Source: Lachnospiraceae bacterium (GTDB lineage: Bacteria; Bacillota; Clostridia; Lachnospirales; Lachnospiraceae). Taken from it: a stretch of 64,000 nucleotides of DNA. This document shows positions 1 through 64,000 of this stretch, one piece after another; the first letter of the stretch is position 1, and the number at the start of each line of letters is the position of its first letter. Under the pieces are notes generated by a model that worked only from the letters and a program-made list of their open reading frames with translations, was not told the DNA's origin and did no database searches. The translations under genes and the position numbers were made by a program. The stretch is from the NCBI GenBank assembly GCA_900199595.1, contig FZRB01000001.1:58819-122818 (forward strand). Reading direction: 5' to 3'.

Positions 1-60
1 TCAGAGAAGGGTTTGAGGCAACAAAATCAGGTAAAAAGGCAGAAATTGATGCCAAGTTCC
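1..60. repeat. Single diverged copy of the 73-bp intergenic repeat
   Basis: The first 60 bases match the repeat unit found in tandem at about 34667-34959 (shared pieces GCAACAAAATCAG and GCAGAAATTGATGCCA in the same order and spacing). No gene is visible in 1-107. In both places the repeat lies just upstream of a palindromic terminator, so it is a dispersed intergenic element of this array. Its function is unknown. Confidence 0.7.
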
Positions 61-107
61 ATGAAACAGGAGATATTGTGCCTGAGATAGTGTGACTCTT
101 GAGGAGT

Positions 108-152
108 TTGAATAAAAAAGATGACAGTTTGAACCTGATTCAAACTGTCATC
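108..152 (-). terminator. Palindromic terminator of the first kinase-like gene
   Basis: A 13-bp perfect stem (ATGACAGTTTGAA with its complement) around a 5-base loop. On the minus strand it is followed by a run of T (plus strand AAAAAA at 113-119), which makes it a good intrinsic terminator for the gene read leftwards. It belongs to the TGACA...GAACCNGGTTC...TGTCA family that recurs through the window. Confidence 0.8.
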
Positions 153-170
153 AAATCTGCACTCCGGTCT

Positions 171-278
171 GGTGCTTTTGTAGTGCTTGGTGCTTTTGTA
201 GTGCTTGGTGCTTTTGTAGTACTTGGTGCTTTTGTAGTGCCTGGTACTTTTGTAGTGCCTGGTGCTTTTACTGCACAT
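171..278. repeat. Six tandem 18-bp repeats overlapping the 3' end of the kinase-like gene
   Basis: Units start at 171, 189, 207, 225, 243 and 261, each close to GGTGCTTTTGTAGTGCTT. On the minus strand they are in frame with the kinase-like gene but lie after its TAA stop (268-270). There they would encode K-H/Y-Q-A/V-L-Q hexapeptides followed by a TGA at 151-153, next to the terminator. They look like a former C-terminal repeat tail cut off by a stop codon. Confidence 0.85.
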
Positions 279-2751
279 GCTGAACCTGTGGCACCTGTTG
301 CATCTGCTGTGCCTGTTGAGCCTGATTCTCTTTCTCAGCGTTGATCTTCGCCACTTCTTTTTCGTTCTTTACGTGCTGAGCTCTGAAAGCCTTTCCTATC
401 TTAATAAACTCTTTATTTGATATATGGTCCATCTCAGTGAGATGTGTTTTATACTCGGCTACGCGGTCTGCTTTTTCAGTGATTCCATGAAGTGCATCCA
501 TAGTTTTCTGAATACGATTCTTCATGTTTTTCGCCATGTGGAATCTTTTGTAAGCATTACTGCTTTTAGATTTCTTATTTATATCTGCCTCAACCTTCGT
601 ATCCAGATAATCATTACATCTGTCGAAGGCAGTCTGAAGCTTCTGCAGGTATTCAGTTATCTTTTCGGTATTTGCCCTGAAAACCTCCTTAGGATTATCC
701 TCATCCGGTAGTTTATGCTCGAGGAGCACCTCATTAAAACCTTCATAGGTAGTTTTGCAGTCTCTTAGTGCTGTGATCATTTGGCCGAACTGGCCATGCG
801 CGAAATGTGTGTTTCTCTGGGACAGCTCCATAGCTTCTATGGCTCTGCCCATATCGAAGTTATCCTTCGCAACCTGTCCTGCTTCTTCAAATGCATCTCT
901 CTTTAGAAGTGCTATATTCTCACCCAGAATTCTGGCATCAAGCGCTTCCTGTCCGATAAGATCGAAGAGATTCTTAGCCTTGCAGCCCTGAGATGTTTTT
1001 TCCTTATCCTTTTTTTCTCCCATCATCATATCCATGAAGAAAGAAGTGTTTCCAAGTTCGTCATCGGACATGATGCGGATGCGCCCATCCTCAATATAGC
1101 CGAAGGGCTTGTCCATGAAGTATTCTGCATCTCTTATGATTTTATCCTGGAGCTCATTTACTCTGTTCAGTGCATTATTTACCTCGGCAGTTGAGAGATC
1201 ATAACCGTAGAGCATGGTTTTAAGAGATTCCTTGTCCAGCTTCAGAATCTTATCGGCGGTTTCCTTCGGAATTACACTCATATTCTCAAGGAAGATTCCG
1301 TTCATTATAGCGGAGTGATTGTTTTTTCCGAAACAGGAGTCATTATCGATGCCCTGAATACCCACCAGATTACCATTCTCGTCAAATTTGTAAAACATGT
1401 TTGCTACATGTCTGTCCGGATTGCCGCATATCCAGTCCAGTACCTGGAGATTGGCTATATCCTTTTTGAGGCTGAGAATACTCTCCAGCTTGATCGGAGA
1501 CAGCTCGTTGAACTTTTTCATAACTGATGGATCAGTGTTGGAAATGTCAAAGCCCTCCGCATTTTCCATAAATGTACCGCTCACGATCTTGCCTGTGGAA
1601 GGGTCCTTTATCTGCATGTTTACAGACTTTGCTATGAGCTTGTCACAGCCTATCAGCCCTGCCACCATGGACATGGCTGAGTTTCTCTTATCAACCTTGG
1701 CCTCAGTTCTGATACCTACAGATTTTTTGACACTGCAGGTATTAATTGTTTTTGCTGTATCTTCAATAAGATCTATAAAGGACATGAAGATTTCCGGACT
1801 ATCTATACTGTTCATACTGCTGCTCAGCATTCGCATGTTAGCAGTGGTCAGAAGCTTTTTAGAGTGTTTCTCCCTCAGGATATCTCTGAAGGATTTCAAT
1901 ACATCCTCCCTGCCATCTTCAGAGTACGCTGCCATAGTATATTTGCCGGCTTTACTCAGACCACTCATGAAAAATGCTTTGTCATTCATCAGCTCGTTTA
2001 TCACGTCTCTTATTTCGTCACCGCATACATTGAACACAGAATTCTCGCCGTATTTTTTGATGTTTTTTTCTTTGATATCAGCGATCTGCTTATTAAATGT
2101 AGTGCCACGCTTTGATATGGAGAAGAATCCCTTTTTATCAGAAGCTTGGACAAAATATCTGGTATTCTGAGCGCCACCAAGTTTTTTGGTATTAGTCAGA
2201 TCATATACCAGCTGCTCAGATCTTGAATTCTCATAAAGCTGAGTAATAGATGGATGATCCTTATGCTTCCTGCAGAGATCTATAGTTTTCAGATCCTTGC
2301 TGAGAGTCTTACGGAGCTTCATCATATAATCATAATTTGCCTGATTATTCCTCCGGTAGGTCTTGTAGGTGTTGAGATCTGTCTCATATGTTGCCTTATT
2401 CTGAATTTCATTCTGAATTGCAGTCTTCTCATTCTCATCCTTGATATTATTAATCAGTTCAGGATTCTTGATATAAGGCTTAATTAAGTCGAGCTTCTTT
2501 TTAGTATCTTCAACTTTATCAAAGATCTCTTCCATAGACTTCATTCGTTTTGAGATTAAATTGATGGTCTCGCGATAAACTCCATCAAGATTCGTAAGCT
2601 CATTATCCGTAAGAGGTTCCTTCTTCTTTCTGGCAGGAATAGCCTGGTTCAGCCTATGGAATTGGCGCTGCAGCTCCTGGTCGCGCTTATACTTTTTCTC
2701 GGCACTCCTGTATGCAGTTTTTCTTTTTGCAATTCTTGAATTATCGCTCAT
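268..2751 (-). CDS. Giant array protein with PI3/4-kinase-like catalytic core
   Basis: 827 residues. The start at 2751 is chosen because AAAGGAGAT lies 7 bases upstream; the open frame extends further upstream without a better site. The N-terminus (about 1-200) is a basic coiled coil. The middle holds a kinase-like core: an N-lobe segment K-x-D-K-R-N-S-A-M-S-M-V-A, a G-T-F-M-E-N-A-x-G segment, then the catalytic loop D446-R-H-x-x-N451 and the metal site I-D469-N-D471. DRHxxN followed by IDN/DND is the pattern of PI3/PI4-kinase, actin-fragmin kinase and HipA-like folds, so protein or lipid phosphorylation is inferred; the substrate is unknown. The C-terminus has the YKR helical domain (Y-L-D-T-K ... 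K-S-S-N-A-Y-K-R-F) and a Q-rich tail. It is colinear with the protein at 15497-17890. It has its own 20-bp-spacer promoter and a 195-nt leader with a hairpin. The C-terminal repeat tail appears truncated by the TAA. Confidence 0.9.
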   Translation of the reverse strand: MSDNSRIAKRKTAYRSAEKKYKRDQELQRQFHRLNQAIPARKKKEPLTDNELTNLDGVYRETINLISKRMKSMEEIFDKVEDTKKKLDLIKPYIKNPELINNIKDENEKTAIQNEIQNKATYETDLNTYKTYRRNNQANYDYMMKLRKTLSKDLKTIDLCRKHKDHPSITQLYENSRSEQLVYDLTNTKKLGGAQNTRYFVQASDKKGFFSISKRGTTFNKQIADIKEKNIKKYGENSVFNVCGDEIRDVINELMNDKAFFMSGLSKAGKYTMAAYSEDGREDVLKSFRDILREKHSKKLLTTANMRMLSSSMNSIDSPEIFMSFIDLIEDTAKTINTCSVKKSVGIRTEAKVDKRNSAMSMVAGLIGCDKLIAKSVNMQIKDPSTGKIVSGTFMENAEGFDISNTDPSVMKKFNELSPIKLESILSLKKDIANLQVLDWICGNPDRHVANMFYKFDENGNLVGIQGIDNDSCFGKNNHSAIMNGIFLENMSVIPKETADKILKLDKESLKTMLYGYDLSTAEVNNALNRVNELQDKIIRDAEYFMDKPFGYIEDGRIRIMSDDELGNTSFFMDMMMGEKKDKEKTSQGCKAKNLFDLIGQEALDARILGENIALLKRDAFEEAGQVAKDNFDMGRAIEAMELSQRNTHFAHGQFGQMITALRDCKTTYEGFNEVLLEHKLPDEDNPKEVFRANTEKITEYLQKLQTAFDRCNDYLDTKVEADINKKSKSSNAYKRFHMAKNMKNRIQKTMDALHGITEKADRVAEYKTHLTEMDHISNKEFIKIGKAFRAQHVKNEKEVAKINAEKENQAQQAQQMQQVPQVQHVQ

Positions 2752-2779
2752 GAAATATCTCCTTTTGCCTTTTGACATC

Positions 2780-2801
2780 GTATGACATACGGATTGCTCC
2801 A
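2780..2801 (-). promoter_or_regulatory. Leader motif AATCCGTATGTCAT ahead of the kinase-like gene
   Basis: On the minus strand GGAGCAATCCGTATGTCAT sits about 30 nt upstream of the start codon. The same stretch occurs in the same orientation upstream of the genes starting at 9599 (-) and 52288 (+). It contains the near-palindrome GTATGTCATAC. Role unknown. Confidence 0.4.
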
Positions 2802-2884
2802 TTTTCTTCGAAAACTCTCGCAATCCTAGAAACATTCGGAAACCGCTAATTTTCTACGAAAATTGCTATTTCCTCATGTTTCAG

Positions 2885-2948
2885 CGTGTCATAAAGTCAA
2901 CAAGCTTTTCTTGCAAGCAAGAACGCTTTTTGACTTTTGACACTTATG
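2885..2948 (-). promoter_or_regulatory. Structured 5' leader hairpin
   Basis: On the minus strand the leader just after the predicted transcription start folds into nested stems: TGTCA with TGACA, GTCAA with TTGAC, and CTTGC with GCAAG around a TT loop. The same arrangement, with base changes that keep pairing, lies in the leader at about 9644-9706. It could be an mRNA-stability element, an attenuator or a protein-binding site. Confidence 0.5.
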
Positions 2949-2952
2949 TCAT

Positions 2953-2984
2953 ATTATAATCTAATAATAGCAACAAAAGCGCAA
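2953..2984 (-). promoter_or_regulatory. Array promoter, copy 1
   Basis: TTGCGCTTTTGTT with exactly 20 bp between TTGCGC (2979-2984) and TATAAT (2953-2958). Drives the kinase-like gene 268-2751. Confidence 0.75.
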
Positions 2985-2991
2985 CCGTTTG

Positions 2992-3023
2992 TTGCACTTT
3001 TGTTGTTAGGGATGTGAGACAAT
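2992..3023 (+). promoter_or_regulatory. Array promoter, copy 2
   Basis: TTGCACTTTTGTT, 20-bp spacer, GACAAT at 3018-3023. Drives 3131-6661, giving a leader of about 100 nt. Divergent from copy 1 with 7 bp between the two cores. Confidence 0.75.
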
Positions 3024-3130
3024 GTATTTATCTTGGGGTACTGTAATATAAATACAAAGATTCGGCAGATTATGAAAAGCTGATTTTTACTTTTCAAGAT
3101 ATAAATTAATTAGAAGGAAAGGGAGATATT

Positions 3131-6100
3131 ATGGCAAATCCAGGCGACAAATTCAAAGAATTTATCAATAATAAGGATGCGAAGGGTGCAGTAGAGCTGA
3201 TGTACACCCTTTATACAGAAAGAGCAAATGCGATTGCAAGTGAAAAGAACGGACCTGAGCAGGAACAGCAGAAACAGGAGATTCTTTCTTTCATAGAAAA
3301 TATTACTAAGACCGGTGAGGGTTCAAAAGAAATAGCTGATGAGAACAAGGAATTCTTCATGGCTTTTATGAATGAGCTTCAGAGGAAATACTTTGAGACG
3401 GCGATTGATCTCGGCGAAAAAAGGCAGGAGTGGGTAAACAGACTGACTGCCGGACAGGTTCCGGGAGCGGAGCTTGTCAGGGACGAACCTGATACAGTTA
3501 AGAGTCTTGCCAGAACAATTGTTCTCGAGAAGGAACCGGATTCAAATGTTCTTCCGGATATGTTTAATATTTTTTCAGACGGAATTAGAAATAAAACTAT
3601 TGGCGGTAAGGATGCTCTGGAGTTCTTCGAAAATAATTCCGTTCAGGTTCGTGAGGCGCTTGCGAAGGAGAAGAATATCCAGGACGTAACCCTCGATACA
3701 TATGTTATGGATCTGAGAGACCGTGATCCTGACATCGAACTGGGCTTTAAGGTTAAACCTGGTGCATATAAGCCGGGAGAAGATATATTTGACGATATTC
3801 CTGATTATGTAAAAGAGATAATGGGCTGCACTTCTCCTGAAGATATGGATGAATATGAAACCGATCTTTATGAGAAAATCCATATCCAGGAAAGACATGA
3901 TATTCAGGCCAAATCAAGTGTCAAGGTTGCAAAGGAACTCTTAAAGCAGCTTGATGCTATGGAAGGAATAGAGAAAACTGAGAATTATATTTATACCCGT
4001 AGATTCTTAGAAGAATATACTCATCTGGGAACTGATTTTGTGTATAAGGATGATGCGATTATACAGGATGTGATTAAACCCATGGCAGGATATGATTATC
4101 CGTTGGTAGATCAGGCTTCAGGTAATGTTCAGTATGCTTCTGAAAAACTGAGTGATGAATTAATGGCGAAGCTTGGCCAGATAGAAGATAAGAACAGTCC
4201 TGAGTATAAGCAGATACAAAAGCAGGTAAAGCTGATAGATAATATCTACAACCTTTCCACTGTAATGAGGAATCAGAATGAAGAGTATAAAGAACAGCAT
4301 CTTGGCGCTAAGGAAATAAGAAAAATAAAAAAAGATATCTCTTATATCAATAAGGCAAGAAGAGACAGAAAATATCTGGTTACTGATGATTATTCAAATC
4401 GGATTAATCCGAATAATTTTGAAAAAACTTTGGATGAACAGATAGAGGTACTAAGCGACAGTCTCTGCAAAGATGGTGTGGAAAATAAGGTCTATGATAA
4501 TCTTATCAATAGTCTTATGGAACAGAAGAGACTTAGTTATAAGCACCGCGTTGCTTTGAATGCAGATAAGAGGGAAATGGCTGAAGTCTACTCGAAACAG
4601 CTGGAAAAAAATACAGAAAAAATCAAGAATCTCACAAAGAGCTGCAGGGAATTTGAAAAGACAAATACTAATAAGCCGGATATGACCGGTGATAATATTG
4701 ACAGAAATCAGCTTCTTGACAGAATTGAAACTAACCTTGACCATAAAATCAATCGTGAAAATCGAAACGATCTTTCATATCTATGGGGAGTACAAAAAAC
4801 ATTTCTGGATGAACTATGGTTTGCACATACCTATGGATTCAAAAATAATCTAAAAGTTAAAGGAAGCATATTTAATGAAAAAGACAGAGAAAGGTTAGGG
4901 TTTAACATAGATGGAGATGTAAGTGATGAGGAAATTGATCGTTCGAGTTTCTATAATCGTGAAATCTTAAGTCAATGCTTAAAAAACGATTCCATAGATG
5001 ATGTGAGAGAGATGGTTGAAAATGTTGCCCGGATGATGGTCAAGGCAGCGGTTAATACGGGTAAAATCTATGATGAAATATATAATTCCCTTGAGGGTCA
5101 GGAGAATCAGGAGCTGAAAGCAAGATACCTCTTTAATTATGGTGGTGGAAGAATGGAAATGGGTGCAACTGATGACATCAACCTCAATATGGCGGATTAC
5201 ATTAATAATTTTATTGACTCAGACCAGTTTAAAAATATACTTGATATTGATGATAAGAATATGACTATGAAGGGAATGCTCAAGAAGCTGGGGCTGACAG
5301 ATGATGAAATGAATATTTCTTTCAGTGATAGAAAAAAACCAATTAATCCGGATGATAAGGTATGGGAAGTATTAAAAAATGAAGGAAAAGTATTCGATAC
5401 AAGGGGGACAATAAAGGAGTATATTTACGAAACTCTAAAGAGTGTATGGTCCAAAAGAGGAAATAAGAAAGCAGAGGCAGATCTTTCAGATACTGATAAA
5501 AAATATTATAATCATTTTAAAGTCAATATCGATAATGCAGAAGCAGTAGCTAAAAAAAGTCCATACGGGCCTATTCAAAATTGGATAAATGAGACAGGAG
5601 AAAATCTTAAGGAAGACCTTCATAAGGTTATTACTGTTGAAAAGCTGAATATGACACATGCTGTTCTCGGAAAACGTAGGTTAATGGGAGTTCATCCGAC
5701 CTCCGAGGTGGGCAGATTCTATCATAATTATCTTAAACAGGAAAATACTTATATAAGAGGCATTCTGAAGGAAGGAAAGAGTGCGGATGAAGTAATAGAA
5801 AACATTGTTTCTGAGAAAAAATATGAGAAGCTGATAAATATAATACCTAAGAAATCGCTTGAAGGATTTGATGCTTACATCAGTCTCCATACGGCAGGAA
5901 GAGCCGGAGATACTGTTGAGAAACAGATAGATAATCTGGCTGAGGTAATGGCCTGCTATGGAATGAAAAAGCTGGGGAGAGAATATAATGTAAAAAAAAT
6001 CCGTATGGAAGCAGAGAAGATGAAGAAGACTTACTGTCTTGATACTCTTAAAAATGATCCGGATGCTCTCAGGGAAGCGCTTCGCGGAGAAAATACAGCA

Positions 6101-6661
6101 AGAGATATGGGGGCAATACTGAAGAAGAACCTCTATGGTGTAAAACCGGAGGATAGGGATAATTACTTCAGGGATATGAACGAACTCTTAAATCAGATGA
6201 TGGATCCTTCAAAACGAAGTAAAGCATATCAAAAACTTTACGAAGCAGTCAGAAATGCTGCTGAACTTCGTGATAAGGATATGAGCCCGGCAAAGAAGGC
6301 TGAGGCTATCCGAAATGCAAATATCGACATATATGATGCTGTAGAAAACTATACAAAGGGTAAGGAAAATGTTCGCCGAAGCGAAGATGGAAATATTCGA
6401 TTTGATAATGCCATTGATGCACTTGCAACAGTAACCAGGTATGTGCCCGGCTTCGCAGTCCGTGCAAACAGGCTCATTAATCATATAAATGATGTAAGAA
6501 GAAAATCAAATCCGAATACTGATAAGCTGATCGATAAAGCAAGACTTACCGAAAAGTACGGTATAGAAAATGCCAAAAAGAATAAAGAAAACTGGGAGCG
6601 AAAGCAGGCTCTTAAAAATACGGAAGCTGCTAAACAGCAGAATATACATAACGCATTATAA
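3131..6661 (+). CDS. Giant helical array protein (W-module plus YKR domain)
   Basis: 1176 residues, soluble, strongly charged and helical, with no signal peptide or membrane segment. Not recognised as a named family. AAGGAAAGGGAG precedes the ATG; the N-terminus M-A-N-P-G-D-K-F-K-E differs from the MKE start of most relatives. Around residues 710-780 it has the M-T-M-x-x-M-L-K-K-L-G-L ... S-V-W-S-K-R-G-N-K-K module, also seen in the proteins starting at 50127 and 61998. Around 1040-1100 it has the YKR domain in its sharpest form (Y-T-K-G-K ... R-R-S-E-D-G-N-I-R-F-D-N-A), nearly the same as in the proteins at 29517 and 50127. A basic tail ends the protein. Monocistronic: own array promoter, and a bidirectional terminator shared with the convergent gene 6777-9599. 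Confidence 0.9.
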   Translation: MANPGDKFKEFINNKDAKGAVELMYTLYTERANAIASEKNGPEQEQQKQEILSFIENITKTGEGSKEIADENKEFFMAFMNELQRKYFETAIDLGEKRQEWVNRLTAGQVPGAELVRDEPDTVKSLARTIVLEKEPDSNVLPDMFNIFSDGIRNKTIGGKDALEFFENNSVQVREALAKEKNIQDVTLDTYVMDLRDRDPDIELGFKVKPGAYKPGEDIFDDIPDYVKEIMGCTSPEDMDEYETDLYEKIHIQERHDIQAKSSVKVAKELLKQLDAMEGIEKTENYIYTRRFLEEYTHLGTDFVYKDDAIIQDVIKPMAGYDYPLVDQASGNVQYASEKLSDELMAKLGQIEDKNSPEYKQIQKQVKLIDNIYNLSTVMRNQNEEYKEQHLGAKEIRKIKKDISYINKARRDRKYLVTDDYSNRINPNNFEKTLDEQIEVLSDSLCKDGVENKVYDNLINSLMEQKRLSYKHRVALNADKREMAEVYSKQLEKNTEKIKNLTKSCREFEKTNTNKPDMTGDNIDRNQLLDRIETNLDHKINRENRNDLSYLWGVQKTFLDELWFAHTYGFKNNLKVKGSIFNEKDRERLGFNIDGDVSDEEIDRSSFYNREILSQCLKNDSIDDVREMVENVARMMVKAAVNTGKIYDEIYNSLEGQENQELKARYLFNYGGGRMEMGATDDINLNMADYINNFIDSDQFKNILDIDDKNMTMKGMLKKLGLTDDEMNISFSDRKKPINPDDKVWEVLKNEGKVFDTRGTIKEYIYETLKSVWSKRGNKKAEADLSDTDKKYYNHFKVNIDNAEAVAKKSPYGPIQNWINETGENLKEDLHKVITVEKLNMTHAVLGKRRLMGVHPTSEVGRFYHNYLKQENTYIRGILKEGKSADEVIENIVSEKKYEKLINIIPKKSLEGFDAYISLHTAGRAGDTVEKQIDNLAEVMACYGMKKLGREYNVKKIRMEAEKMKKTYCLDTLKNDPDALREALRGENTARDMGAILKKNLYGVKPEDRDNYFRDMNELLNQMMDPSKRSKAYQKLYEAVRNAAELRDKDMSPAKKAEAIRNANIDIYDAVENYTKGKENVRRSEDGNIRFDNAIDALATVTRYVPGFAVRANRLINHINDVRRKSNPNTDKLIDKARLTEKYGIENAKKNKENWERKQALKNTEAAKQQNIHNAL

Positions 6662-6700
6662 CCGTCGGTTCGCATAAATCTGCATATATTTGGATAAATC

Positions 6701-6751
6701 AAAAAGTGACACTCGTGAGGTTTCATATCAACCTCAGGGGTGTCACTTTTT
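6701..6751. terminator. Bidirectional terminator between convergent giant genes
   Basis: AAAAAGTGACAC pairs with its complement at the far end, with an inner TGAGGTT/AACCTCA stem and T-runs on both strands. It keeps the TGACA/TGTCA outer arms of the common terminator family but has a different centre. Confidence 0.85.
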
Positions 6752-6776
6752 TCGTGGTGTGTCAGCGTATTAGTTT

Positions 6777-9599
6777 TTAATTCAATTTGGGCTGTGTATG
6801 ATTAATCTGTGTTTCCTTTTGCTGTCCATTTTGCGGAGCATTATTCTGAAGTGAAGCCTTTTTATTTGCTTCGGCATCTTCCTTCAGGAAGTGTTCCTCC
6901 ATTGCTTTTCCAAAGGCATTAAGACTTGAGATTATTTCCTTCTCAGATTTGTCAGCGGGTATGCCATCACTCATTTTGGAGATGATACCTTCTATTTTTT
7001 CAGTTCCATTCTGAGTGCGAAGTCTTAAATGTAATTCTTCAAGTGGTCTATAACACTCGGCTTTCAGCATATCAGTTTTAACGAGTATGTCGAAACGTGT
7101 ATAGTCAAGAGGCTGTCCCATTGCTTCCATGATTACTACATTCTGAAGTTTTGCAGAAGATTCATCATTGAAATCACGATATGCTTTGTGTTCTCTCTGT
7201 TGCTTTAATCTTTGATTGTCATGTTGATGTGCTATATAATCAAATCTTACTATATTATTTATGCATTCCTTCTTTGTTGCCAGATCAAGTGGTCTGTTTC
7301 TCTCAGCTGCATTCTTCAGCATCCTTTCGGAATCGACGCATTTATCATAGATACTCTTAAGCTTTAATGTATCATTTACGAAGTCCATATCTTCCTTGCT
7401 GAGCTTGGCAGTAACTGCTTCATATATTTCTTTATCCTTCTTTGCGAAATCAACAAGCTTTGCAAGAATTTCTGACTGTACATGCCAGCCTTTATCACGA
7501 CCGACCATATAGTCGGCATGCATGCATTCTCCGGCTGCCTCGCTTATTCCCTTTGCCATTATATTGATCAGCTCGGTTTTATCGCCCAGCTTATAATTTT
7601 CGAGAGCATCTTTTGCCCTTTCTCTGGCAGGTCTGATGACATGCTCTCCATAATGATCAATACTGTTAGATCTATGAGCATTCTGTAAATCTACGGTGTA
7701 CATAGTTCTGCATTGTCTTGCCTTATCTTCAGGAGTAATGTCAGGATCCTTTGTTGGGTACATTCCGTTTATGAAATCCGCATCTACTTTTGATCCGTCC
7801 AGAACTGAAGCATATGCAACAAGAGAGAAGTCCTCCTCAGAAACACCATTACACTCCAGTGGCTTGCATGCTTTATCAAATGAATCAAAGGTTACGAACA
7901 TTTTGAGATCTCTATGTTCACCTATAAGTGCAGGAGTTTTTGAGTAATAGTTGAGAATTTCTTTCACACCATTGTCATAAGGTCTGACAGCTTCATACTT
8001 CAGGTCATCCATTCTGACAAGTTTGTAGCCCTTATCAGTGTATTCCTTCCATTTTGTACGATATTCATTCTGGTTTTTAAAATGAGTTTTAGTCTCCTTG
8101 CAGAATTTTACAAGTTCATTTGCAGCATCATATCGGGCCTGTCCCATTTTTGTTCCGGGTTTAAACTTCTTAAGCTCATTTTGGAATTCTCTTTCCTGTT
8201 TCTTTCCTTCCTTGGAATTCGGATCGATATCGGGATTTATTAATTTCCTTCTTAGTTCACGCTCATACTTAGCTCTCTTCTTATTTATGTATTTATTTGT
8301 TTCCTGACCCAGTTCTGCAAATGCATTCGCAAATCTTTCGTCTTCGTAGATATTCTTATCACGATTATTTTTAAGCAGATTGATTACTTCCTTGGTCTTA
8401 TTCTTAAGGGTTCTCATTTCATCAGTATCCTTGTGGGCACCGAATCGATGACCTGTATTAAGACCCTTCAGATATTTCTCGAGGCTTTCTATAAGATCAT
8501 GACGCTTCCTGTCATCAGCCTTAAGTGGAACGAAAAATGTCTCTTTTTTCTTTACGTCCTCATAGGTGGTCTTTCTCTTTCCAACTTTCTCAAATGGAAG
8601 ATCATAAAAAGGTTTTACAGATTCTATAAGCTTCTGTCTATCCTTCGGTGAAGTCACATATGCATTGGTAAACTTCTGATGAATTATCTTTAGCTTATTT
8701 CTTTCCTTTTTTGGTACATTATCGCCCAACAGAGCATTAGTCATCATGATTTCCACATCATGGATCATCTGGAAATCATCAGGTGACCAGCCATGCTCCA
8801 GAGCCTTCATCTCCAGCTCAATCTGGTTCTTACGTACGCCTCCGAATCTGTCCCTTTTCCAATCATCGAAGCCCTTGTCAGAAGTAGCAAATGGGTAGAT
8901 CTGCATGGTTTCTTCATTTTGAGGGATATTATTGATTTTTTCTATGATTTCTTTCTGTCTCTTCAGGTGCTCATAGGTTTCAAGTTTGTACTGCTTTTCC
9001 TGTTCTGTGGTAAGAGTGCCGTTCTCCTTTGCCTTGAGATACGGAAGCATATATTTGTTTTCATACTCAAGTCTGTCCTCATAGCTTTCCAGAAGAGGAT
9101 ACTTTGACATATATTCCTCATATTTGGCAGTATCTGTTACATATTTACCATCCACCATAAATTTAGGAAGAGGAAAGTTGTTGAAGAATCCGGTTATAAA
9201 CCATTTGGCTATATCAGATTCCTTATGGAGAATATCCATATCACCATTTACATATTTTTTGATATGTCCCTGAAGAAGCTTCTTTCCACGCTTTATATAG
9301 GATGTCTCAGGTGAATTATCATTCCTGATATCCTCATCCAGAATATCCAGAAGAACCTTAGTCTTCTCAAAAACTTTCTGTTTTGTTGCTTCATCTATAG
9401 GTTCATCCAGATTTTGTATCTTTGAATTAAAAGCTTCCTGAACTATATCAAGAGCCTTGTTTTGAATATCTTCAGCCTTTTCACCGAAGAGATCATTCAT
9501 GGCCATTATATTTTCCTGAAGCAGCGTTACTGAATTCTTGGTAATGATTCCTTTCATTTCAAATGTATCATTATTATTTATTACTTCCTGTTCCTTCAT
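6777..9599 (-). CDS. Giant helical array protein (NGW, YKR and AYA modules)
   Basis: 940 residues. The start at 9599 gives M-K-E-Q-E-V, preceded by GGAGG 7 bases away; the open frame runs 10 codons further without a site. Not recognised as a named family; no signal peptide or membrane helix. Visible modules: G-T-L-T-T-E-Q-E-K-Q-Y-K near residue 195 and H-G-W-S-P-D-D-F near 268, both shared with the proteins at 13151 and 42882; the YKR domain from about 390 to 490 (Y-I-N-K-K-R ... G-T-K-M-G-Q-A-R-Y-D-A-A); and from about 590 an E-E-D-F-S-L-V-A-Y-A-S-V-L module followed by conserved R-Q-x-R-T-M-Y and E-C-M-H. The C-terminal half aligns by eye with that of the protein at 46548-49985, whose N-terminal half is of a different type. 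Own array promoter and hairpin leader. Confidence 0.9.
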   Translation of the reverse strand: MKEQEVINNNDTFEMKGIITKNSVTLLQENIMAMNDLFGEKAEDIQNKALDIVQEAFNSKIQNLDEPIDEATKQKVFEKTKVLLDILDEDIRNDNSPETSYIKRGKKLLQGHIKKYVNGDMDILHKESDIAKWFITGFFNNFPLPKFMVDGKYVTDTAKYEEYMSKYPLLESYEDRLEYENKYMLPYLKAKENGTLTTEQEKQYKLETYEHLKRQKEIIEKINNIPQNEETMQIYPFATSDKGFDDWKRDRFGGVRKNQIELEMKALEHGWSPDDFQMIHDVEIMMTNALLGDNVPKKERNKLKIIHQKFTNAYVTSPKDRQKLIESVKPFYDLPFEKVGKRKTTYEDVKKKETFFVPLKADDRKRHDLIESLEKYLKGLNTGHRFGAHKDTDEMRTLKNKTKEVINLLKNNRDKNIYEDERFANAFAELGQETNKYINKKRAKYERELRRKLINPDIDPNSKEGKKQEREFQNELKKFKPGTKMGQARYDAANELVKFCKETKTHFKNQNEYRTKWKEYTDKGYKLVRMDDLKYEAVRPYDNGVKEILNYYSKTPALIGEHRDLKMFVTFDSFDKACKPLECNGVSEEDFSLVAYASVLDGSKVDADFINGMYPTKDPDITPEDKARQCRTMYTVDLQNAHRSNSIDHYGEHVIRPARERAKDALENYKLGDKTELINIMAKGISEAAGECMHADYMVGRDKGWHVQSEILAKLVDFAKKDKEIYEAVTAKLSKEDMDFVNDTLKLKSIYDKCVDSERMLKNAAERNRPLDLATKKECINNIVRFDYIAHQHDNQRLKQQREHKAYRDFNDESSAKLQNVVIMEAMGQPLDYTRFDILVKTDMLKAECYRPLEELHLRLRTQNGTEKIEGIISKMSDGIPADKSEKEIISSLNAFGKAMEEHFLKEDAEANKKASLQNNAPQNGQQKETQINHTQPKLN

Positions 9600-9620
9600 G
9601 GGTTTATCCTCCGAAATTAT

Positions 9621-9641
9621 ATATGACATACGGATTGCTCC
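9621..9641 (-). promoter_or_regulatory. Leader motif AATCCGTATGTCAT, second copy
   Basis: Read on the minus strand, GGAGCAATCCGTATGTCATAT lies about 22 nt upstream of the start codon at 9599. It is the same stretch as at 2780-2801 and, shorter, at 52237-52252. Confidence 0.4.
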
Positions 9642-9643
9642 GT

Positions 9644-9706
9644 TTCTGTCATAAGGTCAAAAAGCTTTTCTTGCAAGCGATAACTCTTTTTGACTTTTGA
9701 CACTAA
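9644..9706 (-). promoter_or_regulatory. Structured 5' leader hairpin, second copy
   Basis: On the minus strand, a TGTCA ... TGACA outer stem and a 9-bp perfect GTCAAAAAG ... CTTTTTGAC stem enclose CTTGCAAG. It begins right at the predicted transcription start, as at 2885-2948. Stem bases differ between the two copies but pairing is kept. Confidence 0.55.
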
Positions 9707-9710
9707 TGTC

Positions 9711-9742
9711 ATAATATTACAAATAGTGCAACAAAAGCGCAA
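9711..9742 (-). promoter_or_regulatory. Array promoter, copy 3
   Basis: TTGCGCTTTTGTT, 20-bp spacer, TATTAT at 9711-9716 on the minus strand. Drives 6777-9599. Confidence 0.75.
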
Positions 9743-9769
9743 CTGATTCTAAAAAAAGTACCTGTTATG

Positions 9770-9801
9770 TTGCACCTTTGTTGCGTTTTTGAGTGTATTA
9801 T
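9770..9801 (+). promoter_or_regulatory. Array promoter, copy 4
   Basis: TTGCACCTTTGTT, 20-bp spacer, TATTAT at 9796-9801. Drives 9848-13015 with a leader of about 40 nt. Confidence 0.75.
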
Positions 9802-9847
9802 AGAAATGTATCAATACATAGTTCAGATTGAATTAAGGAGAATTATT

Positions 9848-12800
9848 ATGCCAAAACCAAAGTTAATAGATAAATATCCCATGGGACTTGTTGAAAAAAG
9901 CAGTGATATCATTGCATCCATTATCACGGAATTTTTATCTGACAGTCTTTCTCCCGAGGAAGTGAAGCAGCTTCTTTTAGATATTAATCAGCCAAGACAG
10001 ATTACAGCTTCTACGGAAGAATTCGAAAATATGTATAACAATCTAACAGTAAGAGATGTAATCGGTGATCAGGGAGAGGGATTTGATTATTCAAGTGGTA
10101 CGTCGGTAACTCATGTACTTGAAGGGGGAAGAGAAGAACCTATACCTACACATCATATGGAATCAATGGATCAGTTTTATCATTTTAGTGATATTGATGG
10201 AGTAAATAAACTGATAAAGAATCATATCAATACCGCAAAGAAGGTTCAGAAGCTTCTTAAGCAGCAGATGGATGGTATGCAGACTGAAGCCCAGAAACAG
10301 TATGCAGGATTTTTTATGGAATATCTGGATAGATATATAGAGGGTTCCTTTGTAAAGAAGATGCAGGATAATCCTGGTTGGGCATTCAGTTATTTAGCAA
10401 TGAATGCATATATAACCAATGACAGCCCCGCCATAATTCCGGATAGAAAAGACAATGGACCTCTTGAGATTACTGTATTCTCTAATCCAGGTAACTGGAA
10501 GAAAAATGTAGAAGCTCTTAAGGGCAGCAGCTTACTGGAAACAATCAGCCGGTCTTGTAAGCTGAACAAGATTATTGAGGAGACTTCAAATAACGGTCCG
10601 GCAGAGAGAGAAAAGCTTCTGGAGGAATATGAAGCGATAAAAAATTCCTATATGAAAGTCAGAACTATAACAGAGGAGGAATATGACAGGATTAATACTG
10701 CTGTTCCCGGTCATACAGTATTTCAGAATAACATAGGTGAGTTTACTGATAGTCCGAGAACCGGTACTTATACTGCAGATGATGCAGAAGGAAGAATAGA
10801 GGCCCTGAAGGCAGGATATCCTGTACAGGATCTGCAGACTTTATCACAGTATTACATGGCGATTAAGGCTGCTGAGCGTGATATTGAGAAGAGTAATAAA
10901 ACAATAAGAAATCTCGAAAAAAGTAATAAATCTAAGGAGGAGATAGAAACGCTCCGTCAGAAAGAAAATGCTTTTATTGCAAAGAATCAGGAGATACTCG
11001 ATACCTTACAACCTGCCTGGCAGAATGCCATGGACGGAAATCATAAGACTCAGGAAGAAAGAATGCATCATCTTCAGAACATGAATCTGAAAATGCTTGA
11101 TCTGGTAGGAAAAGCTGAAAAAAATCTAAAGGGCACATTTATTGGCAGTGCAGTATCCAGAGGTATTATTATCAGACAGATGAATCAGGCCCAGCAAAGG
11201 AAGCTCAGCCTTCAGGAAATTGCATTTATGAGTGGGAAACCGAAGGATATAATGAAGGTTATCGAAGAGGTTGACCCGAAGAAAGTAAGCTCTTCATCAG
11301 AATTTAAGAAGATGAAGGAAGCAGTTGAGAAGCTCTCGAAGATAAATGCCGATAAGTATCCGGAGAAGTATGATCTGCAGAAGGCGAGATCCATCCGTGC
11401 GACCCAGGATTATTTAAGGTATAAGGAAATTCAGCTGAACGATCCTGCAAAGCCTCATAAGAGATCGGATCTGGAACAGAAACGAGTTAATGCAGCCGGA
11501 AATGTACTCAGCTGCCTTCTGGGTGGAAAAAATCCTGATCTTCTGAATGACAAGCTGGGGAAAGAGCCGTCAGAGATGATCCATAACGAAGATGAGCCTG
11601 CGTTCAAAGCTGACTGCATGTTAATGTTTGGATGGAACCGCCGGCTTCTTAAAGATCTGAATAATATGAAGATCAGGCTTATAGAAAGCCAGAAGGATAA
11701 GAATAAAAATTTTACCAATACGAAAAAGATGGAAGGGTCTCAAACCTACAGAAGGATGACGCAGGCACTTCAGAATTCCATTGATATTCTTGAGGATATG
11801 GATGCAAATCCAAGCCGGGTAAAAGAATCCTTAGAGGAGCTTGACAGACGCTGCAGGGATTATCAGAAGGAGCATGACAGCATTTTTAAGGGTAATTACG
11901 GAAATAAACTTACAGCCCGTCAGAATCAGGCTCAGAAGGCCATGAAGCTCATTCCGAAGTCACTTCTTACATATGACAAGATCAGAATGAAATTATCAGA
12001 GTATAAGAACGAAAAGGGCAAGCCCTGCGGTTATATATCTCTGAATTCCCTGACCAAATACTATAAAGATAATGTGGATGAAATACATGGAAATATCGGA
12101 AAGGATTATGTGGATGATCCTACGAATGCCAGGCTTCAGATAATGGATGAAGACTCATCCATAAAGGTTAAGCTTAAGGAAAAGCTGGCGAAGAAGCATC
12201 CTGACATAGCCGAAAATTATGCAGTCTATCGTGATCCGGTCTACTATATGTCTGTCATAAAGGATAACAGCGTTGAATCAATGGCAAAGGCTATTGCTGT
12301 AAAGAATATGATGGATACCATTTTTAAGGAAAAAGAGATTCAGAATGATCTGATGGATTCATTTCATGAGGGTGATGATCAGCCGGATCTTGATATGATA
12401 GAGACAGAGATAGATGGAGGCTGTATCGAGAGAGAAGCCGAGAAGCTCGCTAAGGATCCTGTGTTCAAGATGGTTGTAAAGAATTATCCAAACACCGCAT
12501 TTCAGAAGTGGAGTACCATCAATGATGAAATAGAAAATCTCCAGATGGAAAGCCGTAACAGACTGGAGGAATTAGAAAACAAGCAGATCAATGGCCAAAA
12601 ACCTGCAAATATCGGTGAAGCAATTTTTGAGAATTCCAATGGTAACATGTTTACTTCACCGGAAAGTATAGCCAGAGTAATGGTGGACAGCATTATGGCA
12701 AATCAGCAGGGAAAAGGCATCGCTTCCCTTATAGCGGCTGCACCGAAGCAGTACAAGGAGAATATGCTTGAGGCGGTTCAGACTGTGGCAACCCAGTATA

Positions 12801-13015
12801 TAAAGGGTGTGATAGATAAGAATCCGAATAAATATAAGAATAATGAAAACGATGTACAGGGTACAAAAAATGTCATCAATGAGCTTATTAATGACGCCGA
12901 GATATCAAATAAGCTGAAGAATCATCTTCTGAAGAGCCAGAAGAAGGTTCTTACCAAGGCAGATGAAATAAAAACAAGGAAAGCAGTCCAGAAGCAGGCT
13001 GATATCATGATGTAA
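9848..13015 (+). CDS. Giant helical array protein (YKR and LAxNPxF modules)
   Basis: 1055 residues from the ATG at 9848, chosen for TTAAGGAGAATTATT just upstream; an upstream in-frame ATG at 9767 would lie inside the promoter. Starts M-P-K-P-K, like the M-P starts at 29517 and 39153. Not recognised as a named family; helical and charged, without membrane segments. A long coiled coil spans about 340-420. The YKR domain is at about 628-705 (G-S-Q-T-Y-R-R-M-T-Q-A-L ... D-Y-Q-K-E-H ... R-Q-N-Q-A). At about 868-890 is L-A-K-D-P-V-F-K ... Y-P-N-T-A-F-Q-K-W, matched by L-A-K-N-P-V-F-K in the protein at 56374 and by repeats in the one at 22728. Single gene between its own promoter and a terminator that overlaps the next promoter. 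Confidence 0.9.
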   Translation: MPKPKLIDKYPMGLVEKSSDIIASIITEFLSDSLSPEEVKQLLLDINQPRQITASTEEFENMYNNLTVRDVIGDQGEGFDYSSGTSVTHVLEGGREEPIPTHHMESMDQFYHFSDIDGVNKLIKNHINTAKKVQKLLKQQMDGMQTEAQKQYAGFFMEYLDRYIEGSFVKKMQDNPGWAFSYLAMNAYITNDSPAIIPDRKDNGPLEITVFSNPGNWKKNVEALKGSSLLETISRSCKLNKIIEETSNNGPAEREKLLEEYEAIKNSYMKVRTITEEEYDRINTAVPGHTVFQNNIGEFTDSPRTGTYTADDAEGRIEALKAGYPVQDLQTLSQYYMAIKAAERDIEKSNKTIRNLEKSNKSKEEIETLRQKENAFIAKNQEILDTLQPAWQNAMDGNHKTQEERMHHLQNMNLKMLDLVGKAEKNLKGTFIGSAVSRGIIIRQMNQAQQRKLSLQEIAFMSGKPKDIMKVIEEVDPKKVSSSSEFKKMKEAVEKLSKINADKYPEKYDLQKARSIRATQDYLRYKEIQLNDPAKPHKRSDLEQKRVNAAGNVLSCLLGGKNPDLLNDKLGKEPSEMIHNEDEPAFKADCMLMFGWNRRLLKDLNNMKIRLIESQKDKNKNFTNTKKMEGSQTYRRMTQALQNSIDILEDMDANPSRVKESLEELDRRCRDYQKEHDSIFKGNYGNKLTARQNQAQKAMKLIPKSLLTYDKIRMKLSEYKNEKGKPCGYISLNSLTKYYKDNVDEIHGNIGKDYVDDPTNARLQIMDEDSSIKVKLKEKLAKKHPDIAENYAVYRDPVYYMSVIKDNSVESMAKAIAVKNMMDTIFKEKEIQNDLMDSFHEGDDQPDLDMIETEIDGGCIEREAEKLAKDPVFKMVVKNYPNTAFQKWSTINDEIENLQMESRNRLEELENKQINGQKPANIGEAIFENSNGNMFTSPESIARVMVDSIMANQQGKGIASLIAAAPKQYKENMLEAVQTVATQYIKGVIDKNPNKYKNNENDVQGTKNVINELINDAEISNKLKNHLLKSQKKVLTKADEIKTRKAVQKQADIMM

Positions 13016-13017
13016 AT

Positions 13018-13064
13018 AAAAGAGCAATACTTGTTTAGATTTATAAATAAGTGTTGCTCTTTTG
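13018..13064 (+). terminator. Terminator overlapping the next promoter
   Basis: AAAAGAGCAA pairs with TTGCTCTTTT around an inner partly paired segment. The 3' arm TTGCTCTTTTG is itself the conserved hexamer region of array promoter copy 5, so one sequence serves both ends. It does not carry the GAACC centre of the common terminator family. Confidence 0.65.
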
Positions 13065-13085
13065 TTATACTTTAGGTGCTAAACT
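13054..13085 (+). promoter_or_regulatory. Array promoter, copy 5
   Basis: TTGCTCTTTTGTTATAC, 20-bp spacer from TTGCTC, TAAACT as a weak -10 at 13080-13085. Drives the operon starting at 13151. Confidence 0.7.
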
Positions 13086-13150
13086 GAGTTACAGATTAAA
13101 AAAATATGATCCTTCCTGAGTTGGAAGGACTAAAAAGAGAGGATAATAAA

Positions 13151-15382
13151 ATGAAGGAATTTGATGACGTAATATTAATGGATCCTGTTACATCTGCACT
13201 TAGTCAGGTTGTGGAGTATGATGAAGAACTCTTTGAATTTAATGATCCGGGAATCACATCAGATGATCTGAGTATGGATATAGGTCTTTTGATCATGAAC
13301 AATCCTAATAAGAAGAAGGCTTACGTTCCTCTTATTAACAGTGACAGTGGTATGACCTATATAGATCCGAAGAAAGGACTTATTCAGGAAGGAACAAGAT
13401 GTGGTCTTGAAGCTCATGTTGAGGAGATAACCAATAGTCTTAATGATAGAATTCACAAAACTCCAAATACTATGGCCGGTCGTACAGCCAAGGTTATGAA
13501 GGATCAGATAAATCTTGCAAACAGCAAAGATTATATCAAGTGCATCAAGGAAAATCCTATTCATGCTATTGTTATGAGCAGTATGATGGTATCATATCCG
13601 TCACCACTCTATCAGACAGGAGTGGATCCGGAAACAAAAAAGCCTATATATGAGAAGAATAACGAGAAGTATGCTCAGATGATGGAAAAGTATGGATTCA
13701 TAAAGCTTCTTGAGGATAATCAGAAGTTTACGATGGAATCAACACTTCCATATGTTCAGGCAAAGAAGAACGGAACTCTTACAGCTGAGCAGGCTAAGGA
13801 ATATAAAGAAAAATATATGGCACATCTTCAGTCTATGAAGGAAACCTGCGGGCTTATTCAGAGTATTGATTTTAATGACGAATGTGTTAAGGGCAATAAG
13901 ACTGTTGTAACTAATGCTAACATTGATATGAGATGGAAGAACGAATTCAAAAATGCTGCTGAAAAGATGGACACGATTCAGAAATCTCTCGGAAATGGCT
14001 GGGCTACAAGAGATTTTGGTACTCTGATGGAGATTATGAAATGGTATAATCGCCTGCAAGTTACCTCAAAAAATAACGAATATACTCCTGAACAGCAGAA
14101 GCAGTTTAAGGAGCAGCTGGAAGATACGAAGGAAGCTTATGAAGCTCTTTTCTCTACCAAGGTGGATTCTCCGGAGAAGAGGGAGGAACTTCTCAAAAAT
14201 ATTAAGAAAAAGATAGAAAAGCATGATGAGAATTCTCACCTCATAGATATGATAGAGGATACCATGTATGCAAATGTTGATAAGGCTGAAATAGGTATCA
14301 TTACCACAGCTAAAAATGTCGAGTATGATGATTTTGTAGTTGTTAATGATAAGTATGCTATCAATAATTCATTTGATTCAAAGGATGAAAGACTCAGTTC
14401 TCTTGTTGGAGATCCGGATGTTAAGGAGAGAGTTTCTGAGGTTGAAGAACCGAAAGTTGAGGGACCGAAATTTAGGGTACGTGAAGTAAAGGGACTCAAA
14501 GCCTACAGCACCAAAGCCATGAAGAAGCAGGTAGACGAACTCTATAAGGCTATGAAGGGCGTTGACTACTTCATGTTTGGTAAATCATCTAATGAATTTA
14601 ATGAGATGATGGAATCTGTTTCTCAGATGAAGGTGCAGATGGACAAAATGGCAAATTATGATGATACTCCTACAGCTGACAGTATGGCTGTTTTTGGGGA
14701 TCTGGTTAAGGTAACCTCAGATAAGATCATTGGTTACCTTAATAAGAAGCAGGCTGATTTCGATAAGGATGGAACCAGACGTGATTCCGAAGATAAACAG
14801 ACCCGTGAGCAGAACAGAATTCAGACTGCTATAGAGTCCTACGAAAAAGTTATGAGTATACATAAGCAGAATAAGAAAGCTCTTGAGGATGAATTTGTTC
14901 CCGGAATAAAGAAGAGGATCAGGGAAGAGCTTGAAGCAGAAGAGGAGATACGAAGCAACCCGGATATTTCTCTTAATAAATATAAGGCATCCGTGGCTAA
15001 ATCTTTCTATCTGGTAGGACTGGAGAAAGATAATTCACTCGAAATGTCTGAAAACTTATCAGTGCACGACTTTGTTGAAAGGATGGAGAATTATAAGGTT
15101 CCACATTTTAGTGATAAGGAAATCAGCGGCATTTATAATAATTCTGTTGAATTTAAGAAAATGGTTAAGAAGGTAGTGGATAAGGAAATCCCAAAGAATT
15201 CAAAGGGTGAGAATGAAATAACATATACCGCTGAGATCAGAGGTCATTACAATGAAGCTGTAAAGACTAAGGCTAAACAAATTGCATCCTCTTCAAATAT
15301 GAACGAATACAGAGAGGCACTTCTTTCAAATCAGAGAAAGCAGCAGCTGGCAGCTAAACAGAATCAGGCGCCATCTATGTAA
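13151..15382 (+). CDS. Giant helical array protein (NGW-type, first gene of an operon)
   Basis: 743 residues from the ATG at 13151 (M-K-E-F-D-D-V), with AGAGAGGATAATAAA upstream; an in-frame ATG 15 codons earlier lacks a site and breaks the MKE start seen in the relatives. No known function, signal peptide or membrane helix. The N-terminal half carries Y-V-Q-A-K-K-N-G-T-L-T-A-E-Q-A near residue 205 and L-G-N-G-W-A-T-R-D-F near 280, as in the proteins at 6777-9599 and 42882. The YKR domain is at about 478-565 (S-S-N-E-F-N-E-M-M ... G-Y-L-N-K-K ... R-E-Q-N-R-I). It heads an operon with the second kinase-like gene (114-bp gap), an HD-GYP sensor and a membrane protein. Confidence 0.9.
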   Translation: MKEFDDVILMDPVTSALSQVVEYDEELFEFNDPGITSDDLSMDIGLLIMNNPNKKKAYVPLINSDSGMTYIDPKKGLIQEGTRCGLEAHVEEITNSLNDRIHKTPNTMAGRTAKVMKDQINLANSKDYIKCIKENPIHAIVMSSMMVSYPSPLYQTGVDPETKKPIYEKNNEKYAQMMEKYGFIKLLEDNQKFTMESTLPYVQAKKNGTLTAEQAKEYKEKYMAHLQSMKETCGLIQSIDFNDECVKGNKTVVTNANIDMRWKNEFKNAAEKMDTIQKSLGNGWATRDFGTLMEIMKWYNRLQVTSKNNEYTPEQQKQFKEQLEDTKEAYEALFSTKVDSPEKREELLKNIKKKIEKHDENSHLIDMIEDTMYANVDKAEIGIITTAKNVEYDDFVVVNDKYAINNSFDSKDERLSSLVGDPDVKERVSEVEEPKVEGPKFRVREVKGLKAYSTKAMKKQVDELYKAMKGVDYFMFGKSSNEFNEMMESVSQMKVQMDKMANYDDTPTADSMAVFGDLVKVTSDKIIGYLNKKQADFDKDGTRRDSEDKQTREQNRIQTAIESYEKVMSIHKQNKKALEDEFVPGIKKRIREELEAEEEIRSNPDISLNKYKASVAKSFYLVGLEKDNSLEMSENLSVHDFVERMENYKVPHFSDKEISGIYNNSVEFKKMVKKVVDKEIPKNSKGENEITYTAEIRGHYNEAVKTKAKQIASSSNMNEYREALLSNQRKQQLAAKQNQAPSM

Positions 15383-15496
15383 GTTATTATAATGGGAGAG
15401 AGTATTTGATATATGAGGTCGGTTTCCGATGGGGTCATCGGGGGCTGGCCTCGCTTGGTAAAATTATTAACCAATGATATAGAAGAGGGAATTAAT

Positions 15497-17890
15497 ATGT
15501 CAGAAAAAACATTAATCGGAAAAAGAAAAGAAACTTACAGAGCTGCAGCTAAGCGTTTTAAATCAGATCGTGATGTATATAATCAGTTCAGAGCGCTGAA
15601 CTCTGCCATTCCACCAAGGAAGAGACGTGCAGGACTTACTGAGCAGGAACTGAAAAAAATGGAGACTGAATACAGTAAGACCATCAACCTGCTCACCAGG
15701 AAGGCAAGCAGGATAGAGGAAGAAATGGGTGGCAAAATAGAACTCAGAAGAGAGGTAATCCAGAGAGTTGGAAATACCGGCAGGAGAGGAAATAATGAGA
15801 AGAAGCTGCTCGAAACTTATGATTACTATATCAAGCTGAGAAAGACGCTCAGTAAAGATTTAAGAGCTATAAATGCCTGCATAAGAACGGATACACATCC
15901 GTCTGTAGCACAGCTTTATAATAACTCCCGTGCTGATAAGTTGGAAATGGATCTTTCCAAGGTCGCAAAGTATGGCGGCCTTCTTAGTACGAGATACAGG
16001 ATTAAGACACCTGATAAGGATGGCTTTTTTACCGAGTCCAAGAAGGGCATAACAGAGCAAAAGCTTCTGGATCAGATCAACGAAGAGCAGAGTGAACTGT
16101 ATGGAAATAAATCCATACTTGTCAGGAATAAGTATGTGGATGTTATGAGCCTGGTCAGGATTATAATCAGGGATAGGGAAGGCTCAAGTTCGATGCTTTT
16201 TGGCAGTTGGTCCGATGGAAGCTTCAGATTAGCATATGCGGAAAATGAACGAAGAGAAGTACTGGATAAAATGGTGGCTTCAATCAAAAAAGCTGCCGTA
16301 AAGAGTGAAAAAAATCCTAATCCGATATCTCAGGCAGATTGTGACAGATACTGCGATATTCTCGGAAGTATTAATTCTCCCGAGGAGTTTATGTCATTTA
16401 TTGATTTCGGAAACAAATTCGGTGCTGCAAGAAATCTGGATTCTATCAACAATAATATGCAGATAAATGCGAATTCTAAGACTGATAAGAGAAACTCTGC
16501 AATGACGATGGTTGCAGATCTTCTCGGATGTAAAAGTCTGATTGCTAACTCCGTGAATCTTCATATCAAGGATCCGTCCACTGGCAAGATCATTATGGGT
16601 ACATTTATGGAAAATGCCAACGGTGCTGACTATAGAGGTGATAAACCGGAAGATATGGAGAAGTTTAGTCAGCTGACTCCGAGTAAGATAGAGCATAATC
16701 TGTCACTGAAGAAGGATATTGCAAATATTCAGATAATTGACTGGATATGTGGTAATCCGGACAGGCATACCGGAAATATGTTCTATAAGTTTGACGATAA
16801 CGGAAGACTTATAGGTCTTATTGGAATAGATAATGATACAAGCTTCGGAAGTGGTGAGCACGCTGATGATTTAAGTGGTATTTTTTTGGAAAACATGACG
16901 GTTGTTACCCAGGAAATGGCTGATCGTATAGAGGCTATGGATAAGGAATCTCTGAAGACCATGCTTTACGGATTTGATCTGTCGGCTGCCGAGGTTAATA
17001 AGGCTATTCAGAGATTTGATCAGTTAAAGAATAAGCTTGCCGCGGATAGAGAGTACTTTGCAGATAAGCCGTTAGGTTATGTGGAAAAGGGAAAAATAAG
17101 GACAGTATCAGATGAAGAGATGAATCAGATACCTATGTATGGTTTCCTTGGAAGTGGAAATCCTGTAAATAAAGTGGAAGAACTGAACAACGGTAAAAAA
17201 ATAGAATACACTCAGGGAAGGAAAACCAAGAATCTTTTCACCGCAATAGCCATGTTTGGAATAAACGCAGAAGGTCTCAGGGCCAGTATAGTTAATCTGC
17301 ATAAATCACTGAACAAGGACTGTACCAATGTTGTCAGAGAAAACCATGCCATGAATAAACGAATAGCCCAGATGGAAGCTGTAGAGAGGGAAACATACAA
17401 GGGCTCCCAGGTATTCAGGGATATGGTAGCATCTCTTAAGACAAGCAGAAATTTTATAAAGGATCAGAAGAAGATCTATTTCAAGCAGGAAGATAACGGT
17501 CGTTTCAGCATGGATCAGGAAAGTGTAAATGCTGCGATAAAAGAATTGAATGAATCCCTTACTGCATGTAATAATTATCTTGGAACAAAGAATGAGGCTA
17601 AAATCATGAAGAAGTCCAAGAGCAGTAATGCGTACAAGAGATTCAAGCTTGCCAAGGATGCGAAGACAGCTATTGAGAAGGAAATAAAAGCCTTTAGCGG
17701 CATGGCTAAAAAGGTTGATCTGGCAAATGGATATATAGACAAGAAGGATGAGATTAAAGCTGTAAGCAAGGCTGAGCAGGATAAGCTCTTATTGGAAACC
17801 AGAAAGATCCGCAGACGTCTGAGGAATCAGTTCATTCAGAATCAGAACAATAATATAGAAGTTCAGCCGGACAAGGCACCGGTTAAATAA
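15497..17890 (+). CDS. Second giant array protein with PI3/4-kinase-like core
   Basis: 797 residues; start at 15497 (M-S-E-K-T-L-I-G-K-R-K) because it matches the M-S-D-N-S-R-I-A-K-R-K start of the paralogue at 268-2751 and has AGAAGAGGG upstream. The two are colinear over their full length. Catalytic loop D422-R-H-T-G-N427, metal site I-D445-N-D447, and the conserved N-S-A-M-T-M-V-A and G-T-F-M-E-N-A-N-G segments before it. All kinase-like residues visible in the first copy are kept, so it is probably active on a protein or lipid; the substrate is unknown. The C-terminal YKR domain (N-Y-L-G-T-K ... K-S-S-N-A-Y-K-R-F) is nearly identical to that of the paralogue. There is no array promoter in the 114-bp gap before it, so it is read with 13151. 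The HD-GYP gene follows after 33 bp. Confidence 0.9.
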   Translation: MSEKTLIGKRKETYRAAAKRFKSDRDVYNQFRALNSAIPPRKRRAGLTEQELKKMETEYSKTINLLTRKASRIEEEMGGKIELRREVIQRVGNTGRRGNNEKKLLETYDYYIKLRKTLSKDLRAINACIRTDTHPSVAQLYNNSRADKLEMDLSKVAKYGGLLSTRYRIKTPDKDGFFTESKKGITEQKLLDQINEEQSELYGNKSILVRNKYVDVMSLVRIIIRDREGSSSMLFGSWSDGSFRLAYAENERREVLDKMVASIKKAAVKSEKNPNPISQADCDRYCDILGSINSPEEFMSFIDFGNKFGAARNLDSINNNMQINANSKTDKRNSAMTMVADLLGCKSLIANSVNLHIKDPSTGKIIMGTFMENANGADYRGDKPEDMEKFSQLTPSKIEHNLSLKKDIANIQIIDWICGNPDRHTGNMFYKFDDNGRLIGLIGIDNDTSFGSGEHADDLSGIFLENMTVVTQEMADRIEAMDKESLKTMLYGFDLSAAEVNKAIQRFDQLKNKLAADREYFADKPLGYVEKGKIRTVSDEEMNQIPMYGFLGSGNPVNKVEELNNGKKIEYTQGRKTKNLFTAIAMFGINAEGLRASIVNLHKSLNKDCTNVVRENHAMNKRIAQMEAVERETYKGSQVFRDMVASLKTSRNFIKDQKKIYFKQEDNGRFSMDQESVNAAIKELNESLTACNNYLGTKNEAKIMKKSKSSNAYKRFKLAKDAKTAIEKEIKAFSGMAKKVDLANGYIDKKDEIKAVSKAEQDKLLLETRKIRRRLRNQFIQNQNNNIEVQPDKAPVK

Positions 17891-17923
17891 ATAAACATAT
17901 TTCCATGAGGGAGGCAGTGATAA

Positions 17924-20900
17924 TTGAAGCTGCACACAAATAAAAAGATATTTGTTTCACTTATTCTTATCATTACATTTATAACTGCATATTTTCCGTC
18001 GGTGATGGTTCATGCAGCTGACGAAGATGAGCAGCTGACCGGAGGCGCTGCGGCTGTTTCAGGTCAGGCGGATGGCGTTGGTTATGCAGCAAAGCTCTAT
18101 GACGTAGATGATGGTCTGCCGACATCGGATGCCAATACTATTCTGGCAACCTCTGATGGTTACATCTGGATAGGAAGCTACAGCGGTCTGATACGTTACG
18201 ATGGAACTACATTTGAACGTCAGGATTCCTCAGGAGGAATCACAAATGTCAACGCTATTTGTGAAGACAGTAAGGGACGTCTGTGGGTTGGTACAAATGA
18301 TAACGGAGTTGTAGTTACAAAGGGTGGCAGCAGCACGCATTTTTCCTATGAAGATGGTCTGGATACAGCATCCATCAGCTGCATATGCGAAGATGCTGAT
18401 GGAAACATCCTGGTCGGAACCAAGCAGGGACTTTATTATTTTGATAGAAATATGAAGCTGGGTGTGATAAGTGATGCCCAGATAAGAAATACTTATATCT
18501 CACGTCTGGAATCAGATAAAAATGGAAATGTTTATGGTGTAACAAATGATGGAGAACTGTTCCGTATAAGGAAGCTCCGTGTGACTGAATATTATAACGC
18601 AGAGGATCTTGGATTAGATCCGATTATTTGTGTGCTTCCTCTTCCTGATAAAGAGGATGAGTTGTGGATTGGAACCTCTACAGGACAGCTTTACAGAGGC
18701 AGTATTGCAGATGATTTTGAATCTATATTTAAGCTGGGCTCATTTAGTGAGTCAGTAAGCCGACTGCATTATACAGCCGGAAGACTCTGGATTATTGTGG
18801 GTACCGGACTTATTTACATGGATAACAGAAGCAATTTTCATCCTATTCAGAACCTTCCGATGAATGGCGGAATAGAAAATATGACCGAAGACTTCGAGGG
18901 GAATCTCTGGTTTGCATCCAGAAGACAGGGTGTTATGAAAATAGCAGCCAGCAGATTTATCGATCTGACTGAGATGGAAAGACTTGAGCCGGGTATTGTT
19001 AATACAACCTGTCTCCATAACAATATGCTGTTCGTGGGTACAGATACAGGACTGCAGATAACAGATGCAGGTCATATTACTGTAAAAAATGACCTTACCG
19101 AATATCTGAGCAACACCCGTGTCAGATGTATCAACGAGGATAATAACGGAAATCTGTGGATATCGACCTTTACAAATGAGAAGGGTCTTATCTGTTATAC
19201 AAAGGATAGAAATATAATCAGTTATACGACGTCAGAGGGGCTGCCGAGTAACTGTGTTCGTACTACAACGGTTACACCTGATGGAGCGGTTCTGGTGGGT
19301 ACCAATGGCGGACTTGCTGTAATAAGAGACGGAAAAGTTGAAAGAGTCATAGATAAGAATAAGGGTCTGACCATTGATGTTATCCTGACCGTTGAAGTAA
19401 CCGATGACGGGAAATATTATCTCGGTTCTGACGGAGGCGGTATATATGTTATCGATGGTAATAATCTGACTCATCTTTCACACAGGGATGGACTTACCAG
19501 TGATGTTATTCTCAGAATTAAGAAGGATGAAAAAAGAGGTGTCATCTGGATTGTTACTTCAAACTCCATTCAGTATATAAAAGATGGAGTGATCAAAAAT
19601 GTTGAGGCCTTTCCATACAGCAATAACTACGATATATATTTTGATTCCGGAGACAAGGCGTGGATACTGGCTTCAAATGGTATCTATGTTGTAAATGCAT
19701 CCGACATGATAAACAAGAAGAAATTTGATTACGATTTCTTCAATGTGGCAGACGGTCTGGCGAGTGTTCCAACTTCGAATTCATTTAGCTGTCTGGACGA
19801 TAATGGTGATCTTTATATATCCGGACGAAGCGGAGTATACTCTGTAAATATAGAGAATTTCTTTATTCAGCGTCAGAATATCAGATTTAGTGTTCCGTAT
19901 ATAGAAACTGATTATGGCAGGTATTATCCTGATGAAAAAGGCGCATTTAGAATACCTTCCTCATCCAGAAATATAACCATATGCGGTTCGGCTCTTACCT
20001 ATTCCATGCATGATCCGGAGATTCAGTATTATCTGGATGGAGCAGATAAGCAGCCTATTGTTATAAATAAATCGGAAATGCAGCCTTTCAGATACACGAA
20101 CCTGAAGGGAGGCACCTATAATTTCAAGCTCGCCCTTATAGATGGCTCGACCCATGAGGTGAGGCAGGAGGTTTCCTACAAGATAGTTAAGCAGAAGGCA
20201 TTCTACGAAGAGTGGTGGTTCTATCTGATGATCCTTCTGATAATATTAATGTTTATAGTTAACTTTGTTCAGATATATCTGCATTCCAGAACCGCTGCAC
20301 TTAAGAAACGTGTTGAGGAAAACAAACGATTGTTCACGCAGACAGCAACTGCGCTGGTAAATGCCATAGATGCAAAGGACAAATACACTCAGGGTCATTC
20401 CTCAAGGGTTGCTGATTATTCAAAGAAAATAGCAGAGCTTAAGGGTATGAGTGAGGAGGAGTGTGAAGAGGTATACTATGCTGCACTTCTCCATGATGTA
20501 GGAAAGATAGGAGTTCCTTCAAGTATCATCAATAAAGATACCAGGCTTACCGATGAGGAGTATGAAATCATCAAGACTCATCCGACTCAGGGAGAGCAGA
20601 TACTGAGCAGTATAACAGAGTTTCCATTTCTTACTGTGGGAGCGCTTTTCCATCATGAACGCTATGACGGAAGAGGCTATCCGAATCATATAAAGGCAAC
20701 GGATATACCGGAAATGGCAAGAATCATTGCAGTGGCTGATTCGTATGATGCCATGACTTCCAAGAGAAGCTATCGTGATCCGATGCCTCAGCAGAAGGTA
20801 AGAGAAGAGTTCGTCAAGGGCTCCGGCACACAGTTTGATCCCGAATATGCAAGACTCATGGTTCATATGATCGATCTCGATAGTGAATACGAGATGAAGG

Positions 20901-21958
20901 AAAGAGAAGTGATCAAGGAGCTTGCGGGTAAGACTGAGCTTCAGGTATGGAAACACAGAAGCAGCATATCGGAAGGTATACTCCTTACACCGAATATGAC
21001 AACGATCCGTATGAAAGTAGGGCCGTATGAGAAGTATCCGAATATGAAGCCGGTTCCATCGCTGGTTCTTTTCGATTCTCTGGACGGTCGTGTATACAGC
21101 GACGAAAGAGATGCCAAGAATCTTATGTACTTCGAATACGGTGAGATATGGTATGACGGACGTATCGAAGTATCAGGCGCACGTAAGATGGAAGTGAAGC
21201 ATAAGCAGAAAAAGGCTTCGGATATAAAGAGTGAGAATGAATATAAGATAGAAGCCGTAAAGGTGAAGGATCATGTCCTTATAAGAATCATAGGGAAAAA
21301 GGAAACGGTTGAGATAATAACAGCACTTCCTGACAGCGCAAGATTTGCATATATCGGCCTTACCGGAGAATACTGTCACATAACAGATGTGAAAATGAAT
21401 AAGGCTGAAACAGCTGTTGCCCAGAACTATATTCCAAGGATTGCCGAAGAGATAAGCTATCTCGATGGACCGGATGGAGATATACCGAGTGTTCAGATAA
21501 ACGGATATCGAACAGAGGCTTCGGAGGGAATACCGATAAAGGATGGGATGAAGATAACCTTCCATGCAAAGAGTCTTCCGACAGCAAGACTTGTATGGCA
21601 CTGTCCATACATAAATATCTACAGTGCAGATGATGCAAAGGTAGGTGGAAAAAACTTCAGAGATCATTCACTCATCAGACTTGATGGAGAATGCTGGGAG
21701 GGTGACGAAGACTGTAAGGTGAAGCTTCTGGTGACAAATGATGATAATTTTGCAGGCTGGGAGGCATGGAAGGAATATAATAAAGAAGGCTTTGACTGTA
21801 CGGTTACATTTATCCGAAATGAAAAAACAGTTACAGTCTATACCGAAAATGCAGGAATATCAGTAAAATGCACCTCGGTAATAGAAGGCGATGTGGGTGA
21901 GCTCTACGCTTCCCTCACCGGCGACCAGTGTGCAATCACAAATATTAGAATAGAGTAA
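17924..21958 (+). CDS. Propeller / Y_Y_Y / HD-GYP membrane sensor, c-di-GMP phosphodiesterase
   Basis: 1344 residues with a TTG start behind GAGGGAGG. Signal peptide at 1-32. Residues about 45-640 are repeated W-I/V-G-T/S-x-x-G-L blades of the two-component regulator propeller type, followed by a Y_Y_Y-like domain (about 665-750) and one membrane helix (about 764-786). The cytoplasmic HD-GYP domain has H857-D858 and H910-H-E-R-Y-D-G-R-G-Y-P920, the signature of c-di-GMP hydrolysis. A C-terminal beta-rich part of about 370 residues holds two related L-T-G-E/D-x-C-x-I-T-D/N endings and is not recognised. It lacks histidine kinase and DNA-binding domains, so extracellular binding, probably of glycans as in propeller/Y_Y_Y sensors, would directly control c-di-GMP turnover. 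It lies in the operon of the second kinase-like array gene, 7 bp before the HExxH membrane protein. Confidence 0.9.
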   Translation: MKLHTNKKIFVSLILIITFITAYFPSVMVHAADEDEQLTGGAAAVSGQADGVGYAAKLYDVDDGLPTSDANTILATSDGYIWIGSYSGLIRYDGTTFERQDSSGGITNVNAICEDSKGRLWVGTNDNGVVVTKGGSSTHFSYEDGLDTASISCICEDADGNILVGTKQGLYYFDRNMKLGVISDAQIRNTYISRLESDKNGNVYGVTNDGELFRIRKLRVTEYYNAEDLGLDPIICVLPLPDKEDELWIGTSTGQLYRGSIADDFESIFKLGSFSESVSRLHYTAGRLWIIVGTGLIYMDNRSNFHPIQNLPMNGGIENMTEDFEGNLWFASRRQGVMKIAASRFIDLTEMERLEPGIVNTTCLHNNMLFVGTDTGLQITDAGHITVKNDLTEYLSNTRVRCINEDNNGNLWISTFTNEKGLICYTKDRNIISYTTSEGLPSNCVRTTTVTPDGAVLVGTNGGLAVIRDGKVERVIDKNKGLTIDVILTVEVTDDGKYYLGSDGGGIYVIDGNNLTHLSHRDGLTSDVILRIKKDEKRGVIWIVTSNSIQYIKDGVIKNVEAFPYSNNYDIYFDSGDKAWILASNGIYVVNASDMINKKKFDYDFFNVADGLASVPTSNSFSCLDDNGDLYISGRSGVYSVNIENFFIQRQNIRFSVPYIETDYGRYYPDEKGAFRIPSSSRNITICGSALTYSMHDPEIQYYLDGADKQPIVINKSEMQPFRYTNLKGGTYNFKLALIDGSTHEVRQEVSYKIVKQKAFYEEWWFYLMILLIILMFIVNFVQIYLHSRTAALKKRVEENKRLFTQTATALVNAIDAKDKYTQGHSSRVADYSKKIAELKGMSEEECEEVYYAALLHDVGKIGVPSSIINKDTRLTDEEYEIIKTHPTQGEQILSSITEFPFLTVGALFHHERYDGRGYPNHIKATDIPEMARIIAVADSYDAMTSKRSYRDPMPQQKVREEFVKGSGTQFDPEYARLMVHMIDLDSEYEMKEREVIKELAGKTELQVWKHRSSISEGILLTPNMTTIRMKVGPYEKYPNMKPVPSLVLFDSLDGRVYSDERDAKNLMYFEYGEIWYDGRIEVSGARKMEVKHKQKKASDIKSENEYKIEAVKVKDHVLIRIIGKKETVEIITALPDSARFAYIGLTGEYCHITDVKMNKAETAVAQNYIPRIAEEISYLDGPDGDIPSVQINGYRTEASEGIPIKDGMKITFHAKSLPTARLVWHCPYINIYSADDAKVGGKNFRDHSLIRLDGECWEGDEDCKVKLLVTNDDNFAGWEAWKEYNKEGFDCTVTFIRNEKTVTVYTENAGISVKCTSVIEGDVGELYASLTGDQCAITNIRIE

Positions 21959-21964
21959 AAATAT

Positions 21965-22555
21965 ATGACAATAGATGAATTAGTAAAATATATATATGGA
22001 AACACCTTTCTGTTTGCAGCGGTGGTGGCGCTGCTTCTGCCCTTCGTGGTCATACTGGTGGGACTTATAATAAACTATCTGGGTTATGCCATCGCATTTC
22101 TGGCCAGTTTATTTATTGATCCTATGATCGTGATGAATATGATAAACTACCTGTTCTTCCCGGGAGTAATGCTGCACGAGCTGTCCCATGCTTTTCTGGC
22201 ATTTATCACGGGAGCCGAGGTAACAGAAGTGGCACTATTCAAGCGGGAGGAGGAATCCCTTGGACATGTGAGCTTCAGAAACAGAGGTAATCTGTTCCTG
22301 GTATCCCTGCAGAATGTATTTGCCTCTGCAGCACCTATGTTCTGCGGAGGAGCCATAGTATTCGGCTGTTATTACGGGGTAACCCATATAACCATTCTGT
22401 GGCTGAGAATACTTCTTGGATACCTGGGAGTATCTATGTTTTTCCATATGACCATGAGTGTTCAGGATATCAAGATATACATCAAAGGTGTGCCGATTTT
22501 TATGGGCCTCATTTTCATAGTATGTTTATTACTTAAATTATTTGGTGTGATATAG
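21965..22555 (+). CDS. HExxH membrane protein, putative metallopeptidase
   Basis: 196 residues with five or six hydrophobic segments and H71-E-L-S-H75 at the start of one of them. This is the pattern of M50-like or related integral-membrane zinc peptidases, so intramembrane or juxtamembrane proteolysis is possible. I see no clear N-P-D-G type second motif, so family membership is tentative and the protein could be a non-canonical relative. It starts 6 bp after the HD-GYP gene with no evident Shine-Dalgarno site, which suggests translational coupling. It is the last gene of the operon and a family terminator follows. Confidence 0.8.
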   Translation: MTIDELVKYIYGNTFLFAAVVALLLPFVVILVGLIINYLGYAIAFLASLFIDPMIVMNMINYLFFPGVMLHELSHAFLAFITGAEVTEVALFKREEESLGHVSFRNRGNLFLVSLQNVFASAAPMFCGGAIVFGCYYGVTHITILWLRILLGYLGVSMFFHMTMSVQDIKIYIKGVPIFMGLIFIVCLLLKLFGVI

Positions 22556-22567
22556 TTTGGTTGACAT

Positions 22568-22617
22568 AAAAAACATGACAAAAGCGAACCAGGTTAACTT
22601 TTGTCATGTTTTTTTCA
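22568..22617 (+). terminator. Palindromic terminator, GAACC family
   Basis: AAACATGACAAAAG pairs with CTTTTGTCATGTTT around the GCGAACCAGGTTAA centre; a T-run follows. Ends the operon 13151-22555. Confidence 0.9.
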
Positions 22618-22629
22618 AGCGATATGATG

Positions 22630-22661
22630 TTGCGCTTTTGTTGCCTTTTATACTTTATAAT
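22630..22661 (+). promoter_or_regulatory. Array promoter, copy 6
   Basis: TTGCGCTTTTGTT, 20-bp spacer, perfect TATAAT at 22656-22661. Drives 22728-25685 and probably 25763-29335. Confidence 0.8.
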
Positions 22662-22727
22662 AGGCTGCAAAGGTTATATTCACTGTAGATAAAGTGCGTA
22701 ATAAAGCACTCAGAAAGGAGAAGTGGG

Positions 22728-25685
22728 ATGAAAGAGAATGAAGTAAACGAAGTAAATCAGAAGTCATTTAGTGATATTATGAAAGGGCTTCCACAGGCAG
22801 CCTGGACAGCTAATAATAGATACAGGGGTTACAGTCTTGAAATGCTTGTTAATCTGATGTTTGTGCCGAAGAATGAAAACGGTACTGAAATTGAATTAAC
22901 AGGAAAGGATCTGACAGATAAGCTCGAGAATTTCGCATATGCCAACAGATTAAAGACTCTGACAGGAGTGGCCTTCGATGGCATTAGTCCGGATGCGTCA
23001 GGAAAGCAGATAATGATCGACGGAAAAAGCGCTGAGGATACATGGGGCGAGAAGTACGCACATGTAGAGGATAAAGCTCAGAAGGATATGTTATATCAGT
23101 TTGAGATTCTTAATCAGATGTTCAATGGAACCTCTGAGATTACTGCTGCTCAGCCGGGAAGTGAGCCCGTGGTAATTCTTCCGGAAGGCTCCAGAAACCA
23201 GATCAGAAGAGAAATAATAAATGAGTATGAAAAACAGAGAAATGCTGAAAGAGCAAATGAACCTGAAGAAGAGATAAAGTTTGAAGAGGATGCTCCGGAA
23301 GTGGAAAATGTTCAGCCTGAGGAAATAAAGGATCCTCTCACAGCTGAAGCCTTCGATACATTTTCCCAGAATGCATATGAGAGACTTTGGAGAACCAATC
23401 CGTCAATAGGTGTATATGCTTCTCCGGCTGCTATGCTGAGTGTTATTTTCAATGGAGATAAGACCGGTAAGGAAATAGCAGATAAGTATAATAATATTAA
23501 TAAAACCAACCGCGGTATGAAGGAAATGATAGATGTTGCGGCTGATGAATTCATGAAGGAAATAGACAGTCCCGAGCGCAAGGCATTTCTTAAGGAAGCC
23601 GGTATCGACCCATCCAAGAGCATTACAGTTGATGGACAGACCATGGAAGAGCGCTATGGTGAGAAGTATAAGGATATAGAAGATGTTCAGTTAAAAGAAA
23701 AGCTCTTCAAGCTTGAGCTCATGTATCAGATCTCGGAAGCTCATATGAAGGGTAAGAAGGGAGTAGTTCCTGAAATCGGAGCTACAAGATATGAGAAGGT
23801 TGACGGTAACTTCAAGGAAGCAGAAGTTAAGAAATTAGCTGTACCAAAGCCTAAGATAATAGATGTGAAAGCTGAACCTGAACAGGCTGAACCTGTTCAG
23901 GAAGAACCTGTTCAGGAAGAGCCTGTTAAGGCGGAACCTACACCTGAGGAGTTCAGAGCAAATCTCATCAAAACAGAGGAAAGAATATTTATTGGTGAAT
24001 CTGCCACCCTTAGCCCTGATGTTCCGATTCCTGAGGCTGCACAGGCTAAGTGGGACGTATTAAAGCAGGTGAACGGTCTTAATAAGAGCCTTAAGGAATC
24101 TCTGGCAAAGCTTGATGCTGTAAAGAAGAGCAGTATGCAGGGTAAGGATACAGAGTTCTACAATAACATGAGAGGTGCTCTTGAGAAATGTATAGAATTA
24201 TCAGATTCAGAGAATCCAAAGGCTAACGCAGCTGATCTTCTGGAGCAGATGGATATATACGCTAAGGCAGCTGATAAGTATTATGCAGAGAGAAAGGGTA
24301 TCCTTTTCGGACCTCAGTCAGATGCCGGAAAGATTCGTCTGAATGAGGCTAAGATAGCGAAGGATAATATTCCAAAGCAGATAGAAATGCTTAAGGATGC
24401 AGCTGGTATTACAGGAGATCTGGGAGATGCAAAGCTTTCCTTCCCTGAACTTACAGAAAAGGCTATGGCAGAAGCTCGAAATGCCGGAAGCAGTAAGCTT
24501 TCAGTTGGCGATTTGGGTGGCAAATTTGGCCTGGGATATATAGAAAATGCAGCAAAGAAATATCTGAATGAGAGAGGAAAAGCAGTTACAACGCAGTCTC
24601 TGGCAGACCTGTCTCTTGATGGTGATTTTATAAATATGGTGGAGAAGTATCCGGCAAGTTATTCTGATAAGTATGATATATTACTGACAGCTAAGGACAC
24701 AGTAAGGGAACACTATAAGAAGATAGAAGCTGATAAGTCATTAGACGCCGAAACCAAAACATGGGCAACTAAAAAGCTTAATAGTTCACATGAGTTAGAC
24801 AAAGCTGCGGAAAATCTTGCTGAAAATCCGGAATTCATCGAAATGTATGAAAAACATAATAGTTTAGTCGGTGAATATTGGGATAAAAAAATAAAGGCAG
24901 AGTCTTATCTAACTGAAAAGAATGGTACTAAGCCAACCGCCAATGAAATAAAAGACCTTAGTGAAAATAAAGTATTCCTTATGGTTTATGATAAATATCC
25001 GGGTGATTTTGGAAATAAATGGAATGAGAACAAGCAGAAGGCTGATGAGCTTAAGGAACAGTACAAGAAAGAACTTGATGATATGCTCTTTGGTCTTGAG
25101 GACCGTAGAGGTGGTATAGTTCCATTTGTAAAGGATAATTATGATTCAGACAATCCGAATCCTGCCTATGAAGAGGCTATGGATCAGCTTAGAGAAAGAA
25201 AAGCTGCTATAAAGGAAGAAGATGAAAGATTAGACGAAGAGAAGGAGAACATAGAGGAGATAGAAAATCCTGAGGAGAAGAAACAGAGAAGCGAGCAGCT
25301 CGAAAAGGATATTGAAGCTGTGAAGAAATCCTATAAGGATTACAAGCAGGCTAAGAATGATGTCATAAGAGAGCATCTTCTTCCTGATTTCCTCGCAAGA
25401 GTTTCCTTCCTGAAGGCAACACAGGATCCTAAGATCGGTGATGATGTATGTCGTCTCATGGCTACAACTCCCAAGCAGGAGAAGGCCGTAGTTGCTTCCA
25501 TTCTGGATAATATCAAGAAGCCTGAGAATGCACAGGTTCTCAAGGCTAAGAATCTTACAGAGATGGTTATGGACGGAAGCATAGTAGAGAAGGTAGTTCC
25601 GGGCGCCCAGAAGGCACAGCCTGAAAAGGTTAGAAAGGTGCAGCAGCCACAGAAAGCTGCAGAAGCTGGCGGAATAGTCAGGTAG
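22728..25685 (+). CDS. Giant helical array protein with duplicated N-terminal module
   Basis: 985 residues, M-K-E-N-E-V start, AGAAAGGAGAAGTGGG upstream. Not recognised as a named family. Residues about 10-150 and 215-345 are a diverged internal duplication (I-D-G-K-S-A-E-D-T-W-G-E-K-Y in the first copy, V-D-G-Q-T-M-E-E-R-Y-G-E-K-Y in the second). A linker of A-E-P-V-Q-E-E-P-V repeats lies at about 383-405. The YKR domain is at about 465-546 (F-Y-N-N-M-R-G-A-L ... K-Y-Y-A-E-R-K). Three L-x-x-N/D-x-x-F-x-x-M/V-x-x-K-Y-P repeats at about 629-760 relate it to the proteins at 9848 and 56374. A coiled coil and a basic tail follow. Read with the next gene across a hairpin. Confidence 0.9.
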   Translation: MKENEVNEVNQKSFSDIMKGLPQAAWTANNRYRGYSLEMLVNLMFVPKNENGTEIELTGKDLTDKLENFAYANRLKTLTGVAFDGISPDASGKQIMIDGKSAEDTWGEKYAHVEDKAQKDMLYQFEILNQMFNGTSEITAAQPGSEPVVILPEGSRNQIRREIINEYEKQRNAERANEPEEEIKFEEDAPEVENVQPEEIKDPLTAEAFDTFSQNAYERLWRTNPSIGVYASPAAMLSVIFNGDKTGKEIADKYNNINKTNRGMKEMIDVAADEFMKEIDSPERKAFLKEAGIDPSKSITVDGQTMEERYGEKYKDIEDVQLKEKLFKLELMYQISEAHMKGKKGVVPEIGATRYEKVDGNFKEAEVKKLAVPKPKIIDVKAEPEQAEPVQEEPVQEEPVKAEPTPEEFRANLIKTEERIFIGESATLSPDVPIPEAAQAKWDVLKQVNGLNKSLKESLAKLDAVKKSSMQGKDTEFYNNMRGALEKCIELSDSENPKANAADLLEQMDIYAKAADKYYAERKGILFGPQSDAGKIRLNEAKIAKDNIPKQIEMLKDAAGITGDLGDAKLSFPELTEKAMAEARNAGSSKLSVGDLGGKFGLGYIENAAKKYLNERGKAVTTQSLADLSLDGDFINMVEKYPASYSDKYDILLTAKDTVREHYKKIEADKSLDAETKTWATKKLNSSHELDKAAENLAENPEFIEMYEKHNSLVGEYWDKKIKAESYLTEKNGTKPTANEIKDLSENKVFLMVYDKYPGDFGNKWNENKQKADELKEQYKKELDDMLFGLEDRRGGIVPFVKDNYDSDNPNPAYEEAMDQLRERKAAIKEEDERLDEEKENIEEIENPEEKKQRSEQLEKDIEAVKKSYKDYKQAKNDVIREHLLPDFLARVSFLKATQDPKIGDDVCRLMATTPKQEKAVVASILDNIKKPENAQVLKAKNLTEMVMDGSIVEKVVPGAQKAQPEKVRKVQQPQKAAEAGGIVR

Positions 25686-25701
25686 GAATAACTGGAGATA
25701 A

Positions 25702-25742
25702 AAAAGATGACACTTTGAACCTGATTCAAAGTGTCATCTTTT
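25702..25742. terminator. Perfect 18-bp palindromic hairpin between two giant genes
   Basis: AAAAGATGACACTTTGAA pairs with its exact complement around a CCTGA loop. The downstream tract is only CTTTTG, and the next start codon is 20 bp away with no array promoter between. It may act as a leaky terminator that sets the ratio of the two genes, or as an RNA processing or stability site. Confidence 0.7.
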
Positions 25743-25762
25743 GAAAAAGAAAGGATATTACG

Positions 25763-28700
25763 ATGAAAGAAAATAATTTTAATGATGATATAGATATCGA
25801 AGAGCAGGAGCTGGCGGTTGAAGACGAATTCCAGATGGATCAGAACAAAGTTTTCCAGACAGCTTCTTTTGCTGACCTTGAAGGCAAGGAGCGTGCTGAG
25901 CGAGCAAAGATATGCTATAACGAAATGAAGACAGTTGCTGATAAGGTATATTTTCTTGCTGCCTACGGCGCTTATGTAGAAGCGGCAAGAATGTCCGGAG
26001 CAGAAGATAATCAGTATGATACTGATATGTATCTGGAGTTACAGGATGACCTTGTAGATAAATATATAACAAATGGTACAGCCAAAGACTGTAAGGCGGT
26101 ATTTCAGGCTCTTGCTATAGCAGATTTCGATAACAATATTGATATGTATGAAGCGTATACAGCGTTCCAACAATCTCTTAAGCAAGATGAGCCATATCGT
26201 GATAAGAAAGCCTTTTATCTCGCTAAATTTGCAACAGCCGGAGGAATTAAGAGTCTTCCGATAACTACGATGACAGCTCTTTTTTCAAATATGTTTATTA
26301 ATGCTCCGGGAATGATGGAGAAAGTCTTTCCGGATTTAAAAATTACTGAAGAAACTACCATGGAAGATCTGGCAAAAATGGTGGGTTATAAAAAAGAAGA
26401 AAGCATTAAGAATTTTGCCACCAGCAGGGGAGTAGACTTAAAGGATAATGCTTTACAGTACTATTCAAAAGATCTTCATGATCCGAAATTAGCTAAAGAA
26501 GCTATGAAAATGGATCTTCTTGAAGCAATAATTGGCAGCTGGAAGAAATCAACAACAAATTCATATGTTAAAAAACTTAAGACAAAGGCAAAAAATAATC
26601 CGGATGCATTAATAAATGATCCTGATTTAATGAATGGAATTGAAAAAATAAGTGCAAATAATAAAGAGGAATTAAGTACTTCAAAGTTTAAGGATTGGGA
26701 AACATCCGTTGGTCAACCTACAATCAAACAGCATGAGCCGGAGTTCCTTAAGGAAACCCAGGATTATTTCATCAATACTTTCATAACTCCTTTTGAAAAA
26801 GACCTTCGTAAGGTGGTTGATGAAGCTGAGGTTGAGAATCTGAATATCAAACCGGTAAATGATATCATAGAGAAGAAGGCCCAGAAGCCTGCACGTAAGA
26901 AGAAGGTTACAATTGATAAGGATCTGCGTGAATATCTCTACAGCCTGAAGATTCGGGCAGGTCAGGCGAGAGGAGCATCTGATTCACCACAGTATACTCA
27001 GTTCTATAGCTGTATAAATGACACCCTGGATCTTGTGGATGTCATACTTGAGAAGCGTAAGAAGGGTGTGCCTTTTAATGAAGAGAAGGCATATAAGAAA
27101 TATGTTGCAGCCGTAAATGATATGAAAACTGCTTCTGAAATCTATGAGGCTTATAAGCTGCATTTCCGTACGGAAAATCCTGAGGGCGAAAAAGGCAAGA
27201 AGAAGGTTAATTCCAAGGATAAGGAGAAGCTCAGTATCGTCAGATCTGTCAGGAGAAAGAATCATAAATACTTTAATGTAGAAAGGCATGAAACTAAAAA
27301 GGCTGATCCTAATGCAGAGTTTCTTAAAAAGTCAGACCAGGCTCTGGCTCGTCTGGCAAAGGGTAAATATTCGAGTAAAAAGGCATATCTTGAGGATGCA
27401 GCTTATGGAGTTATAGGCTATATGGCCCGTTCGTCCGGCGGTACATTTCTTCAGAATCCTAAGACTGGAGAGTTTATGGCTCTTGAAGATTTTAAGGATA
27501 AGCTGCTTAAATCGAAGCAGTTAGAACAGATGCTTAAATCAACCAGTAATCCGGGGCAGTACACAACTCCCGATGCTGTTCTTAAGGCGCTGAATAATAA
27601 GAAATACCGTGACAAGATGCTTAAATCCTACAGGAAGATATCAGGTGTTGATGCTGATAAGCTATCTCTTAACATTGAAGAAAACGAGATAAATATCCCT
27701 GGTATTGGCTCAAATAATAAGGATTTAGATGTAAGTAATCTGATATTTGAAGATGATCTGAAGGATAACGAAAGGCTGATACATGTAAATAGCAAAGATT
27801 ATAACGATATGCTTAAGTTCTTTGCTAAAGATATTGAGAAGTTCAGACTGGATATATACAGTACCTATGGAAAAGGCAAGAGCGATTCTTCTCCTTCAAG
27901 CCTTATGGAGGACGTAATAAAGGCTATGACCAACTTCTCTGCAAAGGGTAAGAAGAAGGGCGCCGATACTCCAGAAGGAAGAGCACAGGATATGATGAAA
28001 CTCAGTTCTGAGGAATTTGAAACAAAGGTTAATGCACTCATCAAGTCCATCGATAAGTACCTTAACAAGAGACAGAATCCTACAAAGGGCGACAGAGTTG
28101 ACAGAAATGAACATATGATGAGCCTGAAGAGAAAGCTTCTTGATTATAAGAATGAGAACAGGGACATTTTCGCAGGAAAGTCCGGAAAAATTCATGAATT
28201 CAAGCTTGGGGATCAAAACGAAGGAAATGTTATAACCAACACTGAAATCAAGAAGAATCTGATAAAATTTGTGTATGATATGCAGATAAGCGCCATGGAC
28301 GGAGAAGTTTTTCTTTTAGGTTGTATTCCTGAAGAAAATGAAAGGCATCAGCATAAATATAATGAGATGCCTTTCCCGAGACCAACAGGCGATTTAAAGA
28401 AGGTTACTGATGCATGGGTTGACTGGCGTAATCTATTCAGACTTGATGAAAATGGAAATCCAAAGAAGATGTCCTTTGATATTATCAAGGAGAAGGTTAC
28501 CAAACTGAACAGGGAATTGGGAGTTTATGTATCCAAGCACCCGAATGAATCGAATAATACACTTGAGGTATTAATGACAACAACTCATAGTATCATGGAG
28601 AATATAGAGCATCTTCAACCGTATATGGATGTCAAAACCATTGAAGGAAGAATAGGAAGCCAGAATCTTTATGAAACTGTCAAGACTATGGAAGCGCCTT

Positions 28701-29335
28701 ACAAGGATCTGAAGAATATACTTCTCAGAGATGAATATGTTATAGACAAGGGACTTAGTCATTTCAAAAGCGAAGAGGAGCGGCTGCAGTCAGTCAAAGC
28801 TATACAGGATATATTTGCGAAGCTTGATAAAGACAAAAAACTTGCTCAGAATACATTTTATGATATACAGGAAATAAGAGCCGTATATAATCCTTTATTG
28901 GATCAGAAAGGCAATAATAACGCAACTCGTCCGGCAGGTGCTGATCTGAAACCTCGTGATTATGATGCTAGAAAACAGGCTCTGGCTAACCATGTCATTA
29001 GAGAATTATTCTATGATAACGTGGAAAAGGAAAACAAATGGCTTGAGCTGGCAAAGCTGCATAATAAAGGAACCTTACAGGTTGCTGTAGAAGATATAAT
29101 GGGTAAAGCCGTGACGGAATCAGAAGCATTTAATAACGTTCAGGAAGGTGCAACCTATGATAATATTACAGCTAAATTTGTAAAAGAAGCAAAGAGACTT
29201 GGAACCTACGAGGAGATAAAAGAAAAGCTTCGTCCTGTTAACATGAAAGAAAAACTTGAACAGGCAACACAGCTGAGGGAAGAAAGAGCAAAACAGGTTA
29301 TTGAGCAGAATAAAAAGCTTAATATGCAGATTTAG
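25763..29335 (+). CDS. Giant helical array protein with two YKR domains
   Basis: 1190 residues, M-K-E-N-N-F start, AGAAAGGATATTACG upstream. No named family recognised. The N-terminal region (D-K-V-Y-F-L-A-A-Y near 50 and D-K-K-A-F-Y-L-A-K-F near 150) resembles those at 35171 and 61998. A T-T-M-E-D-L-A-K-M-V-G module follows near 199. YKR copy 1 is at about 407-493. An A-A-Y-G-V-I-G-Y-M-A-R-S-S-G module at about 546-630 is otherwise seen only at the C-terminus of the protein at 52288. YKR copy 2 is at about 710-795 (K-Y-L-N-K-R). No signal peptide or membrane helix. Probably depends on the promoter at 22630, since no copy of the promoter lies in the 77-bp gap before it. Confidence 0.9.
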   Translation: MKENNFNDDIDIEEQELAVEDEFQMDQNKVFQTASFADLEGKERAERAKICYNEMKTVADKVYFLAAYGAYVEAARMSGAEDNQYDTDMYLELQDDLVDKYITNGTAKDCKAVFQALAIADFDNNIDMYEAYTAFQQSLKQDEPYRDKKAFYLAKFATAGGIKSLPITTMTALFSNMFINAPGMMEKVFPDLKITEETTMEDLAKMVGYKKEESIKNFATSRGVDLKDNALQYYSKDLHDPKLAKEAMKMDLLEAIIGSWKKSTTNSYVKKLKTKAKNNPDALINDPDLMNGIEKISANNKEELSTSKFKDWETSVGQPTIKQHEPEFLKETQDYFINTFITPFEKDLRKVVDEAEVENLNIKPVNDIIEKKAQKPARKKKVTIDKDLREYLYSLKIRAGQARGASDSPQYTQFYSCINDTLDLVDVILEKRKKGVPFNEEKAYKKYVAAVNDMKTASEIYEAYKLHFRTENPEGEKGKKKVNSKDKEKLSIVRSVRRKNHKYFNVERHETKKADPNAEFLKKSDQALARLAKGKYSSKKAYLEDAAYGVIGYMARSSGGTFLQNPKTGEFMALEDFKDKLLKSKQLEQMLKSTSNPGQYTTPDAVLKALNNKKYRDKMLKSYRKISGVDADKLSLNIEENEINIPGIGSNNKDLDVSNLIFEDDLKDNERLIHVNSKDYNDMLKFFAKDIEKFRLDIYSTYGKGKSDSSPSSLMEDVIKAMTNFSAKGKKKGADTPEGRAQDMMKLSSEEFETKVNALIKSIDKYLNKRQNPTKGDRVDRNEHMMSLKRKLLDYKNENRDIFAGKSGKIHEFKLGDQNEGNVITNTEIKKNLIKFVYDMQISAMDGEVFLLGCIPEENERHQHKYNEMPFPRPTGDLKKVTDAWVDWRNLFRLDENGNPKKMSFDIIKEKVTKLNRELGVYVSKHPNESNNTLEVLMTTTHSIMENIEHLQPYMDVKTIEGRIGSQNLYETVKTMEAPYKDLKNILLRDEYVIDKGLSHFKSEEERLQSVKAIQDIFAKLDKDKKLAQNTFYDIQEIRAVYNPLLDQKGNNNATRPAGADLKPRDYDARKQALANHVIRELFYDNVEKENKWLELAKLHNKGTLQVAVEDIMGKAVTESEAFNNVQEGATYDNITAKFVKEAKRLGTYEEIKEKLRPVNMKEKLEQATQLREERAKQVIEQNKKLNMQI

Positions 29336-29339
29336 ATAA

Positions 29340-29379
29340 AGGTGACACTTTGAATCAGGTTCAAAGTGTCATTTTTTTT
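29340..29379 (+). terminator. Palindromic terminator, GAACC family
   Basis: GTGACACTTTGAA pairs with its complement around TCAGG, followed by eight T. Starts 5 bp after the stop codon of 25763-29335. Confidence 0.9.
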
Positions 29380-29396
29380 GTTATCTGAAAAATGTG

Positions 29397-29428
29397 TTGC
29401 ACCTTTGTTGCTACTAGCAGAGTACAAT
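29397..29428 (+). promoter_or_regulatory. Array promoter, copy 7
   Basis: TTGCACCTTTGTT, 20-bp spacer, TACAAT at 29423-29428. Drives 29517-34499. Confidence 0.75.
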
Positions 29429-29516
29429 GATGATAAATTTGTATAAATATGTTGTATGGTGTCATATTTTTATTGATACACGTTTTATTATTGTTTTTCC
29501 GGAAGGAGTTAATAAT

Positions 29517-31985
29517 ATGCCAAAAGATAAATTCAGGGATTTATTCAGATTATCAGATAAGGACTACAGTGATATAGGCTGTACAAAGGAAGAACTTGAT
29601 CAGGTCAAGGAACTTAATAAGCAGCTTGATGATGTATATAAAAGGCTCAAAAAGGAGGATGGTCTTCTTCCCGGAGAACCCGGTGACGAGCCTATAAATT
29701 ATGATGAAGAGCTTACCAAGAGGGACAACCTTCAGGAGCAGCTCTATAATATGTTTATCACTGCGGCTGAAAGAAAGCTGTCCAGCTGGGAGTATAGTGG
29801 AAGTCAGCTGCCTGACTGGGCGCTGTCTACAGGAAAGGTGCCGACTATTGACGCATTGCTTAGGTCCCATGGGGACAGGCTTTCGGTTATTGACAAGGCT
29901 AAGCTTCTGAAAAAGAGACAGGTAACCATGAAGGCTAAGATCAATGAGAAGATGGCTCTTGATAATAAGAATAATCCTGAGTACGGAAAGGATGAAGAGA
30001 TAAAGGTAGTATCACATTCGGAAAATGACGCATTTCTCGAAGGGATTCAACAGAAGAATTTCCAGTCTTCGGGTAACGGCTGCTGGTCTGTTAGTACACA
30101 GTTACAGCTGCAGAGTAAAGGCATAAAAAATGTAACTCAGTCTGATGTCCGCTGCTTCAGGCCTGATTATAATGCGCAGGATATAAAGGATAAATTTACT
30201 AAAGAAGTTAAAAAGGGTAGCAAAAAAACTGTAATGAATGAATATGCCCTTGAAAACTACAAGATAATTGAAGGTGACGGCGGCAATAACTTAATGGATC
30301 GTGGAGAAGCATTCTTAAAGCTTGCACCGGGCTGTATGCTGAAGGGTATCGAGATTGCAGCATATAATGATTCTGAAAGAAAGAACGGAGTCACTCGTGA
30401 GGATTATATAAGAAATACGAAGCAGACCGTAAAAAAGCATATACTACATGCAATTAAGGAGGATAAGTCTCCGGTCAGCTTCCTTAATGGTGGACATTAT
30501 CTCACCATCGTTGGTATAGATGGCGATAAAGTAAAATATAAAGAATCAAAACAATATAAGAAGGACCAGAAGCCTGATGATACATTTGAGACCACTCTTG
30601 ACAAGCTCCTAAACAGAGTTACGAGATCATTTATACGTATGGAGTGGAGTGCAGAAATGAAGCTTTCCCAGGATGGAAAGAAGCTGTACGGAGTTCCGAG
30701 TCAATATCTTACAGTGGCTGAAGACGGAACCGTTATGATGCCTACCAATAATGCAAATTATAATGTATCCAATGGATATCAGATTAAGGACGGCTTTATA
30801 GTAGGACGTTCTAATGGTTCAGAACATCCTGATGGAAATAAGAATCTTGATGACAATTTAAGAAAGGGCGAGGCACAGGTAACTGAACTGCTTTTCCTTC
30901 CAAAGACGCTTAATATGGATCTTCTTAAAAGCAAGGCTGCCCAGAGAAGCCCTGAAGAAGAGCTGAGACTTCAGAATATGTCTAAGGATTTCTATGGCGT
31001 AGAGCATAAGCCTGATGAATATAAAACTGTCGGAGAAATGGACGCAGCCTACGAGGAGCTTGAGAAGGCCACTAATCGTGCATTTTCAAATAAGCAGAAG
31101 GAAGCAGCCACAGCATTTGCCCAGGAGTTAAATGCGCTCATAGCCGGTGATGCACCTGCTGCAACTCAGCCGAATTCTAACACCAGGGCATATGATAACT
31201 ACATAAACCGCCTGTATAATGAAAATGAATTATCTGAGAATACTGCAACCTTTAACTTGAAGGCTTCATTGGTAAAGGGAGTAGCTGCTGCTTATCTTAA
31301 GGCTGAGGGAGTAAAGTTTGATGCGAAGAAGATAGATGCACTTGCGGAAAAAATCAAGATAAATTCAATCGCAGGTGATATGGATAATAAGAATGAGCTG
31401 CTCAGCATACTCAAATCTCCGGATCCTGCAAATCCAAGGAACAAGGTTCAACTCTTTGATAAGATTCAGAGTAAAGTTGTAAACAGTATATATGGTGTAG
31501 AACCATCCCGTCAGGAAGCATATCTGAAGGAAATGAAAATGCTTGCTGAAAATATGATGCCAAAGGAAGGAAGAACCCCTCTTTATCAGAATTTCTATCA
31601 GGCAGTACAGGATGCAGCAGCGATAGATTTAAATCAGCCGGGAGCATCTGAGAAAATAGCAGAGGCAAATAAAAAATTAGTTAAAGCCATAAAGGACTAC
31701 ACCAAAGGTAAGAAGAAGGTAAGATCTTCACAGGATGGAAGAGACAGATTCGATAATGCTATGGATGCTCTTTCAATTGTCGACCTCTTCTCAAGGAATG
31801 CAGGCAGAATGGATGTGAAGGATCTGGTAACCAGAGTAAATACAGTAAGAGATGCAAAGACAGCTTCCAACAAAGACTTTGTATCCATGAGAAGGTTCGG
31901 TGGTGAACGAGCTAAGAACAGAAATAAAGAAATAGCCGCAGAGCACGAGAAAAAGACCGTAAAGAATACTGCAAAACAAAGATGA
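29517..31985 (+). CDS. Giant array protein with papain/C39-like cysteine peptidase core
   Basis: 822 residues; start at 29517 (M-P-K-D-K-F) behind GGAAGGAGTTAATAAT. An upstream in-frame ATG at 29427 would lie on the -10 box. Residues about 175-345 look like a papain-fold peptidase: a G-N-G-C189-W-S segment at the head of a helix and S-F-L-N-G-G-H327-Y-L-T-I-V-G-I-D-G, the usual Cys and His blocks of C39-like and related families. The usual N-D-P after the His strand is replaced by K-E-S, so the acidic residue may be E343 or absent. The C-terminal YKR domain (about 685-752: Y-T-K-G-K-K-K-V-R-S-S-Q-D-G-R-D-R-F-D-N-A) is close to those at 3131 and 50127. A cytoplasmic or exported processing protease, or a protease effector, are both possible. 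First of three genes. Confidence 0.88.
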   Translation: MPKDKFRDLFRLSDKDYSDIGCTKEELDQVKELNKQLDDVYKRLKKEDGLLPGEPGDEPINYDEELTKRDNLQEQLYNMFITAAERKLSSWEYSGSQLPDWALSTGKVPTIDALLRSHGDRLSVIDKAKLLKKRQVTMKAKINEKMALDNKNNPEYGKDEEIKVVSHSENDAFLEGIQQKNFQSSGNGCWSVSTQLQLQSKGIKNVTQSDVRCFRPDYNAQDIKDKFTKEVKKGSKKTVMNEYALENYKIIEGDGGNNLMDRGEAFLKLAPGCMLKGIEIAAYNDSERKNGVTREDYIRNTKQTVKKHILHAIKEDKSPVSFLNGGHYLTIVGIDGDKVKYKESKQYKKDQKPDDTFETTLDKLLNRVTRSFIRMEWSAEMKLSQDGKKLYGVPSQYLTVAEDGTVMMPTNNANYNVSNGYQIKDGFIVGRSNGSEHPDGNKNLDDNLRKGEAQVTELLFLPKTLNMDLLKSKAAQRSPEEELRLQNMSKDFYGVEHKPDEYKTVGEMDAAYEELEKATNRAFSNKQKEAATAFAQELNALIAGDAPAATQPNSNTRAYDNYINRLYNENELSENTATFNLKASLVKGVAAAYLKAEGVKFDAKKIDALAEKIKINSIAGDMDNKNELLSILKSPDPANPRNKVQLFDKIQSKVVNSIYGVEPSRQEAYLKEMKMLAENMMPKEGRTPLYQNFYQAVQDAAAIDLNQPGASEKIAEANKKLVKAIKDYTKGKKKVRSSQDGRDRFDNAMDALSIVDLFSRNAGRMDVKDLVTRVNTVRDAKTASNKDFVSMRRFGGERAKNRNKEIAAEHEKKTVKNTAKQR

Positions 31986-32035
31986 TAGTAGTGCAGCATG
32001 AATTCATCTGTCACTATTAAGGAGAATGATAAATC

Positions 32036-34261
32036 ATGAAGGAATATGAAGGAATAACAATTGAAGAATTAAAAAATCAAGGAATAAAAATCCCTGATTT
32101 AACAAAACAGGAAGAAGCAGAGTTTAAGGCCAAGGAGGCCTGTTATCATTATGCTTTTTATATGGATGCGAATGGTGCCAGAAATATCATGCTGGGAGCA
32201 GTCGATAAAAAAGAAGAAAAAATAGTACTTAATAACAGTACTTTTGAGAAGGTAGTAACTTCGACTGAAGAACCGGAAGATGGATATATTATAGACCGTG
32301 CTTTTGCACCGGCTAATGTATATATTCAGGGGACTTCAGGTAGTGGATTCAGACCCAATAAGGTCATAGATGAAGAGGCTTATAAGGAGTATCAGGAAGT
32401 TCTGGACGATGCTGCAGATCAAATGGAAAAAATCATTGTGGATCATACTCCGGACGATATGACCGGTCAGAAGGCAAGAAATGTACTGAATGTGTTAGCA
32501 CCGGATGTTCTTCGTAATATCAAGAAGGGATATTCGGATGAAGCGCTTTCTTATAAAACTCCGCTGGGGATGTGTATAGGAACCTTTACTGCATGTGTCA
32601 ACGCTCAGATGTATGATGACATACTGGTAAATAACATCAATAAGCATAAGGATGATTTTCCTATATATGATGTAATCATAGAAGGTGGACGTCTGAAGAA
32701 GTCGGCTATAGATTATTACGAGGCGAAGGAAAAGGCCGGTGGTACCCTAAGCGTTGAGGAAGAGAAAAAGCACCGTCAGGCGATTTATGAAAATGTAATC
32801 GCGATGAAGCCTTATTATGATACTGTAGTAAAGAAGCTTGAGGAGCCGGGATTTGACGAAGTGGCATTTAAGGACAGACTCATAGATCCGGGTAATAAAG
32901 CATTTCATCTTCATCCTAGTACACATAGAGGTTCAGCAGTTACTCAGGCCTCACTTGATGCATATAAGATGGGTCTTGAGAATGGCTGGCCATTGGATGA
33001 TATTGCGCTTATATCCGCATTTTATTCTACAGCACTCAGTTTGAAATATAATGCAGAAGGTAATGGAGGTATGTCACAGGAGGAATATAAGGCATATGAC
33101 CCTCCTCAGTATGGCTCGCCTGAAAAAGAAAAAGCTGCTAAAAAAATGCTTTCATTTTACGAGGGTCTGAAGAATAAACCGATCAAATCTCTTGAAGACA
33201 GAAAAACCATTCTGAATGAAATGAGTGATATTTTTTATTCAAGTGCCGAGAAGGGTTTTCTGAATTCAAATAATAAAAAAAATAAATTAGATGCAACTGC
33301 TGAATATTTTAAGCAGCTGGATGTTCAGAGAATTGAAAGAGAGCTGAAAATTGTGGCCGGAAAAGAGCAGGCATTTTTTGAACCTGTAAAACCCGGTAAT
33401 GATATAAAGTTTAATGAAATATATGACAGATTAAATACGACCAGAACAGATAAATGGGCCAGCAATGAAAGTAAGTATCATAGTAATCTGCAGCATGCTA
33501 TAGATGAGCTGAAACAGTTCAGAGAGAATCATAAGGCTCCGAAAAAGGATGCAGGTAAAGAAGCAGTAGATAAGTATTATTCAGAGTACCTGGCAAAGTT
33601 GGATAAGGTTCAGCACTACGCAAAGATATATGTTGATAAGAGGAAGGGGGCTTCCACAGAAGGAGGAAAGCAGAGACTGAAGGGCGCCGCTGATATGTCA
33701 GCTTTTACGGACAGCGAAAAGAAAAGAATTCAGAGAGAATTGGAAGCACTGGACTTATCTTACAGAGGTAAAAATATCGATCAGATAAGAGTCGGTTTTG
33801 TCGGAAACCAGATGATGAACAGTGCAGTTGAACTGGCGAATATGCAGAATATGCCTAATACTGTGGAAAGCATTGAGAAGGTAACAAGTCTTGCTGCGGA
33901 TATCATGATTGGACGGATAGTAAGTAATGGAAAGGCAAAGTCAGGAAGCAAGGTTCTTGAGGATATAGGAGCTGATATGATGAAGCAGGAAATAATGAAA
34001 AGCTCTGATTTCAAGAAGATGATGAATGGCTACATCAAGGATAAGACCATGACTCCTGAAAAGCTGGTAAATGAACTGTCCGGTGATGGTGCAGTGCGAA
34101 AGATCAAGGGCTTCAGCAGTACAGTTAACAGCGCCAACAAAGAATTGGATAAAAAGGCTGCAGAAGCAAAAAAACAGACAGCAAAGCGTGAGCAGAAAAT
34201 TGATGCAAGAAATAAAGCTGATGCAGAGAAAAAAGCGAAGCTGGCGTCAGGTGGTCGATGA
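32036..34261 (+). CDS. Giant helical array protein (NGW-type)
   Basis: 741 residues, M-K-E-Y-E-G start, TTAAGGAGAATGATAAATC upstream. Not recognised as a named family. It has the block also present in the C-terminal half of the protein at 42882 and the N-terminal half of the one at 46548: Y-K-T-P-L-G-M near 172, F-P-I-Y-D-V-I-I-E-G near 208, G-L-E-N-G-W-P-L-D-D-I near 314, R-T-D-K-W-A near 475, and the YKR domain at about 479-553 (Y-V-D-K-R-K-G-A-S-T-E-G-G-K-Q-R-L). The tail D-K-T-M-T-P-E-K-L-V-N-E-L-S-G-D-G near 669-686 is shared with 42882 only. No signal peptide or membrane helix. 50 bp after the peptidase-like gene and 10 bp before the mini-gene. Confidence 0.9.
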   Translation: MKEYEGITIEELKNQGIKIPDLTKQEEAEFKAKEACYHYAFYMDANGARNIMLGAVDKKEEKIVLNNSTFEKVVTSTEEPEDGYIIDRAFAPANVYIQGTSGSGFRPNKVIDEEAYKEYQEVLDDAADQMEKIIVDHTPDDMTGQKARNVLNVLAPDVLRNIKKGYSDEALSYKTPLGMCIGTFTACVNAQMYDDILVNNINKHKDDFPIYDVIIEGGRLKKSAIDYYEAKEKAGGTLSVEEEKKHRQAIYENVIAMKPYYDTVVKKLEEPGFDEVAFKDRLIDPGNKAFHLHPSTHRGSAVTQASLDAYKMGLENGWPLDDIALISAFYSTALSLKYNAEGNGGMSQEEYKAYDPPQYGSPEKEKAAKKMLSFYEGLKNKPIKSLEDRKTILNEMSDIFYSSAEKGFLNSNNKKNKLDATAEYFKQLDVQRIERELKIVAGKEQAFFEPVKPGNDIKFNEIYDRLNTTRTDKWASNESKYHSNLQHAIDELKQFRENHKAPKKDAGKEAVDKYYSEYLAKLDKVQHYAKIYVDKRKGASTEGGKQRLKGAADMSAFTDSEKKRIQRELEALDLSYRGKNIDQIRVGFVGNQMMNSAVELANMQNMPNTVESIEKVTSLAADIMIGRIVSNGKAKSGSKVLEDIGADMMKQEIMKSSDFKKMMNGYIKDKTMTPEKLVNELSGDGAVRKIKGFSSTVNSANKELDKKAAEAKKQTAKREQKIDARNKADAEKKAKLASGGR

Positions 34262-34271
34262 GAGGAACACT

Positions 34272-34499
34272 ATGAAAGAAAATGAACTTGAAGAATATTA
34301 TGATGCGCGATCCATGCAGACATATAACGTTCTGAAAAGCTGGGAAGCTAAGGGGGATTATGACAGTCTTGCAAACAAGAATGCGAACAAGAATGAAATT
34401 AAGAATGAAAATACAAATAAAGATGTAAATAAGAATATAAATAAGAATGTAAATAAGAATGTAAATAAGAATGTAAATAAAGGAGTAAACAAGGCCTGA
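34272..34499 (+). CDS. Mini member of the array: MKE start plus Asn/Lys repeat tail
   Basis: 75 residues, starting 10 bp after the previous stop with GATGAGAGGAACACT upstream. The start M-K-E-N-E-L matches the giant proteins. About 35 ordinary residues (W-E-A-K-G-D-Y) are followed by N-K-N-V repeats coded by a 12-bp tandem repeat. It has no YKR domain. It could be the surviving head of a lost giant gene, or a small partner protein. The repeats run straight into repeat-rich non-coding DNA. Confidence 0.65.
   Translation: MKENELEEYYDARSMQTYNVLKSWEAKGDYDSLANKNANKNEIKNENTNKDVNKNINKNVNKNVNKNVNKGVNKA
34396..34495 (+). repeat. 12-bp tandem repeats coding N-K-N-V/I
   Basis: AATAAGAATGTA units repeated with small changes in the 3' half of the mini-gene. 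They grade into AATAAAGTCC-like repeats just after its stop codon (about 34500-34550). Confidence 0.8.
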
Positions 34500-34559
34500 A
34501 TAAGGTCTAAATAAAGTCCAAATAAAGTCAAAACCAAGCTTGAATAAAGTTATAAATAT

Positions 34560-34665
34560 AGCCGGAACCAGATAGCCGGTCCTAGATAGCCGATCCCAAG
34601 AAGCCGGTCCCAGATAGCCGGAACCAGATAACCGGTCCTAGATAGCCGATCCCAGGAAGTAAATC
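34560..34665. repeat. 56-bp period repeat with GATAGCCGGTCC sub-units
   Basis: AGCCGGAACCAGATA recurs at 34560 and 34616 with the following bases largely conserved; within each unit a 14-bp sub-repeat (AGATAGCCGGTCCT and variants) is visible. More G+C than its surroundings. Not a CRISPR: no unique spacers. Confidence 0.75.
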
Positions 34666-34666
34666 C

Positions 34667-34959
34667 TGTTTACTGGGACGAAAGGCAACACAAATGAGAG
34701 AATCTGCGATAATTGTTGCCCGAGGAACTGGAATAAAGTTTCTGAGAAAAGGAAAAAGCAACAAAATCAGATGAAACAGCAGAAATTGATGCCAGGGCTT
34801 CTGGAATAAAGCTTCTGAGAAGAGGAAAAAGCAACAAAATCAGATGAAACAGCAGAAATTGATGCCAAGACTTCGAAAATTAAGCGTTTGAGAAGAGGAG
34901 AAGGCAACAAAATTAGAAAAAACTGTGGAAATTGTTGCCGAGGGTACCTGGAATAAAAG
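34667..34959. repeat. Four tandem 73-bp repeat units
   Basis: Units begin near 34667, 34740, 34813 and 34886, an exact 73-bp period. The inner two are nearly identical. Each carries GGCAACA/GCAACAA at one end and TTGATGCC/TTGTTGCC at the other, giving a dyad that is perfect (GGCAACA/TGTTGCC) in the first unit. A diverged single copy lies at 1-60. Confidence 0.85.
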
Positions 34960-34976
34960 TGACTAAAAAATAAAAT

Positions 34977-35023
34977 AAAAATATGACAGTAGCGAACCAG
35001 GTTCACAGCTGTCATATTTTTTT
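34977..35023 (+). terminator. Palindromic terminator, GAACC family
   Basis: AAAATATGACAG pairs with CTGTCATATTTT around the GCGAACCAGGTTCAC centre, and T-rich sequence follows. Ends the 29517-34499 unit, though 480 bp after its last stop codon. Confidence 0.85.
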
Positions 35024-35063
35024 AAATCAATTCAAAATCAATTCAAAATCAATGACTACTATG

Positions 35064-35095
35064 TTGCGCTTTTGTTATACATTGTAATATACAAT
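35064..35095 (+). promoter_or_regulatory. Array promoter, copy 8
   Basis: TTGCGCTTTTGTTATAC, 20-bp spacer from TTGCGC, TACAAT at 35090-35095. Drives 35171-38866. Confidence 0.8.
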
Positions 35096-35170
35096 GGAGT
35101 CAGTTTTGAAAATACTATGTAAATTTTTATAGAAATTTTATAGAAAATATAAGCAGGGAGGCTATCCAAA

Positions 35171-38100
35171 ATGAAGGAAAACGAAATAAACATAAATGAT
35201 AATCAGGTTGAAGATGAAATAAATACAAATAGTAATCAGATTGATAATGAAGAAATAAAAAATGAAGAGATAAAAAATGAAGAGATAAAAAATGAGAATA
35301 TAAATGAAGAGATAAAAAATGAGAATATAAATGAAGAGATAAAATATGAGAATATAAATGAAGTAAATCCGGCAGAAAACATTCGAAACAATAATACAGA
35401 GCCGGTAGAGCTTAAGGTTCCCGAGAATCAGTTTGTCGGAACAGAAAAAGACAGACGTATTGAGGGAGAGAAAATAATAAAGAATTATAAGAGTAAGACC
35501 ACCCTTGAGGATAAGATGGCATTTTATATGTATTTCCGTATAAAGTTTGATGCTCATTCTAAAGGCTATCATGAAGATGTAAGTAATGGTATTCTCAATA
35601 TTCCGGTGGATATGCCTGAGGAAGAACGTAATCAGACTATAGAAAAATATCAGAAAATAATTGATGATAATGTGGAGTGGCGTAAACAGCATGGAATTAA
35701 TCCAAGTGCTCAGTCAACTCCCGATCAGGATGATCTGCATGACCAGCTCTATGCTATGGTTCTTAAGGATATAGTGGGAGACGGCTCAACTAAAACTATT
35801 CTCGAGGGACTTAAGAAGTTTAGTGTTATTAACGGCTGGATTGACAGTAAGTCTAAGGAAGAATATCTTGGAAGATTGAACCAGATTGATAAGAACGATC
35901 CACTTAGAGAAAGAAAGGCTCAGTATTTAACACGTTATGCTGTAAACAGTGAAGCTAATCAGCTGCAAGCGGTACTTAATACTATGAGATTCAGCGCGAT
36001 AGGTGATATAACAAACTGTGCAGATGATGATCAACATGGCATAGGAGAAACTATTTTTAACTCTCTTCATTTTAATAAGCAGATGAAAATGTCTGTTTTT
36101 TTGAACAGGATTGGGTTTAATAGCGAGGAAAAGAAACATTTCCTTACCATGTATGATTGCAGCAATGATGATCTTGTTTATGATGTATTTAAGAGAGACC
36201 TTCAGAAAGATGGAAATCCTGACCCTAGTGAAGAAGATATTCTTAGAGGTATAAAACATACTTATGTTGAAACTGTTGTAAATGTTGTAAATTTTGCATA
36301 TAACGGAGATCCAAATTATTTATTTGACCGTTATTATAATGACAACATGACCATCTCACATTATATGAGTATATTGAATTATAATGCTGAAGAACAGAAG
36401 GCATTTCTTGCGGAGAATGGTATTAAGGAGACTGATAAGGTAAAGGATGTATTTAGAGAAAAGCTTAAGAATGATCTGGATGCGCAGAAAGAATATAATG
36501 AAAAAGACGGTAAAGAGGTATTTGAATTAGATGATCACCATATAATGACTTATGCCAAGGATTTTGTTAAGGCTGAAGCTGACAGAACTGATAAGTTTCA
36601 TTTATATAAATTCAGGAATGAAACTACAGTAGAAAAATATATGAATATTCTCGGACTGGAGGCCAATGAAAAAACTGCTTTTCTAAATAAATTTAATGCA
36701 AAGGCAGATGAAAAGATTAAGGACGTCTTTGAGCGTGAAATAACCAAGAATATGACTCCTGAGGATAAGGAAAAAGTCACTGAAAATGATGTATTTGCAT
36801 ATGCCCAGAATTACAAAAATCAAGAATTTGAAAGAATGAAAAAAGAAGGCAGAGCAGTACCATTTATTAATTACGGTCTTAAAATAAGAGATGATTATTT
36901 TAGTGCCTTTGAGGTTTCGGGTGACAGAAAAATTCAACAGATGGTAAGTTTGCTCTCTTCTGAATCAAGCGGTGTCGATCCAAAGAGTAATCCTAAAACT
37001 CAGGTTGAGAAAGATTTTAAGAACTGGGCTAATACAGATGGCGAAAAGTACGTAGAAGAAAACAAATTACTAAATCTTGGAAATACTATTGATATAATTA
37101 ATGAAAAGACTATTAACAATCAGCCTATCAATGTTCGTGAACATAAGGATGTGAAGCAGTATCTGGATTCACAGGTCACAACGACTAATGATTTGTTCCT
37201 GAGAGGTGTAATAGATGCACTTGAGGCTACAAAGACCGGTAGTGGTACTTTCCATTCAAAGAATACTGATAAGTATAATAACATGCTTAAGGCTCTGAAG
37301 AAGTACGAGAATAAGATAGCCATGATAAACACTGAAGGAACTGATGGATTACTTGAGTCTAAAGAGGCTCTTATAGAGGCATGTAAGAATTATGTTCTGA
37401 GAAGAAAGAGTAAGAGAAGTTCAGACTTCGGTGAGGCGAGATTCGAGGCTGCTGCTACACTTCTCTATAAACTTATGCCGAAGAATGAATTTATAGCCTG
37501 GATGAATGATGTGAATTCTCACCGTGATGATCCGGCAGATAAGGTTACCTGGGATAAGCTTGCTACGCAGGAAGCAAAATACTTTACAAGTGCTCAGTTT
37601 AAGATAGAAGATTCTCAGAGTGCATCAAATGGAAACAGAACCAGGATTCCTGAAACCTGTATCGATAAAATGGAATTAATAGATAATCTGTATGGATTTA
37701 AGCCGGCTACAAATGCTAATCTGGTTGAATTATTCGGACAGGAAAATATAAATGAGAAGATGATTTCTGCAGAAGCAGGTTTCGTACCAATCGGCCCTTC
37801 AGAAGTAAGAAAGAGCCTTTCTGAGAAGGATTTTGCGGCTCTTGCATATGCCGGAACCATGACAACAGAGGCTGCAGCAGAGGAAAACAGACACACTGCT
37901 TATCCTCAGCTTAAGACCCTTGTAACCGGAAAGTATTATGGAACCGAATTTATGAAGGAACCTATACCGTCAGAATGTAAATATCATCTGGATGCTATTG
38001 TAGCAGGTAGAAACAGTGCTATAAATGCCATGAATGAATATGCTACAGGAGATAAATATCCTCTGGCGCATGTAATATCATCCGGTATCAGACATATAGC

Positions 38101-38866
38101 TGCAGCTGCAAGAGCAAGTGAAAAGGTGGATGATAACTTTATTCTCTACAGTGAGATGGGAAGCCGTCTTATGGAAATGCTCGAAAGAGATGAAGAGCTG
38201 AAGACTCTTGCAATCACTAAGAATTCAACTGAGAAGATAAAGGAAGATTATGAGTTTATTAAGAGCATAAATGAGGCTGCTAAGATACGTAAGAATTCAG
38301 TGGAAGCATCCAAGAATCTTGAATGGTTTGCTGAAAACAAACCGGATGCAAAGAGAAGCGAGAAAGAGGAACTGGTTACAGATATTGTTATGAATAAGTT
38401 CCTGGATTACTCTGTCAAGAAACACGCTGAAAAACGTGAATCAACAAATACTTATAAGAAGTTAAATGAAGATGCTTTGGCTGTAGCCCAGGGAGCTATG
38501 AAAGGTCTTGTGGCTGCAAGGCAGGCACATGCAATAAGTGATGAGGAGTTTAAGCGTCAGGCCAAGATAGTTGATGATCAGGTATCTCTTGAGAGACTCA
38601 TACATGCTGACCGTAGTCGTAATGGTACTCTTGAAGTAATGGTTCCGGATGCTGAATCAGTAAAAGAACTGAGAAAGAATATAAAGGAACTGGTTAAAGA
38701 CTCCGGTATATGTAAGAAGTCAATTGCTGATATACAGAAAGAATTAAAATCTGAGAAGAAGCTGGTAAGCAAGCTTGCATCATTATCACAGAAGACACGT
38801 GAGACTAAGCTAGCTGAGCAGGCAAAGAAAGCCGCAGAGAAGAGACTTACAACACCAACACTTTAA
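35171..38866 (+). CDS. Giant helical array protein with three internal repeats
   Basis: 1231 residues, M-K-E-N-E-I start, GCAGGGAGGCTATCC upstream. Residues 12-66 are low-complexity E-E-I-K-N-E/E-N-I-N repeats. D-K-M-A-F-Y and R-E-R-K-A-Q-Y blocks match the N-terminal regions at 25763 and 61998. Near residues 307, 393 and 485 a module is repeated three times: M/T-x-x-x-x-Y/F-M/L-x-x-L/I-G/N ... E-E-K-x-x-F-L, then about 15 residues on, D-V-F-x-R-x-L/I. The YKR domain is at about 691-764 (Y-V-L-R-R-K-S-K-R-S-S-D-F-G-E-A-R-F). Near 885 is E-K-D-F-A-A-L-A-Y-A, the AYA module of the proteins at 6777-9599 and 46548. Not recognised as a named family; soluble. A single-gene unit. Confidence 0.9.
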   Translation: MKENEININDNQVEDEINTNSNQIDNEEIKNEEIKNEEIKNENINEEIKNENINEEIKYENINEVNPAENIRNNNTEPVELKVPENQFVGTEKDRRIEGEKIIKNYKSKTTLEDKMAFYMYFRIKFDAHSKGYHEDVSNGILNIPVDMPEEERNQTIEKYQKIIDDNVEWRKQHGINPSAQSTPDQDDLHDQLYAMVLKDIVGDGSTKTILEGLKKFSVINGWIDSKSKEEYLGRLNQIDKNDPLRERKAQYLTRYAVNSEANQLQAVLNTMRFSAIGDITNCADDDQHGIGETIFNSLHFNKQMKMSVFLNRIGFNSEEKKHFLTMYDCSNDDLVYDVFKRDLQKDGNPDPSEEDILRGIKHTYVETVVNVVNFAYNGDPNYLFDRYYNDNMTISHYMSILNYNAEEQKAFLAENGIKETDKVKDVFREKLKNDLDAQKEYNEKDGKEVFELDDHHIMTYAKDFVKAEADRTDKFHLYKFRNETTVEKYMNILGLEANEKTAFLNKFNAKADEKIKDVFEREITKNMTPEDKEKVTENDVFAYAQNYKNQEFERMKKEGRAVPFINYGLKIRDDYFSAFEVSGDRKIQQMVSLLSSESSGVDPKSNPKTQVEKDFKNWANTDGEKYVEENKLLNLGNTIDIINEKTINNQPINVREHKDVKQYLDSQVTTTNDLFLRGVIDALEATKTGSGTFHSKNTDKYNNMLKALKKYENKIAMINTEGTDGLLESKEALIEACKNYVLRRKSKRSSDFGEARFEAAATLLYKLMPKNEFIAWMNDVNSHRDDPADKVTWDKLATQEAKYFTSAQFKIEDSQSASNGNRTRIPETCIDKMELIDNLYGFKPATNANLVELFGQENINEKMISAEAGFVPIGPSEVRKSLSEKDFAALAYAGTMTTEAAAEENRHTAYPQLKTLVTGKYYGTEFMKEPIPSECKYHLDAIVAGRNSAINAMNEYATGDKYPLAHVISSGIRHIAAAARASEKVDDNFILYSEMGSRLMEMLERDEELKTLAITKNSTEKIKEDYEFIKSINEAAKIRKNSVEASKNLEWFAENKPDAKRSEKEELVTDIVMNKFLDYSVKKHAEKRESTNTYKKLNEDALAVAQGAMKGLVAARQAHAISDEEFKRQAKIVDDQVSLERLIHADRSRNGTLEVMVPDAESVKELRKNIKELVKDSGICKKSIADIQKELKSEKKLVSKLASLSQKTRETKLAEQAKKAAEKRLTTPTL

Positions 38867-38884
38867 AATAAACTAATCTTATCC

Positions 38885-38926
38885 AAAAGATGACAGTTGA
38901 ACCAAGTTTAAACTGTCATCTTTTTT
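38885..38926 (+). terminator. Palindromic terminator, GAACC family (diverged centre)
   Basis: AAAAGATGACAGTT pairs with AACTGTCATCTTTT, with centre GAACCAAGTTTA and a run of six T. Ends 35171-38866. Confidence 0.9.
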
Positions 38927-38944
38927 GTGCCAAGAATGCTTTGC

Positions 38945-39045
38945 ATGCTTGCAGGACTTCTTGCGAAGTCCTGGTTCTGCTACGCAGAACGCATCCTCGC
39001 TTCGCTCGGACCCTGGAAGCCCTCGGCACTATGTGCCGTATCCCA
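38945..39045. repeat. GC-rich cluster of small perfect hairpins
   Basis: GGACTTC-ttgc-GAAGTCC (38954-38971), GTTCTGC-tac-GCAGAAC (38974-38990) and CGGCAC-tat-GTGCCG (39024-39038) follow one another, with TCGCTTCGCTCGG between them, in a segment clearly richer in G+C than its surroundings. It ends with GTATCCCAGAGCT just before promoter copy 9. That 13-mer occurs again just before promoter copy 12 (61896-61908). It resembles a bacterial interspersed palindromic element. Confidence 0.6.
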
Positions 39046-39055
39046 GAGCTGAATG

Positions 39056-39087
39056 TTGCACTTTTGTTATACTTTAGGTTTTACAAT
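39056..39087 (+). promoter_or_regulatory. Array promoter, copy 9
   Basis: TTGCACTTTTGTTATAC, 20-bp spacer from TTGCAC, TACAAT at 39082-39087. Drives the three-gene unit 39153-49985. Confidence 0.8.
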
Positions 39088-39152
39088 AGGCTCATAGTGA
39101 AAAATATGTCGAATCACAGCATAAGTGATTTGTTTATAGATGGAGGATATAT

Positions 39153-42100
39153 ATGCCACGTAGAACTAAACAACAGAGATTTGAAAATTATGATTTGAAA
39201 AAGCAGGCTTTCCGGTTTACAAGGTTTTCTTGCGACATGGCTCAAATCGGTCATGTAATGGATAATAACTATGATAAGGTGAAGGAAGCTGTAAGTGAGG
39301 CTATGAGTACTCAGGTTGGAAACCCTGATGATAAACCCATTTTGGGACTAGATATGACGAAGGGTATTCTTCCGGAGGATCATTCTGAACTGATTACGGA
39401 GATTAAAAAAAGCTACAAGCGTATTGGAGAAGGAATCCGGAAATATGACGGACCATTTAAGGGAATCATAGAGTCTAATCATTATATAACCAATCCTTCA
39501 AATGGTGATATTCTCGATGCATTAGTGGACCAGCCTTCGCTTGAAAAGTTAGTTGCTTCTTTTGGTGCTATACCATCTATAACAAGCGATGTAGAAGTTG
39601 AAACAGAAGTAGACGATCCTATTAACAAGGGTCAAAAGATAAAGAAAACGGTTTATGAACAACAAATAGACCTTGAAAATGCGAATAAGCGTAAAGAGGC
39701 TCTTGGAGAGTTTGCCGATTATATAACGGATTATTATGTAGCAATCAAGGACCTTTTTAAGGTTATTTATGATAGACAGAAGGCTGAAAAAGAGGATAAG
39801 AAAGGCCTTGATACGGCCTATATGCTGAAATATGTCACAGCCATTGATAATCTTACAGCCAAATTTGATAAGCTTAAGTCGGAGTCTGAAAAAAGATATG
39901 CAAGAACTGATCTTACTCAGGACGAGAAGGATTTAACAAAGGTTCAGGTCAGAAACCCTCGGGCCGGAAAACCTACGCTTGACAAGAAAGGAATTGAGCC
40001 GGATATTAAATCAGTTGAGAATCTCAACAATCCATTAAGTTATATAACATCATCAGATCCGAATAGAGCTAATAGAGATGCTAATGAGGTTGCTATTGCA
40101 AATCTGAAAGGTCAGTCCCAGGCGTTGAAAAATGGATGGCCACTTGCTGAATTCAAACTTCTCGGATATATCAGTGAAGCTAAAGCAAATACTGAAAATA
40201 GGATGAAGGCTGTAACATTAACTATTAAGAAAACAAAAGAATCAATTAAATCTATTGATGAGAATATAGAGCGATACAGAAAAGAGAACAATGAAGAAGA
40301 GCTGAAAGAAGAGCTTAGCTCAAAGAAAAACCTGGAAAAATTAATTGCAAAATATGAGCAGCAGTTAAAGGATGTTACAGCCACTAATAAAGATATAAAT
40401 GTTATTTATGATAAATATTTTGATTTAAAGAATCCTGATTTTCTTACCAGAAGAGAGGCTCTTAAAGATGCCGAAGAGTTTAATAATAAATATAAGGACA
40501 AGGATGTTATTAATATAGCCACGAGGACCTTTGAGGCTATGGAGGAAGAAATTAAGGATCCTTATGAATTAGAAGGAAAAACCAGGCTTGAGCAGGTGGA
40601 AAGTATGCTTAAGTCTATTACGGATGTTGACAAGTTTCTTAGATCTTCAGATAACTTCAGGGAGGTTAAATCCGGATTAGAGAAGCTGGTGGAAATGGCC
40701 AGAAAATATCCCGATATGAATAATGAACAGTTCTGGGAATATCAAAAGCAGGTCAATAAAGTAAAGGGAAGTATTAATAAATATATAAAGGGGAAAAATA
40801 AAGAGGCAGATGAGTACGCTAAAAAGAATAAAGGTAAGAAACTGAAACGTACGGAATATACCAGTAAACGTATTAATACAGTAAGTGATCTGTGGGAAAA
40901 GCTGGATTGTCATATGATTCTTACATCAGACAAGTTTACCAAGGAATATACCGGAAATGTAAAGGAACGTGCACTCGCCAAATACAAACGTCTTATAAGA
41001 TTTGAGGGTGAGTATAGACAAAGTATCCTTGGAAGAACTAATCTGAAGAGTGATGGTGAACTTATTGATATATTTGATATAACTAAGGAATATGATTCAT
41101 TTATAAAATCAATATATATCGAAAGGATGAAACATCGTTTTGATACGGATCCGACTTTTACTCCAGAGGAATTCTTAAATAGTCTTAGTACCAAAGAAAT
41201 ACATGACGGAGTCAGGAAAATCAAAAAAGAAATCGATCCTGATTTCAAGAAGCGTATATATAATTCAATTAAAGAACGTGTACTGCTTGATGGAGAGGAA
41301 AATTCAGACTATGTGACAGATGACAGATATTTTTATGATATGGTAAATAGTGATTCTCCGGTACTTTATGATATTCCTATAGGAGTAGGACATGACTATA
41401 TCCAATTTGAGTATAGAATGGAGCTGATCCGTTTAGGACAGGCTGATGAATCCGTATTTGATAAAGACGATTATATAGGCGGACCTCAGTATGAACCGGA
41501 TGAATGGGAAATAAAGAAATATAATATTAAAAAGCCGGAGGAAAAAGAACCTGAGGTTGAGGAAGAGAAGAAGGTTGATAAGAATGCTGAATTAAACGAA
41601 GCAAAGAAGCAGGCAGAAAAGAAGAATGAGATAAAAGAACCTAAGAAAGAGGAAAAGAAGGCTGAGAATAAGGAGCCAAACAAAGAGCCAAAGAAGGAAG
41701 AGAAAAAAGTCGACAAGAAGGTTGATAAGAATGCTGAATTAAACGAAGCAAAGAAGCAGGCAGAAAAGAAGAATGAGATAAAAGAACCTAAGAAAGAAGA
41801 AAAGAAGGTAGAAAACAAAGAGCCAAAGAAGGAAGAAAAGAAGGCTCCGAAGAAGACAGAGAACAAGAACGAAATAAAAGAACCAAGGAAGACAGAGAAT
41901 AAGAACGAAATAAAAGAGGAGAAGAAAGCTCCTAAAAAGACAGAAAATAAAAACGTAATAAAAGAAGAGAAAAAGGCTCCGAAGAAAGAGGAGAAAAAGC
42001 CTGCGAAAAAACGCGAAAAGAAAAATCTGGCTGCTCAGATAGTTGAGGCTCTTACAAGTGACAGGCTCTATGAGTTAAGCTTAGATTCTATGTACAGATC

Positions 42101-42866
42101 AATCGTAAATGATCTCCATGCACATGCTAAGAAGGAAAAACCGGGTGAAAACACCAAAATATCAGATGAGACTTTGACTAAGATGGCAAGGTATGTAGAC
42201 AAGATCTCTGATAGAGCCGATTATACAGCAGATGATTTTACAAGGAGACATCTTGTAGAGAGTGCTTTCAAACAGTACAGACAGGGACCTGAAGATTTCA
42301 AGAAGAACTGTTCTACATTTAATGTTAAGTTCCCTACCGGAATACAACAGAATGGTGCTAGTTTTTGTTATCGAAGTATGTTTCAAGAAAAGCATGAAAA
42401 CAGGATAAGTGAAATAGGCGCTGCATATTTGAAGAACCCTGAAAATAAAAAACTGGAGGCAGCAGTAATGGATGAGGCCTATCAGGTTCTTATGGTAAAT
42501 ATAGTTGATCTTACTGTAGGAAGGCAAAAAGGCGAAACAATTACCAGATATAACGAGGTACTTGATTCAACGGGCATGAAGGATCAGAGAGACTTCTTTA
42601 TTAGGAATGAGCTCAGTAATGAATTCAAGAAAAACTTCCAGGAAAATGTTCTCATAATGGCAAAAGCAGGAAAGTTTACCGGTGGTCGTACACTAGATGT
42701 GGCAGAAGAAACGCTGGCAAAGATGCTGGATAATAATAAAAAGAAAAAGGATGTCCGGGGAGAAAGAAATACTAGGAATCTGATAGATAAGCTTAAATTA
42801 CATAAGGGTACGATAGATAAAAAAGTTGAAGTAATGAATAGAAACCAGGCGGCTATTAAGAAGTAA
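39153..42866 (+). CDS. Giant helical array protein with long Lys/Glu-rich linker
   Basis: 1237 residues, M-P-R-R-T-K start, GATGGAGGATATAT upstream. No named family recognised, no membrane helix. L-K-N-G-W-P-L-A-E-F near residue 322 is the NGW module; a coiled coil follows. The YKR domain is at about 496-580 (N-F-R-E-V-K-S-G-L ... K-Y-I-K-G-K). Residues about 794-956 are an extreme K/E/N/P-rich linker that contains a duplicated stretch (D-K-N-A-E-L-N-E-A-K-K-Q-A-E-K near 806 and again near 861) and many E-E-K-K-A-P-K-K units. An unrecognised globular-looking C-terminal domain follows with R-S-M-F-Q-E-K-H. First of three genes, 15 bp before the next. Confidence 0.9.
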   Translation: MPRRTKQQRFENYDLKKQAFRFTRFSCDMAQIGHVMDNNYDKVKEAVSEAMSTQVGNPDDKPILGLDMTKGILPEDHSELITEIKKSYKRIGEGIRKYDGPFKGIIESNHYITNPSNGDILDALVDQPSLEKLVASFGAIPSITSDVEVETEVDDPINKGQKIKKTVYEQQIDLENANKRKEALGEFADYITDYYVAIKDLFKVIYDRQKAEKEDKKGLDTAYMLKYVTAIDNLTAKFDKLKSESEKRYARTDLTQDEKDLTKVQVRNPRAGKPTLDKKGIEPDIKSVENLNNPLSYITSSDPNRANRDANEVAIANLKGQSQALKNGWPLAEFKLLGYISEAKANTENRMKAVTLTIKKTKESIKSIDENIERYRKENNEEELKEELSSKKNLEKLIAKYEQQLKDVTATNKDINVIYDKYFDLKNPDFLTRREALKDAEEFNNKYKDKDVINIATRTFEAMEEEIKDPYELEGKTRLEQVESMLKSITDVDKFLRSSDNFREVKSGLEKLVEMARKYPDMNNEQFWEYQKQVNKVKGSINKYIKGKNKEADEYAKKNKGKKLKRTEYTSKRINTVSDLWEKLDCHMILTSDKFTKEYTGNVKERALAKYKRLIRFEGEYRQSILGRTNLKSDGELIDIFDITKEYDSFIKSIYIERMKHRFDTDPTFTPEEFLNSLSTKEIHDGVRKIKKEIDPDFKKRIYNSIKERVLLDGEENSDYVTDDRYFYDMVNSDSPVLYDIPIGVGHDYIQFEYRMELIRLGQADESVFDKDDYIGGPQYEPDEWEIKKYNIKKPEEKEPEVEEEKKVDKNAELNEAKKQAEKKNEIKEPKKEEKKAENKEPNKEPKKEEKKVDKKVDKNAELNEAKKQAEKKNEIKEPKKEEKKVENKEPKKEEKKAPKKTENKNEIKEPRKTENKNEIKEEKKAPKKTENKNVIKEEKKAPKKEEKKPAKKREKKNLAAQIVEALTSDRLYELSLDSMYRSIVNDLHAHAKKEKPGENTKISDETLTKMARYVDKISDRADYTADDFTRRHLVESAFKQYRQGPEDFKKNCSTFNVKFPTGIQQNGASFCYRSMFQEKHENRISEIGAAYLKNPENKKLEAAVMDEAYQVLMVNIVDLTVGRQKGETITRYNEVLDSTGMKDQRDFFIRNELSNEFKKNFQENVLIMAKAGKFTGGRTLDVAEETLAKMLDNNKKKKDVRGERNTRNLIDKLKLHKGTIDKKVEVMNRNQAAIKK
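41565..42005 (+). repeat. In-gene tandem repeats coding the K/E-rich linker
   Basis: A long near-identical duplication (start points near 41570 and 41720) plus shorter GAAGAAAAGAAGGCTCC-like units. They code for the linker of the protein at 39153-42866. Confidence 0.7.
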
Positions 42867-42881
42867 TAAGGGAGAAAACCC

Positions 42882-45800
42882 ATGCGTGAAATAGAAAATA
42901 TAAATAATATTGATAATAATATTGAAAATAATATTGAAAATAGTATTGATAATAGTATTGATAATAATATTGATGTTGGTCAGTATGAATATCAGAACGC
43001 TGCTGTAAATAATTACCAGCATAAGAAACTTGTGGATATGAATACTACTGTTCCTTTTAAACTGTATGAAAATATGTCCAAGAGTTTATTTGCGCTCGAT
43101 CAGGTGTTTCCTGATTCTAGTGATGACATAATAATGATGGGTGGAGAGTTTAATCAGAATATGACTCTCACATCAAGAAAAAGAAGTACAACGGTATATC
43201 AGCCCAATATTAATCAGCTTAATGATATAGTTTATCTCTTTACTGATCCGGAGATTGTTAAAACAATGAAGGATTATCATAAGAGGTATGATGAACATCT
43301 GGATAAATTAGCAGAAAAGTATCCACCGGAAACACATCCTTTAGAAGCGAGGATTCTTAAGGTTGCCAAGAATAATTCTGAGATAATGAAGGATCCGGAC
43401 GTCTATGAGCTGACATCGGGCTTTTCGGAATATACTATAACCTATAAAACCTCTGTTATGGATATGCCTTCACCGGCTTTCGTTATAATGGAAAATGGTA
43501 AGAAAAAAACCGTTATAGACATGCCTCGTTACAAGAGATTTATGGAAAATCATGTCTTTCTCGATCAGCTGGAGGATAAGCAGAATTTCTTCATAAATGA
43601 GTATATCCCTTATGCCAAGAAGATGAAAGCGGGGACTCTTACTAGTGAGGATGCCGAGAGATATAATGTGGCATATGCTAATCATATGGTTAAACAGAAG
43701 AGGTATTTTGAGGAGATTATAAGCTATAATCCTAAGAATGATCCTGATATTGCCGAAAACAAGGTATGCAGGGATAATGGCCAGTTCGTTCAGAACTGGA
43801 CCGGTCCGAGATTCGGCAAAATGGTGCTTGAAACCGTAAATCAGAATATCCGTCTTATGGATAATGGATGGCCTGCAGCTGATATAACATTTCTTAACCA
43901 GCTTCAAGGCATGAAGAAAAAGGTTGATGCTATCGCATCGGAAAAAGGTAAAGCATATACCGAGGCTGAGAAGAAGGCTGCTAAAGACTTAAAAAAGAAG
44001 ATGAAGTCCGCCTATGAGAGCATAATGAATGAAAAGGTGACTTCTCCTGAAGACAGAATGTCAAAGCTTGAAAATATCGGGGAATCAGTTAAGGATTATT
44101 CTAAGTTAATCACAGGTTACAGAGTTAGAAAGAATAATAAGAAGAACTTAATAACAATAGGAGAAGAGTCTCTTAACTGGCTCTACGATGAAGCAAAGGG
44201 AAGAAAAGTATTCCGGGCCGAGGTAGGAAAGAATAAAGATTTTGACAATCATATAAAGAACAGTACATATGAAGAAACCAATCGTTTTGATATGCAGGTT
44301 CAGGGTTTTCTCAGGGAGGCTGATAAAGAGGCGTATACGAATTCTCAGCTGCATTCTGACATCATAGAATATGATCGCGAAGAAGATAACCACGACTTAT
44401 ATGATGAAGCTTTTAAAAAACCTGATGAGAGTGATAGAGAATTGAATATCCCACTAGGAAATGCTGTACAAGTCCAGATAGTCCGGGATAAGAAAGCCTA
44501 TAATAAGATTAAAAACAAATATATAGAGCTGGCTGATTTTACCGATAATAAGACGGACAAGTATGTCGAGAATGATAATATCGGTATGGAGATGAAGGAA
44601 TTTGTAAAAGCCAGAATCAGTAGTCGTTTGAGAAGAGCTGCAAAGGGACAGTCAAATCTAGCGCTAGTGAATAAAACTCCGCTTGGACATGGTATAAGAG
44701 CAGTTACAGATGCAATCTTGTTAAAATTTGAAGATGATCATTTACGAAATAATATGAAAAAATGGCAGAGTAAATTCCCTGTTTACAGACTGTCCATAGA
44801 GGGTGAGAAACAGCTTCAGACCTTTGCAGATTATTATGATGAAAAGGAAAAGGCAGGCGGTGTTTTAAATCCTGAAAGAGAACAGTTCTATCGCCAGAAG
44901 ATATATGATCAGACGGTTTCCATGATACCGATGATGAATAAAGTATTTGCTTCTGTTGAAAATAAGAAAATCCATGATCAGCTCCAGCAGGATGAAGTAA
45001 TCATGGATGATCAGTTCTGTATCCATCCTGCAGCGCAGCGTGGAGCTAAAACTCTCTATAGTTCGCTAAATGCATATAAGACTGGACTGGAGAATGGCTG
45101 GTCTATGGATGATATACCTTATATTGCGGTATTTAATATGCTGATTAAGGAAAAAGATGTGCAGACCACAGTAGGTTATACCACGGAGCTAGAGGGATAT
45201 GAGAATAGGGAGCCTCTTCAATATGGCAGTGACGCGGAAAAGGAGTTCTTTGAAAGGATGAGAGCTCTCAGTAACGAAATCAAGGAAAAGCCTATTAAGT
45301 CAGCTAAGGACAGAGATAAGTTCATTGATAAAATGAATAGTCTTGTCGAAGAAGGAATAAACAATCATTACCATAGTACAGATAGTATAGCCAGGTATTA
45401 TCAGCAGCTGAAGCTGAGACAGTTTGATAGAAGTCTGAATATAGGAATGGGCAGAGAAGTACCTTTCTATGAGAATCCTGTCCTGGTTGGAGATGATAGA
45501 AGACTGGCTCCGATCATGAGTGACCTTACTGCCGCAAGAACAGATAAATGGTGGAGTAAGGAAAGTACGGTTCATGAGAATCTTCGTAAAGCTGCTGAAG
45601 GACTTCAGAAATTTATGAAAGAGAATCCTGCTCCCGGGGCTGATGCAGATAAGAAGACTCTTATGGAGTATTCTACACAGTATCTCGCAAAGCTTGATGC
45701 GGTTCAGCATTTTTCAAAGCTTTATCAGGAAGCAAGAGAAGGAGCTTCTACTGAGGGCGGTAAGGACAGACTCCGCGGAGCCCGGGATATATACAGTTTT

Positions 45801-46358
45801 GCTGAGAGAGAAAAGGTTGAGCTGCTGGAAAGAATGAAGACCAAGACGAAGGAATTTGAAACTATAAATGATCTACGAAAAGCAGCCATAACCGAAAAAA
45901 TGATATCAGCTATCCAGAAGCTTGCAAATATGAATGCAATGCCTCTCACCGATGGCGGTAAGAGGAAGATGGCAGACTGGGCAGCAGATATAATGACCGG
46001 CAGATTTGCTTTATCAAAAACTTCAGGCAGCCAGGCAGTTAATGATATGGGCACTGAATTAATGAAGAGCAGTATCAAGAATAATAGTGATTTTAAGAAG
46101 ATAATCAAATCCTATTTGAATGATAAGACCATGACACCTGCGAAGCTTGTAGAAGAACTGACCGGAGACGGTATTTTGAGACACTTGAAGGAATCAGCAT
46201 CGAACTTTAAGAAATTTGAAGGAAAGCTGAAGGAAAGACAGGACAAATTAAAGGAATTCGAAACAAAACATCTGCGTAATAAGGCTAAGCTTGATGAGGC
46301 AGATAATAAAAAGATTGCTGAGAAAGCAAACAAAAAAGCGGCGGGTAAACATCCGTAG
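42882..46358 (+). CDS. Giant helical array protein: apparent fusion of two NGW-type modules
   Basis: 1158 residues, M-R-E-I-E-N start (a variant of MKE), AATAAGGGAGAAAACC upstream. Residues about 5-27 are low-complexity N-N-I-D/N-N-I-E repeats. The N-terminal half resembles the proteins at 6777-9599 and 13151 (Y-K-R-F-M-E-N near 216, G-T-L-T-S-E-D-A near 251, M-D-N-G-W-P-A-A-D-I near 324). The C-terminal half resembles 32036 over its length: T-P-L-G-H-G near 597, F-P-V-Y-R-L-S-I-E-G, G-L-E-N-G-W-S-M-D-D-I near 735, the YKR domain at about 887-972 (G-A-S-T-E-G-G-K-D-R-L), and D-K-T-M-T-P-A-K-L-V-E-E-L-T-G-D-G near 1080. So it carries two NGW modules head to tail. Soluble, function unknown. Middle gene of a three-gene unit. 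Confidence 0.9.
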   Translation: MREIENINNIDNNIENNIENSIDNSIDNNIDVGQYEYQNAAVNNYQHKKLVDMNTTVPFKLYENMSKSLFALDQVFPDSSDDIIMMGGEFNQNMTLTSRKRSTTVYQPNINQLNDIVYLFTDPEIVKTMKDYHKRYDEHLDKLAEKYPPETHPLEARILKVAKNNSEIMKDPDVYELTSGFSEYTITYKTSVMDMPSPAFVIMENGKKKTVIDMPRYKRFMENHVFLDQLEDKQNFFINEYIPYAKKMKAGTLTSEDAERYNVAYANHMVKQKRYFEEIISYNPKNDPDIAENKVCRDNGQFVQNWTGPRFGKMVLETVNQNIRLMDNGWPAADITFLNQLQGMKKKVDAIASEKGKAYTEAEKKAAKDLKKKMKSAYESIMNEKVTSPEDRMSKLENIGESVKDYSKLITGYRVRKNNKKNLITIGEESLNWLYDEAKGRKVFRAEVGKNKDFDNHIKNSTYEETNRFDMQVQGFLREADKEAYTNSQLHSDIIEYDREEDNHDLYDEAFKKPDESDRELNIPLGNAVQVQIVRDKKAYNKIKNKYIELADFTDNKTDKYVENDNIGMEMKEFVKARISSRLRRAAKGQSNLALVNKTPLGHGIRAVTDAILLKFEDDHLRNNMKKWQSKFPVYRLSIEGEKQLQTFADYYDEKEKAGGVLNPEREQFYRQKIYDQTVSMIPMMNKVFASVENKKIHDQLQQDEVIMDDQFCIHPAAQRGAKTLYSSLNAYKTGLENGWSMDDIPYIAVFNMLIKEKDVQTTVGYTTELEGYENREPLQYGSDAEKEFFERMRALSNEIKEKPIKSAKDRDKFIDKMNSLVEEGINNHYHSTDSIARYYQQLKLRQFDRSLNIGMGREVPFYENPVLVGDDRRLAPIMSDLTAARTDKWWSKESTVHENLRKAAEGLQKFMKENPAPGADADKKTLMEYSTQYLAKLDAVQHFSKLYQEAREGASTEGGKDRLRGARDIYSFAEREKVELLERMKTKTKEFETINDLRKAAITEKMISAIQKLANMNAMPLTDGGKRKMADWAADIMTGRFALSKTSGSQAVNDMGTELMKSSIKNNSDFKKIIKSYLNDKTMTPAKLVEELTGDGILRHLKESASNFKKFEGKLKERQDKLKEFETKHLRNKAKLDEADNKKIAEKANKKAAGKHP

Positions 46359-46399
46359 CAGCCAAAGTGAGTCAAAAAGGGATAAAGGAAAGAATAGTT

Positions 46400-46488
46400 A
46401 TGAGCAAAAGCATATAGACTATGCTAAAAAGGTAATAGAATTCGTAGAAACATATAAAAGAAAGTCTGAAAAATTACCAAAAGTCTAA
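46400..46488 (+). pseudogene. Possible frameshifted 28-codon remnant
   Basis: In the 189-bp gap between two giant genes, GGAAAGAATAGTT precedes ATG AGC AAA AGC ATA TAG. Removing two bases (TA of ATATAG) would open a frame reading I-D-Y-A-K-K-V-I-E-F ... K-L-P-K-V up to the TAA at 46486-46488. It could be a decayed small gene or chance; the evidence is weak. Confidence 0.25.
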
Positions 46489-46547
46489 ACAGGCACAGCC
46501 GGGTGGTATGAATTTATAAACAGCCTGTAAAAATTTGGAGGGTAAAT

Positions 46548-49500
46548 ATGAAGGAAGTCGATAATATTGTCAACGAGATAAACCAGATAAATGTCGAGCC
46601 GGAATCAGGTATAAAGTATGCATACACAGTTTCACTGCCAGGAGCTGCCCTAAGTTACATCTCATCCCTGGGTACTGATACCGAGAAGGCCCAAGAATAT
46701 CAGGAAACCCAGGATAGTAAGCTATTAAGGGGAATAGATGAATATGATGGCGAAGAAGCCATGATTGAAACCGCTTTTGTGAGTGATAAATTAAAAGGTA
46801 CTACGTTTTATAATGCCAATGGCAATCCTCTGTATGGATTAAAAGTTAATGATGAAGAACTGGTTGCAGAGTATCAGGATAAAATCAGAAAGGCCGCGGA
46901 TAATATAGAAAACAGCATCGATAAGTCTTATGGAAATGATGAGACGGATATGAAGATGAAGGCGTTCATTAAGACTACCACATCGGATCTGATTAAAAAG
47001 ACTATTGATGGCTTCTCTCCGGAGTCCCTGTGTTATAGAACTCCCATTGCCATGGGTCTTAATACTATATCAGCATGTGTCTCAAATAACACTACCAATG
47101 GTAAGCTCAAAGACAATATGAAAAAGTGGCAGTATAAATTCCCTGTTTATGATTTTGTTATAGAGGGAAACGAGTTAGAAAAGACCCTTATTTCTTACTA
47201 CAAGGAAAAGGATCAAAACGGTGGGGTTCTTGCACCTGAAAAGGAAGATGATTACAGGCAGAAAATATATGACAATTTAGTTTCTACCATGACCTACTAC
47301 AACCGTGTTATGGCTGCTTCAGAGAACATTAAGTTAAATGCAGAAATAAAAGCAGATCTTGTAACAGATGCGCTTAATGACGCCATTCATCTGCATCCAC
47401 TTTCAGCTCGCGGAACTGTTGCATTTAATGCTGCACTGGAAACCTATAAAGCAGGTCTCGAGAACGGCTGGCCTATGGAGGACCTTGCATCAGTTTCTGC
47501 CTTTGCAACCATTGCACATACATTAAAAGCTAAGGCAATCTGCAATCGTGCAACAGATGCTGCGACATTTAAAATGTACGATACTCCCCAATATGAGAGC
47601 AAGGAGCATCAGGCATATGTCGAATCTATGAATCAGCTGTTTGAGGACTTTAAGGCGAAGCCACTTACGTCAGCTGAGGAACGAACTAAATTCCTGGATG
47701 ATATGCATAAAAAGATTCAGGAGGGTGTTGAGAAAAAGTATATCAAGAGTGCAGCAAATAAGAACGAGAATGAGAAAGAGAAAAAGAACGAGAGTAAAAC
47801 CGTAGATTATTATTACAATCAGTCGGTAGCTAATAGAATAAAATACGAGAAGTTTATCCAACAGAAAAAAGCACCGGCAGTTCATAAGAAGGTGGAAGTA
47901 GGACCTGAGAGAAGGATTGTACGTATTTATGCAGATCTTACCGCTAAAAGAACTGACCTTAGATTCTCCAGTGAAAATAAGGAACATAAGAACCTGAGAC
48001 TTGCGGTGGAGGATCTTAGAAAGTTTTATCGTGAAAATCCGGCACCGGGTCCAAATGCAACCAAAGCAGATATAGCGAAATACAATATGCGTTATCTGAC
48101 AAAACTGGAGCAGGTATCCCACTATTCTGATATATACAAAAAAACACATAAGGATCCAAGCTCCAAGGGCGGCAAGGCCAGGCTCAAAGGTGCGGTTGAG
48201 TTCGGAGACTTTGCTGCATCTGAGAAGTTTGAGATAGAAAAACAGCTGAAGGCAAATAAGCTGACAGTTCCGGATAACGAGAAAAATCGTAAAGATATGC
48301 GTAAATCTCTTGAAAAAATGTTGAAGGGGTTAAATGCAAGACATAGAGGTACCCTTCATAGAGAAGCATTAGATTCTAAGGAGATGACACTTCTCAAGGA
48401 TAAGACTACAGAAGCTATAGAATATCTGAAGGTTAACCGTGGTGTTAATCTGTTCGAGGATGAAAAATTTGGACAGATTATGAATGAACTGTCTGAATGC
48501 TCTAATAACTATACCAAAGCAAAGAAGGATGTTGCGAGAGAGAACTTCAGGAAAGAGCTGGTTGATGAATCTCTTCCGAAGGGCAGTGAAGAAAGACTCG
48601 CGCAGGAGAGAGAGGTTATCAAAAAGATGAAGGCCTGGAAGCCAAAGACTCAAATGGGTCAGTCTAGGTTCAATGCTGCACAGGATGTATCTTCTTTTTG
48701 TAAAGAGTTCAAAAATAATCAGAAAGAATATAATTATGCCCTGGAGGGACATCCATCATTAGATGCTAAACAGATAGCCGAAGAAGCTGATAAACCTTAT
48801 GAGGCAGGAGTTGATGAGATATTAAACTATTACAAGAAATACCCATCATGCATAAGGGAACATTTCAAAAAGAATCTGGTAAATGACAAGTCATTTAAGG
48901 CTGCCTGTGCTCCAATCGAGTGTGATGGCATTTCAGAAGAGGATTTCGCTTTAGTAGCATATGCGGCAATACTAAATACGGATACTATCCCGGATGCGTC
49001 ATTAGATAAGAAGAGTCAGAACAAAAGTCCTGAAGTAACAAAGAAGGACAGAATAAGGCAGAACAGGACTATGTATTCGCTGGATATTGGAGGGGGAAAA
49101 TCTGCAAGAGAAAACTGTATTAATCATTTTGGTGAGGACTTTATCAAGCCGGCAAGATTAAAAGCAAAGGAAGTCCTGGAACAGTATAAGGCCGGCAATA
49201 AAGAACCTCTTATAAATATTCTTGCAGAAGGTATAAGTGAGAGTAGTTATGAATGTATGCATAGCAGTCATATGTTTGGAGGTAGAAGAAATGCATACTG
49301 TTTGGGCGTTGGACTTCTTGACAGACTGATTGATTATTCAAAGAGAGAACCAGGGCTTTATGATGCTGTTATGGCAAAGCTCACTCCTGAAGCAAAGCAG
49401 AATATAGATGATACTTTAAATCTGAAAGAGTATCTGGATAAATGTATCGCTTCAGAGAAAAAACTGGATGATGCTGTAAAGAACAACATTACTCTTAGTG

Positions 49501-49985
49501 AAGCAGAGAAAAAGCAGTGTCTAAAGGATATAGTAACCTATGATTTCCTCTCAGTAAATCATGATAAGTTCAGAGATGAACAGGTAGAAAATGACATGGC
49601 TTGTAAAGAGTTTAAAGCAAAGTATGACAACCTCACTATGGATATAATAACAGGTAAGATAACTGATATGACAGCAGATGACCTGATAAAGATTGATACC
49701 AAGCTTGAGCAAGCTGCACGTAAACCTATAGCTCAGGTTCACGGCAGACTGAGAACTGAAGAAGGAAGGAAAAAGCTTGATGAGGCAGTACAGCCTCTGG
49801 TTGATGCAATTCCTGCAAATGTACCGGAGAAAGACTTACAAAGTGCAGCAATGAACTTCGGTGAAAACCTGAAGACAGAGATGGGCAGAGCAAAGGTTGA
49901 AGCAGCTGCGGCAAAGAGAGAACAGTTCATACAGATGCAGAATAATAAAAAAATAGAAGAGCCAAAGGCTATGGGCCCGGCATAA
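46548..49985 (+). CDS. Giant helical array protein: chimera of two sub-families, two YKR domains
   Basis: 1145 residues, M-K-E-V-D-N start, TTTGGAGGGTAAAT upstream. The N-terminal half is of the 32036 type: Y-R-T-P-I-A-M near 163, F-P-V-Y-D-F-V-I-E-G near 203, G-L-E-N-G-W-P-M-E-D-L near 304, and YKR copy 1 at about 470-553. From about 595 it switches to the type of the protein at 6777-9599: L-N-A-R-H-R-G, YKR copy 2 ending M-G-Q-S-R-F-N-A-A near 705, E-E-D-F-A-L-V-A-Y-A-A-I-L near 797, then R-Q-N-R-T-M-Y and E-C-M-H. The C-terminus ends in an L-R-T-E-E-G-R-K-K-L region also found in that protein. Soluble, function unknown. Last gene of its unit. Confidence 0.9.
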   Translation: MKEVDNIVNEINQINVEPESGIKYAYTVSLPGAALSYISSLGTDTEKAQEYQETQDSKLLRGIDEYDGEEAMIETAFVSDKLKGTTFYNANGNPLYGLKVNDEELVAEYQDKIRKAADNIENSIDKSYGNDETDMKMKAFIKTTTSDLIKKTIDGFSPESLCYRTPIAMGLNTISACVSNNTTNGKLKDNMKKWQYKFPVYDFVIEGNELEKTLISYYKEKDQNGGVLAPEKEDDYRQKIYDNLVSTMTYYNRVMAASENIKLNAEIKADLVTDALNDAIHLHPLSARGTVAFNAALETYKAGLENGWPMEDLASVSAFATIAHTLKAKAICNRATDAATFKMYDTPQYESKEHQAYVESMNQLFEDFKAKPLTSAEERTKFLDDMHKKIQEGVEKKYIKSAANKNENEKEKKNESKTVDYYYNQSVANRIKYEKFIQQKKAPAVHKKVEVGPERRIVRIYADLTAKRTDLRFSSENKEHKNLRLAVEDLRKFYRENPAPGPNATKADIAKYNMRYLTKLEQVSHYSDIYKKTHKDPSSKGGKARLKGAVEFGDFAASEKFEIEKQLKANKLTVPDNEKNRKDMRKSLEKMLKGLNARHRGTLHREALDSKEMTLLKDKTTEAIEYLKVNRGVNLFEDEKFGQIMNELSECSNNYTKAKKDVARENFRKELVDESLPKGSEERLAQEREVIKKMKAWKPKTQMGQSRFNAAQDVSSFCKEFKNNQKEYNYALEGHPSLDAKQIAEEADKPYEAGVDEILNYYKKYPSCIREHFKKNLVNDKSFKAACAPIECDGISEEDFALVAYAAILNTDTIPDASLDKKSQNKSPEVTKKDRIRQNRTMYSLDIGGGKSARENCINHFGEDFIKPARLKAKEVLEQYKAGNKEPLINILAEGISESSYECMHSSHMFGGRRNAYCLGVGLLDRLIDYSKREPGLYDAVMAKLTPEAKQNIDDTLNLKEYLDKCIASEKKLDDAVKNNITLSEAEKKQCLKDIVTYDFLSVNHDKFRDEQVENDMACKEFKAKYDNLTMDIITGKITDMTADDLIKIDTKLEQAARKPIAQVHGRLRTEEGRKKLDEAVQPLVDAIPANVPEKDLQSAAMNFGENLKTEMGRAKVEAAAAKREQFIQMQNNKKIEEPKAMGPA

Positions 49986-50002
49986 AATAAGATTACACTT
50001 TG

Positions 50003-50041
50003 TGACAGCAGTGAACCAGGTTCACTGCTGTCATCTTTTTC
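50003..50041 (+). terminator. Palindromic terminator, GAACC family
   Basis: TGACAGCAGTGAACC pairs with GGTTCACTGCTGTCA around a single central base, followed by a T-run. Ends 39153-49985. Confidence 0.9.
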
Positions 50042-50062
50042 TAAAACTCTGTTAAACCTTTG

Positions 50063-50094
50063 TTGCGCATTTGTTACCCGTCAGGGTGTAGGAT
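50063..50094 (+). promoter_or_regulatory. Array promoter, copy 10
   Basis: TTGCGCATTTGTTA, 20-bp spacer from TTGCGC, TAGGAT at 50089-50094 (weak -10). Drives 50127-56235 with a short leader of about 26 nt. Confidence 0.7.
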
Positions 50095-50126
50095 GGATGG
50101 TAGATTGAGATAACAGGAGAAAGATT

Positions 50127-52235
50127 ATGAAAGAAGTAGATATCGAAGTACAGAATAATGAAGATGGATTAGGCTACGGTTTTGAGAATCCTGACGCGGA
50201 ACCACTCAAGTACAGAACTCGTGCTGAGCGTAAAGCCCGTGAGGAAAAAAATAGAAAAGAAGCTAATATAGTATATGAGAATTACAAAGAGTATGAGACA
50301 GAAGATGATATAGCCGATGCATATCATAGTCAGAGAACCCTTGAGGATAAATTCAACTATGTTCAGACTCTTATAACAAGAAATTCGCTTATCATGACAA
50401 GTGGAAATTATCTGACTGAAAAAGAGAGAATAAACCTTGGCATGTATCCGAAGATATTCACAGGTGATATGTCCGTGAATCAGCAGGATAGTCCTTTATC
50501 TCAGGAGCAGATAAATAACCAGTCTATTGCGGAAAATGTTCTCCTATCTGATATAAAGCATCAGTTCTTTATGAAGGATAAGAAAAAGCATATCACTCTT
50601 GATGGCTGCAGGGAGTTTATGGAATTTCTGGGCAGAGTTACAGTTAAACCATGTGTAAATCTTGGCCTTTATTACGATGAAATAAAGAGTAAACTGTCCA
50701 AGGAAGGCGGCAGTGAAAAGACCCTTGATTATAAAACTAAATACATAATGAATAATGGACTTGTAAAAGAGTCTACTTTTGCTAATCATACGTACTTGAA
50801 TACATATGATATCGAAAGTAAGTTCAACACGACTGTTAAAGCATTGGGTACTAAGGAATTTACCTCAGGTATTAGTGTAAATAACTTTCTGGGACAGGAT
50901 ATCAGTGATCATAAGAACGATACTCTGAATGATTATATGGATCATTTAAAAATTACCGATCCGGAAGTCAGAAATGAGTTTACAAGTTTTTTAGGATGTG
51001 ATGGTACGGATAGTGTTCAGGGGGCATTAGATAAACTCGGACAACCTGAATTTCTGAAGCAATTTAAAGGCAATAAGACTAATTTCTTCTGCGACAGAAT
51101 AAAAAAAGCATGGTCTGCCCAGGGAGAAAAACAGGTTCTTAAGTCTTTGACCAGAAAAGAGGCTGTGGCATGGAAAAGAGGCAAGGATACTCTCGATGTC
51201 AGGTATGATTATAAATATAAAAAATGGCTTCAGAATATCGGTGATCCGTTGTCTGAAAAAATGTACAGAAAAAGCTTTGCCGATACATTTAACAGCATGA
51301 ACAAAACTGTAAAAGCAAAGAAGTCATTAGGAATCAGGTTTGGTGAACCTAAAAATAATATCACCTTTGAAGAAATAAACAGATTAACTGATGTTCCGGA
51401 AGAAGAAATAGTTATTCCGGATCCGAGAAAAGTTGAGACTGCAAAGAAATATAATACATACTTATCTGAGCATACAGGTGAGAATAAGATATCTGATGTT
51501 AATGAAAAAAACAGAGTAATGCTTTCTAAGGCAATGGCAGCTCTTATGCTGAAGGATGGTGCCGGCAACAAGGCTTATAGTGTATCAACTATTCATAGTG
51601 TTGCAGAGAAGATTGACAGGACTCTTGACCTGGAAAATGTACAGCCTGAAAGAATAAGAGCAGCGCTGGTAAGTCCGGATAAAGTTAATGAATTCGTAAA
51701 AGAGCGGACTGTTGAACTCTACAATACAAAGACCAATGCTGATGAGGCAGGCTTCTGCGAAGAAATGAGTATTCTTTCCAGTGCTATGATGAAAAGCTGG
51801 GGCCGCTCTGATGATTATAAGACAATGTATAAGTATGTGAAGAATATTTCTCAACTGGAATCATACTTTATTAAAACACCGGAAGGAAAATCGGAATATC
51901 TGGATAATATCGTAAGTCTCCTTCAGGCAACTGAGAAGTATATGAAGGGAAAGAAAAGTGTCCGTTCTTCAGAAGATGGAAAGGAAAGATTTGATAATGC
52001 TCTGGATGTTCTGGGTGTTATGTACAAATATATACCCGGAGTAAGGGGACGTATAGATGAAATAGTAGCAAGAGTTAATCATGTCCGTGGTGCTGAAGAT
52101 GTAAATCATAAGGATCATGTTGATATAACAAAGTATAACTCAAGGAGAGCCTCTGAAAAAGCGATAGAACGCTACAAGAAGGAGTCCGGAGTAAGTGAAA
52201 AGGATATGCAGAATATTCGCATAAAAAAAATTTAG
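50127..52235 (+). CDS. Giant helical array protein (W-module plus YKR domain)
   Basis: 702 residues, M-K-E-V-D-I start, AACAGGAGAAAGATT upstream. An E-D-K-F-N-Y block near 73 resembles the N-termini at 25763, 35171 and 61998. T-L-N-D-Y-M-D-H-L near 267 and K-A-W-S-A-Q-G-E-K-Q near 327 make up the W-module, also seen at 3131 and 61998. The YKR domain is at about 561-632 (D-D-Y-K-T-M ... Y-M-K-G-K-K-S-V-R-S-S-E-D-G-K-E-R-F-D-N-A), close to those at 3131 and 29517. Soluble, with no named family recognised. The next giant gene starts 52 bp on without its own array promoter. Confidence 0.9.
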   Translation: MKEVDIEVQNNEDGLGYGFENPDAEPLKYRTRAERKAREEKNRKEANIVYENYKEYETEDDIADAYHSQRTLEDKFNYVQTLITRNSLIMTSGNYLTEKERINLGMYPKIFTGDMSVNQQDSPLSQEQINNQSIAENVLLSDIKHQFFMKDKKKHITLDGCREFMEFLGRVTVKPCVNLGLYYDEIKSKLSKEGGSEKTLDYKTKYIMNNGLVKESTFANHTYLNTYDIESKFNTTVKALGTKEFTSGISVNNFLGQDISDHKNDTLNDYMDHLKITDPEVRNEFTSFLGCDGTDSVQGALDKLGQPEFLKQFKGNKTNFFCDRIKKAWSAQGEKQVLKSLTRKEAVAWKRGKDTLDVRYDYKYKKWLQNIGDPLSEKMYRKSFADTFNSMNKTVKAKKSLGIRFGEPKNNITFEEINRLTDVPEEEIVIPDPRKVETAKKYNTYLSEHTGENKISDVNEKNRVMLSKAMAALMLKDGAGNKAYSVSTIHSVAEKIDRTLDLENVQPERIRAALVSPDKVNEFVKERTVELYNTKTNADEAGFCEEMSILSSAMMKSWGRSDDYKTMYKYVKNISQLESYFIKTPEGKSEYLDNIVSLLQATEKYMKGKKSVRSSEDGKERFDNALDVLGVMYKYIPGVRGRIDEIVARVNHVRGAEDVNHKDHVDITKYNSRRASEKAIERYKKESGVSEKDMQNIRIKKI

Positions 52236-52236
52236 T

Positions 52237-52252
52237 AATCCGTATGTCATAT
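52237..52252 (+). promoter_or_regulatory. Leader motif AATCCGTATGTCATAT, third copy
   Basis: Same orientation relative to the following gene as the copies at 2780-2801 and 9621-9641, here between 50127-52235 and 52288. It shows the motif is not tied to the array promoter. Confidence 0.4.
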
Positions 52253-52287
52253 ATTTTATTTAGTGCAAAAGAATAGGGGAATACACT

Positions 52288-55200
52288 ATGAAAGATGATC
52301 AGAATCAGGAAATAGAGCAGTTAATAAATGATAATCAGCAGGCAAATGATGCTGAAATGGCTGCACTTAATAATGAGATGCAGAGGAACAGGGAAGCTAA
52401 TGCCCTAAATAACCACAATATCAACAATTTCTTCAACAATATGGCTAATAATAACGCTGTTGCGGATGATGATGAGGAATTAAATGATCTTCAGGATCAG
52501 GTTAATAATGAGAATCAGCTGAATAATCAGAATCAGGTCAACAATGAGAACCAGCTGAATAATCAGAATGATCCGGTGGAACAGGCCGTTGATGAAGAAA
52601 TTAATCAAATGAATCAGGATTTAGATAGAGAAGATGCTGATCTTCTGAACCAGGCTATTCAGAATCAGCAGAATCAGAATCTTCAGGCTCAGCCTGTTGG
52701 AAATGAGCAGAATGCAAATGATGATGACTGGGTAAATGTAGAGAAGGATGAGATTGAACAAAATCAGAGAGAGAATGAATTCCAGCGCCAGAGAGACTTG
52801 AATGAACAGCGTCATCATCAGCAGGAGCAGGAGCGTCAGAACAGGGAAAACCAGATCAATAACCTGAATAATTCTGCCCAGAGAATGAGAAATGCAGAAG
52901 CTGGAATTAATGCTGCTGCAGATAATATGGAAAACAACAGGAATGCAGATCGTCAGCGTCAGCAGGAGCAGGAGCGTCAGAACAGGGAAAACCAGATCAA
53001 TAATCTGAATGCTTCTGCTGAGAGAATGAGAGCCTTAGATCAGGGAATGAATGATGATGCAAATAGAATCGATAACAATCAGAGAGAGGCTGCAAGGCGT
53101 CAGCGTCAGCAGGAACTTCAGAGACGTCAGGAGGAAATCCGTCGTGCCAGAGAGCAGAACCGTCAGCAGGTTCGTGAAATGCTTCGTCAGCAGGAGCTGG
53201 AGAGACAGCGTCAAGCCGATGCCAGACGTCTGAAGGAAGCAAATGATGAGTTTAAAAGAACAGTATATAAGGCTGGAAGAGATTCCATGGTTTCCAAGGC
53301 GAATAAAGGCTACGAAAGTGTTATGAAATACTTTGCGCCGGATAATGGTTTCCAGTATCCGCCCGGAATAACTCCGGAACTTGCTGCTGCAACTGTTATG
53401 GGTGCTGCTATTGATAAAAACTGGCTGCTGGATAATTATCCAGATAAGATCCAGGAAGCCGGTTCTCTAGAGAATTTACAGAAGAAGATTCTTAATGATA
53501 TAACCAGTGGTGGACAATTAGAGCCATATATCCTTGAAATAGGATTGAAATCATTTCAGAGAGCAACTGTCGCAGTTGATGCATTTGGAAGTGGAAAGCA
53601 GGGTTATGTTAAGGATTATCTCCGTAATCTTGCTGATTACAGCGCTAATACTGTCGGAGATATCAGAGCTGCAGATGGAAATCTTTCTGATGGACTAGAC
53701 CCTGAACAGATGACTTATAAATTCTGTCAGGAAGTTGTAATAAATGGACCTCTTCAGGTGAAGCCTAATGAGGTAGATTATACACAGATAAATAATATAA
53801 AGCTTAATAGTTTATCTATGCAGATAGATGCAATGAAAGCAGCTGAGCAGAGAAAGCAGAGGCTTATAAAGGAAGTATCTACACTTACTCCGGCTCAGAA
53901 AGAAGAACTTGCGGCTGAAATGCTTCTCGATAATTACATAGCCAATATGGCAAATAAAGAAAAGAAGAAGCTGGAAGCTGCTACAAAGAAGAACAGGGAG
54001 GACGCATTTAGAAATGTAGGGCTTAATGAACAGGATCCAAAATGGAACAGATATACAGCGAGCCAGAATACATTTTATGATAATAAAGCCAAGGAAGCGT
54101 CCTATATAATAAATAAGAATACGGTCTCCGAGTTCGATGTACTCATGCAGACCCCGGGCGCCAGGGATATACTAAAGAGACAGTATATGGCAAAGATAAA
54201 GGAATCTGATGTTTACCGAAGAATCGTTAATTCCGATAACGCTAAGACTATGGTAGATAGTCTTATAGAAGCTGATGTTGAAGCTACAAAGGGTATGGAT
54301 GCGATTCCAGATTTCAAGATAGATCCTGCTGTAAAACGTTATACTAAAGAACTAAATGATAGTCACAGGCCGAAGCTGGAAGAGCAGCTGTCTCAGGTAA
54401 ACAGAGAGCTGGTTCATAAGGCTATGAATAAGGCAAGAACTACTGACGCCATAGGTAATGGTTCTTTGGTAACTTATGATGTGAATCACGATTCTATTTC
54501 AGCAAATGCTGAAGCAATCAACAGTATGTATCAGACTATAAAGAGGAATGATACAATTACCGGTTCTAAAAGTTATGGAGATATGAAGACAGCTCTGAAG
54601 GAACTGCGTGATTATACAAGAGGACTGGCAGACCATAATACTCCAATGGGATCTTCTGAAGTCGAGAAATATAAAGAGCTTGTTAATAAAGTAGATAATC
54701 TGGCAGATCATTATCTGATGAATAAGAAGAATCTGGATGATCCGTCCTCACTTGATAAGGTTAACGGCGTCAGAACTTTAAAGAGAAGACTTCTGACATC
54801 TACCCATAAGATAGATACTGCTTTAGAGTTTTCAAAGAGGGATCATAGTAATCAATTATTTGGTGATAAGTTTAGACGTTTTGACCACTTTGATCCTGCC
54901 AAAGAAGATAATAATCCATTTTACGGTAATAAATATAAAAACCCCGAATCAAGAAAGATCAATAGTGGTGCATGCTCAGGCTTTACCACCATGCGTTCTG
55001 CCGGCACATCAATAGCCATAATGTGTATGGCTGCCAGCGGTCAGTACACATTTGAAGATATAATGGATCCGACTAAATTCGTTAATGAGAAGAAGGCTAT
55101 CTATGATGATGTCATAATGACACTCCGAGATGGAGATAATCCTGCAAGCAGAGAGAAAATTGCAAGGACAATTCATGATGGGCGTATAGCTACAGACAGA

Positions 55201-56235
55201 ATGCTGGAGGAGCAGACAAAGAAAATAGATTTTAAAAACGTTGATATCTATAATGATAAGCAGTTTATAATGACTACTCATATGTATATGGCCCGTTTCG
55301 ATGCAGAACAGGAAATGATGCGTATCAAACCGGATTATATCAAGGTTGCAAAAGAAAGTAATCCGAATTTCAACAGCATGAATGATGCAAACGTTATCTG
55401 GTCACCTATGATGGAACTAGGCCAGTCTATGCGAGATATTAAACAAAATGCATATGATGCTGAAACATCAACTAATCCGACTATTGCCAGGAATGCAGCT
55501 GCTAAATTAATGTCTAATACTGAACGTATCAGACATCATCTTGAGGAAATGGACAAAAAGAAACAGGCAGCACAGAATATTCCGGTTAATAACTGGTTCA
55601 GTGAGGCTGAGCATGGTCAGATTTCTGCTACCAGTGCAGCATTGGAATTTGCTATAGTAAATAAGGTACCATTCAAAGAATATCCAGAAGATATAAAGCC
55701 GCTTCTTCCAAAGATGATAGATGGCAGTATGATGAAGAATGTGAAATATGAACTGGATATTACAAAAGGAAGAACCAAGATAACCTCCGGTTTCCCTTCC
55801 CAGGAAGATATTCATAACGAAGCGGTCAATATTAAATTTCTTAAGAAAACTGATGAGGCGATACGTCGTCTTGAAGGCGGTAAGGAAAACTATAACAACA
55901 AGAAGGATTTTGTAACAGACTGTGCCTATGCATTATTCGGACAGATGTACAGAGCATCCGGTATGCATACACCAATAGATGCCACAACAGGAAAGAAGCT
56001 TTCCCTTGAAGAATTCATGCGGAAGCAGATAAAGTCAGGAGTCTTCGAGAAATCACTTAAGTCAAAGAAGAATCCTAAAGAATTTACTGACCCTAAAAAT
56101 ATCGCCAAAATGGCGAAGAACAAAGCTAAAATGCAGGGTATAATAAAAGCCCATATAGATAAGAATGCTGAACGAAAGGCTGTAAAGCTGAAAGGCAAGG
56201 CAAACGTCCAGCGGTCAAACCCATCCTTACAATAA
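52288..56235 (+). CDS. Giant array protein with Asn/Gln-rich N-terminus
   Basis: 1315 residues, M-K-D-D-Q-N start, AATAGGGGAATACACT upstream. The first 320 residues are very rich in N, Q, E and R (N-N-E-N-Q-L-N-N-Q-N repeats, then an R/Q/E coiled coil with a 47-residue tandem duplication). Prion-like or heptad-like assembly is possible. The middle is helical; the YKR domain is at about 759-838 (S-Y-G-D-M-K-T-A-L ... H-Y-L-M-N-K-K). The C-terminus from about 1212 has C-A-Y-A-L-F-G-Q-M-Y-R-A-S-G, the same module as the middle of the protein at 25763. No signal peptide or membrane helix. Not recognised as a named family. Last gene of its unit. Confidence 0.9.
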   Translation: MKDDQNQEIEQLINDNQQANDAEMAALNNEMQRNREANALNNHNINNFFNNMANNNAVADDDEELNDLQDQVNNENQLNNQNQVNNENQLNNQNDPVEQAVDEEINQMNQDLDREDADLLNQAIQNQQNQNLQAQPVGNEQNANDDDWVNVEKDEIEQNQRENEFQRQRDLNEQRHHQQEQERQNRENQINNLNNSAQRMRNAEAGINAAADNMENNRNADRQRQQEQERQNRENQINNLNASAERMRALDQGMNDDANRIDNNQREAARRQRQQELQRRQEEIRRAREQNRQQVREMLRQQELERQRQADARRLKEANDEFKRTVYKAGRDSMVSKANKGYESVMKYFAPDNGFQYPPGITPELAAATVMGAAIDKNWLLDNYPDKIQEAGSLENLQKKILNDITSGGQLEPYILEIGLKSFQRATVAVDAFGSGKQGYVKDYLRNLADYSANTVGDIRAADGNLSDGLDPEQMTYKFCQEVVINGPLQVKPNEVDYTQINNIKLNSLSMQIDAMKAAEQRKQRLIKEVSTLTPAQKEELAAEMLLDNYIANMANKEKKKLEAATKKNREDAFRNVGLNEQDPKWNRYTASQNTFYDNKAKEASYIINKNTVSEFDVLMQTPGARDILKRQYMAKIKESDVYRRIVNSDNAKTMVDSLIEADVEATKGMDAIPDFKIDPAVKRYTKELNDSHRPKLEEQLSQVNRELVHKAMNKARTTDAIGNGSLVTYDVNHDSISANAEAINSMYQTIKRNDTITGSKSYGDMKTALKELRDYTRGLADHNTPMGSSEVEKYKELVNKVDNLADHYLMNKKNLDDPSSLDKVNGVRTLKRRLLTSTHKIDTALEFSKRDHSNQLFGDKFRRFDHFDPAKEDNNPFYGNKYKNPESRKINSGACSGFTTMRSAGTSIAIMCMAASGQYTFEDIMDPTKFVNEKKAIYDDVIMTLRDGDNPASREKIARTIHDGRIATDRMLEEQTKKIDFKNVDIYNDKQFIMTTHMYMARFDAEQEMMRIKPDYIKVAKESNPNFNSMNDANVIWSPMMELGQSMRDIKQNAYDAETSTNPTIARNAAAKLMSNTERIRHHLEEMDKKKQAAQNIPVNNWFSEAEHGQISATSAALEFAIVNKVPFKEYPEDIKPLLPKMIDGSMMKNVKYELDITKGRTKITSGFPSQEDIHNEAVNIKFLKKTDEAIRRLEGGKENYNNKKDFVTDCAYALFGQMYRASGMHTPIDATTGKKLSLEEFMRKQIKSGVFEKSLKSKKNPKEFTDPKNIAKMAKNKAKMQGIIKAHIDKNAERKAVKLKGKANVQRSNPSLQ
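52819..53010 (+). repeat. 141-bp in-gene tandem duplication
   Basis: A stretch of about 50 bp starting at 52819 recurs with one difference at 52960, exactly 47 codons on. The rest of the unit is diverged. It codes for the R/Q-rich coiled coil. Confidence 0.8.
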
Positions 56236-56240
56236 ATCTG

Positions 56241-56287
56241 AAAAAGGTGACAGTAGCGAACCAGGTTCAATGCTGTCACCTTTTTTT
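56241..56287 (+). terminator. Palindromic terminator, GAACC family
   Basis: AAAAAGGTGACAG pairs with CTGTCACCTTTTT around the TAGCGAACCAGGTTCAATG centre; a T-run follows. Ends 50127-56235. Confidence 0.9.
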
Positions 56288-56306
56288 AATTTTATATGCA
56301 GCTTTG

Positions 56307-56338
56307 TTGCGCATTTGTTATCCGTTATGAATTAAAAT
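56307..56338 (+). promoter_or_regulatory. Array promoter, copy 11
   Basis: TTGCGCATTTGTTA, 20-bp spacer from TTGCGC, TAAAAT at 56333-56338. Drives 56374-60246. Confidence 0.75.
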
Positions 56339-56373
56339 GGACACAGTTGAAAAAATATACAAGGAGAACGAAA

Positions 56374-59088
56374 ATGAAAGAACAGGATCAGTTACAGGGA
56401 CAGGAAAATATACAGGAATTAGAACAGTTACTTGGATTAGATCAGATAGATGAAAGTCAGTTTCCGGGGCTCAAGGACGCTATACTCGCAAGCTACCTTG
56501 AGACTCAGAAGGTAATGGGTAAGAGAGATAAGACCAGAAGTGTTTATGACAGACCGAAGTTTCATGAGGAACTAAAGCAGCTCGATTTCATTTTTTCGGA
56601 GATAAAAAATACTAATGATACTATATATTTTGATGATGCTTATGCTACGTATGTACTTGACAGAAGCATTGATTTTGTAGGCTATGGAGCAAGAGTAAAT
56701 TTTATCCTCGGTAAAGTAGGCGAGAAGATGAGTCCTGAGGAATACTCCGATATGATTATGAATATCAAGAAGAATCCTGAGGCACAGGAGGTTCTTGTTC
56801 TTGCTACGAGATATGCTGACAGTAAACTTCTGAAAGAGAACCTTAACAAGTTCAAAGCTGTTTTCTGCCCAAAAGAAAGCTTTAATCTTTCTCCTGAGCT
56901 GGCGGAGGAGCAGTATGAGAATAGTCATGAGAGTCTTTTAGAAACTATTTCCGAAAGAATGAATAAGGTTAAGGGCGAGGATGATGGAGAAGTATTCCCT
57001 GAAGTAAATCAGACTCATTATCTGCTTCACGATATGGATTGGAATAAACAATTTCCTAGTTTAGAAGAATTCAACAAGGCTTTTAAAGAGGTGAGATTTA
57101 AAGACAGAATCAAGGTGGGGATTGGTAATAAGGACGAGCTTAAACATGAGTATGATCGTGAGGTCTGGGAAAATGAAAAAGGTAACAAGGAGAGTAAGCT
57201 TCATATTCTCCTTGGACTCGCCGGAAATCATTTGAATGACGAAGAATACGCAAGCTTTATACTGTCTGTCAGCTTCAATAAAAAGCTTAAACAAGAGATG
57301 GACAATTGTATCAATTACATGAACTTTGACCAGCTTTTCAGATCAAAGGAGGCTCTTCAGGTTTATTTTGCAAGCGGAGTTAAGAACACAGGCGATGTAA
57401 ATGCAGCCTATGAAGTAATAAAGGCAGGTTACGCTGAAAAGAAAAATGAAGCGGACGCCTTAAAGCAGGCTGAAGAAGAACATAGAAAAATTGAAGAAGA
57501 AAAGAAAAATATCGAGAAAGAAAAGTTCTACAAAATGCTCGATGAAAATCCATTTGAGGATGAATATATCGAAGAGTATAACGAAGAAGAAATAGAGAAT
57601 TCGAATAACGAGCAGAAGATAGAACAGTCAGGCGATAACCTTCAGAATAATCAGGCAAATAACCAGGCTGATAACGTACAGCCTGTTAACCCTGCTGTGC
57701 AGAATATGTCCAATAAAGATGTGCAGAATATGAAGAAGTTCCTCACGGGCTGGCAGAACTATAATCATGGAATCGGATCCATGTATAATCAGCTGAATGA
57801 GTTTATGAATGCGCTGACCCGGACTCAGGATGATCCATTAAAGAATTTTAATCCGGAAATGGGAGAAGAGGGCTCAGATTCTTACAAGAATATGACTAGA
57901 TCACTTCATAGTCTGATGCAGAAACTTGCGGATAAAAATTCTCGTCCGGAAGACATTTTCCAGGATTTTAATCAGTTATATAGAGCGTCAGAATCTTATT
58001 ATAAGGATCACTATAAATTCTTCGGAATAAAAGGAACAGACAGAGGCAGAGACAGACTTGCACTTTCTAAGGATCTTAAGAAAATTATTCCGGTTATGAT
58101 GAATGATTTTAATGGCTTATGTACAGGAGTCTGCAACCTTAAGGATGAAAACGGAGTGGTTTTCGGGCAGAAAAAGCCAAGTGAGATAGAGGCTAAATTT
58201 GAAGAAGTTAAGGGCATGTTTGGGGATGCGATTGAAAATGATCCATGCATGAACTATCAGCCATATCTGAATCAGATGAATGCTTCCAGATATCAGCTGA
58301 AGCTTTTGACAAAAGTAAAAGGTGTTTCGAATACATTTAGAAATAATTACACATATATAAAGGATATCGGTGCATATCAGAACATCAAGCCGAATATGAC
58401 AGATAATGACAAGGCTAAATATTATACTCTGAAGAAGTATATGGATCAGGCTTTTAAGCCGGGAGTTGAGTTAGAAACCGTAAGAAATGTAATAGAGAAA
58501 ATAGACAACGGGTTACTTAAAGAAGAATATAAAACTCTGGCAAAAAATCCTGTCTTCAAGGAATGCATGAGAAGCCATCCGCATGACGGACTGAAGGAGT
58601 GGAAGAAAGTCGAAGAAGCTACTGATGATATGATAGCTGATAACTCCCGTAGACTTCAGAAATTCTCTAAAGATCTTGGACAGTATATTACAGATAATGG
58701 TGATTTCCTGGCAGACATTAATGCCGATGAAATTTCAGACAACGATCTTGAAAGGGTAAATGCTATCCATAACGATATCATCAATGTAGTATATAGCAAG
58801 ATAATCAGAAATGAGTCTAATCGTGCTTTGGCAAATGAAATGGTTACAAATCCTGATAAGGTTGAAAGACTCAGGGATACTATAAACGAAACAGTTATAG
58901 ACAAATATGGATTAACCTTTAATAAGGACGGCAAGGGTGTGGATTCAAACAAGTTATTCAGTGTGATCACAAACTCTGATCTTGTGAAGAAATCAATTTC
59001 AAATTACAAAAATAAAGAGGCTGCAGCAAGACGTAACGTACAGAATGCCCCGCAGCAGAACCCGCAGCATAACAACCCACATTTATAA
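56374..59088 (+). CDS. Giant helical array protein (YKR and LAxNPxF modules)
   Basis: 904 residues from the ATG at 56374 (M-K-E-Q-D-Q), with ACAAGGAGAACGAAA upstream; an in-frame ATG at 56296 lies before the promoter and is rejected. Residues about 365-440 are an acidic coiled coil followed by an N/Q-rich linker. The YKR domain is at about 502-568 (S-Y-K-N-M-T-R-S-L ... S-Y-Y-K-D-H ... G-R-D-R-L-A). L-A-K-N-P-V-F-K ... L-K-E-W near 723 matches 9848-13015. The tail is N/P/Q/H-rich. Soluble and not recognised as a named family. It is followed after 27 bp by a lipoprotein gene, the only exported protein directly co-transcribed behind a giant gene in this window. Confidence 0.9.
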   Translation: MKEQDQLQGQENIQELEQLLGLDQIDESQFPGLKDAILASYLETQKVMGKRDKTRSVYDRPKFHEELKQLDFIFSEIKNTNDTIYFDDAYATYVLDRSIDFVGYGARVNFILGKVGEKMSPEEYSDMIMNIKKNPEAQEVLVLATRYADSKLLKENLNKFKAVFCPKESFNLSPELAEEQYENSHESLLETISERMNKVKGEDDGEVFPEVNQTHYLLHDMDWNKQFPSLEEFNKAFKEVRFKDRIKVGIGNKDELKHEYDREVWENEKGNKESKLHILLGLAGNHLNDEEYASFILSVSFNKKLKQEMDNCINYMNFDQLFRSKEALQVYFASGVKNTGDVNAAYEVIKAGYAEKKNEADALKQAEEEHRKIEEEKKNIEKEKFYKMLDENPFEDEYIEEYNEEEIENSNNEQKIEQSGDNLQNNQANNQADNVQPVNPAVQNMSNKDVQNMKKFLTGWQNYNHGIGSMYNQLNEFMNALTRTQDDPLKNFNPEMGEEGSDSYKNMTRSLHSLMQKLADKNSRPEDIFQDFNQLYRASESYYKDHYKFFGIKGTDRGRDRLALSKDLKKIIPVMMNDFNGLCTGVCNLKDENGVVFGQKKPSEIEAKFEEVKGMFGDAIENDPCMNYQPYLNQMNASRYQLKLLTKVKGVSNTFRNNYTYIKDIGAYQNIKPNMTDNDKAKYYTLKKYMDQAFKPGVELETVRNVIEKIDNGLLKEEYKTLAKNPVFKECMRSHPHDGLKEWKKVEEATDDMIADNSRRLQKFSKDLGQYITDNGDFLADINADEISDNDLERVNAIHNDIINVVYSKIIRNESNRALANEMVTNPDKVERLRDTINETVIDKYGLTFNKDGKGVDSNKLFSVITNSDLVKKSISNYKNKEAAARRNVQNAPQQNPQHNNPHL

Positions 59089-59115
59089 AATAAAAGAAGA
59101 AAGAAGGAAAAATTG

Positions 59116-60246
59116 ATGAGAAAAAAATCACTGAAGTTAGTAACGGTAACAGCATGTATGATGCTTGGTATGTCTCTCTTCACAGCTTGTGGAGGCAAGG
59201 ACATGAGTGCAGAGGAAGCAGGTGCAGTTGTCTCAGAAGTAAAGGAAGATCTCGATGATGATAAGGAAGACATTGAAGATGCAAAGGAAGATGTCAAGGA
59301 AGCAAAGGAAGAGGTAAAAGAGAATCTTAAGGAAGCTGAGAAAGAAGTATCTGAAGCTGTAAAGGAAGTAACCGGTGATACAGAAGCAGTTGATATATCA
59401 GGTTCATGGCGTGATGGAGTAAGTTCACGTGCAGGTATGGAAGCTACAAAGAATGATGATGGAAGCTTTGATATTATAATACACTGGGGTGGCAGCGTGT
59501 CAGAAGCAGCTGAATGGGTAATCCATGGTACATTTGACAGCGCTACAGGAACACTCACATATGATAACGGTTCGTATGCAATCCATACATATGATGAGGA
59601 TGGAAATGATACCGTATCTGATGAGGAAACAACTACAGGTACCTTCGTGATAGATGGAGACAAGGTTAAATGGCAGGATTCAAAGGCCAGCAGTGAATGC
59701 CTGTTTGAAAGAGGCGTAGATGAAGCAAGCGCAGCTGCCGGTGATGGTGGAGAACATATAAGTACATTACCTGATTACAGCTATAAGGGTGGTGATCCAT
59801 ATATTGGCACTATTGCACAGTTTATGATAGAGAATATGGCTAGTGGCTACGAAGCACATGATATATGCATCCCTTGCATAACAATAGTAGACGTTGATGA
59901 TTCAAATCCGGATGATGTTCTTGTCTGGGGTGATTTCTGGATATATAATTACAATCTTAACGGTGATACTCTTGAATGTGAAAGTGGTGGAAATTATCCG
60001 GGACTTGTGCATGTTCAGAATGGTCTTGTTTCATCATTCGATGTAGTTGCTGATGGTGGTGACTATGAAGAAAGTGCAAGAGAAATCTTCGGCGACAGAT
60101 ATGATAAATTTGAGTCAATACATAGTGACGATACAACTCGTGAGGCAACAAGAGCTCAGTTTATATCTGATTATGTAAAAGAACATAGTCTCGACATAAC
60201 AAAATATAAAGATTATGGATGGGATCCAGTAGAGCTCCCACAGTAA
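59116..60246 (+). CDS. Lipoprotein with acidic coiled-coil stalk
   Basis: 376 residues from the ATG at 59116 (a TTG lies one codon before it; AAGAAGGAAAAATTG upstream). The signal peptide ends in L-F-T-A-C25-G-G, a lipobox that is slightly atypical at -3 (F), so the protein is probably anchored to the outer face of the membrane. Residues about 40-85 are E-D-x-K-E-D/K-E-E-V-K-E repeats, a charged coiled-coil stalk. Two beta-rich parts follow: one with W-x-I-H-G-T-F-D and T-G-T-F-V-I-D-G-D-K-V-K-W motifs as in small lipocalin-like or membrane-proximal domains, and one unrecognised. No catalytic motif is seen. It shares the array promoter at 56307 and the terminator at 60257. Confidence 0.88.
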   Translation: MRKKSLKLVTVTACMMLGMSLFTACGGKDMSAEEAGAVVSEVKEDLDDDKEDIEDAKEDVKEAKEEVKENLKEAEKEVSEAVKEVTGDTEAVDISGSWRDGVSSRAGMEATKNDDGSFDIIIHWGGSVSEAAEWVIHGTFDSATGTLTYDNGSYAIHTYDEDGNDTVSDEETTTGTFVIDGDKVKWQDSKASSECLFERGVDEASAAAGDGGEHISTLPDYSYKGGDPYIGTIAQFMIENMASGYEAHDICIPCITIVDVDDSNPDDVLVWGDFWIYNYNLNGDTLECESGGNYPGLVHVQNGLVSSFDVVADGGDYEESAREIFGDRYDKFESIHSDDTTREATRAQFISDYVKEHSLDITKYKDYGWDPVELPQ

Positions 60247-60256
60247 GCTAGAACTA

Positions 60257-60298
60257 AAAAAGATGACACTTTGAACCTGGTTCAAAGTGTCATCTTTT
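60257..60298. terminator. Perfect 20-bp palindromic bidirectional terminator
   Basis: Two exact 20-bp arms (AAAAGATGACACTTTGAACC and its complement) around one central T. It serves the lipoprotein gene on the plus strand and the YdcF gene on the minus strand. It is the most perfect member of the GAACC terminator family. Confidence 0.9.
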
Positions 60299-60301
60299 GG
60301 T

Positions 60302-61828
60302 TTACATAAATTTAAAAACGTAGCTGATTGTCAGCATCATCACTATTATAAAAATGATTATAGCAACATTTTTGATGTGCTTCTTTCGTTCGATATTCAT
60401 ATTTGCTACAAATTCGCGGATAAGTGCATTTACATGGAAATACCATTTTGTCCGGCTTCCGATTCCCGAGACTTTGATTCCCTGGGAGGCAGCTATGTGA
60501 CCACCGCGGAAAACATGATAACCTGTTGTTGAGAAGATTACAGCGGGCTGGCCGGTCTTTTCATCATTTATATTATTTTCATTATTTTTTTCATCTGAGA
60601 AATCTTTTTCAATCATATTGTAAGAGAACTTCATATTCTCATAGGTTGTGGTGGATTTGTCCTCCATAAGTATTTGATCCTCGGAGATTCCATTTTCCAC
60701 AAGATAGTTCTTTATTGCTTCCGACTCGGAAACAACCTCGTCGTCGCCTTTGCCACCGGATGCGACGAATTTAATATCTTTTCCTGATTCCTTCTTCTGT
60801 TTTTCTGCAAACCAGATCGCTCTGTCTGTTCGCCCCTTCAGAAGAGGAGTAACCGTACCATCATTTCTTATGCTGCAGCCGAGTATTATCACATAATCTT
60901 TATCAAAGGCCGGAACATGTTTTGCTGCTCTGACAGTCCATATGTAAGTTCCAATCATCATACATTCGAGATAGCAGAGAACAACATCGATGATAGACTC
61001 AATAGCTAATTCCAAATGTATTCCCCCATATGAATGTACATTAAATACATTACCAAGAATATAATATGCAAGAGAAGATATGATTGTCATGATTACAAGA
61101 CCGATTCCAAGAGCAATACCCAGCATATTTGTGAGTTTTTTTCCTTCGTGACGAATCAGAACTATATTACTGATAATGAGAAAAATCGCTAACAGAAATA
61201 TAAATGGAAATACTATAATTGCAAAAATATGAAATGAGTTTATCAGATCATTATAAAGCGTATATAGTTTGGTGTTAGAATAATAATTTATAAAAATCAG
61301 ATTCCAGATCCATATGATCGCACATATAGTAAGAAAAGCTATTGAACCTGAATAAAACATCAGCTTATAGGAGTACCTGGATTCACGAGAGATTTTCTCC
61401 ATCTGAAAGATGATGTTAACTATCATGATAAGCAGGATAAGAACTATTTCATATCTGATAATCATGATATTATCCAAAGAGCCTGCAAAATTTTCTTCAG
61501 TGATCAGACCTATCGAATCTACATTTATCATGCAGTCTCTCTTAGGCAGATCCGGATCAGGCGTTTTGATTGTAAGCCCAGTGTCACCTTTGCCGACAGC
61601 CTTCAGCTTTATAATGATCAAATCATCTGATCCCAAATAATTATATTGGCACTGAATGTCCTTAACCTTAACCACGTCATCTCTGTCCATGGTAACACTG
61701 ACACCATTTAGATCATTGACATCTGCAATCACATATACGGTATGAGAATTACGAATCACAAAATAATTCAGCAAAGTTAGAGCTGAGAGAAATGCGATTA
61801 TTATGATGATTTTTCTTAATCTTTCCAT
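60302..61828 (-). CDS. YdcF/DUF218 family membrane protein
   Basis: 508 residues; ATG at 61828 with AAAGGATTG upstream. N-terminal membrane helix, an extracytoplasmic domain of about 95 residues, then about five membrane helices (130-305), the YdcF/SanA/ElyC-type DUF218 domain (about 312-480: V-I-L-G-C-S-I-R, A-S-G-G-K-G-D-D-E, S-E-A-I-K-N-Y-L, T-T-Y-E-N, T-T-G-Y-H-V-F-R-G) and a last helix at the C-terminus. DUF218 proteins are linked to cell-envelope processes; the exact reaction is not settled. Its promoter region lacks the array promoter; a TTGACA with a weak CAGAAT lies upstream. It looks like a bystander gene in the array. Confidence 0.9.
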   Translation of the reverse strand: MERLRKIIIIIAFLSALTLLNYFVIRNSHTVYVIADVNDLNGVSVTMDRDDVVKVKDIQCQYNYLGSDDLIIIKLKAVGKGDTGLTIKTPDPDLPKRDCMINVDSIGLITEENFAGSLDNIMIIRYEIVLILLIMIVNIIFQMEKISRESRYSYKLMFYSGSIAFLTICAIIWIWNLIFINYYSNTKLYTLYNDLINSFHIFAIIVFPFIFLLAIFLIISNIVLIRHEGKKLTNMLGIALGIGLVIMTIISSLAYYILGNVFNVHSYGGIHLELAIESIIDVVLCYLECMMIGTYIWTVRAAKHVPAFDKDYVIILGCSIRNDGTVTPLLKGRTDRAIWFAEKQKKESGKDIKFVASGGKGDDEVVSESEAIKNYLVENGISEDQILMEDKSTTTYENMKFSYNMIEKDFSDEKNNENNINDEKTGQPAVIFSTTGYHVFRGGHIAASQGIKVSGIGSRTKWYFHVNALIREFVANMNIERKKHIKNVAIIIFIIVMMLTISYVFKFM

Positions 61829-61864
61829 GTGCCAATCCTTTGTTTTTTTTATTATACTTCATTT

Positions 61865-61893
61865 ATTCTGTATCCAATTACACTTTTTGTCAA
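61865..61893 (-). promoter_or_regulatory. Possible sigma-70 type promoter for the YdcF gene
   Basis: On the minus strand TTGACA (61888-61893), 17-bp spacer, CAGAAT (weak). It contrasts with the 20-bp TTGCRC promoters of the array genes. Confidence 0.35.
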
Positions 61894-61911
61894 GGTATCC
61901 CAGAGCTTATG

Positions 61912-61943
61912 TTGCGCATTTGTTATACTTTCTTTTTTATAAT
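61912..61943 (+). promoter_or_regulatory. Array promoter, copy 12
   Basis: TTGCGCATTTGTTATAC, 20-bp spacer from TTGCGC, perfect TATAAT at 61938-61943. GTATCCCAGAGCT lies just upstream, as at copy 9. Drives 61998 onward. Confidence 0.8.
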
Positions 61944-61997
61944 GAATGAGACGATTAAAATATTTAAAAATATCTATGAGATAGGAGTGATCTTACT

Positions 61998-63761
61998 ATG
62001 AAGGAAGTAGAAGAAGCTTTAGATGTAAGAGGTATATATGAGGGTTTGGAAACTATCGATGATAAGATAGAATTTCTGATTGATTATGATGCATATCTTC
62101 GTACACAGGATGATGTGGATGTGAATACTCAGCTTGAAAAGCAGCAGCTGGAGAGCGATTTTATTTATCAATATATTGTCAAGGGAACACATGAGGATCA
62201 TGTACATGTATTCGAGACTTTGGGAAAACATACTATGAAAAATGTAAAGGATTCCCTGGATGAGAAACAGAAATATATGAATTATCTTACGGATAAAGAG
62301 AGGGAAGATCCAAAGCTTGCTTCGAAGAAGGCAATGTACTGTACACAGTTTGACAGAAGTGGTAATTATGGTTTTGCTATACAGAATCTTACTATTGGTG
62401 TTATAGACTCCTTCCGAAATGAGAAAAAGCCACTTGGCACTACACGTGATTTTTATGGTGTTACCAGGAATACTCCAATCAAGGACTTTCTTGAGATTGC
62501 ACCAACACCGAAACCGATAGAGATGATAATGGTAGAACGTGGCATTTCATCTGATCAGACGGTAAATGACTTTTTCCTTGCTGAAAATAAAAATCCTAAG
62601 ACAGTTATGTATAATGCCATGAATTTTATTACAGAGGGATTAACAAAGATATGGACTAATCAGGGAAGAGAAAAGTATTTCGCTGAGAATAATATATCTC
62701 CGGAACAGCAGAAAACATTAACTGAAATTGCTTTAAAAAATAAAGGGGATTCCTCTGTTTCGGGTATTGAGGACTGGATTGCTTCCAAAGAGAAGATACC
62801 GTTTGGCGGGGATAACAGAGTAGCAAATGCTGATATAAGAAAAGAATTTGAGCTTAAGTATATTAAGAAGGATCCTATGGCCTTAGCAGGATTTAACAGA
62901 TCCCGTGAGCTTTCTGCAAAAGAACACATGGTGACAGGAATTCTGGATGAAATAAAGAATGCTGACAAGAATGTTTATAACGGAAGTAATGAATATGATG
63001 AGGCATGGAAAAGCATTGAAAATGTTCGTAATATTACAGGTGGAGTAGCCGGTTTTCTTAAAAATGAAACAGCGGATAAAGCAACTCTTAATCGTACGAG
63101 AGTTATGCAGCAGAATGCTGCTGAGGCAGAGGAAAAGATAAATAAATACCTGGCACGCAAGGCTAAAAAGAAAAAGCTTGATGATAAGGCAAAGAAGCGT
63201 GTAGCGGTCATGAAGAAGGCTCTTAAAGCTGTTAAAGAGATGGCTGAAGAAGCAGACAAAACTGTTAGTCTTTTTGCTGTAAAGAACATGGATGAATACG
63301 GTAAGCATTTAGAGGAACAGCTCGCAAAAGAAGAAAACCAGCCACAGGATATAACAGCTATTAAGTCTGCCATAAAAGGAACTGCAAAGTTAAAAAATGT
63401 ACTGGCTAAGAAGGGCGAATTATCTGAGCAGGATATTAAGGATGTAAGATATGGAGTTGCAGCTCTTACCATTTATAATAGAGGTCTTTACAGTAAGGGT
63501 GGTGAACTGACTGAGAAGCAGTTTGATGAACAGGTTGAAAAACTTGCAAAAGATGAAGCATTCGTCAAATCTACAGAGTCTATGTTAGATAAGAAACAGC
63601 TTTCAGAATTCTGTCTTGATCTGTCAAAGGGTGCTGTAAATGTAATGGAGAATTTTTATGAGGCAAAATCAGCAGTCTTTAATACTACTCAAAAACCTCA
63701 AACAAGAGAAGTAAAGAAGCAGGCTGTACAGGAGAATAAAAAGGGTATGGCAAAGTCATAG
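61998..63761 (+). CDS. Helical array protein, shortest complete member
   Basis: 587 residues, M-K-E-V-E-E start, GATAGGAGTGATCTTACT upstream. The N-terminus (D-K-I-E-F-L-I-D-Y-D-A-Y near 21, S-K-K-A-M-Y near 110) matches 25763 and 35171. The W-module (T-P-I-K-D-F-L near 157; K-I-W-T-N-Q-G-R-E-K near 217) matches 3131 and 50127. The YKR domain is at about 329-408 (S-N-E-Y-D-E-A-W-K-S-I ... K-Y-L-A-R-K-A-K-K-K-K). It therefore shows the basic layout of the family: N-terminal block, W-module, YKR domain, short C-terminal block. Soluble, no named family recognised. Followed after 21 bp by another family member. Confidence 0.9.
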   Translation: MKEVEEALDVRGIYEGLETIDDKIEFLIDYDAYLRTQDDVDVNTQLEKQQLESDFIYQYIVKGTHEDHVHVFETLGKHTMKNVKDSLDEKQKYMNYLTDKEREDPKLASKKAMYCTQFDRSGNYGFAIQNLTIGVIDSFRNEKKPLGTTRDFYGVTRNTPIKDFLEIAPTPKPIEMIMVERGISSDQTVNDFFLAENKNPKTVMYNAMNFITEGLTKIWTNQGREKYFAENNISPEQQKTLTEIALKNKGDSSVSGIEDWIASKEKIPFGGDNRVANADIRKEFELKYIKKDPMALAGFNRSRELSAKEHMVTGILDEIKNADKNVYNGSNEYDEAWKSIENVRNITGGVAGFLKNETADKATLNRTRVMQQNAAEAEEKINKYLARKAKKKKLDDKAKKRVAVMKKALKAVKEMAEEADKTVSLFAVKNMDEYGKHLEEQLAKEENQPQDITAIKSAIKGTAKLKNVLAKKGELSEQDIKDVRYGVAALTIYNRGLYSKGGELTEKQFDEQVEKLAKDEAFVKSTESMLDKKQLSEFCLDLSKGAVNVMENFYEAKSAVFNTTQKPQTREVKKQAVQENKKGMAKS

Positions 63762-63782
63762 ATTTTAAGAGGATATGAAATC

Positions 63783-64000
63783 ATGAAAGAAGTTGAGAAG
63801 GATTTATTAACCATTGAGGATAGAATTGAACGAACAAATTTAACGAACAGAGTGCAGAGTTCTATTTCTGATAAGTTATGGTTCAATATCGCATATCATG
63901 CAAGGGGAAATGCTATTACAGATGCTAAAAATGATAAAATAAATATCAGACAGTTCGGATATACTCAGACTGAATATAGTGAGGCTGAGGAGAATAAGAA
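63783..64000 (+). CDS. Start of another array protein, cut by the window edge
   Basis: At least 72 residues, M-K-E-V-E-K-D-L start, TTAAGAGGATATGAAATC upstream, open to the end of the window. The first residues closely resemble M-K-E-V-E-E-A-L of the gene before it. It shows that the array continues to the right. The rest cannot be judged. Confidence 0.85.
   Translation, partial: MKEVEKDLLTIEDRIERTNLTNRVQSSISDKLWFNIAYHARGNAITDAKNDKINIRQFGYTQTEYSEAEENK

Follow-up and report, generated by a model that had tools for sequence, protein, structure and literature searches.

Giant proteins united by one helical domain and a promoter box shared with a type IV secretion system: candidate effectors in the Eubacterium ruminantium group

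The Dot/Icm effectors of Legionella are large, scattered, accessory and soluble proteins that vary between species and are served by a Gram-negative type IVB machine; to our knowledge, no single domain is common to all of them. The effectors of the Xanthomonas X-T4SS carry a conserved domain, XVIPCD, which is thought to be read by VirD4, and they have immunity partners. In Gram-positive bacteria, dedicated effector translocation by type IV secretion systems (T4SSs) is a long-standing question according to a 2025 review, which names one case, one exported protease (PMC12857230). The same review indicates that the T4SS of the Streptococcus suis 89K island exports a protease, and that the VirB2-like pilins of the Saccharibacteria T4SS, six in number, are essential for epibiotic life (PMC12857230).

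The window analysed here, a 64,000-nucleotide stretch from the genome of a Lachnospiraceae bacterium, contains 18 giant proteins (Table 1), for which an earlier note had proposed one shared, unrecognised helical domain; it put forward no function for them. All 18 are intact open reading frames, as had been claimed, of 587-1315 aa, and the 20 segments assigned to the domain all lie in frame within them. A profile of 161 domains from other genomes, built without any sequence of this genome and not fully independent, since its domains came from iterating the window's profile, detected the domain in each of the 18 giants, with scores of 17.0-63.5 bits; the top decoy among 1,122 reached 9.9 bits, and the domain was absent from the four non-giant genes of the window (at most 3.2 bits). 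This profile bore out 19 of the 20 segments, the segment at 26982-27240 in g10 being marginal at 10.0 bits, and revealed a further copy in g04 that had been overlooked. Against 462 decoys, shuffled or reversed proteins of which 412-423 received a score in each run, 17 of 20 segments came out on top when left out in turn; the segments of g05 and g10 (26982-27240) failed, being outscored by 21 and 280 decoys, and g10 27890-28146 was outscored by one. In a harder test, which removed all segments similar to the held-out one at BLAST E<0.01, 11 of 20 segments stayed above all 462 decoys, seven were outscored by 3-9, g03 by 102 and the first segment of g10 by 285, so that a profile made from the window only is weak between subfamilies.

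Table 1. Giant genes of the window, with their domains (other-genome profile) and promoter boxes; boxes lie on the strand of their gene.
Gene	Position	Strand	Length (aa)	Domain (bits)	Box	Remarks
g01	268..2835	-	855	~514-792 (31.5)	2953..2985 (C43:61771-61803)	Atypical-kinase-like head (PI3/4-kinase / Fam20C-like); true start probably codon 29, from RBS
g02	3131..6661	+	1176	~6215-6433 (61.2)	2991..3023 (1 mismatch)	
g03	6777..9629	-	950	~8103-8426 (25.8)	9711..9743	
g04	9767..13015	+		~11291-11512 (40.8); ~11735-11947 (42.0)	9769..9801 (1 mismatch)	Real start downstream of box
g05	13106..15382	+	758	~14585-14848 (27.3)	13053..13085	Probable g05-g06 unit, gap 30 bases
g06	15413..17890	+	825	~17402-17668 (34.4)		Atypical-kinase-like head
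g09	22728..25685	+	985	~24159-24371 (56.1)	22629..22661	Probable g09-g10 unit
g10	25763..29335	+	1190	~27896-28144 (22.3); 26981-27211 (10.0)		Second copy listed marginal
g11	29427..31985	+		~31572-31781 (63.5)	29396..29428 (1 mismatch)	Probable g11-g12 unit
g12	32036..34261	+	741	~33470-33706 (34.7)		
g13	35171..38866	+	1231	~37262-37465 (37.3)	35063..35095	
g14	39153..42866	+	1237	~40644-40901 (44.3)	39055..39087	Probable g14-g15 unit
g15	42882..46358	+	1158	~45564-45800 (42.9)		
g16	46548..49985	+	1145	~47979-48209 (47.1); ~48372-48698 (38.6)		
g17	50127..52235	+	702	~51804-52013 (60.5)	50062..50094	Probable g17-g18 unit
g18	52288..56235	+	1315	~54562-54741 (34.5)		
g19	56296..59088	+		~57871-58086 (44.4)	56306..56338	Real start downstream of box
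g22	61998..63761	+	587	~62982-63230 (17.0)	61911..61943	Weakest main domain

AlphaFold2 predicted three helices as the fold of the domain: for that of g11, the only member folded alone (with 19 window rows as alignment), helices were placed at 11-24, 33-52, 55-60 and 62-84, with pLDDT 85.2 and pTM 0.73. Nothing exceeded the Pfam cut-off in any of the 18 giants, nor that of NCBIfam in the nine tested. Taken together, one shared helical domain across the giants is real and confirmed, and its interpretation as unrecognised is supported. The window does not contain the whole family, which continues on the same contig and on nine others; at E<=0.1 this genome has 46 matches, 32 of which fall on contig 43. 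The distribution is patchy: within the genus 40 of 61 genomes carry the domain, at family level 17 of 250 and at order level 9 of 146, and among 299 genomes from across the phylum this one is the only carrier. Named relatives that carry it are E. ruminantium and its kin, including E. ruminantium FB3002 and Lachnospiraceae bacterium C6A11.

Outside the domain the giants differ. The heads of g01 (PF06702 8e-5, PF00454 8e-4) and g06 (PF00454 1.2e-5) resemble kinases under the Pfam cut-off, and g06 matched FAM20A/C in the PDB at 0.002-0.006. Two relatives have kinase-like heads below cut-off (5e-6 and 5e-5), and one of 41 scanned relatives gave a kinase-type match of 2e-9. At E<=0.001 these 41 relatives hit 11 Pfam families, each of enzymes or sensors and each found in no more than two relatives. 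The relative L042:1905-4088, from the same genome, has an ADP-ribosylglycohydrolase head above cut-off (PF03747 2.8e-37, 129 bits). By eye, a motif in the head of g11 looks like that of a papain-like cysteine protease; g11 has no Pfam match at E<=1. A net charge of at least +2 is found in the C-terminal tails of 154 of 180 domain proteins vs 71 of 245 others.

Upstream of the giants lies a promoter box, a tandem TTGTTRC with an 11-bp period plus a -10 element, of which there are 12 in the window. Of 181 domain genes whose upstream sequence could be read, 112 have a box of at least 14 of 19 letters, vs 9 of 582 other ORFs; since the consensus came from these very genes, the comparison is partly circular. 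No strong box stands directly upstream of the other 69 domain genes, a number that takes in any operon-internal ones. With up to one mismatch, this genome has 41 box sites vs 1 for the reversed pattern, and the 61 genomes of the genus have 568 exact sites vs 2 for the control. The first gene after the 41 boxes is a domain giant in 29 cases, a further giant in two, a gene of one T4SS locus in four (pilin, VirD4 and two secreted proteins) and another gene, with no evident link, in six, so that 35 boxes precede giants or this locus. Genes without an apparent role in secretion that follow a box include one for a STAS protein and two identified by eye, for a PAP2-like membrane protein and a leader-peptide-like product. 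Across genomes, the numbers of boxes and of domains rise together (Spearman 0.90); the complete genome G004 has four boxes and neither domain nor VirD4. The T4SS operon is preceded by a box in 8 of 8 loci examined in the genus, seven of which need a slightly looser pattern; in more distant genera, the T4SS loci of all 10 genomes examined yielded no match to the pattern.

The T4SS locus lies elsewhere in the same genome (G000), on contig 9 at ~48-81 kb. Pfam recognised a pilin (PF18895 2e-12), a VirD4/TraG-type coupling ATPase (PF02534 6e-52) and a VirB4-type ATPase (PF19044 1.1e-16, the longer of two pieces); the VirB4 of a related locus matches the solved VirB4-like ATPase 4ag5 at 7.5e-49. 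There is a candidate VirB6-type channel under cut-off (TrbL_4 E=0.0019) and a 369-aa membrane protein, and no VirB8-type protein was recognised by Pfam in this locus. Beside the T4SS are two His_kinase proteins and three regulators with Response_reg, two of which match Trans_reg_C just under cut-off.

Machine and domain occur together across species. A VirD4 orthologue (68-94% identity) is present in 28 of the 61 genus genomes, all 28 domain-positive, and in 0 of the 21 domain-free ones (p=4e-8); among the 31 high-quality genomes the counts are 17/3/0/11 (both, domain only, VirD4 only, neither; p=4e-6). Outside the genus, the orthologue was found in 13 of 22 domain-positive genomes vs 0 of 28 controls (p=1e-6), and at least two of the nine domain-positive genomes without it are probably false domain hits. 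These p-values overstate independence, because species of one genus share descent. In G213, G304, G135 and G274, the T4SS shares a single stretch of sequence with domain genes. Twelve of the 40 domain-positive genus genomes have no VirD4 orthologue. Of these, three pass the quality cut: G016 has two domain hits, the better at 2e-4, G026 a single hit (9e-8) and seven boxes, and G031 a single hit (0.007). G013, at 97% completeness, has three hits, the best of them 4e-12; completeness is lower in the remainder.

Judged by their sequences, then, the giants are tied to the T4SS both by a shared regulon and by genomic association, which suggests that they form a hitherto unrecognised group of proteins destined for delivery into other cells. 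We consider it likely that they are the substrates, or effectors, of a dedicated protein-exporting Gram-positive T4SS of the Eubacterium ruminantium group, both export and target being inferred. The sensor kinases encoded beside the T4SS operon, together with response regulators whose DNA-binding domain is OmpR-like, would act through binding of the regulators to the tandem 11-bp box, switching on that operon along with ~30 giant genes. On this reading each giant is a soluble protein made of a variable head (kinase-like, ADP-ribosylglycohydrolase, protease-like or unrecognised helical), the shared three-helix domain and a usually basic C-terminal tail. By analogy with known systems, the domain, the tail or both may be the docking signal that VirD4 recognises before the giants are translocated.

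The same regulon could be read differently, with the giants as cytosolic proteins that are not cargo, such as scaffolds or stress proteins switched on together with the T4SS. A box also stands ahead of genes such as that of the STAS protein, which have no apparent part in secretion, and the giants are nearly free of membrane-like segments (1 of 186 domain proteins vs 93 of 263 others), both of which fit that reading; however, domain and T4SS also co-occur in genera that gave no match to the box pattern, and the expansion of the family, its exchangeable heads and its basic tails would fit secreted effectors better, so we hold a cytosolic role to be unlikely. It is less likely still that the T4SS is the conjugation apparatus of an integrative element, with the giants as its cargo or accessory proteins. 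The VirD4 and VirB4 families are shared with conjugation machines, and PF03432 relaxase genes occur in 11 of the 16 T4SS-positive genomes searched, but no relaxase was found at E<=0.01 in the 27 of 29 T4SS-locus proteins of this genome scanned by Pfam. G005, G015, G029, G040 and G180 have the T4SS and no match to PF03432, the only relaxase family searched genome-wide; the nearest match in G006 is ~380 kb off, and in the other ten genomes it is on another contig, although these are drafts and the distance is therefore unproven. Moreover, none of 72,556 plasmid records contains this VirD4 at >=60% identity; among long matches, the best reach ~28%.

The type VII secretion system (T7SS) was the one other secretion route compared. 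A helical domain and a Gram-positive host would suit it, and EssC is over cut-off in 14 of the 61 genus genomes, 12 of them domain-positive, with counts of 7/13/0/11 in the 31 high-quality genomes (p=0.03). Nevertheless, the association over all 61 genomes is 12/28/2/19 (p=0.11), and EssC over cut-off was not found in this genome and 46 others of the genus, among them G002, G005, G015 and G057, the richest in domain hits apart from G036; a role as T7SS substrates is thus barely credible. A different matter is the target, since a T4SS with a pilin and large multidomain substrates would also suit interbacterial toxins like those of Xanthomonas, a variant that we find rather unlikely and whose probability overlaps with that given to T4SS effectors in general. 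Against it, fewer than 200 bases separate the two genes in 12 of the window's 15 pairs of adjacent giants, too little to hold an immunity gene. In the widest gap (909 bases), the only frames listed are low-complexity or overlapping ones of at most 142 aa, together with a 176-aa frame antisense to g13. The heads recognised so far, kinase-like and ADP-ribosylglycohydrolase, include no nuclease or lysozyme folds. Since one giant follows another in the window and immunity genes could hardly fit in, sister cells are the less likely targets.

For the giants as T4SS effectors, rumen ciliates or other eukaryotes would be likelier targets than bacterial rivals. The fuller proposal, a dedicated effector T4SS with dozens of giants per genome recognised by way of one three-helix domain and manipulating eukaryotic microbes of the rumen, e.g. 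ciliates, has in our view an even chance of being right. In one study, Lachnospiraceae are reported as enriched in the community associated with rumen ciliates, and this genus is not named there (PMC6217230). A literature search by title and start of abstract, with bioRxiv and most subscription papers outside its scope, found no such system described. Our results offer a candidate for a Gram-positive effector T4SS, in which a machine and its regulators are joined by a promoter box and by candidate substrates numbering in the dozens, and the question is directly testable because relatives such as FB3002 and C6A11 carry strain names. If true, it would provide a molecular route for common rumen bacteria to act on other cells and a Gram-positive counterpart of the effector system of Legionella.

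Like the Dot/Icm repertoire, the giants are a large, scattered, accessory and soluble set that differs between species; unlike it, they would depend on a Gram-positive T4SS instead of a type IVB machine, and one domain is common to them. A single conserved domain in the candidate substrates also recalls the Xanthomonas X-T4SS, a likeness of arrangement, whereas there is little room for immunity partners beside the giants. With Saccharibacteria, a different phylum, the system has in common a monoderm T4SS with a pilin gene. The 89K island of S. suis encodes a Gram-positive T4SS that exports a protein, as is proposed for the present one; here, in contrast, a pilin gene is present and no relaxase was found in the locus, and instead of one named substrate there are dozens of co-regulated candidates with a common domain, in gut bacteria.

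The window (contig 43, 58819-122818, of the source genome G000) carries 18 giant ORFs, all intact and 587-1315 aa long, alongside four other genes; G000 comprises 3.49 Mb in 47 contigs. The earlier note proposed that one three-helix domain unites the giants, and all 20 of the segments it listed lie in frame within giant ORFs. With profiles built from the segments themselves, 17 of the 20 scored above all decoys in a leave-one-out check, and 11 of the 20 when whole clusters were left out. With a profile of 161 domains from other genomes, every giant (18/18) scored at least 17 bits, against a top score of 9.9 bits among 1,122 decoys and at most 3.2 bits for the four non-giant window genes. The motifs S..[YF]....AL, Y...K and G..R...A are common to the domain rows, Y and R being kept at ≥90% across 61 rows, and for one member AlphaFold2 predicts four helices, three of them long (pLDDT 85).

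At E ≤ 0.1 the window profile has 46 matches in G000, of which contig 43 carries 32 and nine other contigs the remaining 14; one match is in a broken frame. In the genus, 40 of 61 genomes are positive at E ≤ 0.01. With a wider profile, positives were 17/250 genomes in the family (two belonging to the source genus), 9/146 in the order (source genome included) and 1/299 in the phylum, namely the source genome itself. Profile iteration yielded 187 domain proteins, of which one or more are probably false. One orthologue group includes Lachnospiraceae bacterium C6A11, a goat omasum MAG labelled Eubacterium sp. and Eubacterium ruminantium FB3002. The largest domain proteins seen, of 3,733 and >2,000 aa, adjoin each other in G180 (C10, L159).

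The heads ahead of the domain differ between giants. Those of g01, g06 and relatives appear atypical-kinase-like, with PI3/4-kinase or Fam20C matches below the Pfam cut-off and one relative at E = 2e-9; g11 and relatives carry a protease-like C-W ... H-Y motif, spotted by eye. Both activities are putative. Two relatives have an ADP-ribosylglycohydrolase head (2.8e-37 and 2.9e-36). A G-W-[PSA] motif followed by hydrophobic residues recurs by eye ahead of the domain in g03, g05, g12, g14, g15 and g16, possibly a second shared helical module. Mean charge over the final 30 residues is +4.0 in 180 domain proteins vs -0.3 in 245 other long proteins, and a membrane-like segment occurs in 1/186 vs 93/263. 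Some tails close with short motifs such as [LIMV]G with no more than three residues after it, seen in 36/180 family members vs 12/245 others.

Regions upstream of domain genes share the element TTGTTGCGCTTTTGTTGCG, followed about 10 bp on by a TATAAT-like hexamer. At ≥14/19 letters this box precedes 112/181 domain genes vs 9/582 other ORFs; four of the nine are themselves giants, 953-1233 aa long, in which no domain was recognised. The enrichment is in part circular, since those same domain genes supplied the consensus. Less circular are the whole-genome scans, with 41 sites in G000 vs 1 for the reversed pattern, and 568 vs 2 across the genus. The repeats of the box are spaced in tandem at 11 bp, the geometry of OmpR/SARP-type activators. 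The first gene after the 41 boxes is a domain giant in 29 cases, a further giant in 2, a gene of a type IV secretion (T4SS) locus in 4 and another gene in 6; in one of these 6 cases the gene that follows is a domain giant. The box of VirD4 itself departs from the pattern by one mismatch. On contig 2, boxes on both sides of a stretch that by eye resembles a peptide export locus hint that such a locus may belong to the same regulon as the giants. Four exact boxes were also seen in G004 (C1), a complete genome without the domain and without the T4SS VirD4.

Features of the giant array, the T4SS locus and other sites in the source genome
Feature	Location	Strand	Remarks
g07, secreted propeller-type sensor	window 17924-21958	+	amid giants; C-terminal region resembles HD-GYP (by eye)
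Largest gap between giants (909 bases)	window 34262-35170		frame beginning MKEN, as many giants do, with K/N-rich end; perhaps a remnant or very small family member
Two boxes (L223)	C2:94392 and C2:104369		on both sides of PAP2-like gene, C39-type ABC transporter-like gene and small double-glycine leader-like peptides (by eye)
Box (L225)	C15:24850		ahead of gene for 116-aa leader-peptide-like product (by eye)
Box (L224)	C3:36460		ahead of STAS-like protein gene (by eye)
MobA/MobL-like relaxase (by eye)	C21, L047:15237-16886		same stretch as two domain giants; contig other than that of T4SS locus
Pilin	C9 locus
VirD4	C9 locus
Ig-like membrane protein	C9 locus		sub-threshold match
VirB6-like protein	C9 locus		long low-complexity tail
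VirB4 protein	C9 locus		PrgI-like start, by eye
STAS	C9 locus
Secreted protein, 2241 aa	C9 locus		PLAT domain
Further giants	C9 locus		one (L222) has domain
Two His_kinase genes	upstream of C9 T4SS genes
Three response regulators	upstream of C9 T4SS genes		two with OmpR-type DNA-binding domain just below cut-off
YkuD protein, cell wall hydrolase	upstream of C9 T4SS genes

The T4SS locus on contig 9 was found because boxes not ahead of giants were traced. Its order of VirD4, membrane protein, VirB6-like protein and VirB4 is repeated in most of 18 loci fetched, the gene order next to VirD4 differing in five (G443, G428, G134, G135 and G274). G304 and G213 each have a domain giant <4 kb from the T4SS genes. 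STAS and HATPase genes (Pfam) are also present in the locus.

Orthologues of this VirD4 are clearly separated, at 68-94% identity and ≥733 bits for the main piece, from other TraG-like proteins (24-30%, ≤103 bits); the count excludes a 58% fragment that G011 has at the edge of a contig. An orthologue occurs in 28 of the 61 genus genomes, all 28 with the domain, and in none of the 21 domain-free ones. Beyond the genus, it was found in 13/22 domain-positive genomes (63-84% identity) and in 0/28 domain-free genomes tested.

Taken together, the results are most simply explained by a T4SS regulon with the giants as cargo, in which the giants would be recognised by the secretion system, exported through it and directed at some target. 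Several observations count against this reading. Some domain-positive genomes, twelve of them in the genus, have no VirD4 orthologue; part of these genomes are incomplete and part have weak or probably false domain matches, but in G013 and G026 the matches are clear and the assemblies nearly complete. No VirB8 was recognised in the T4SS locus, boxes also stand ahead of unrelated genes, and related genomes are not independent of each other.
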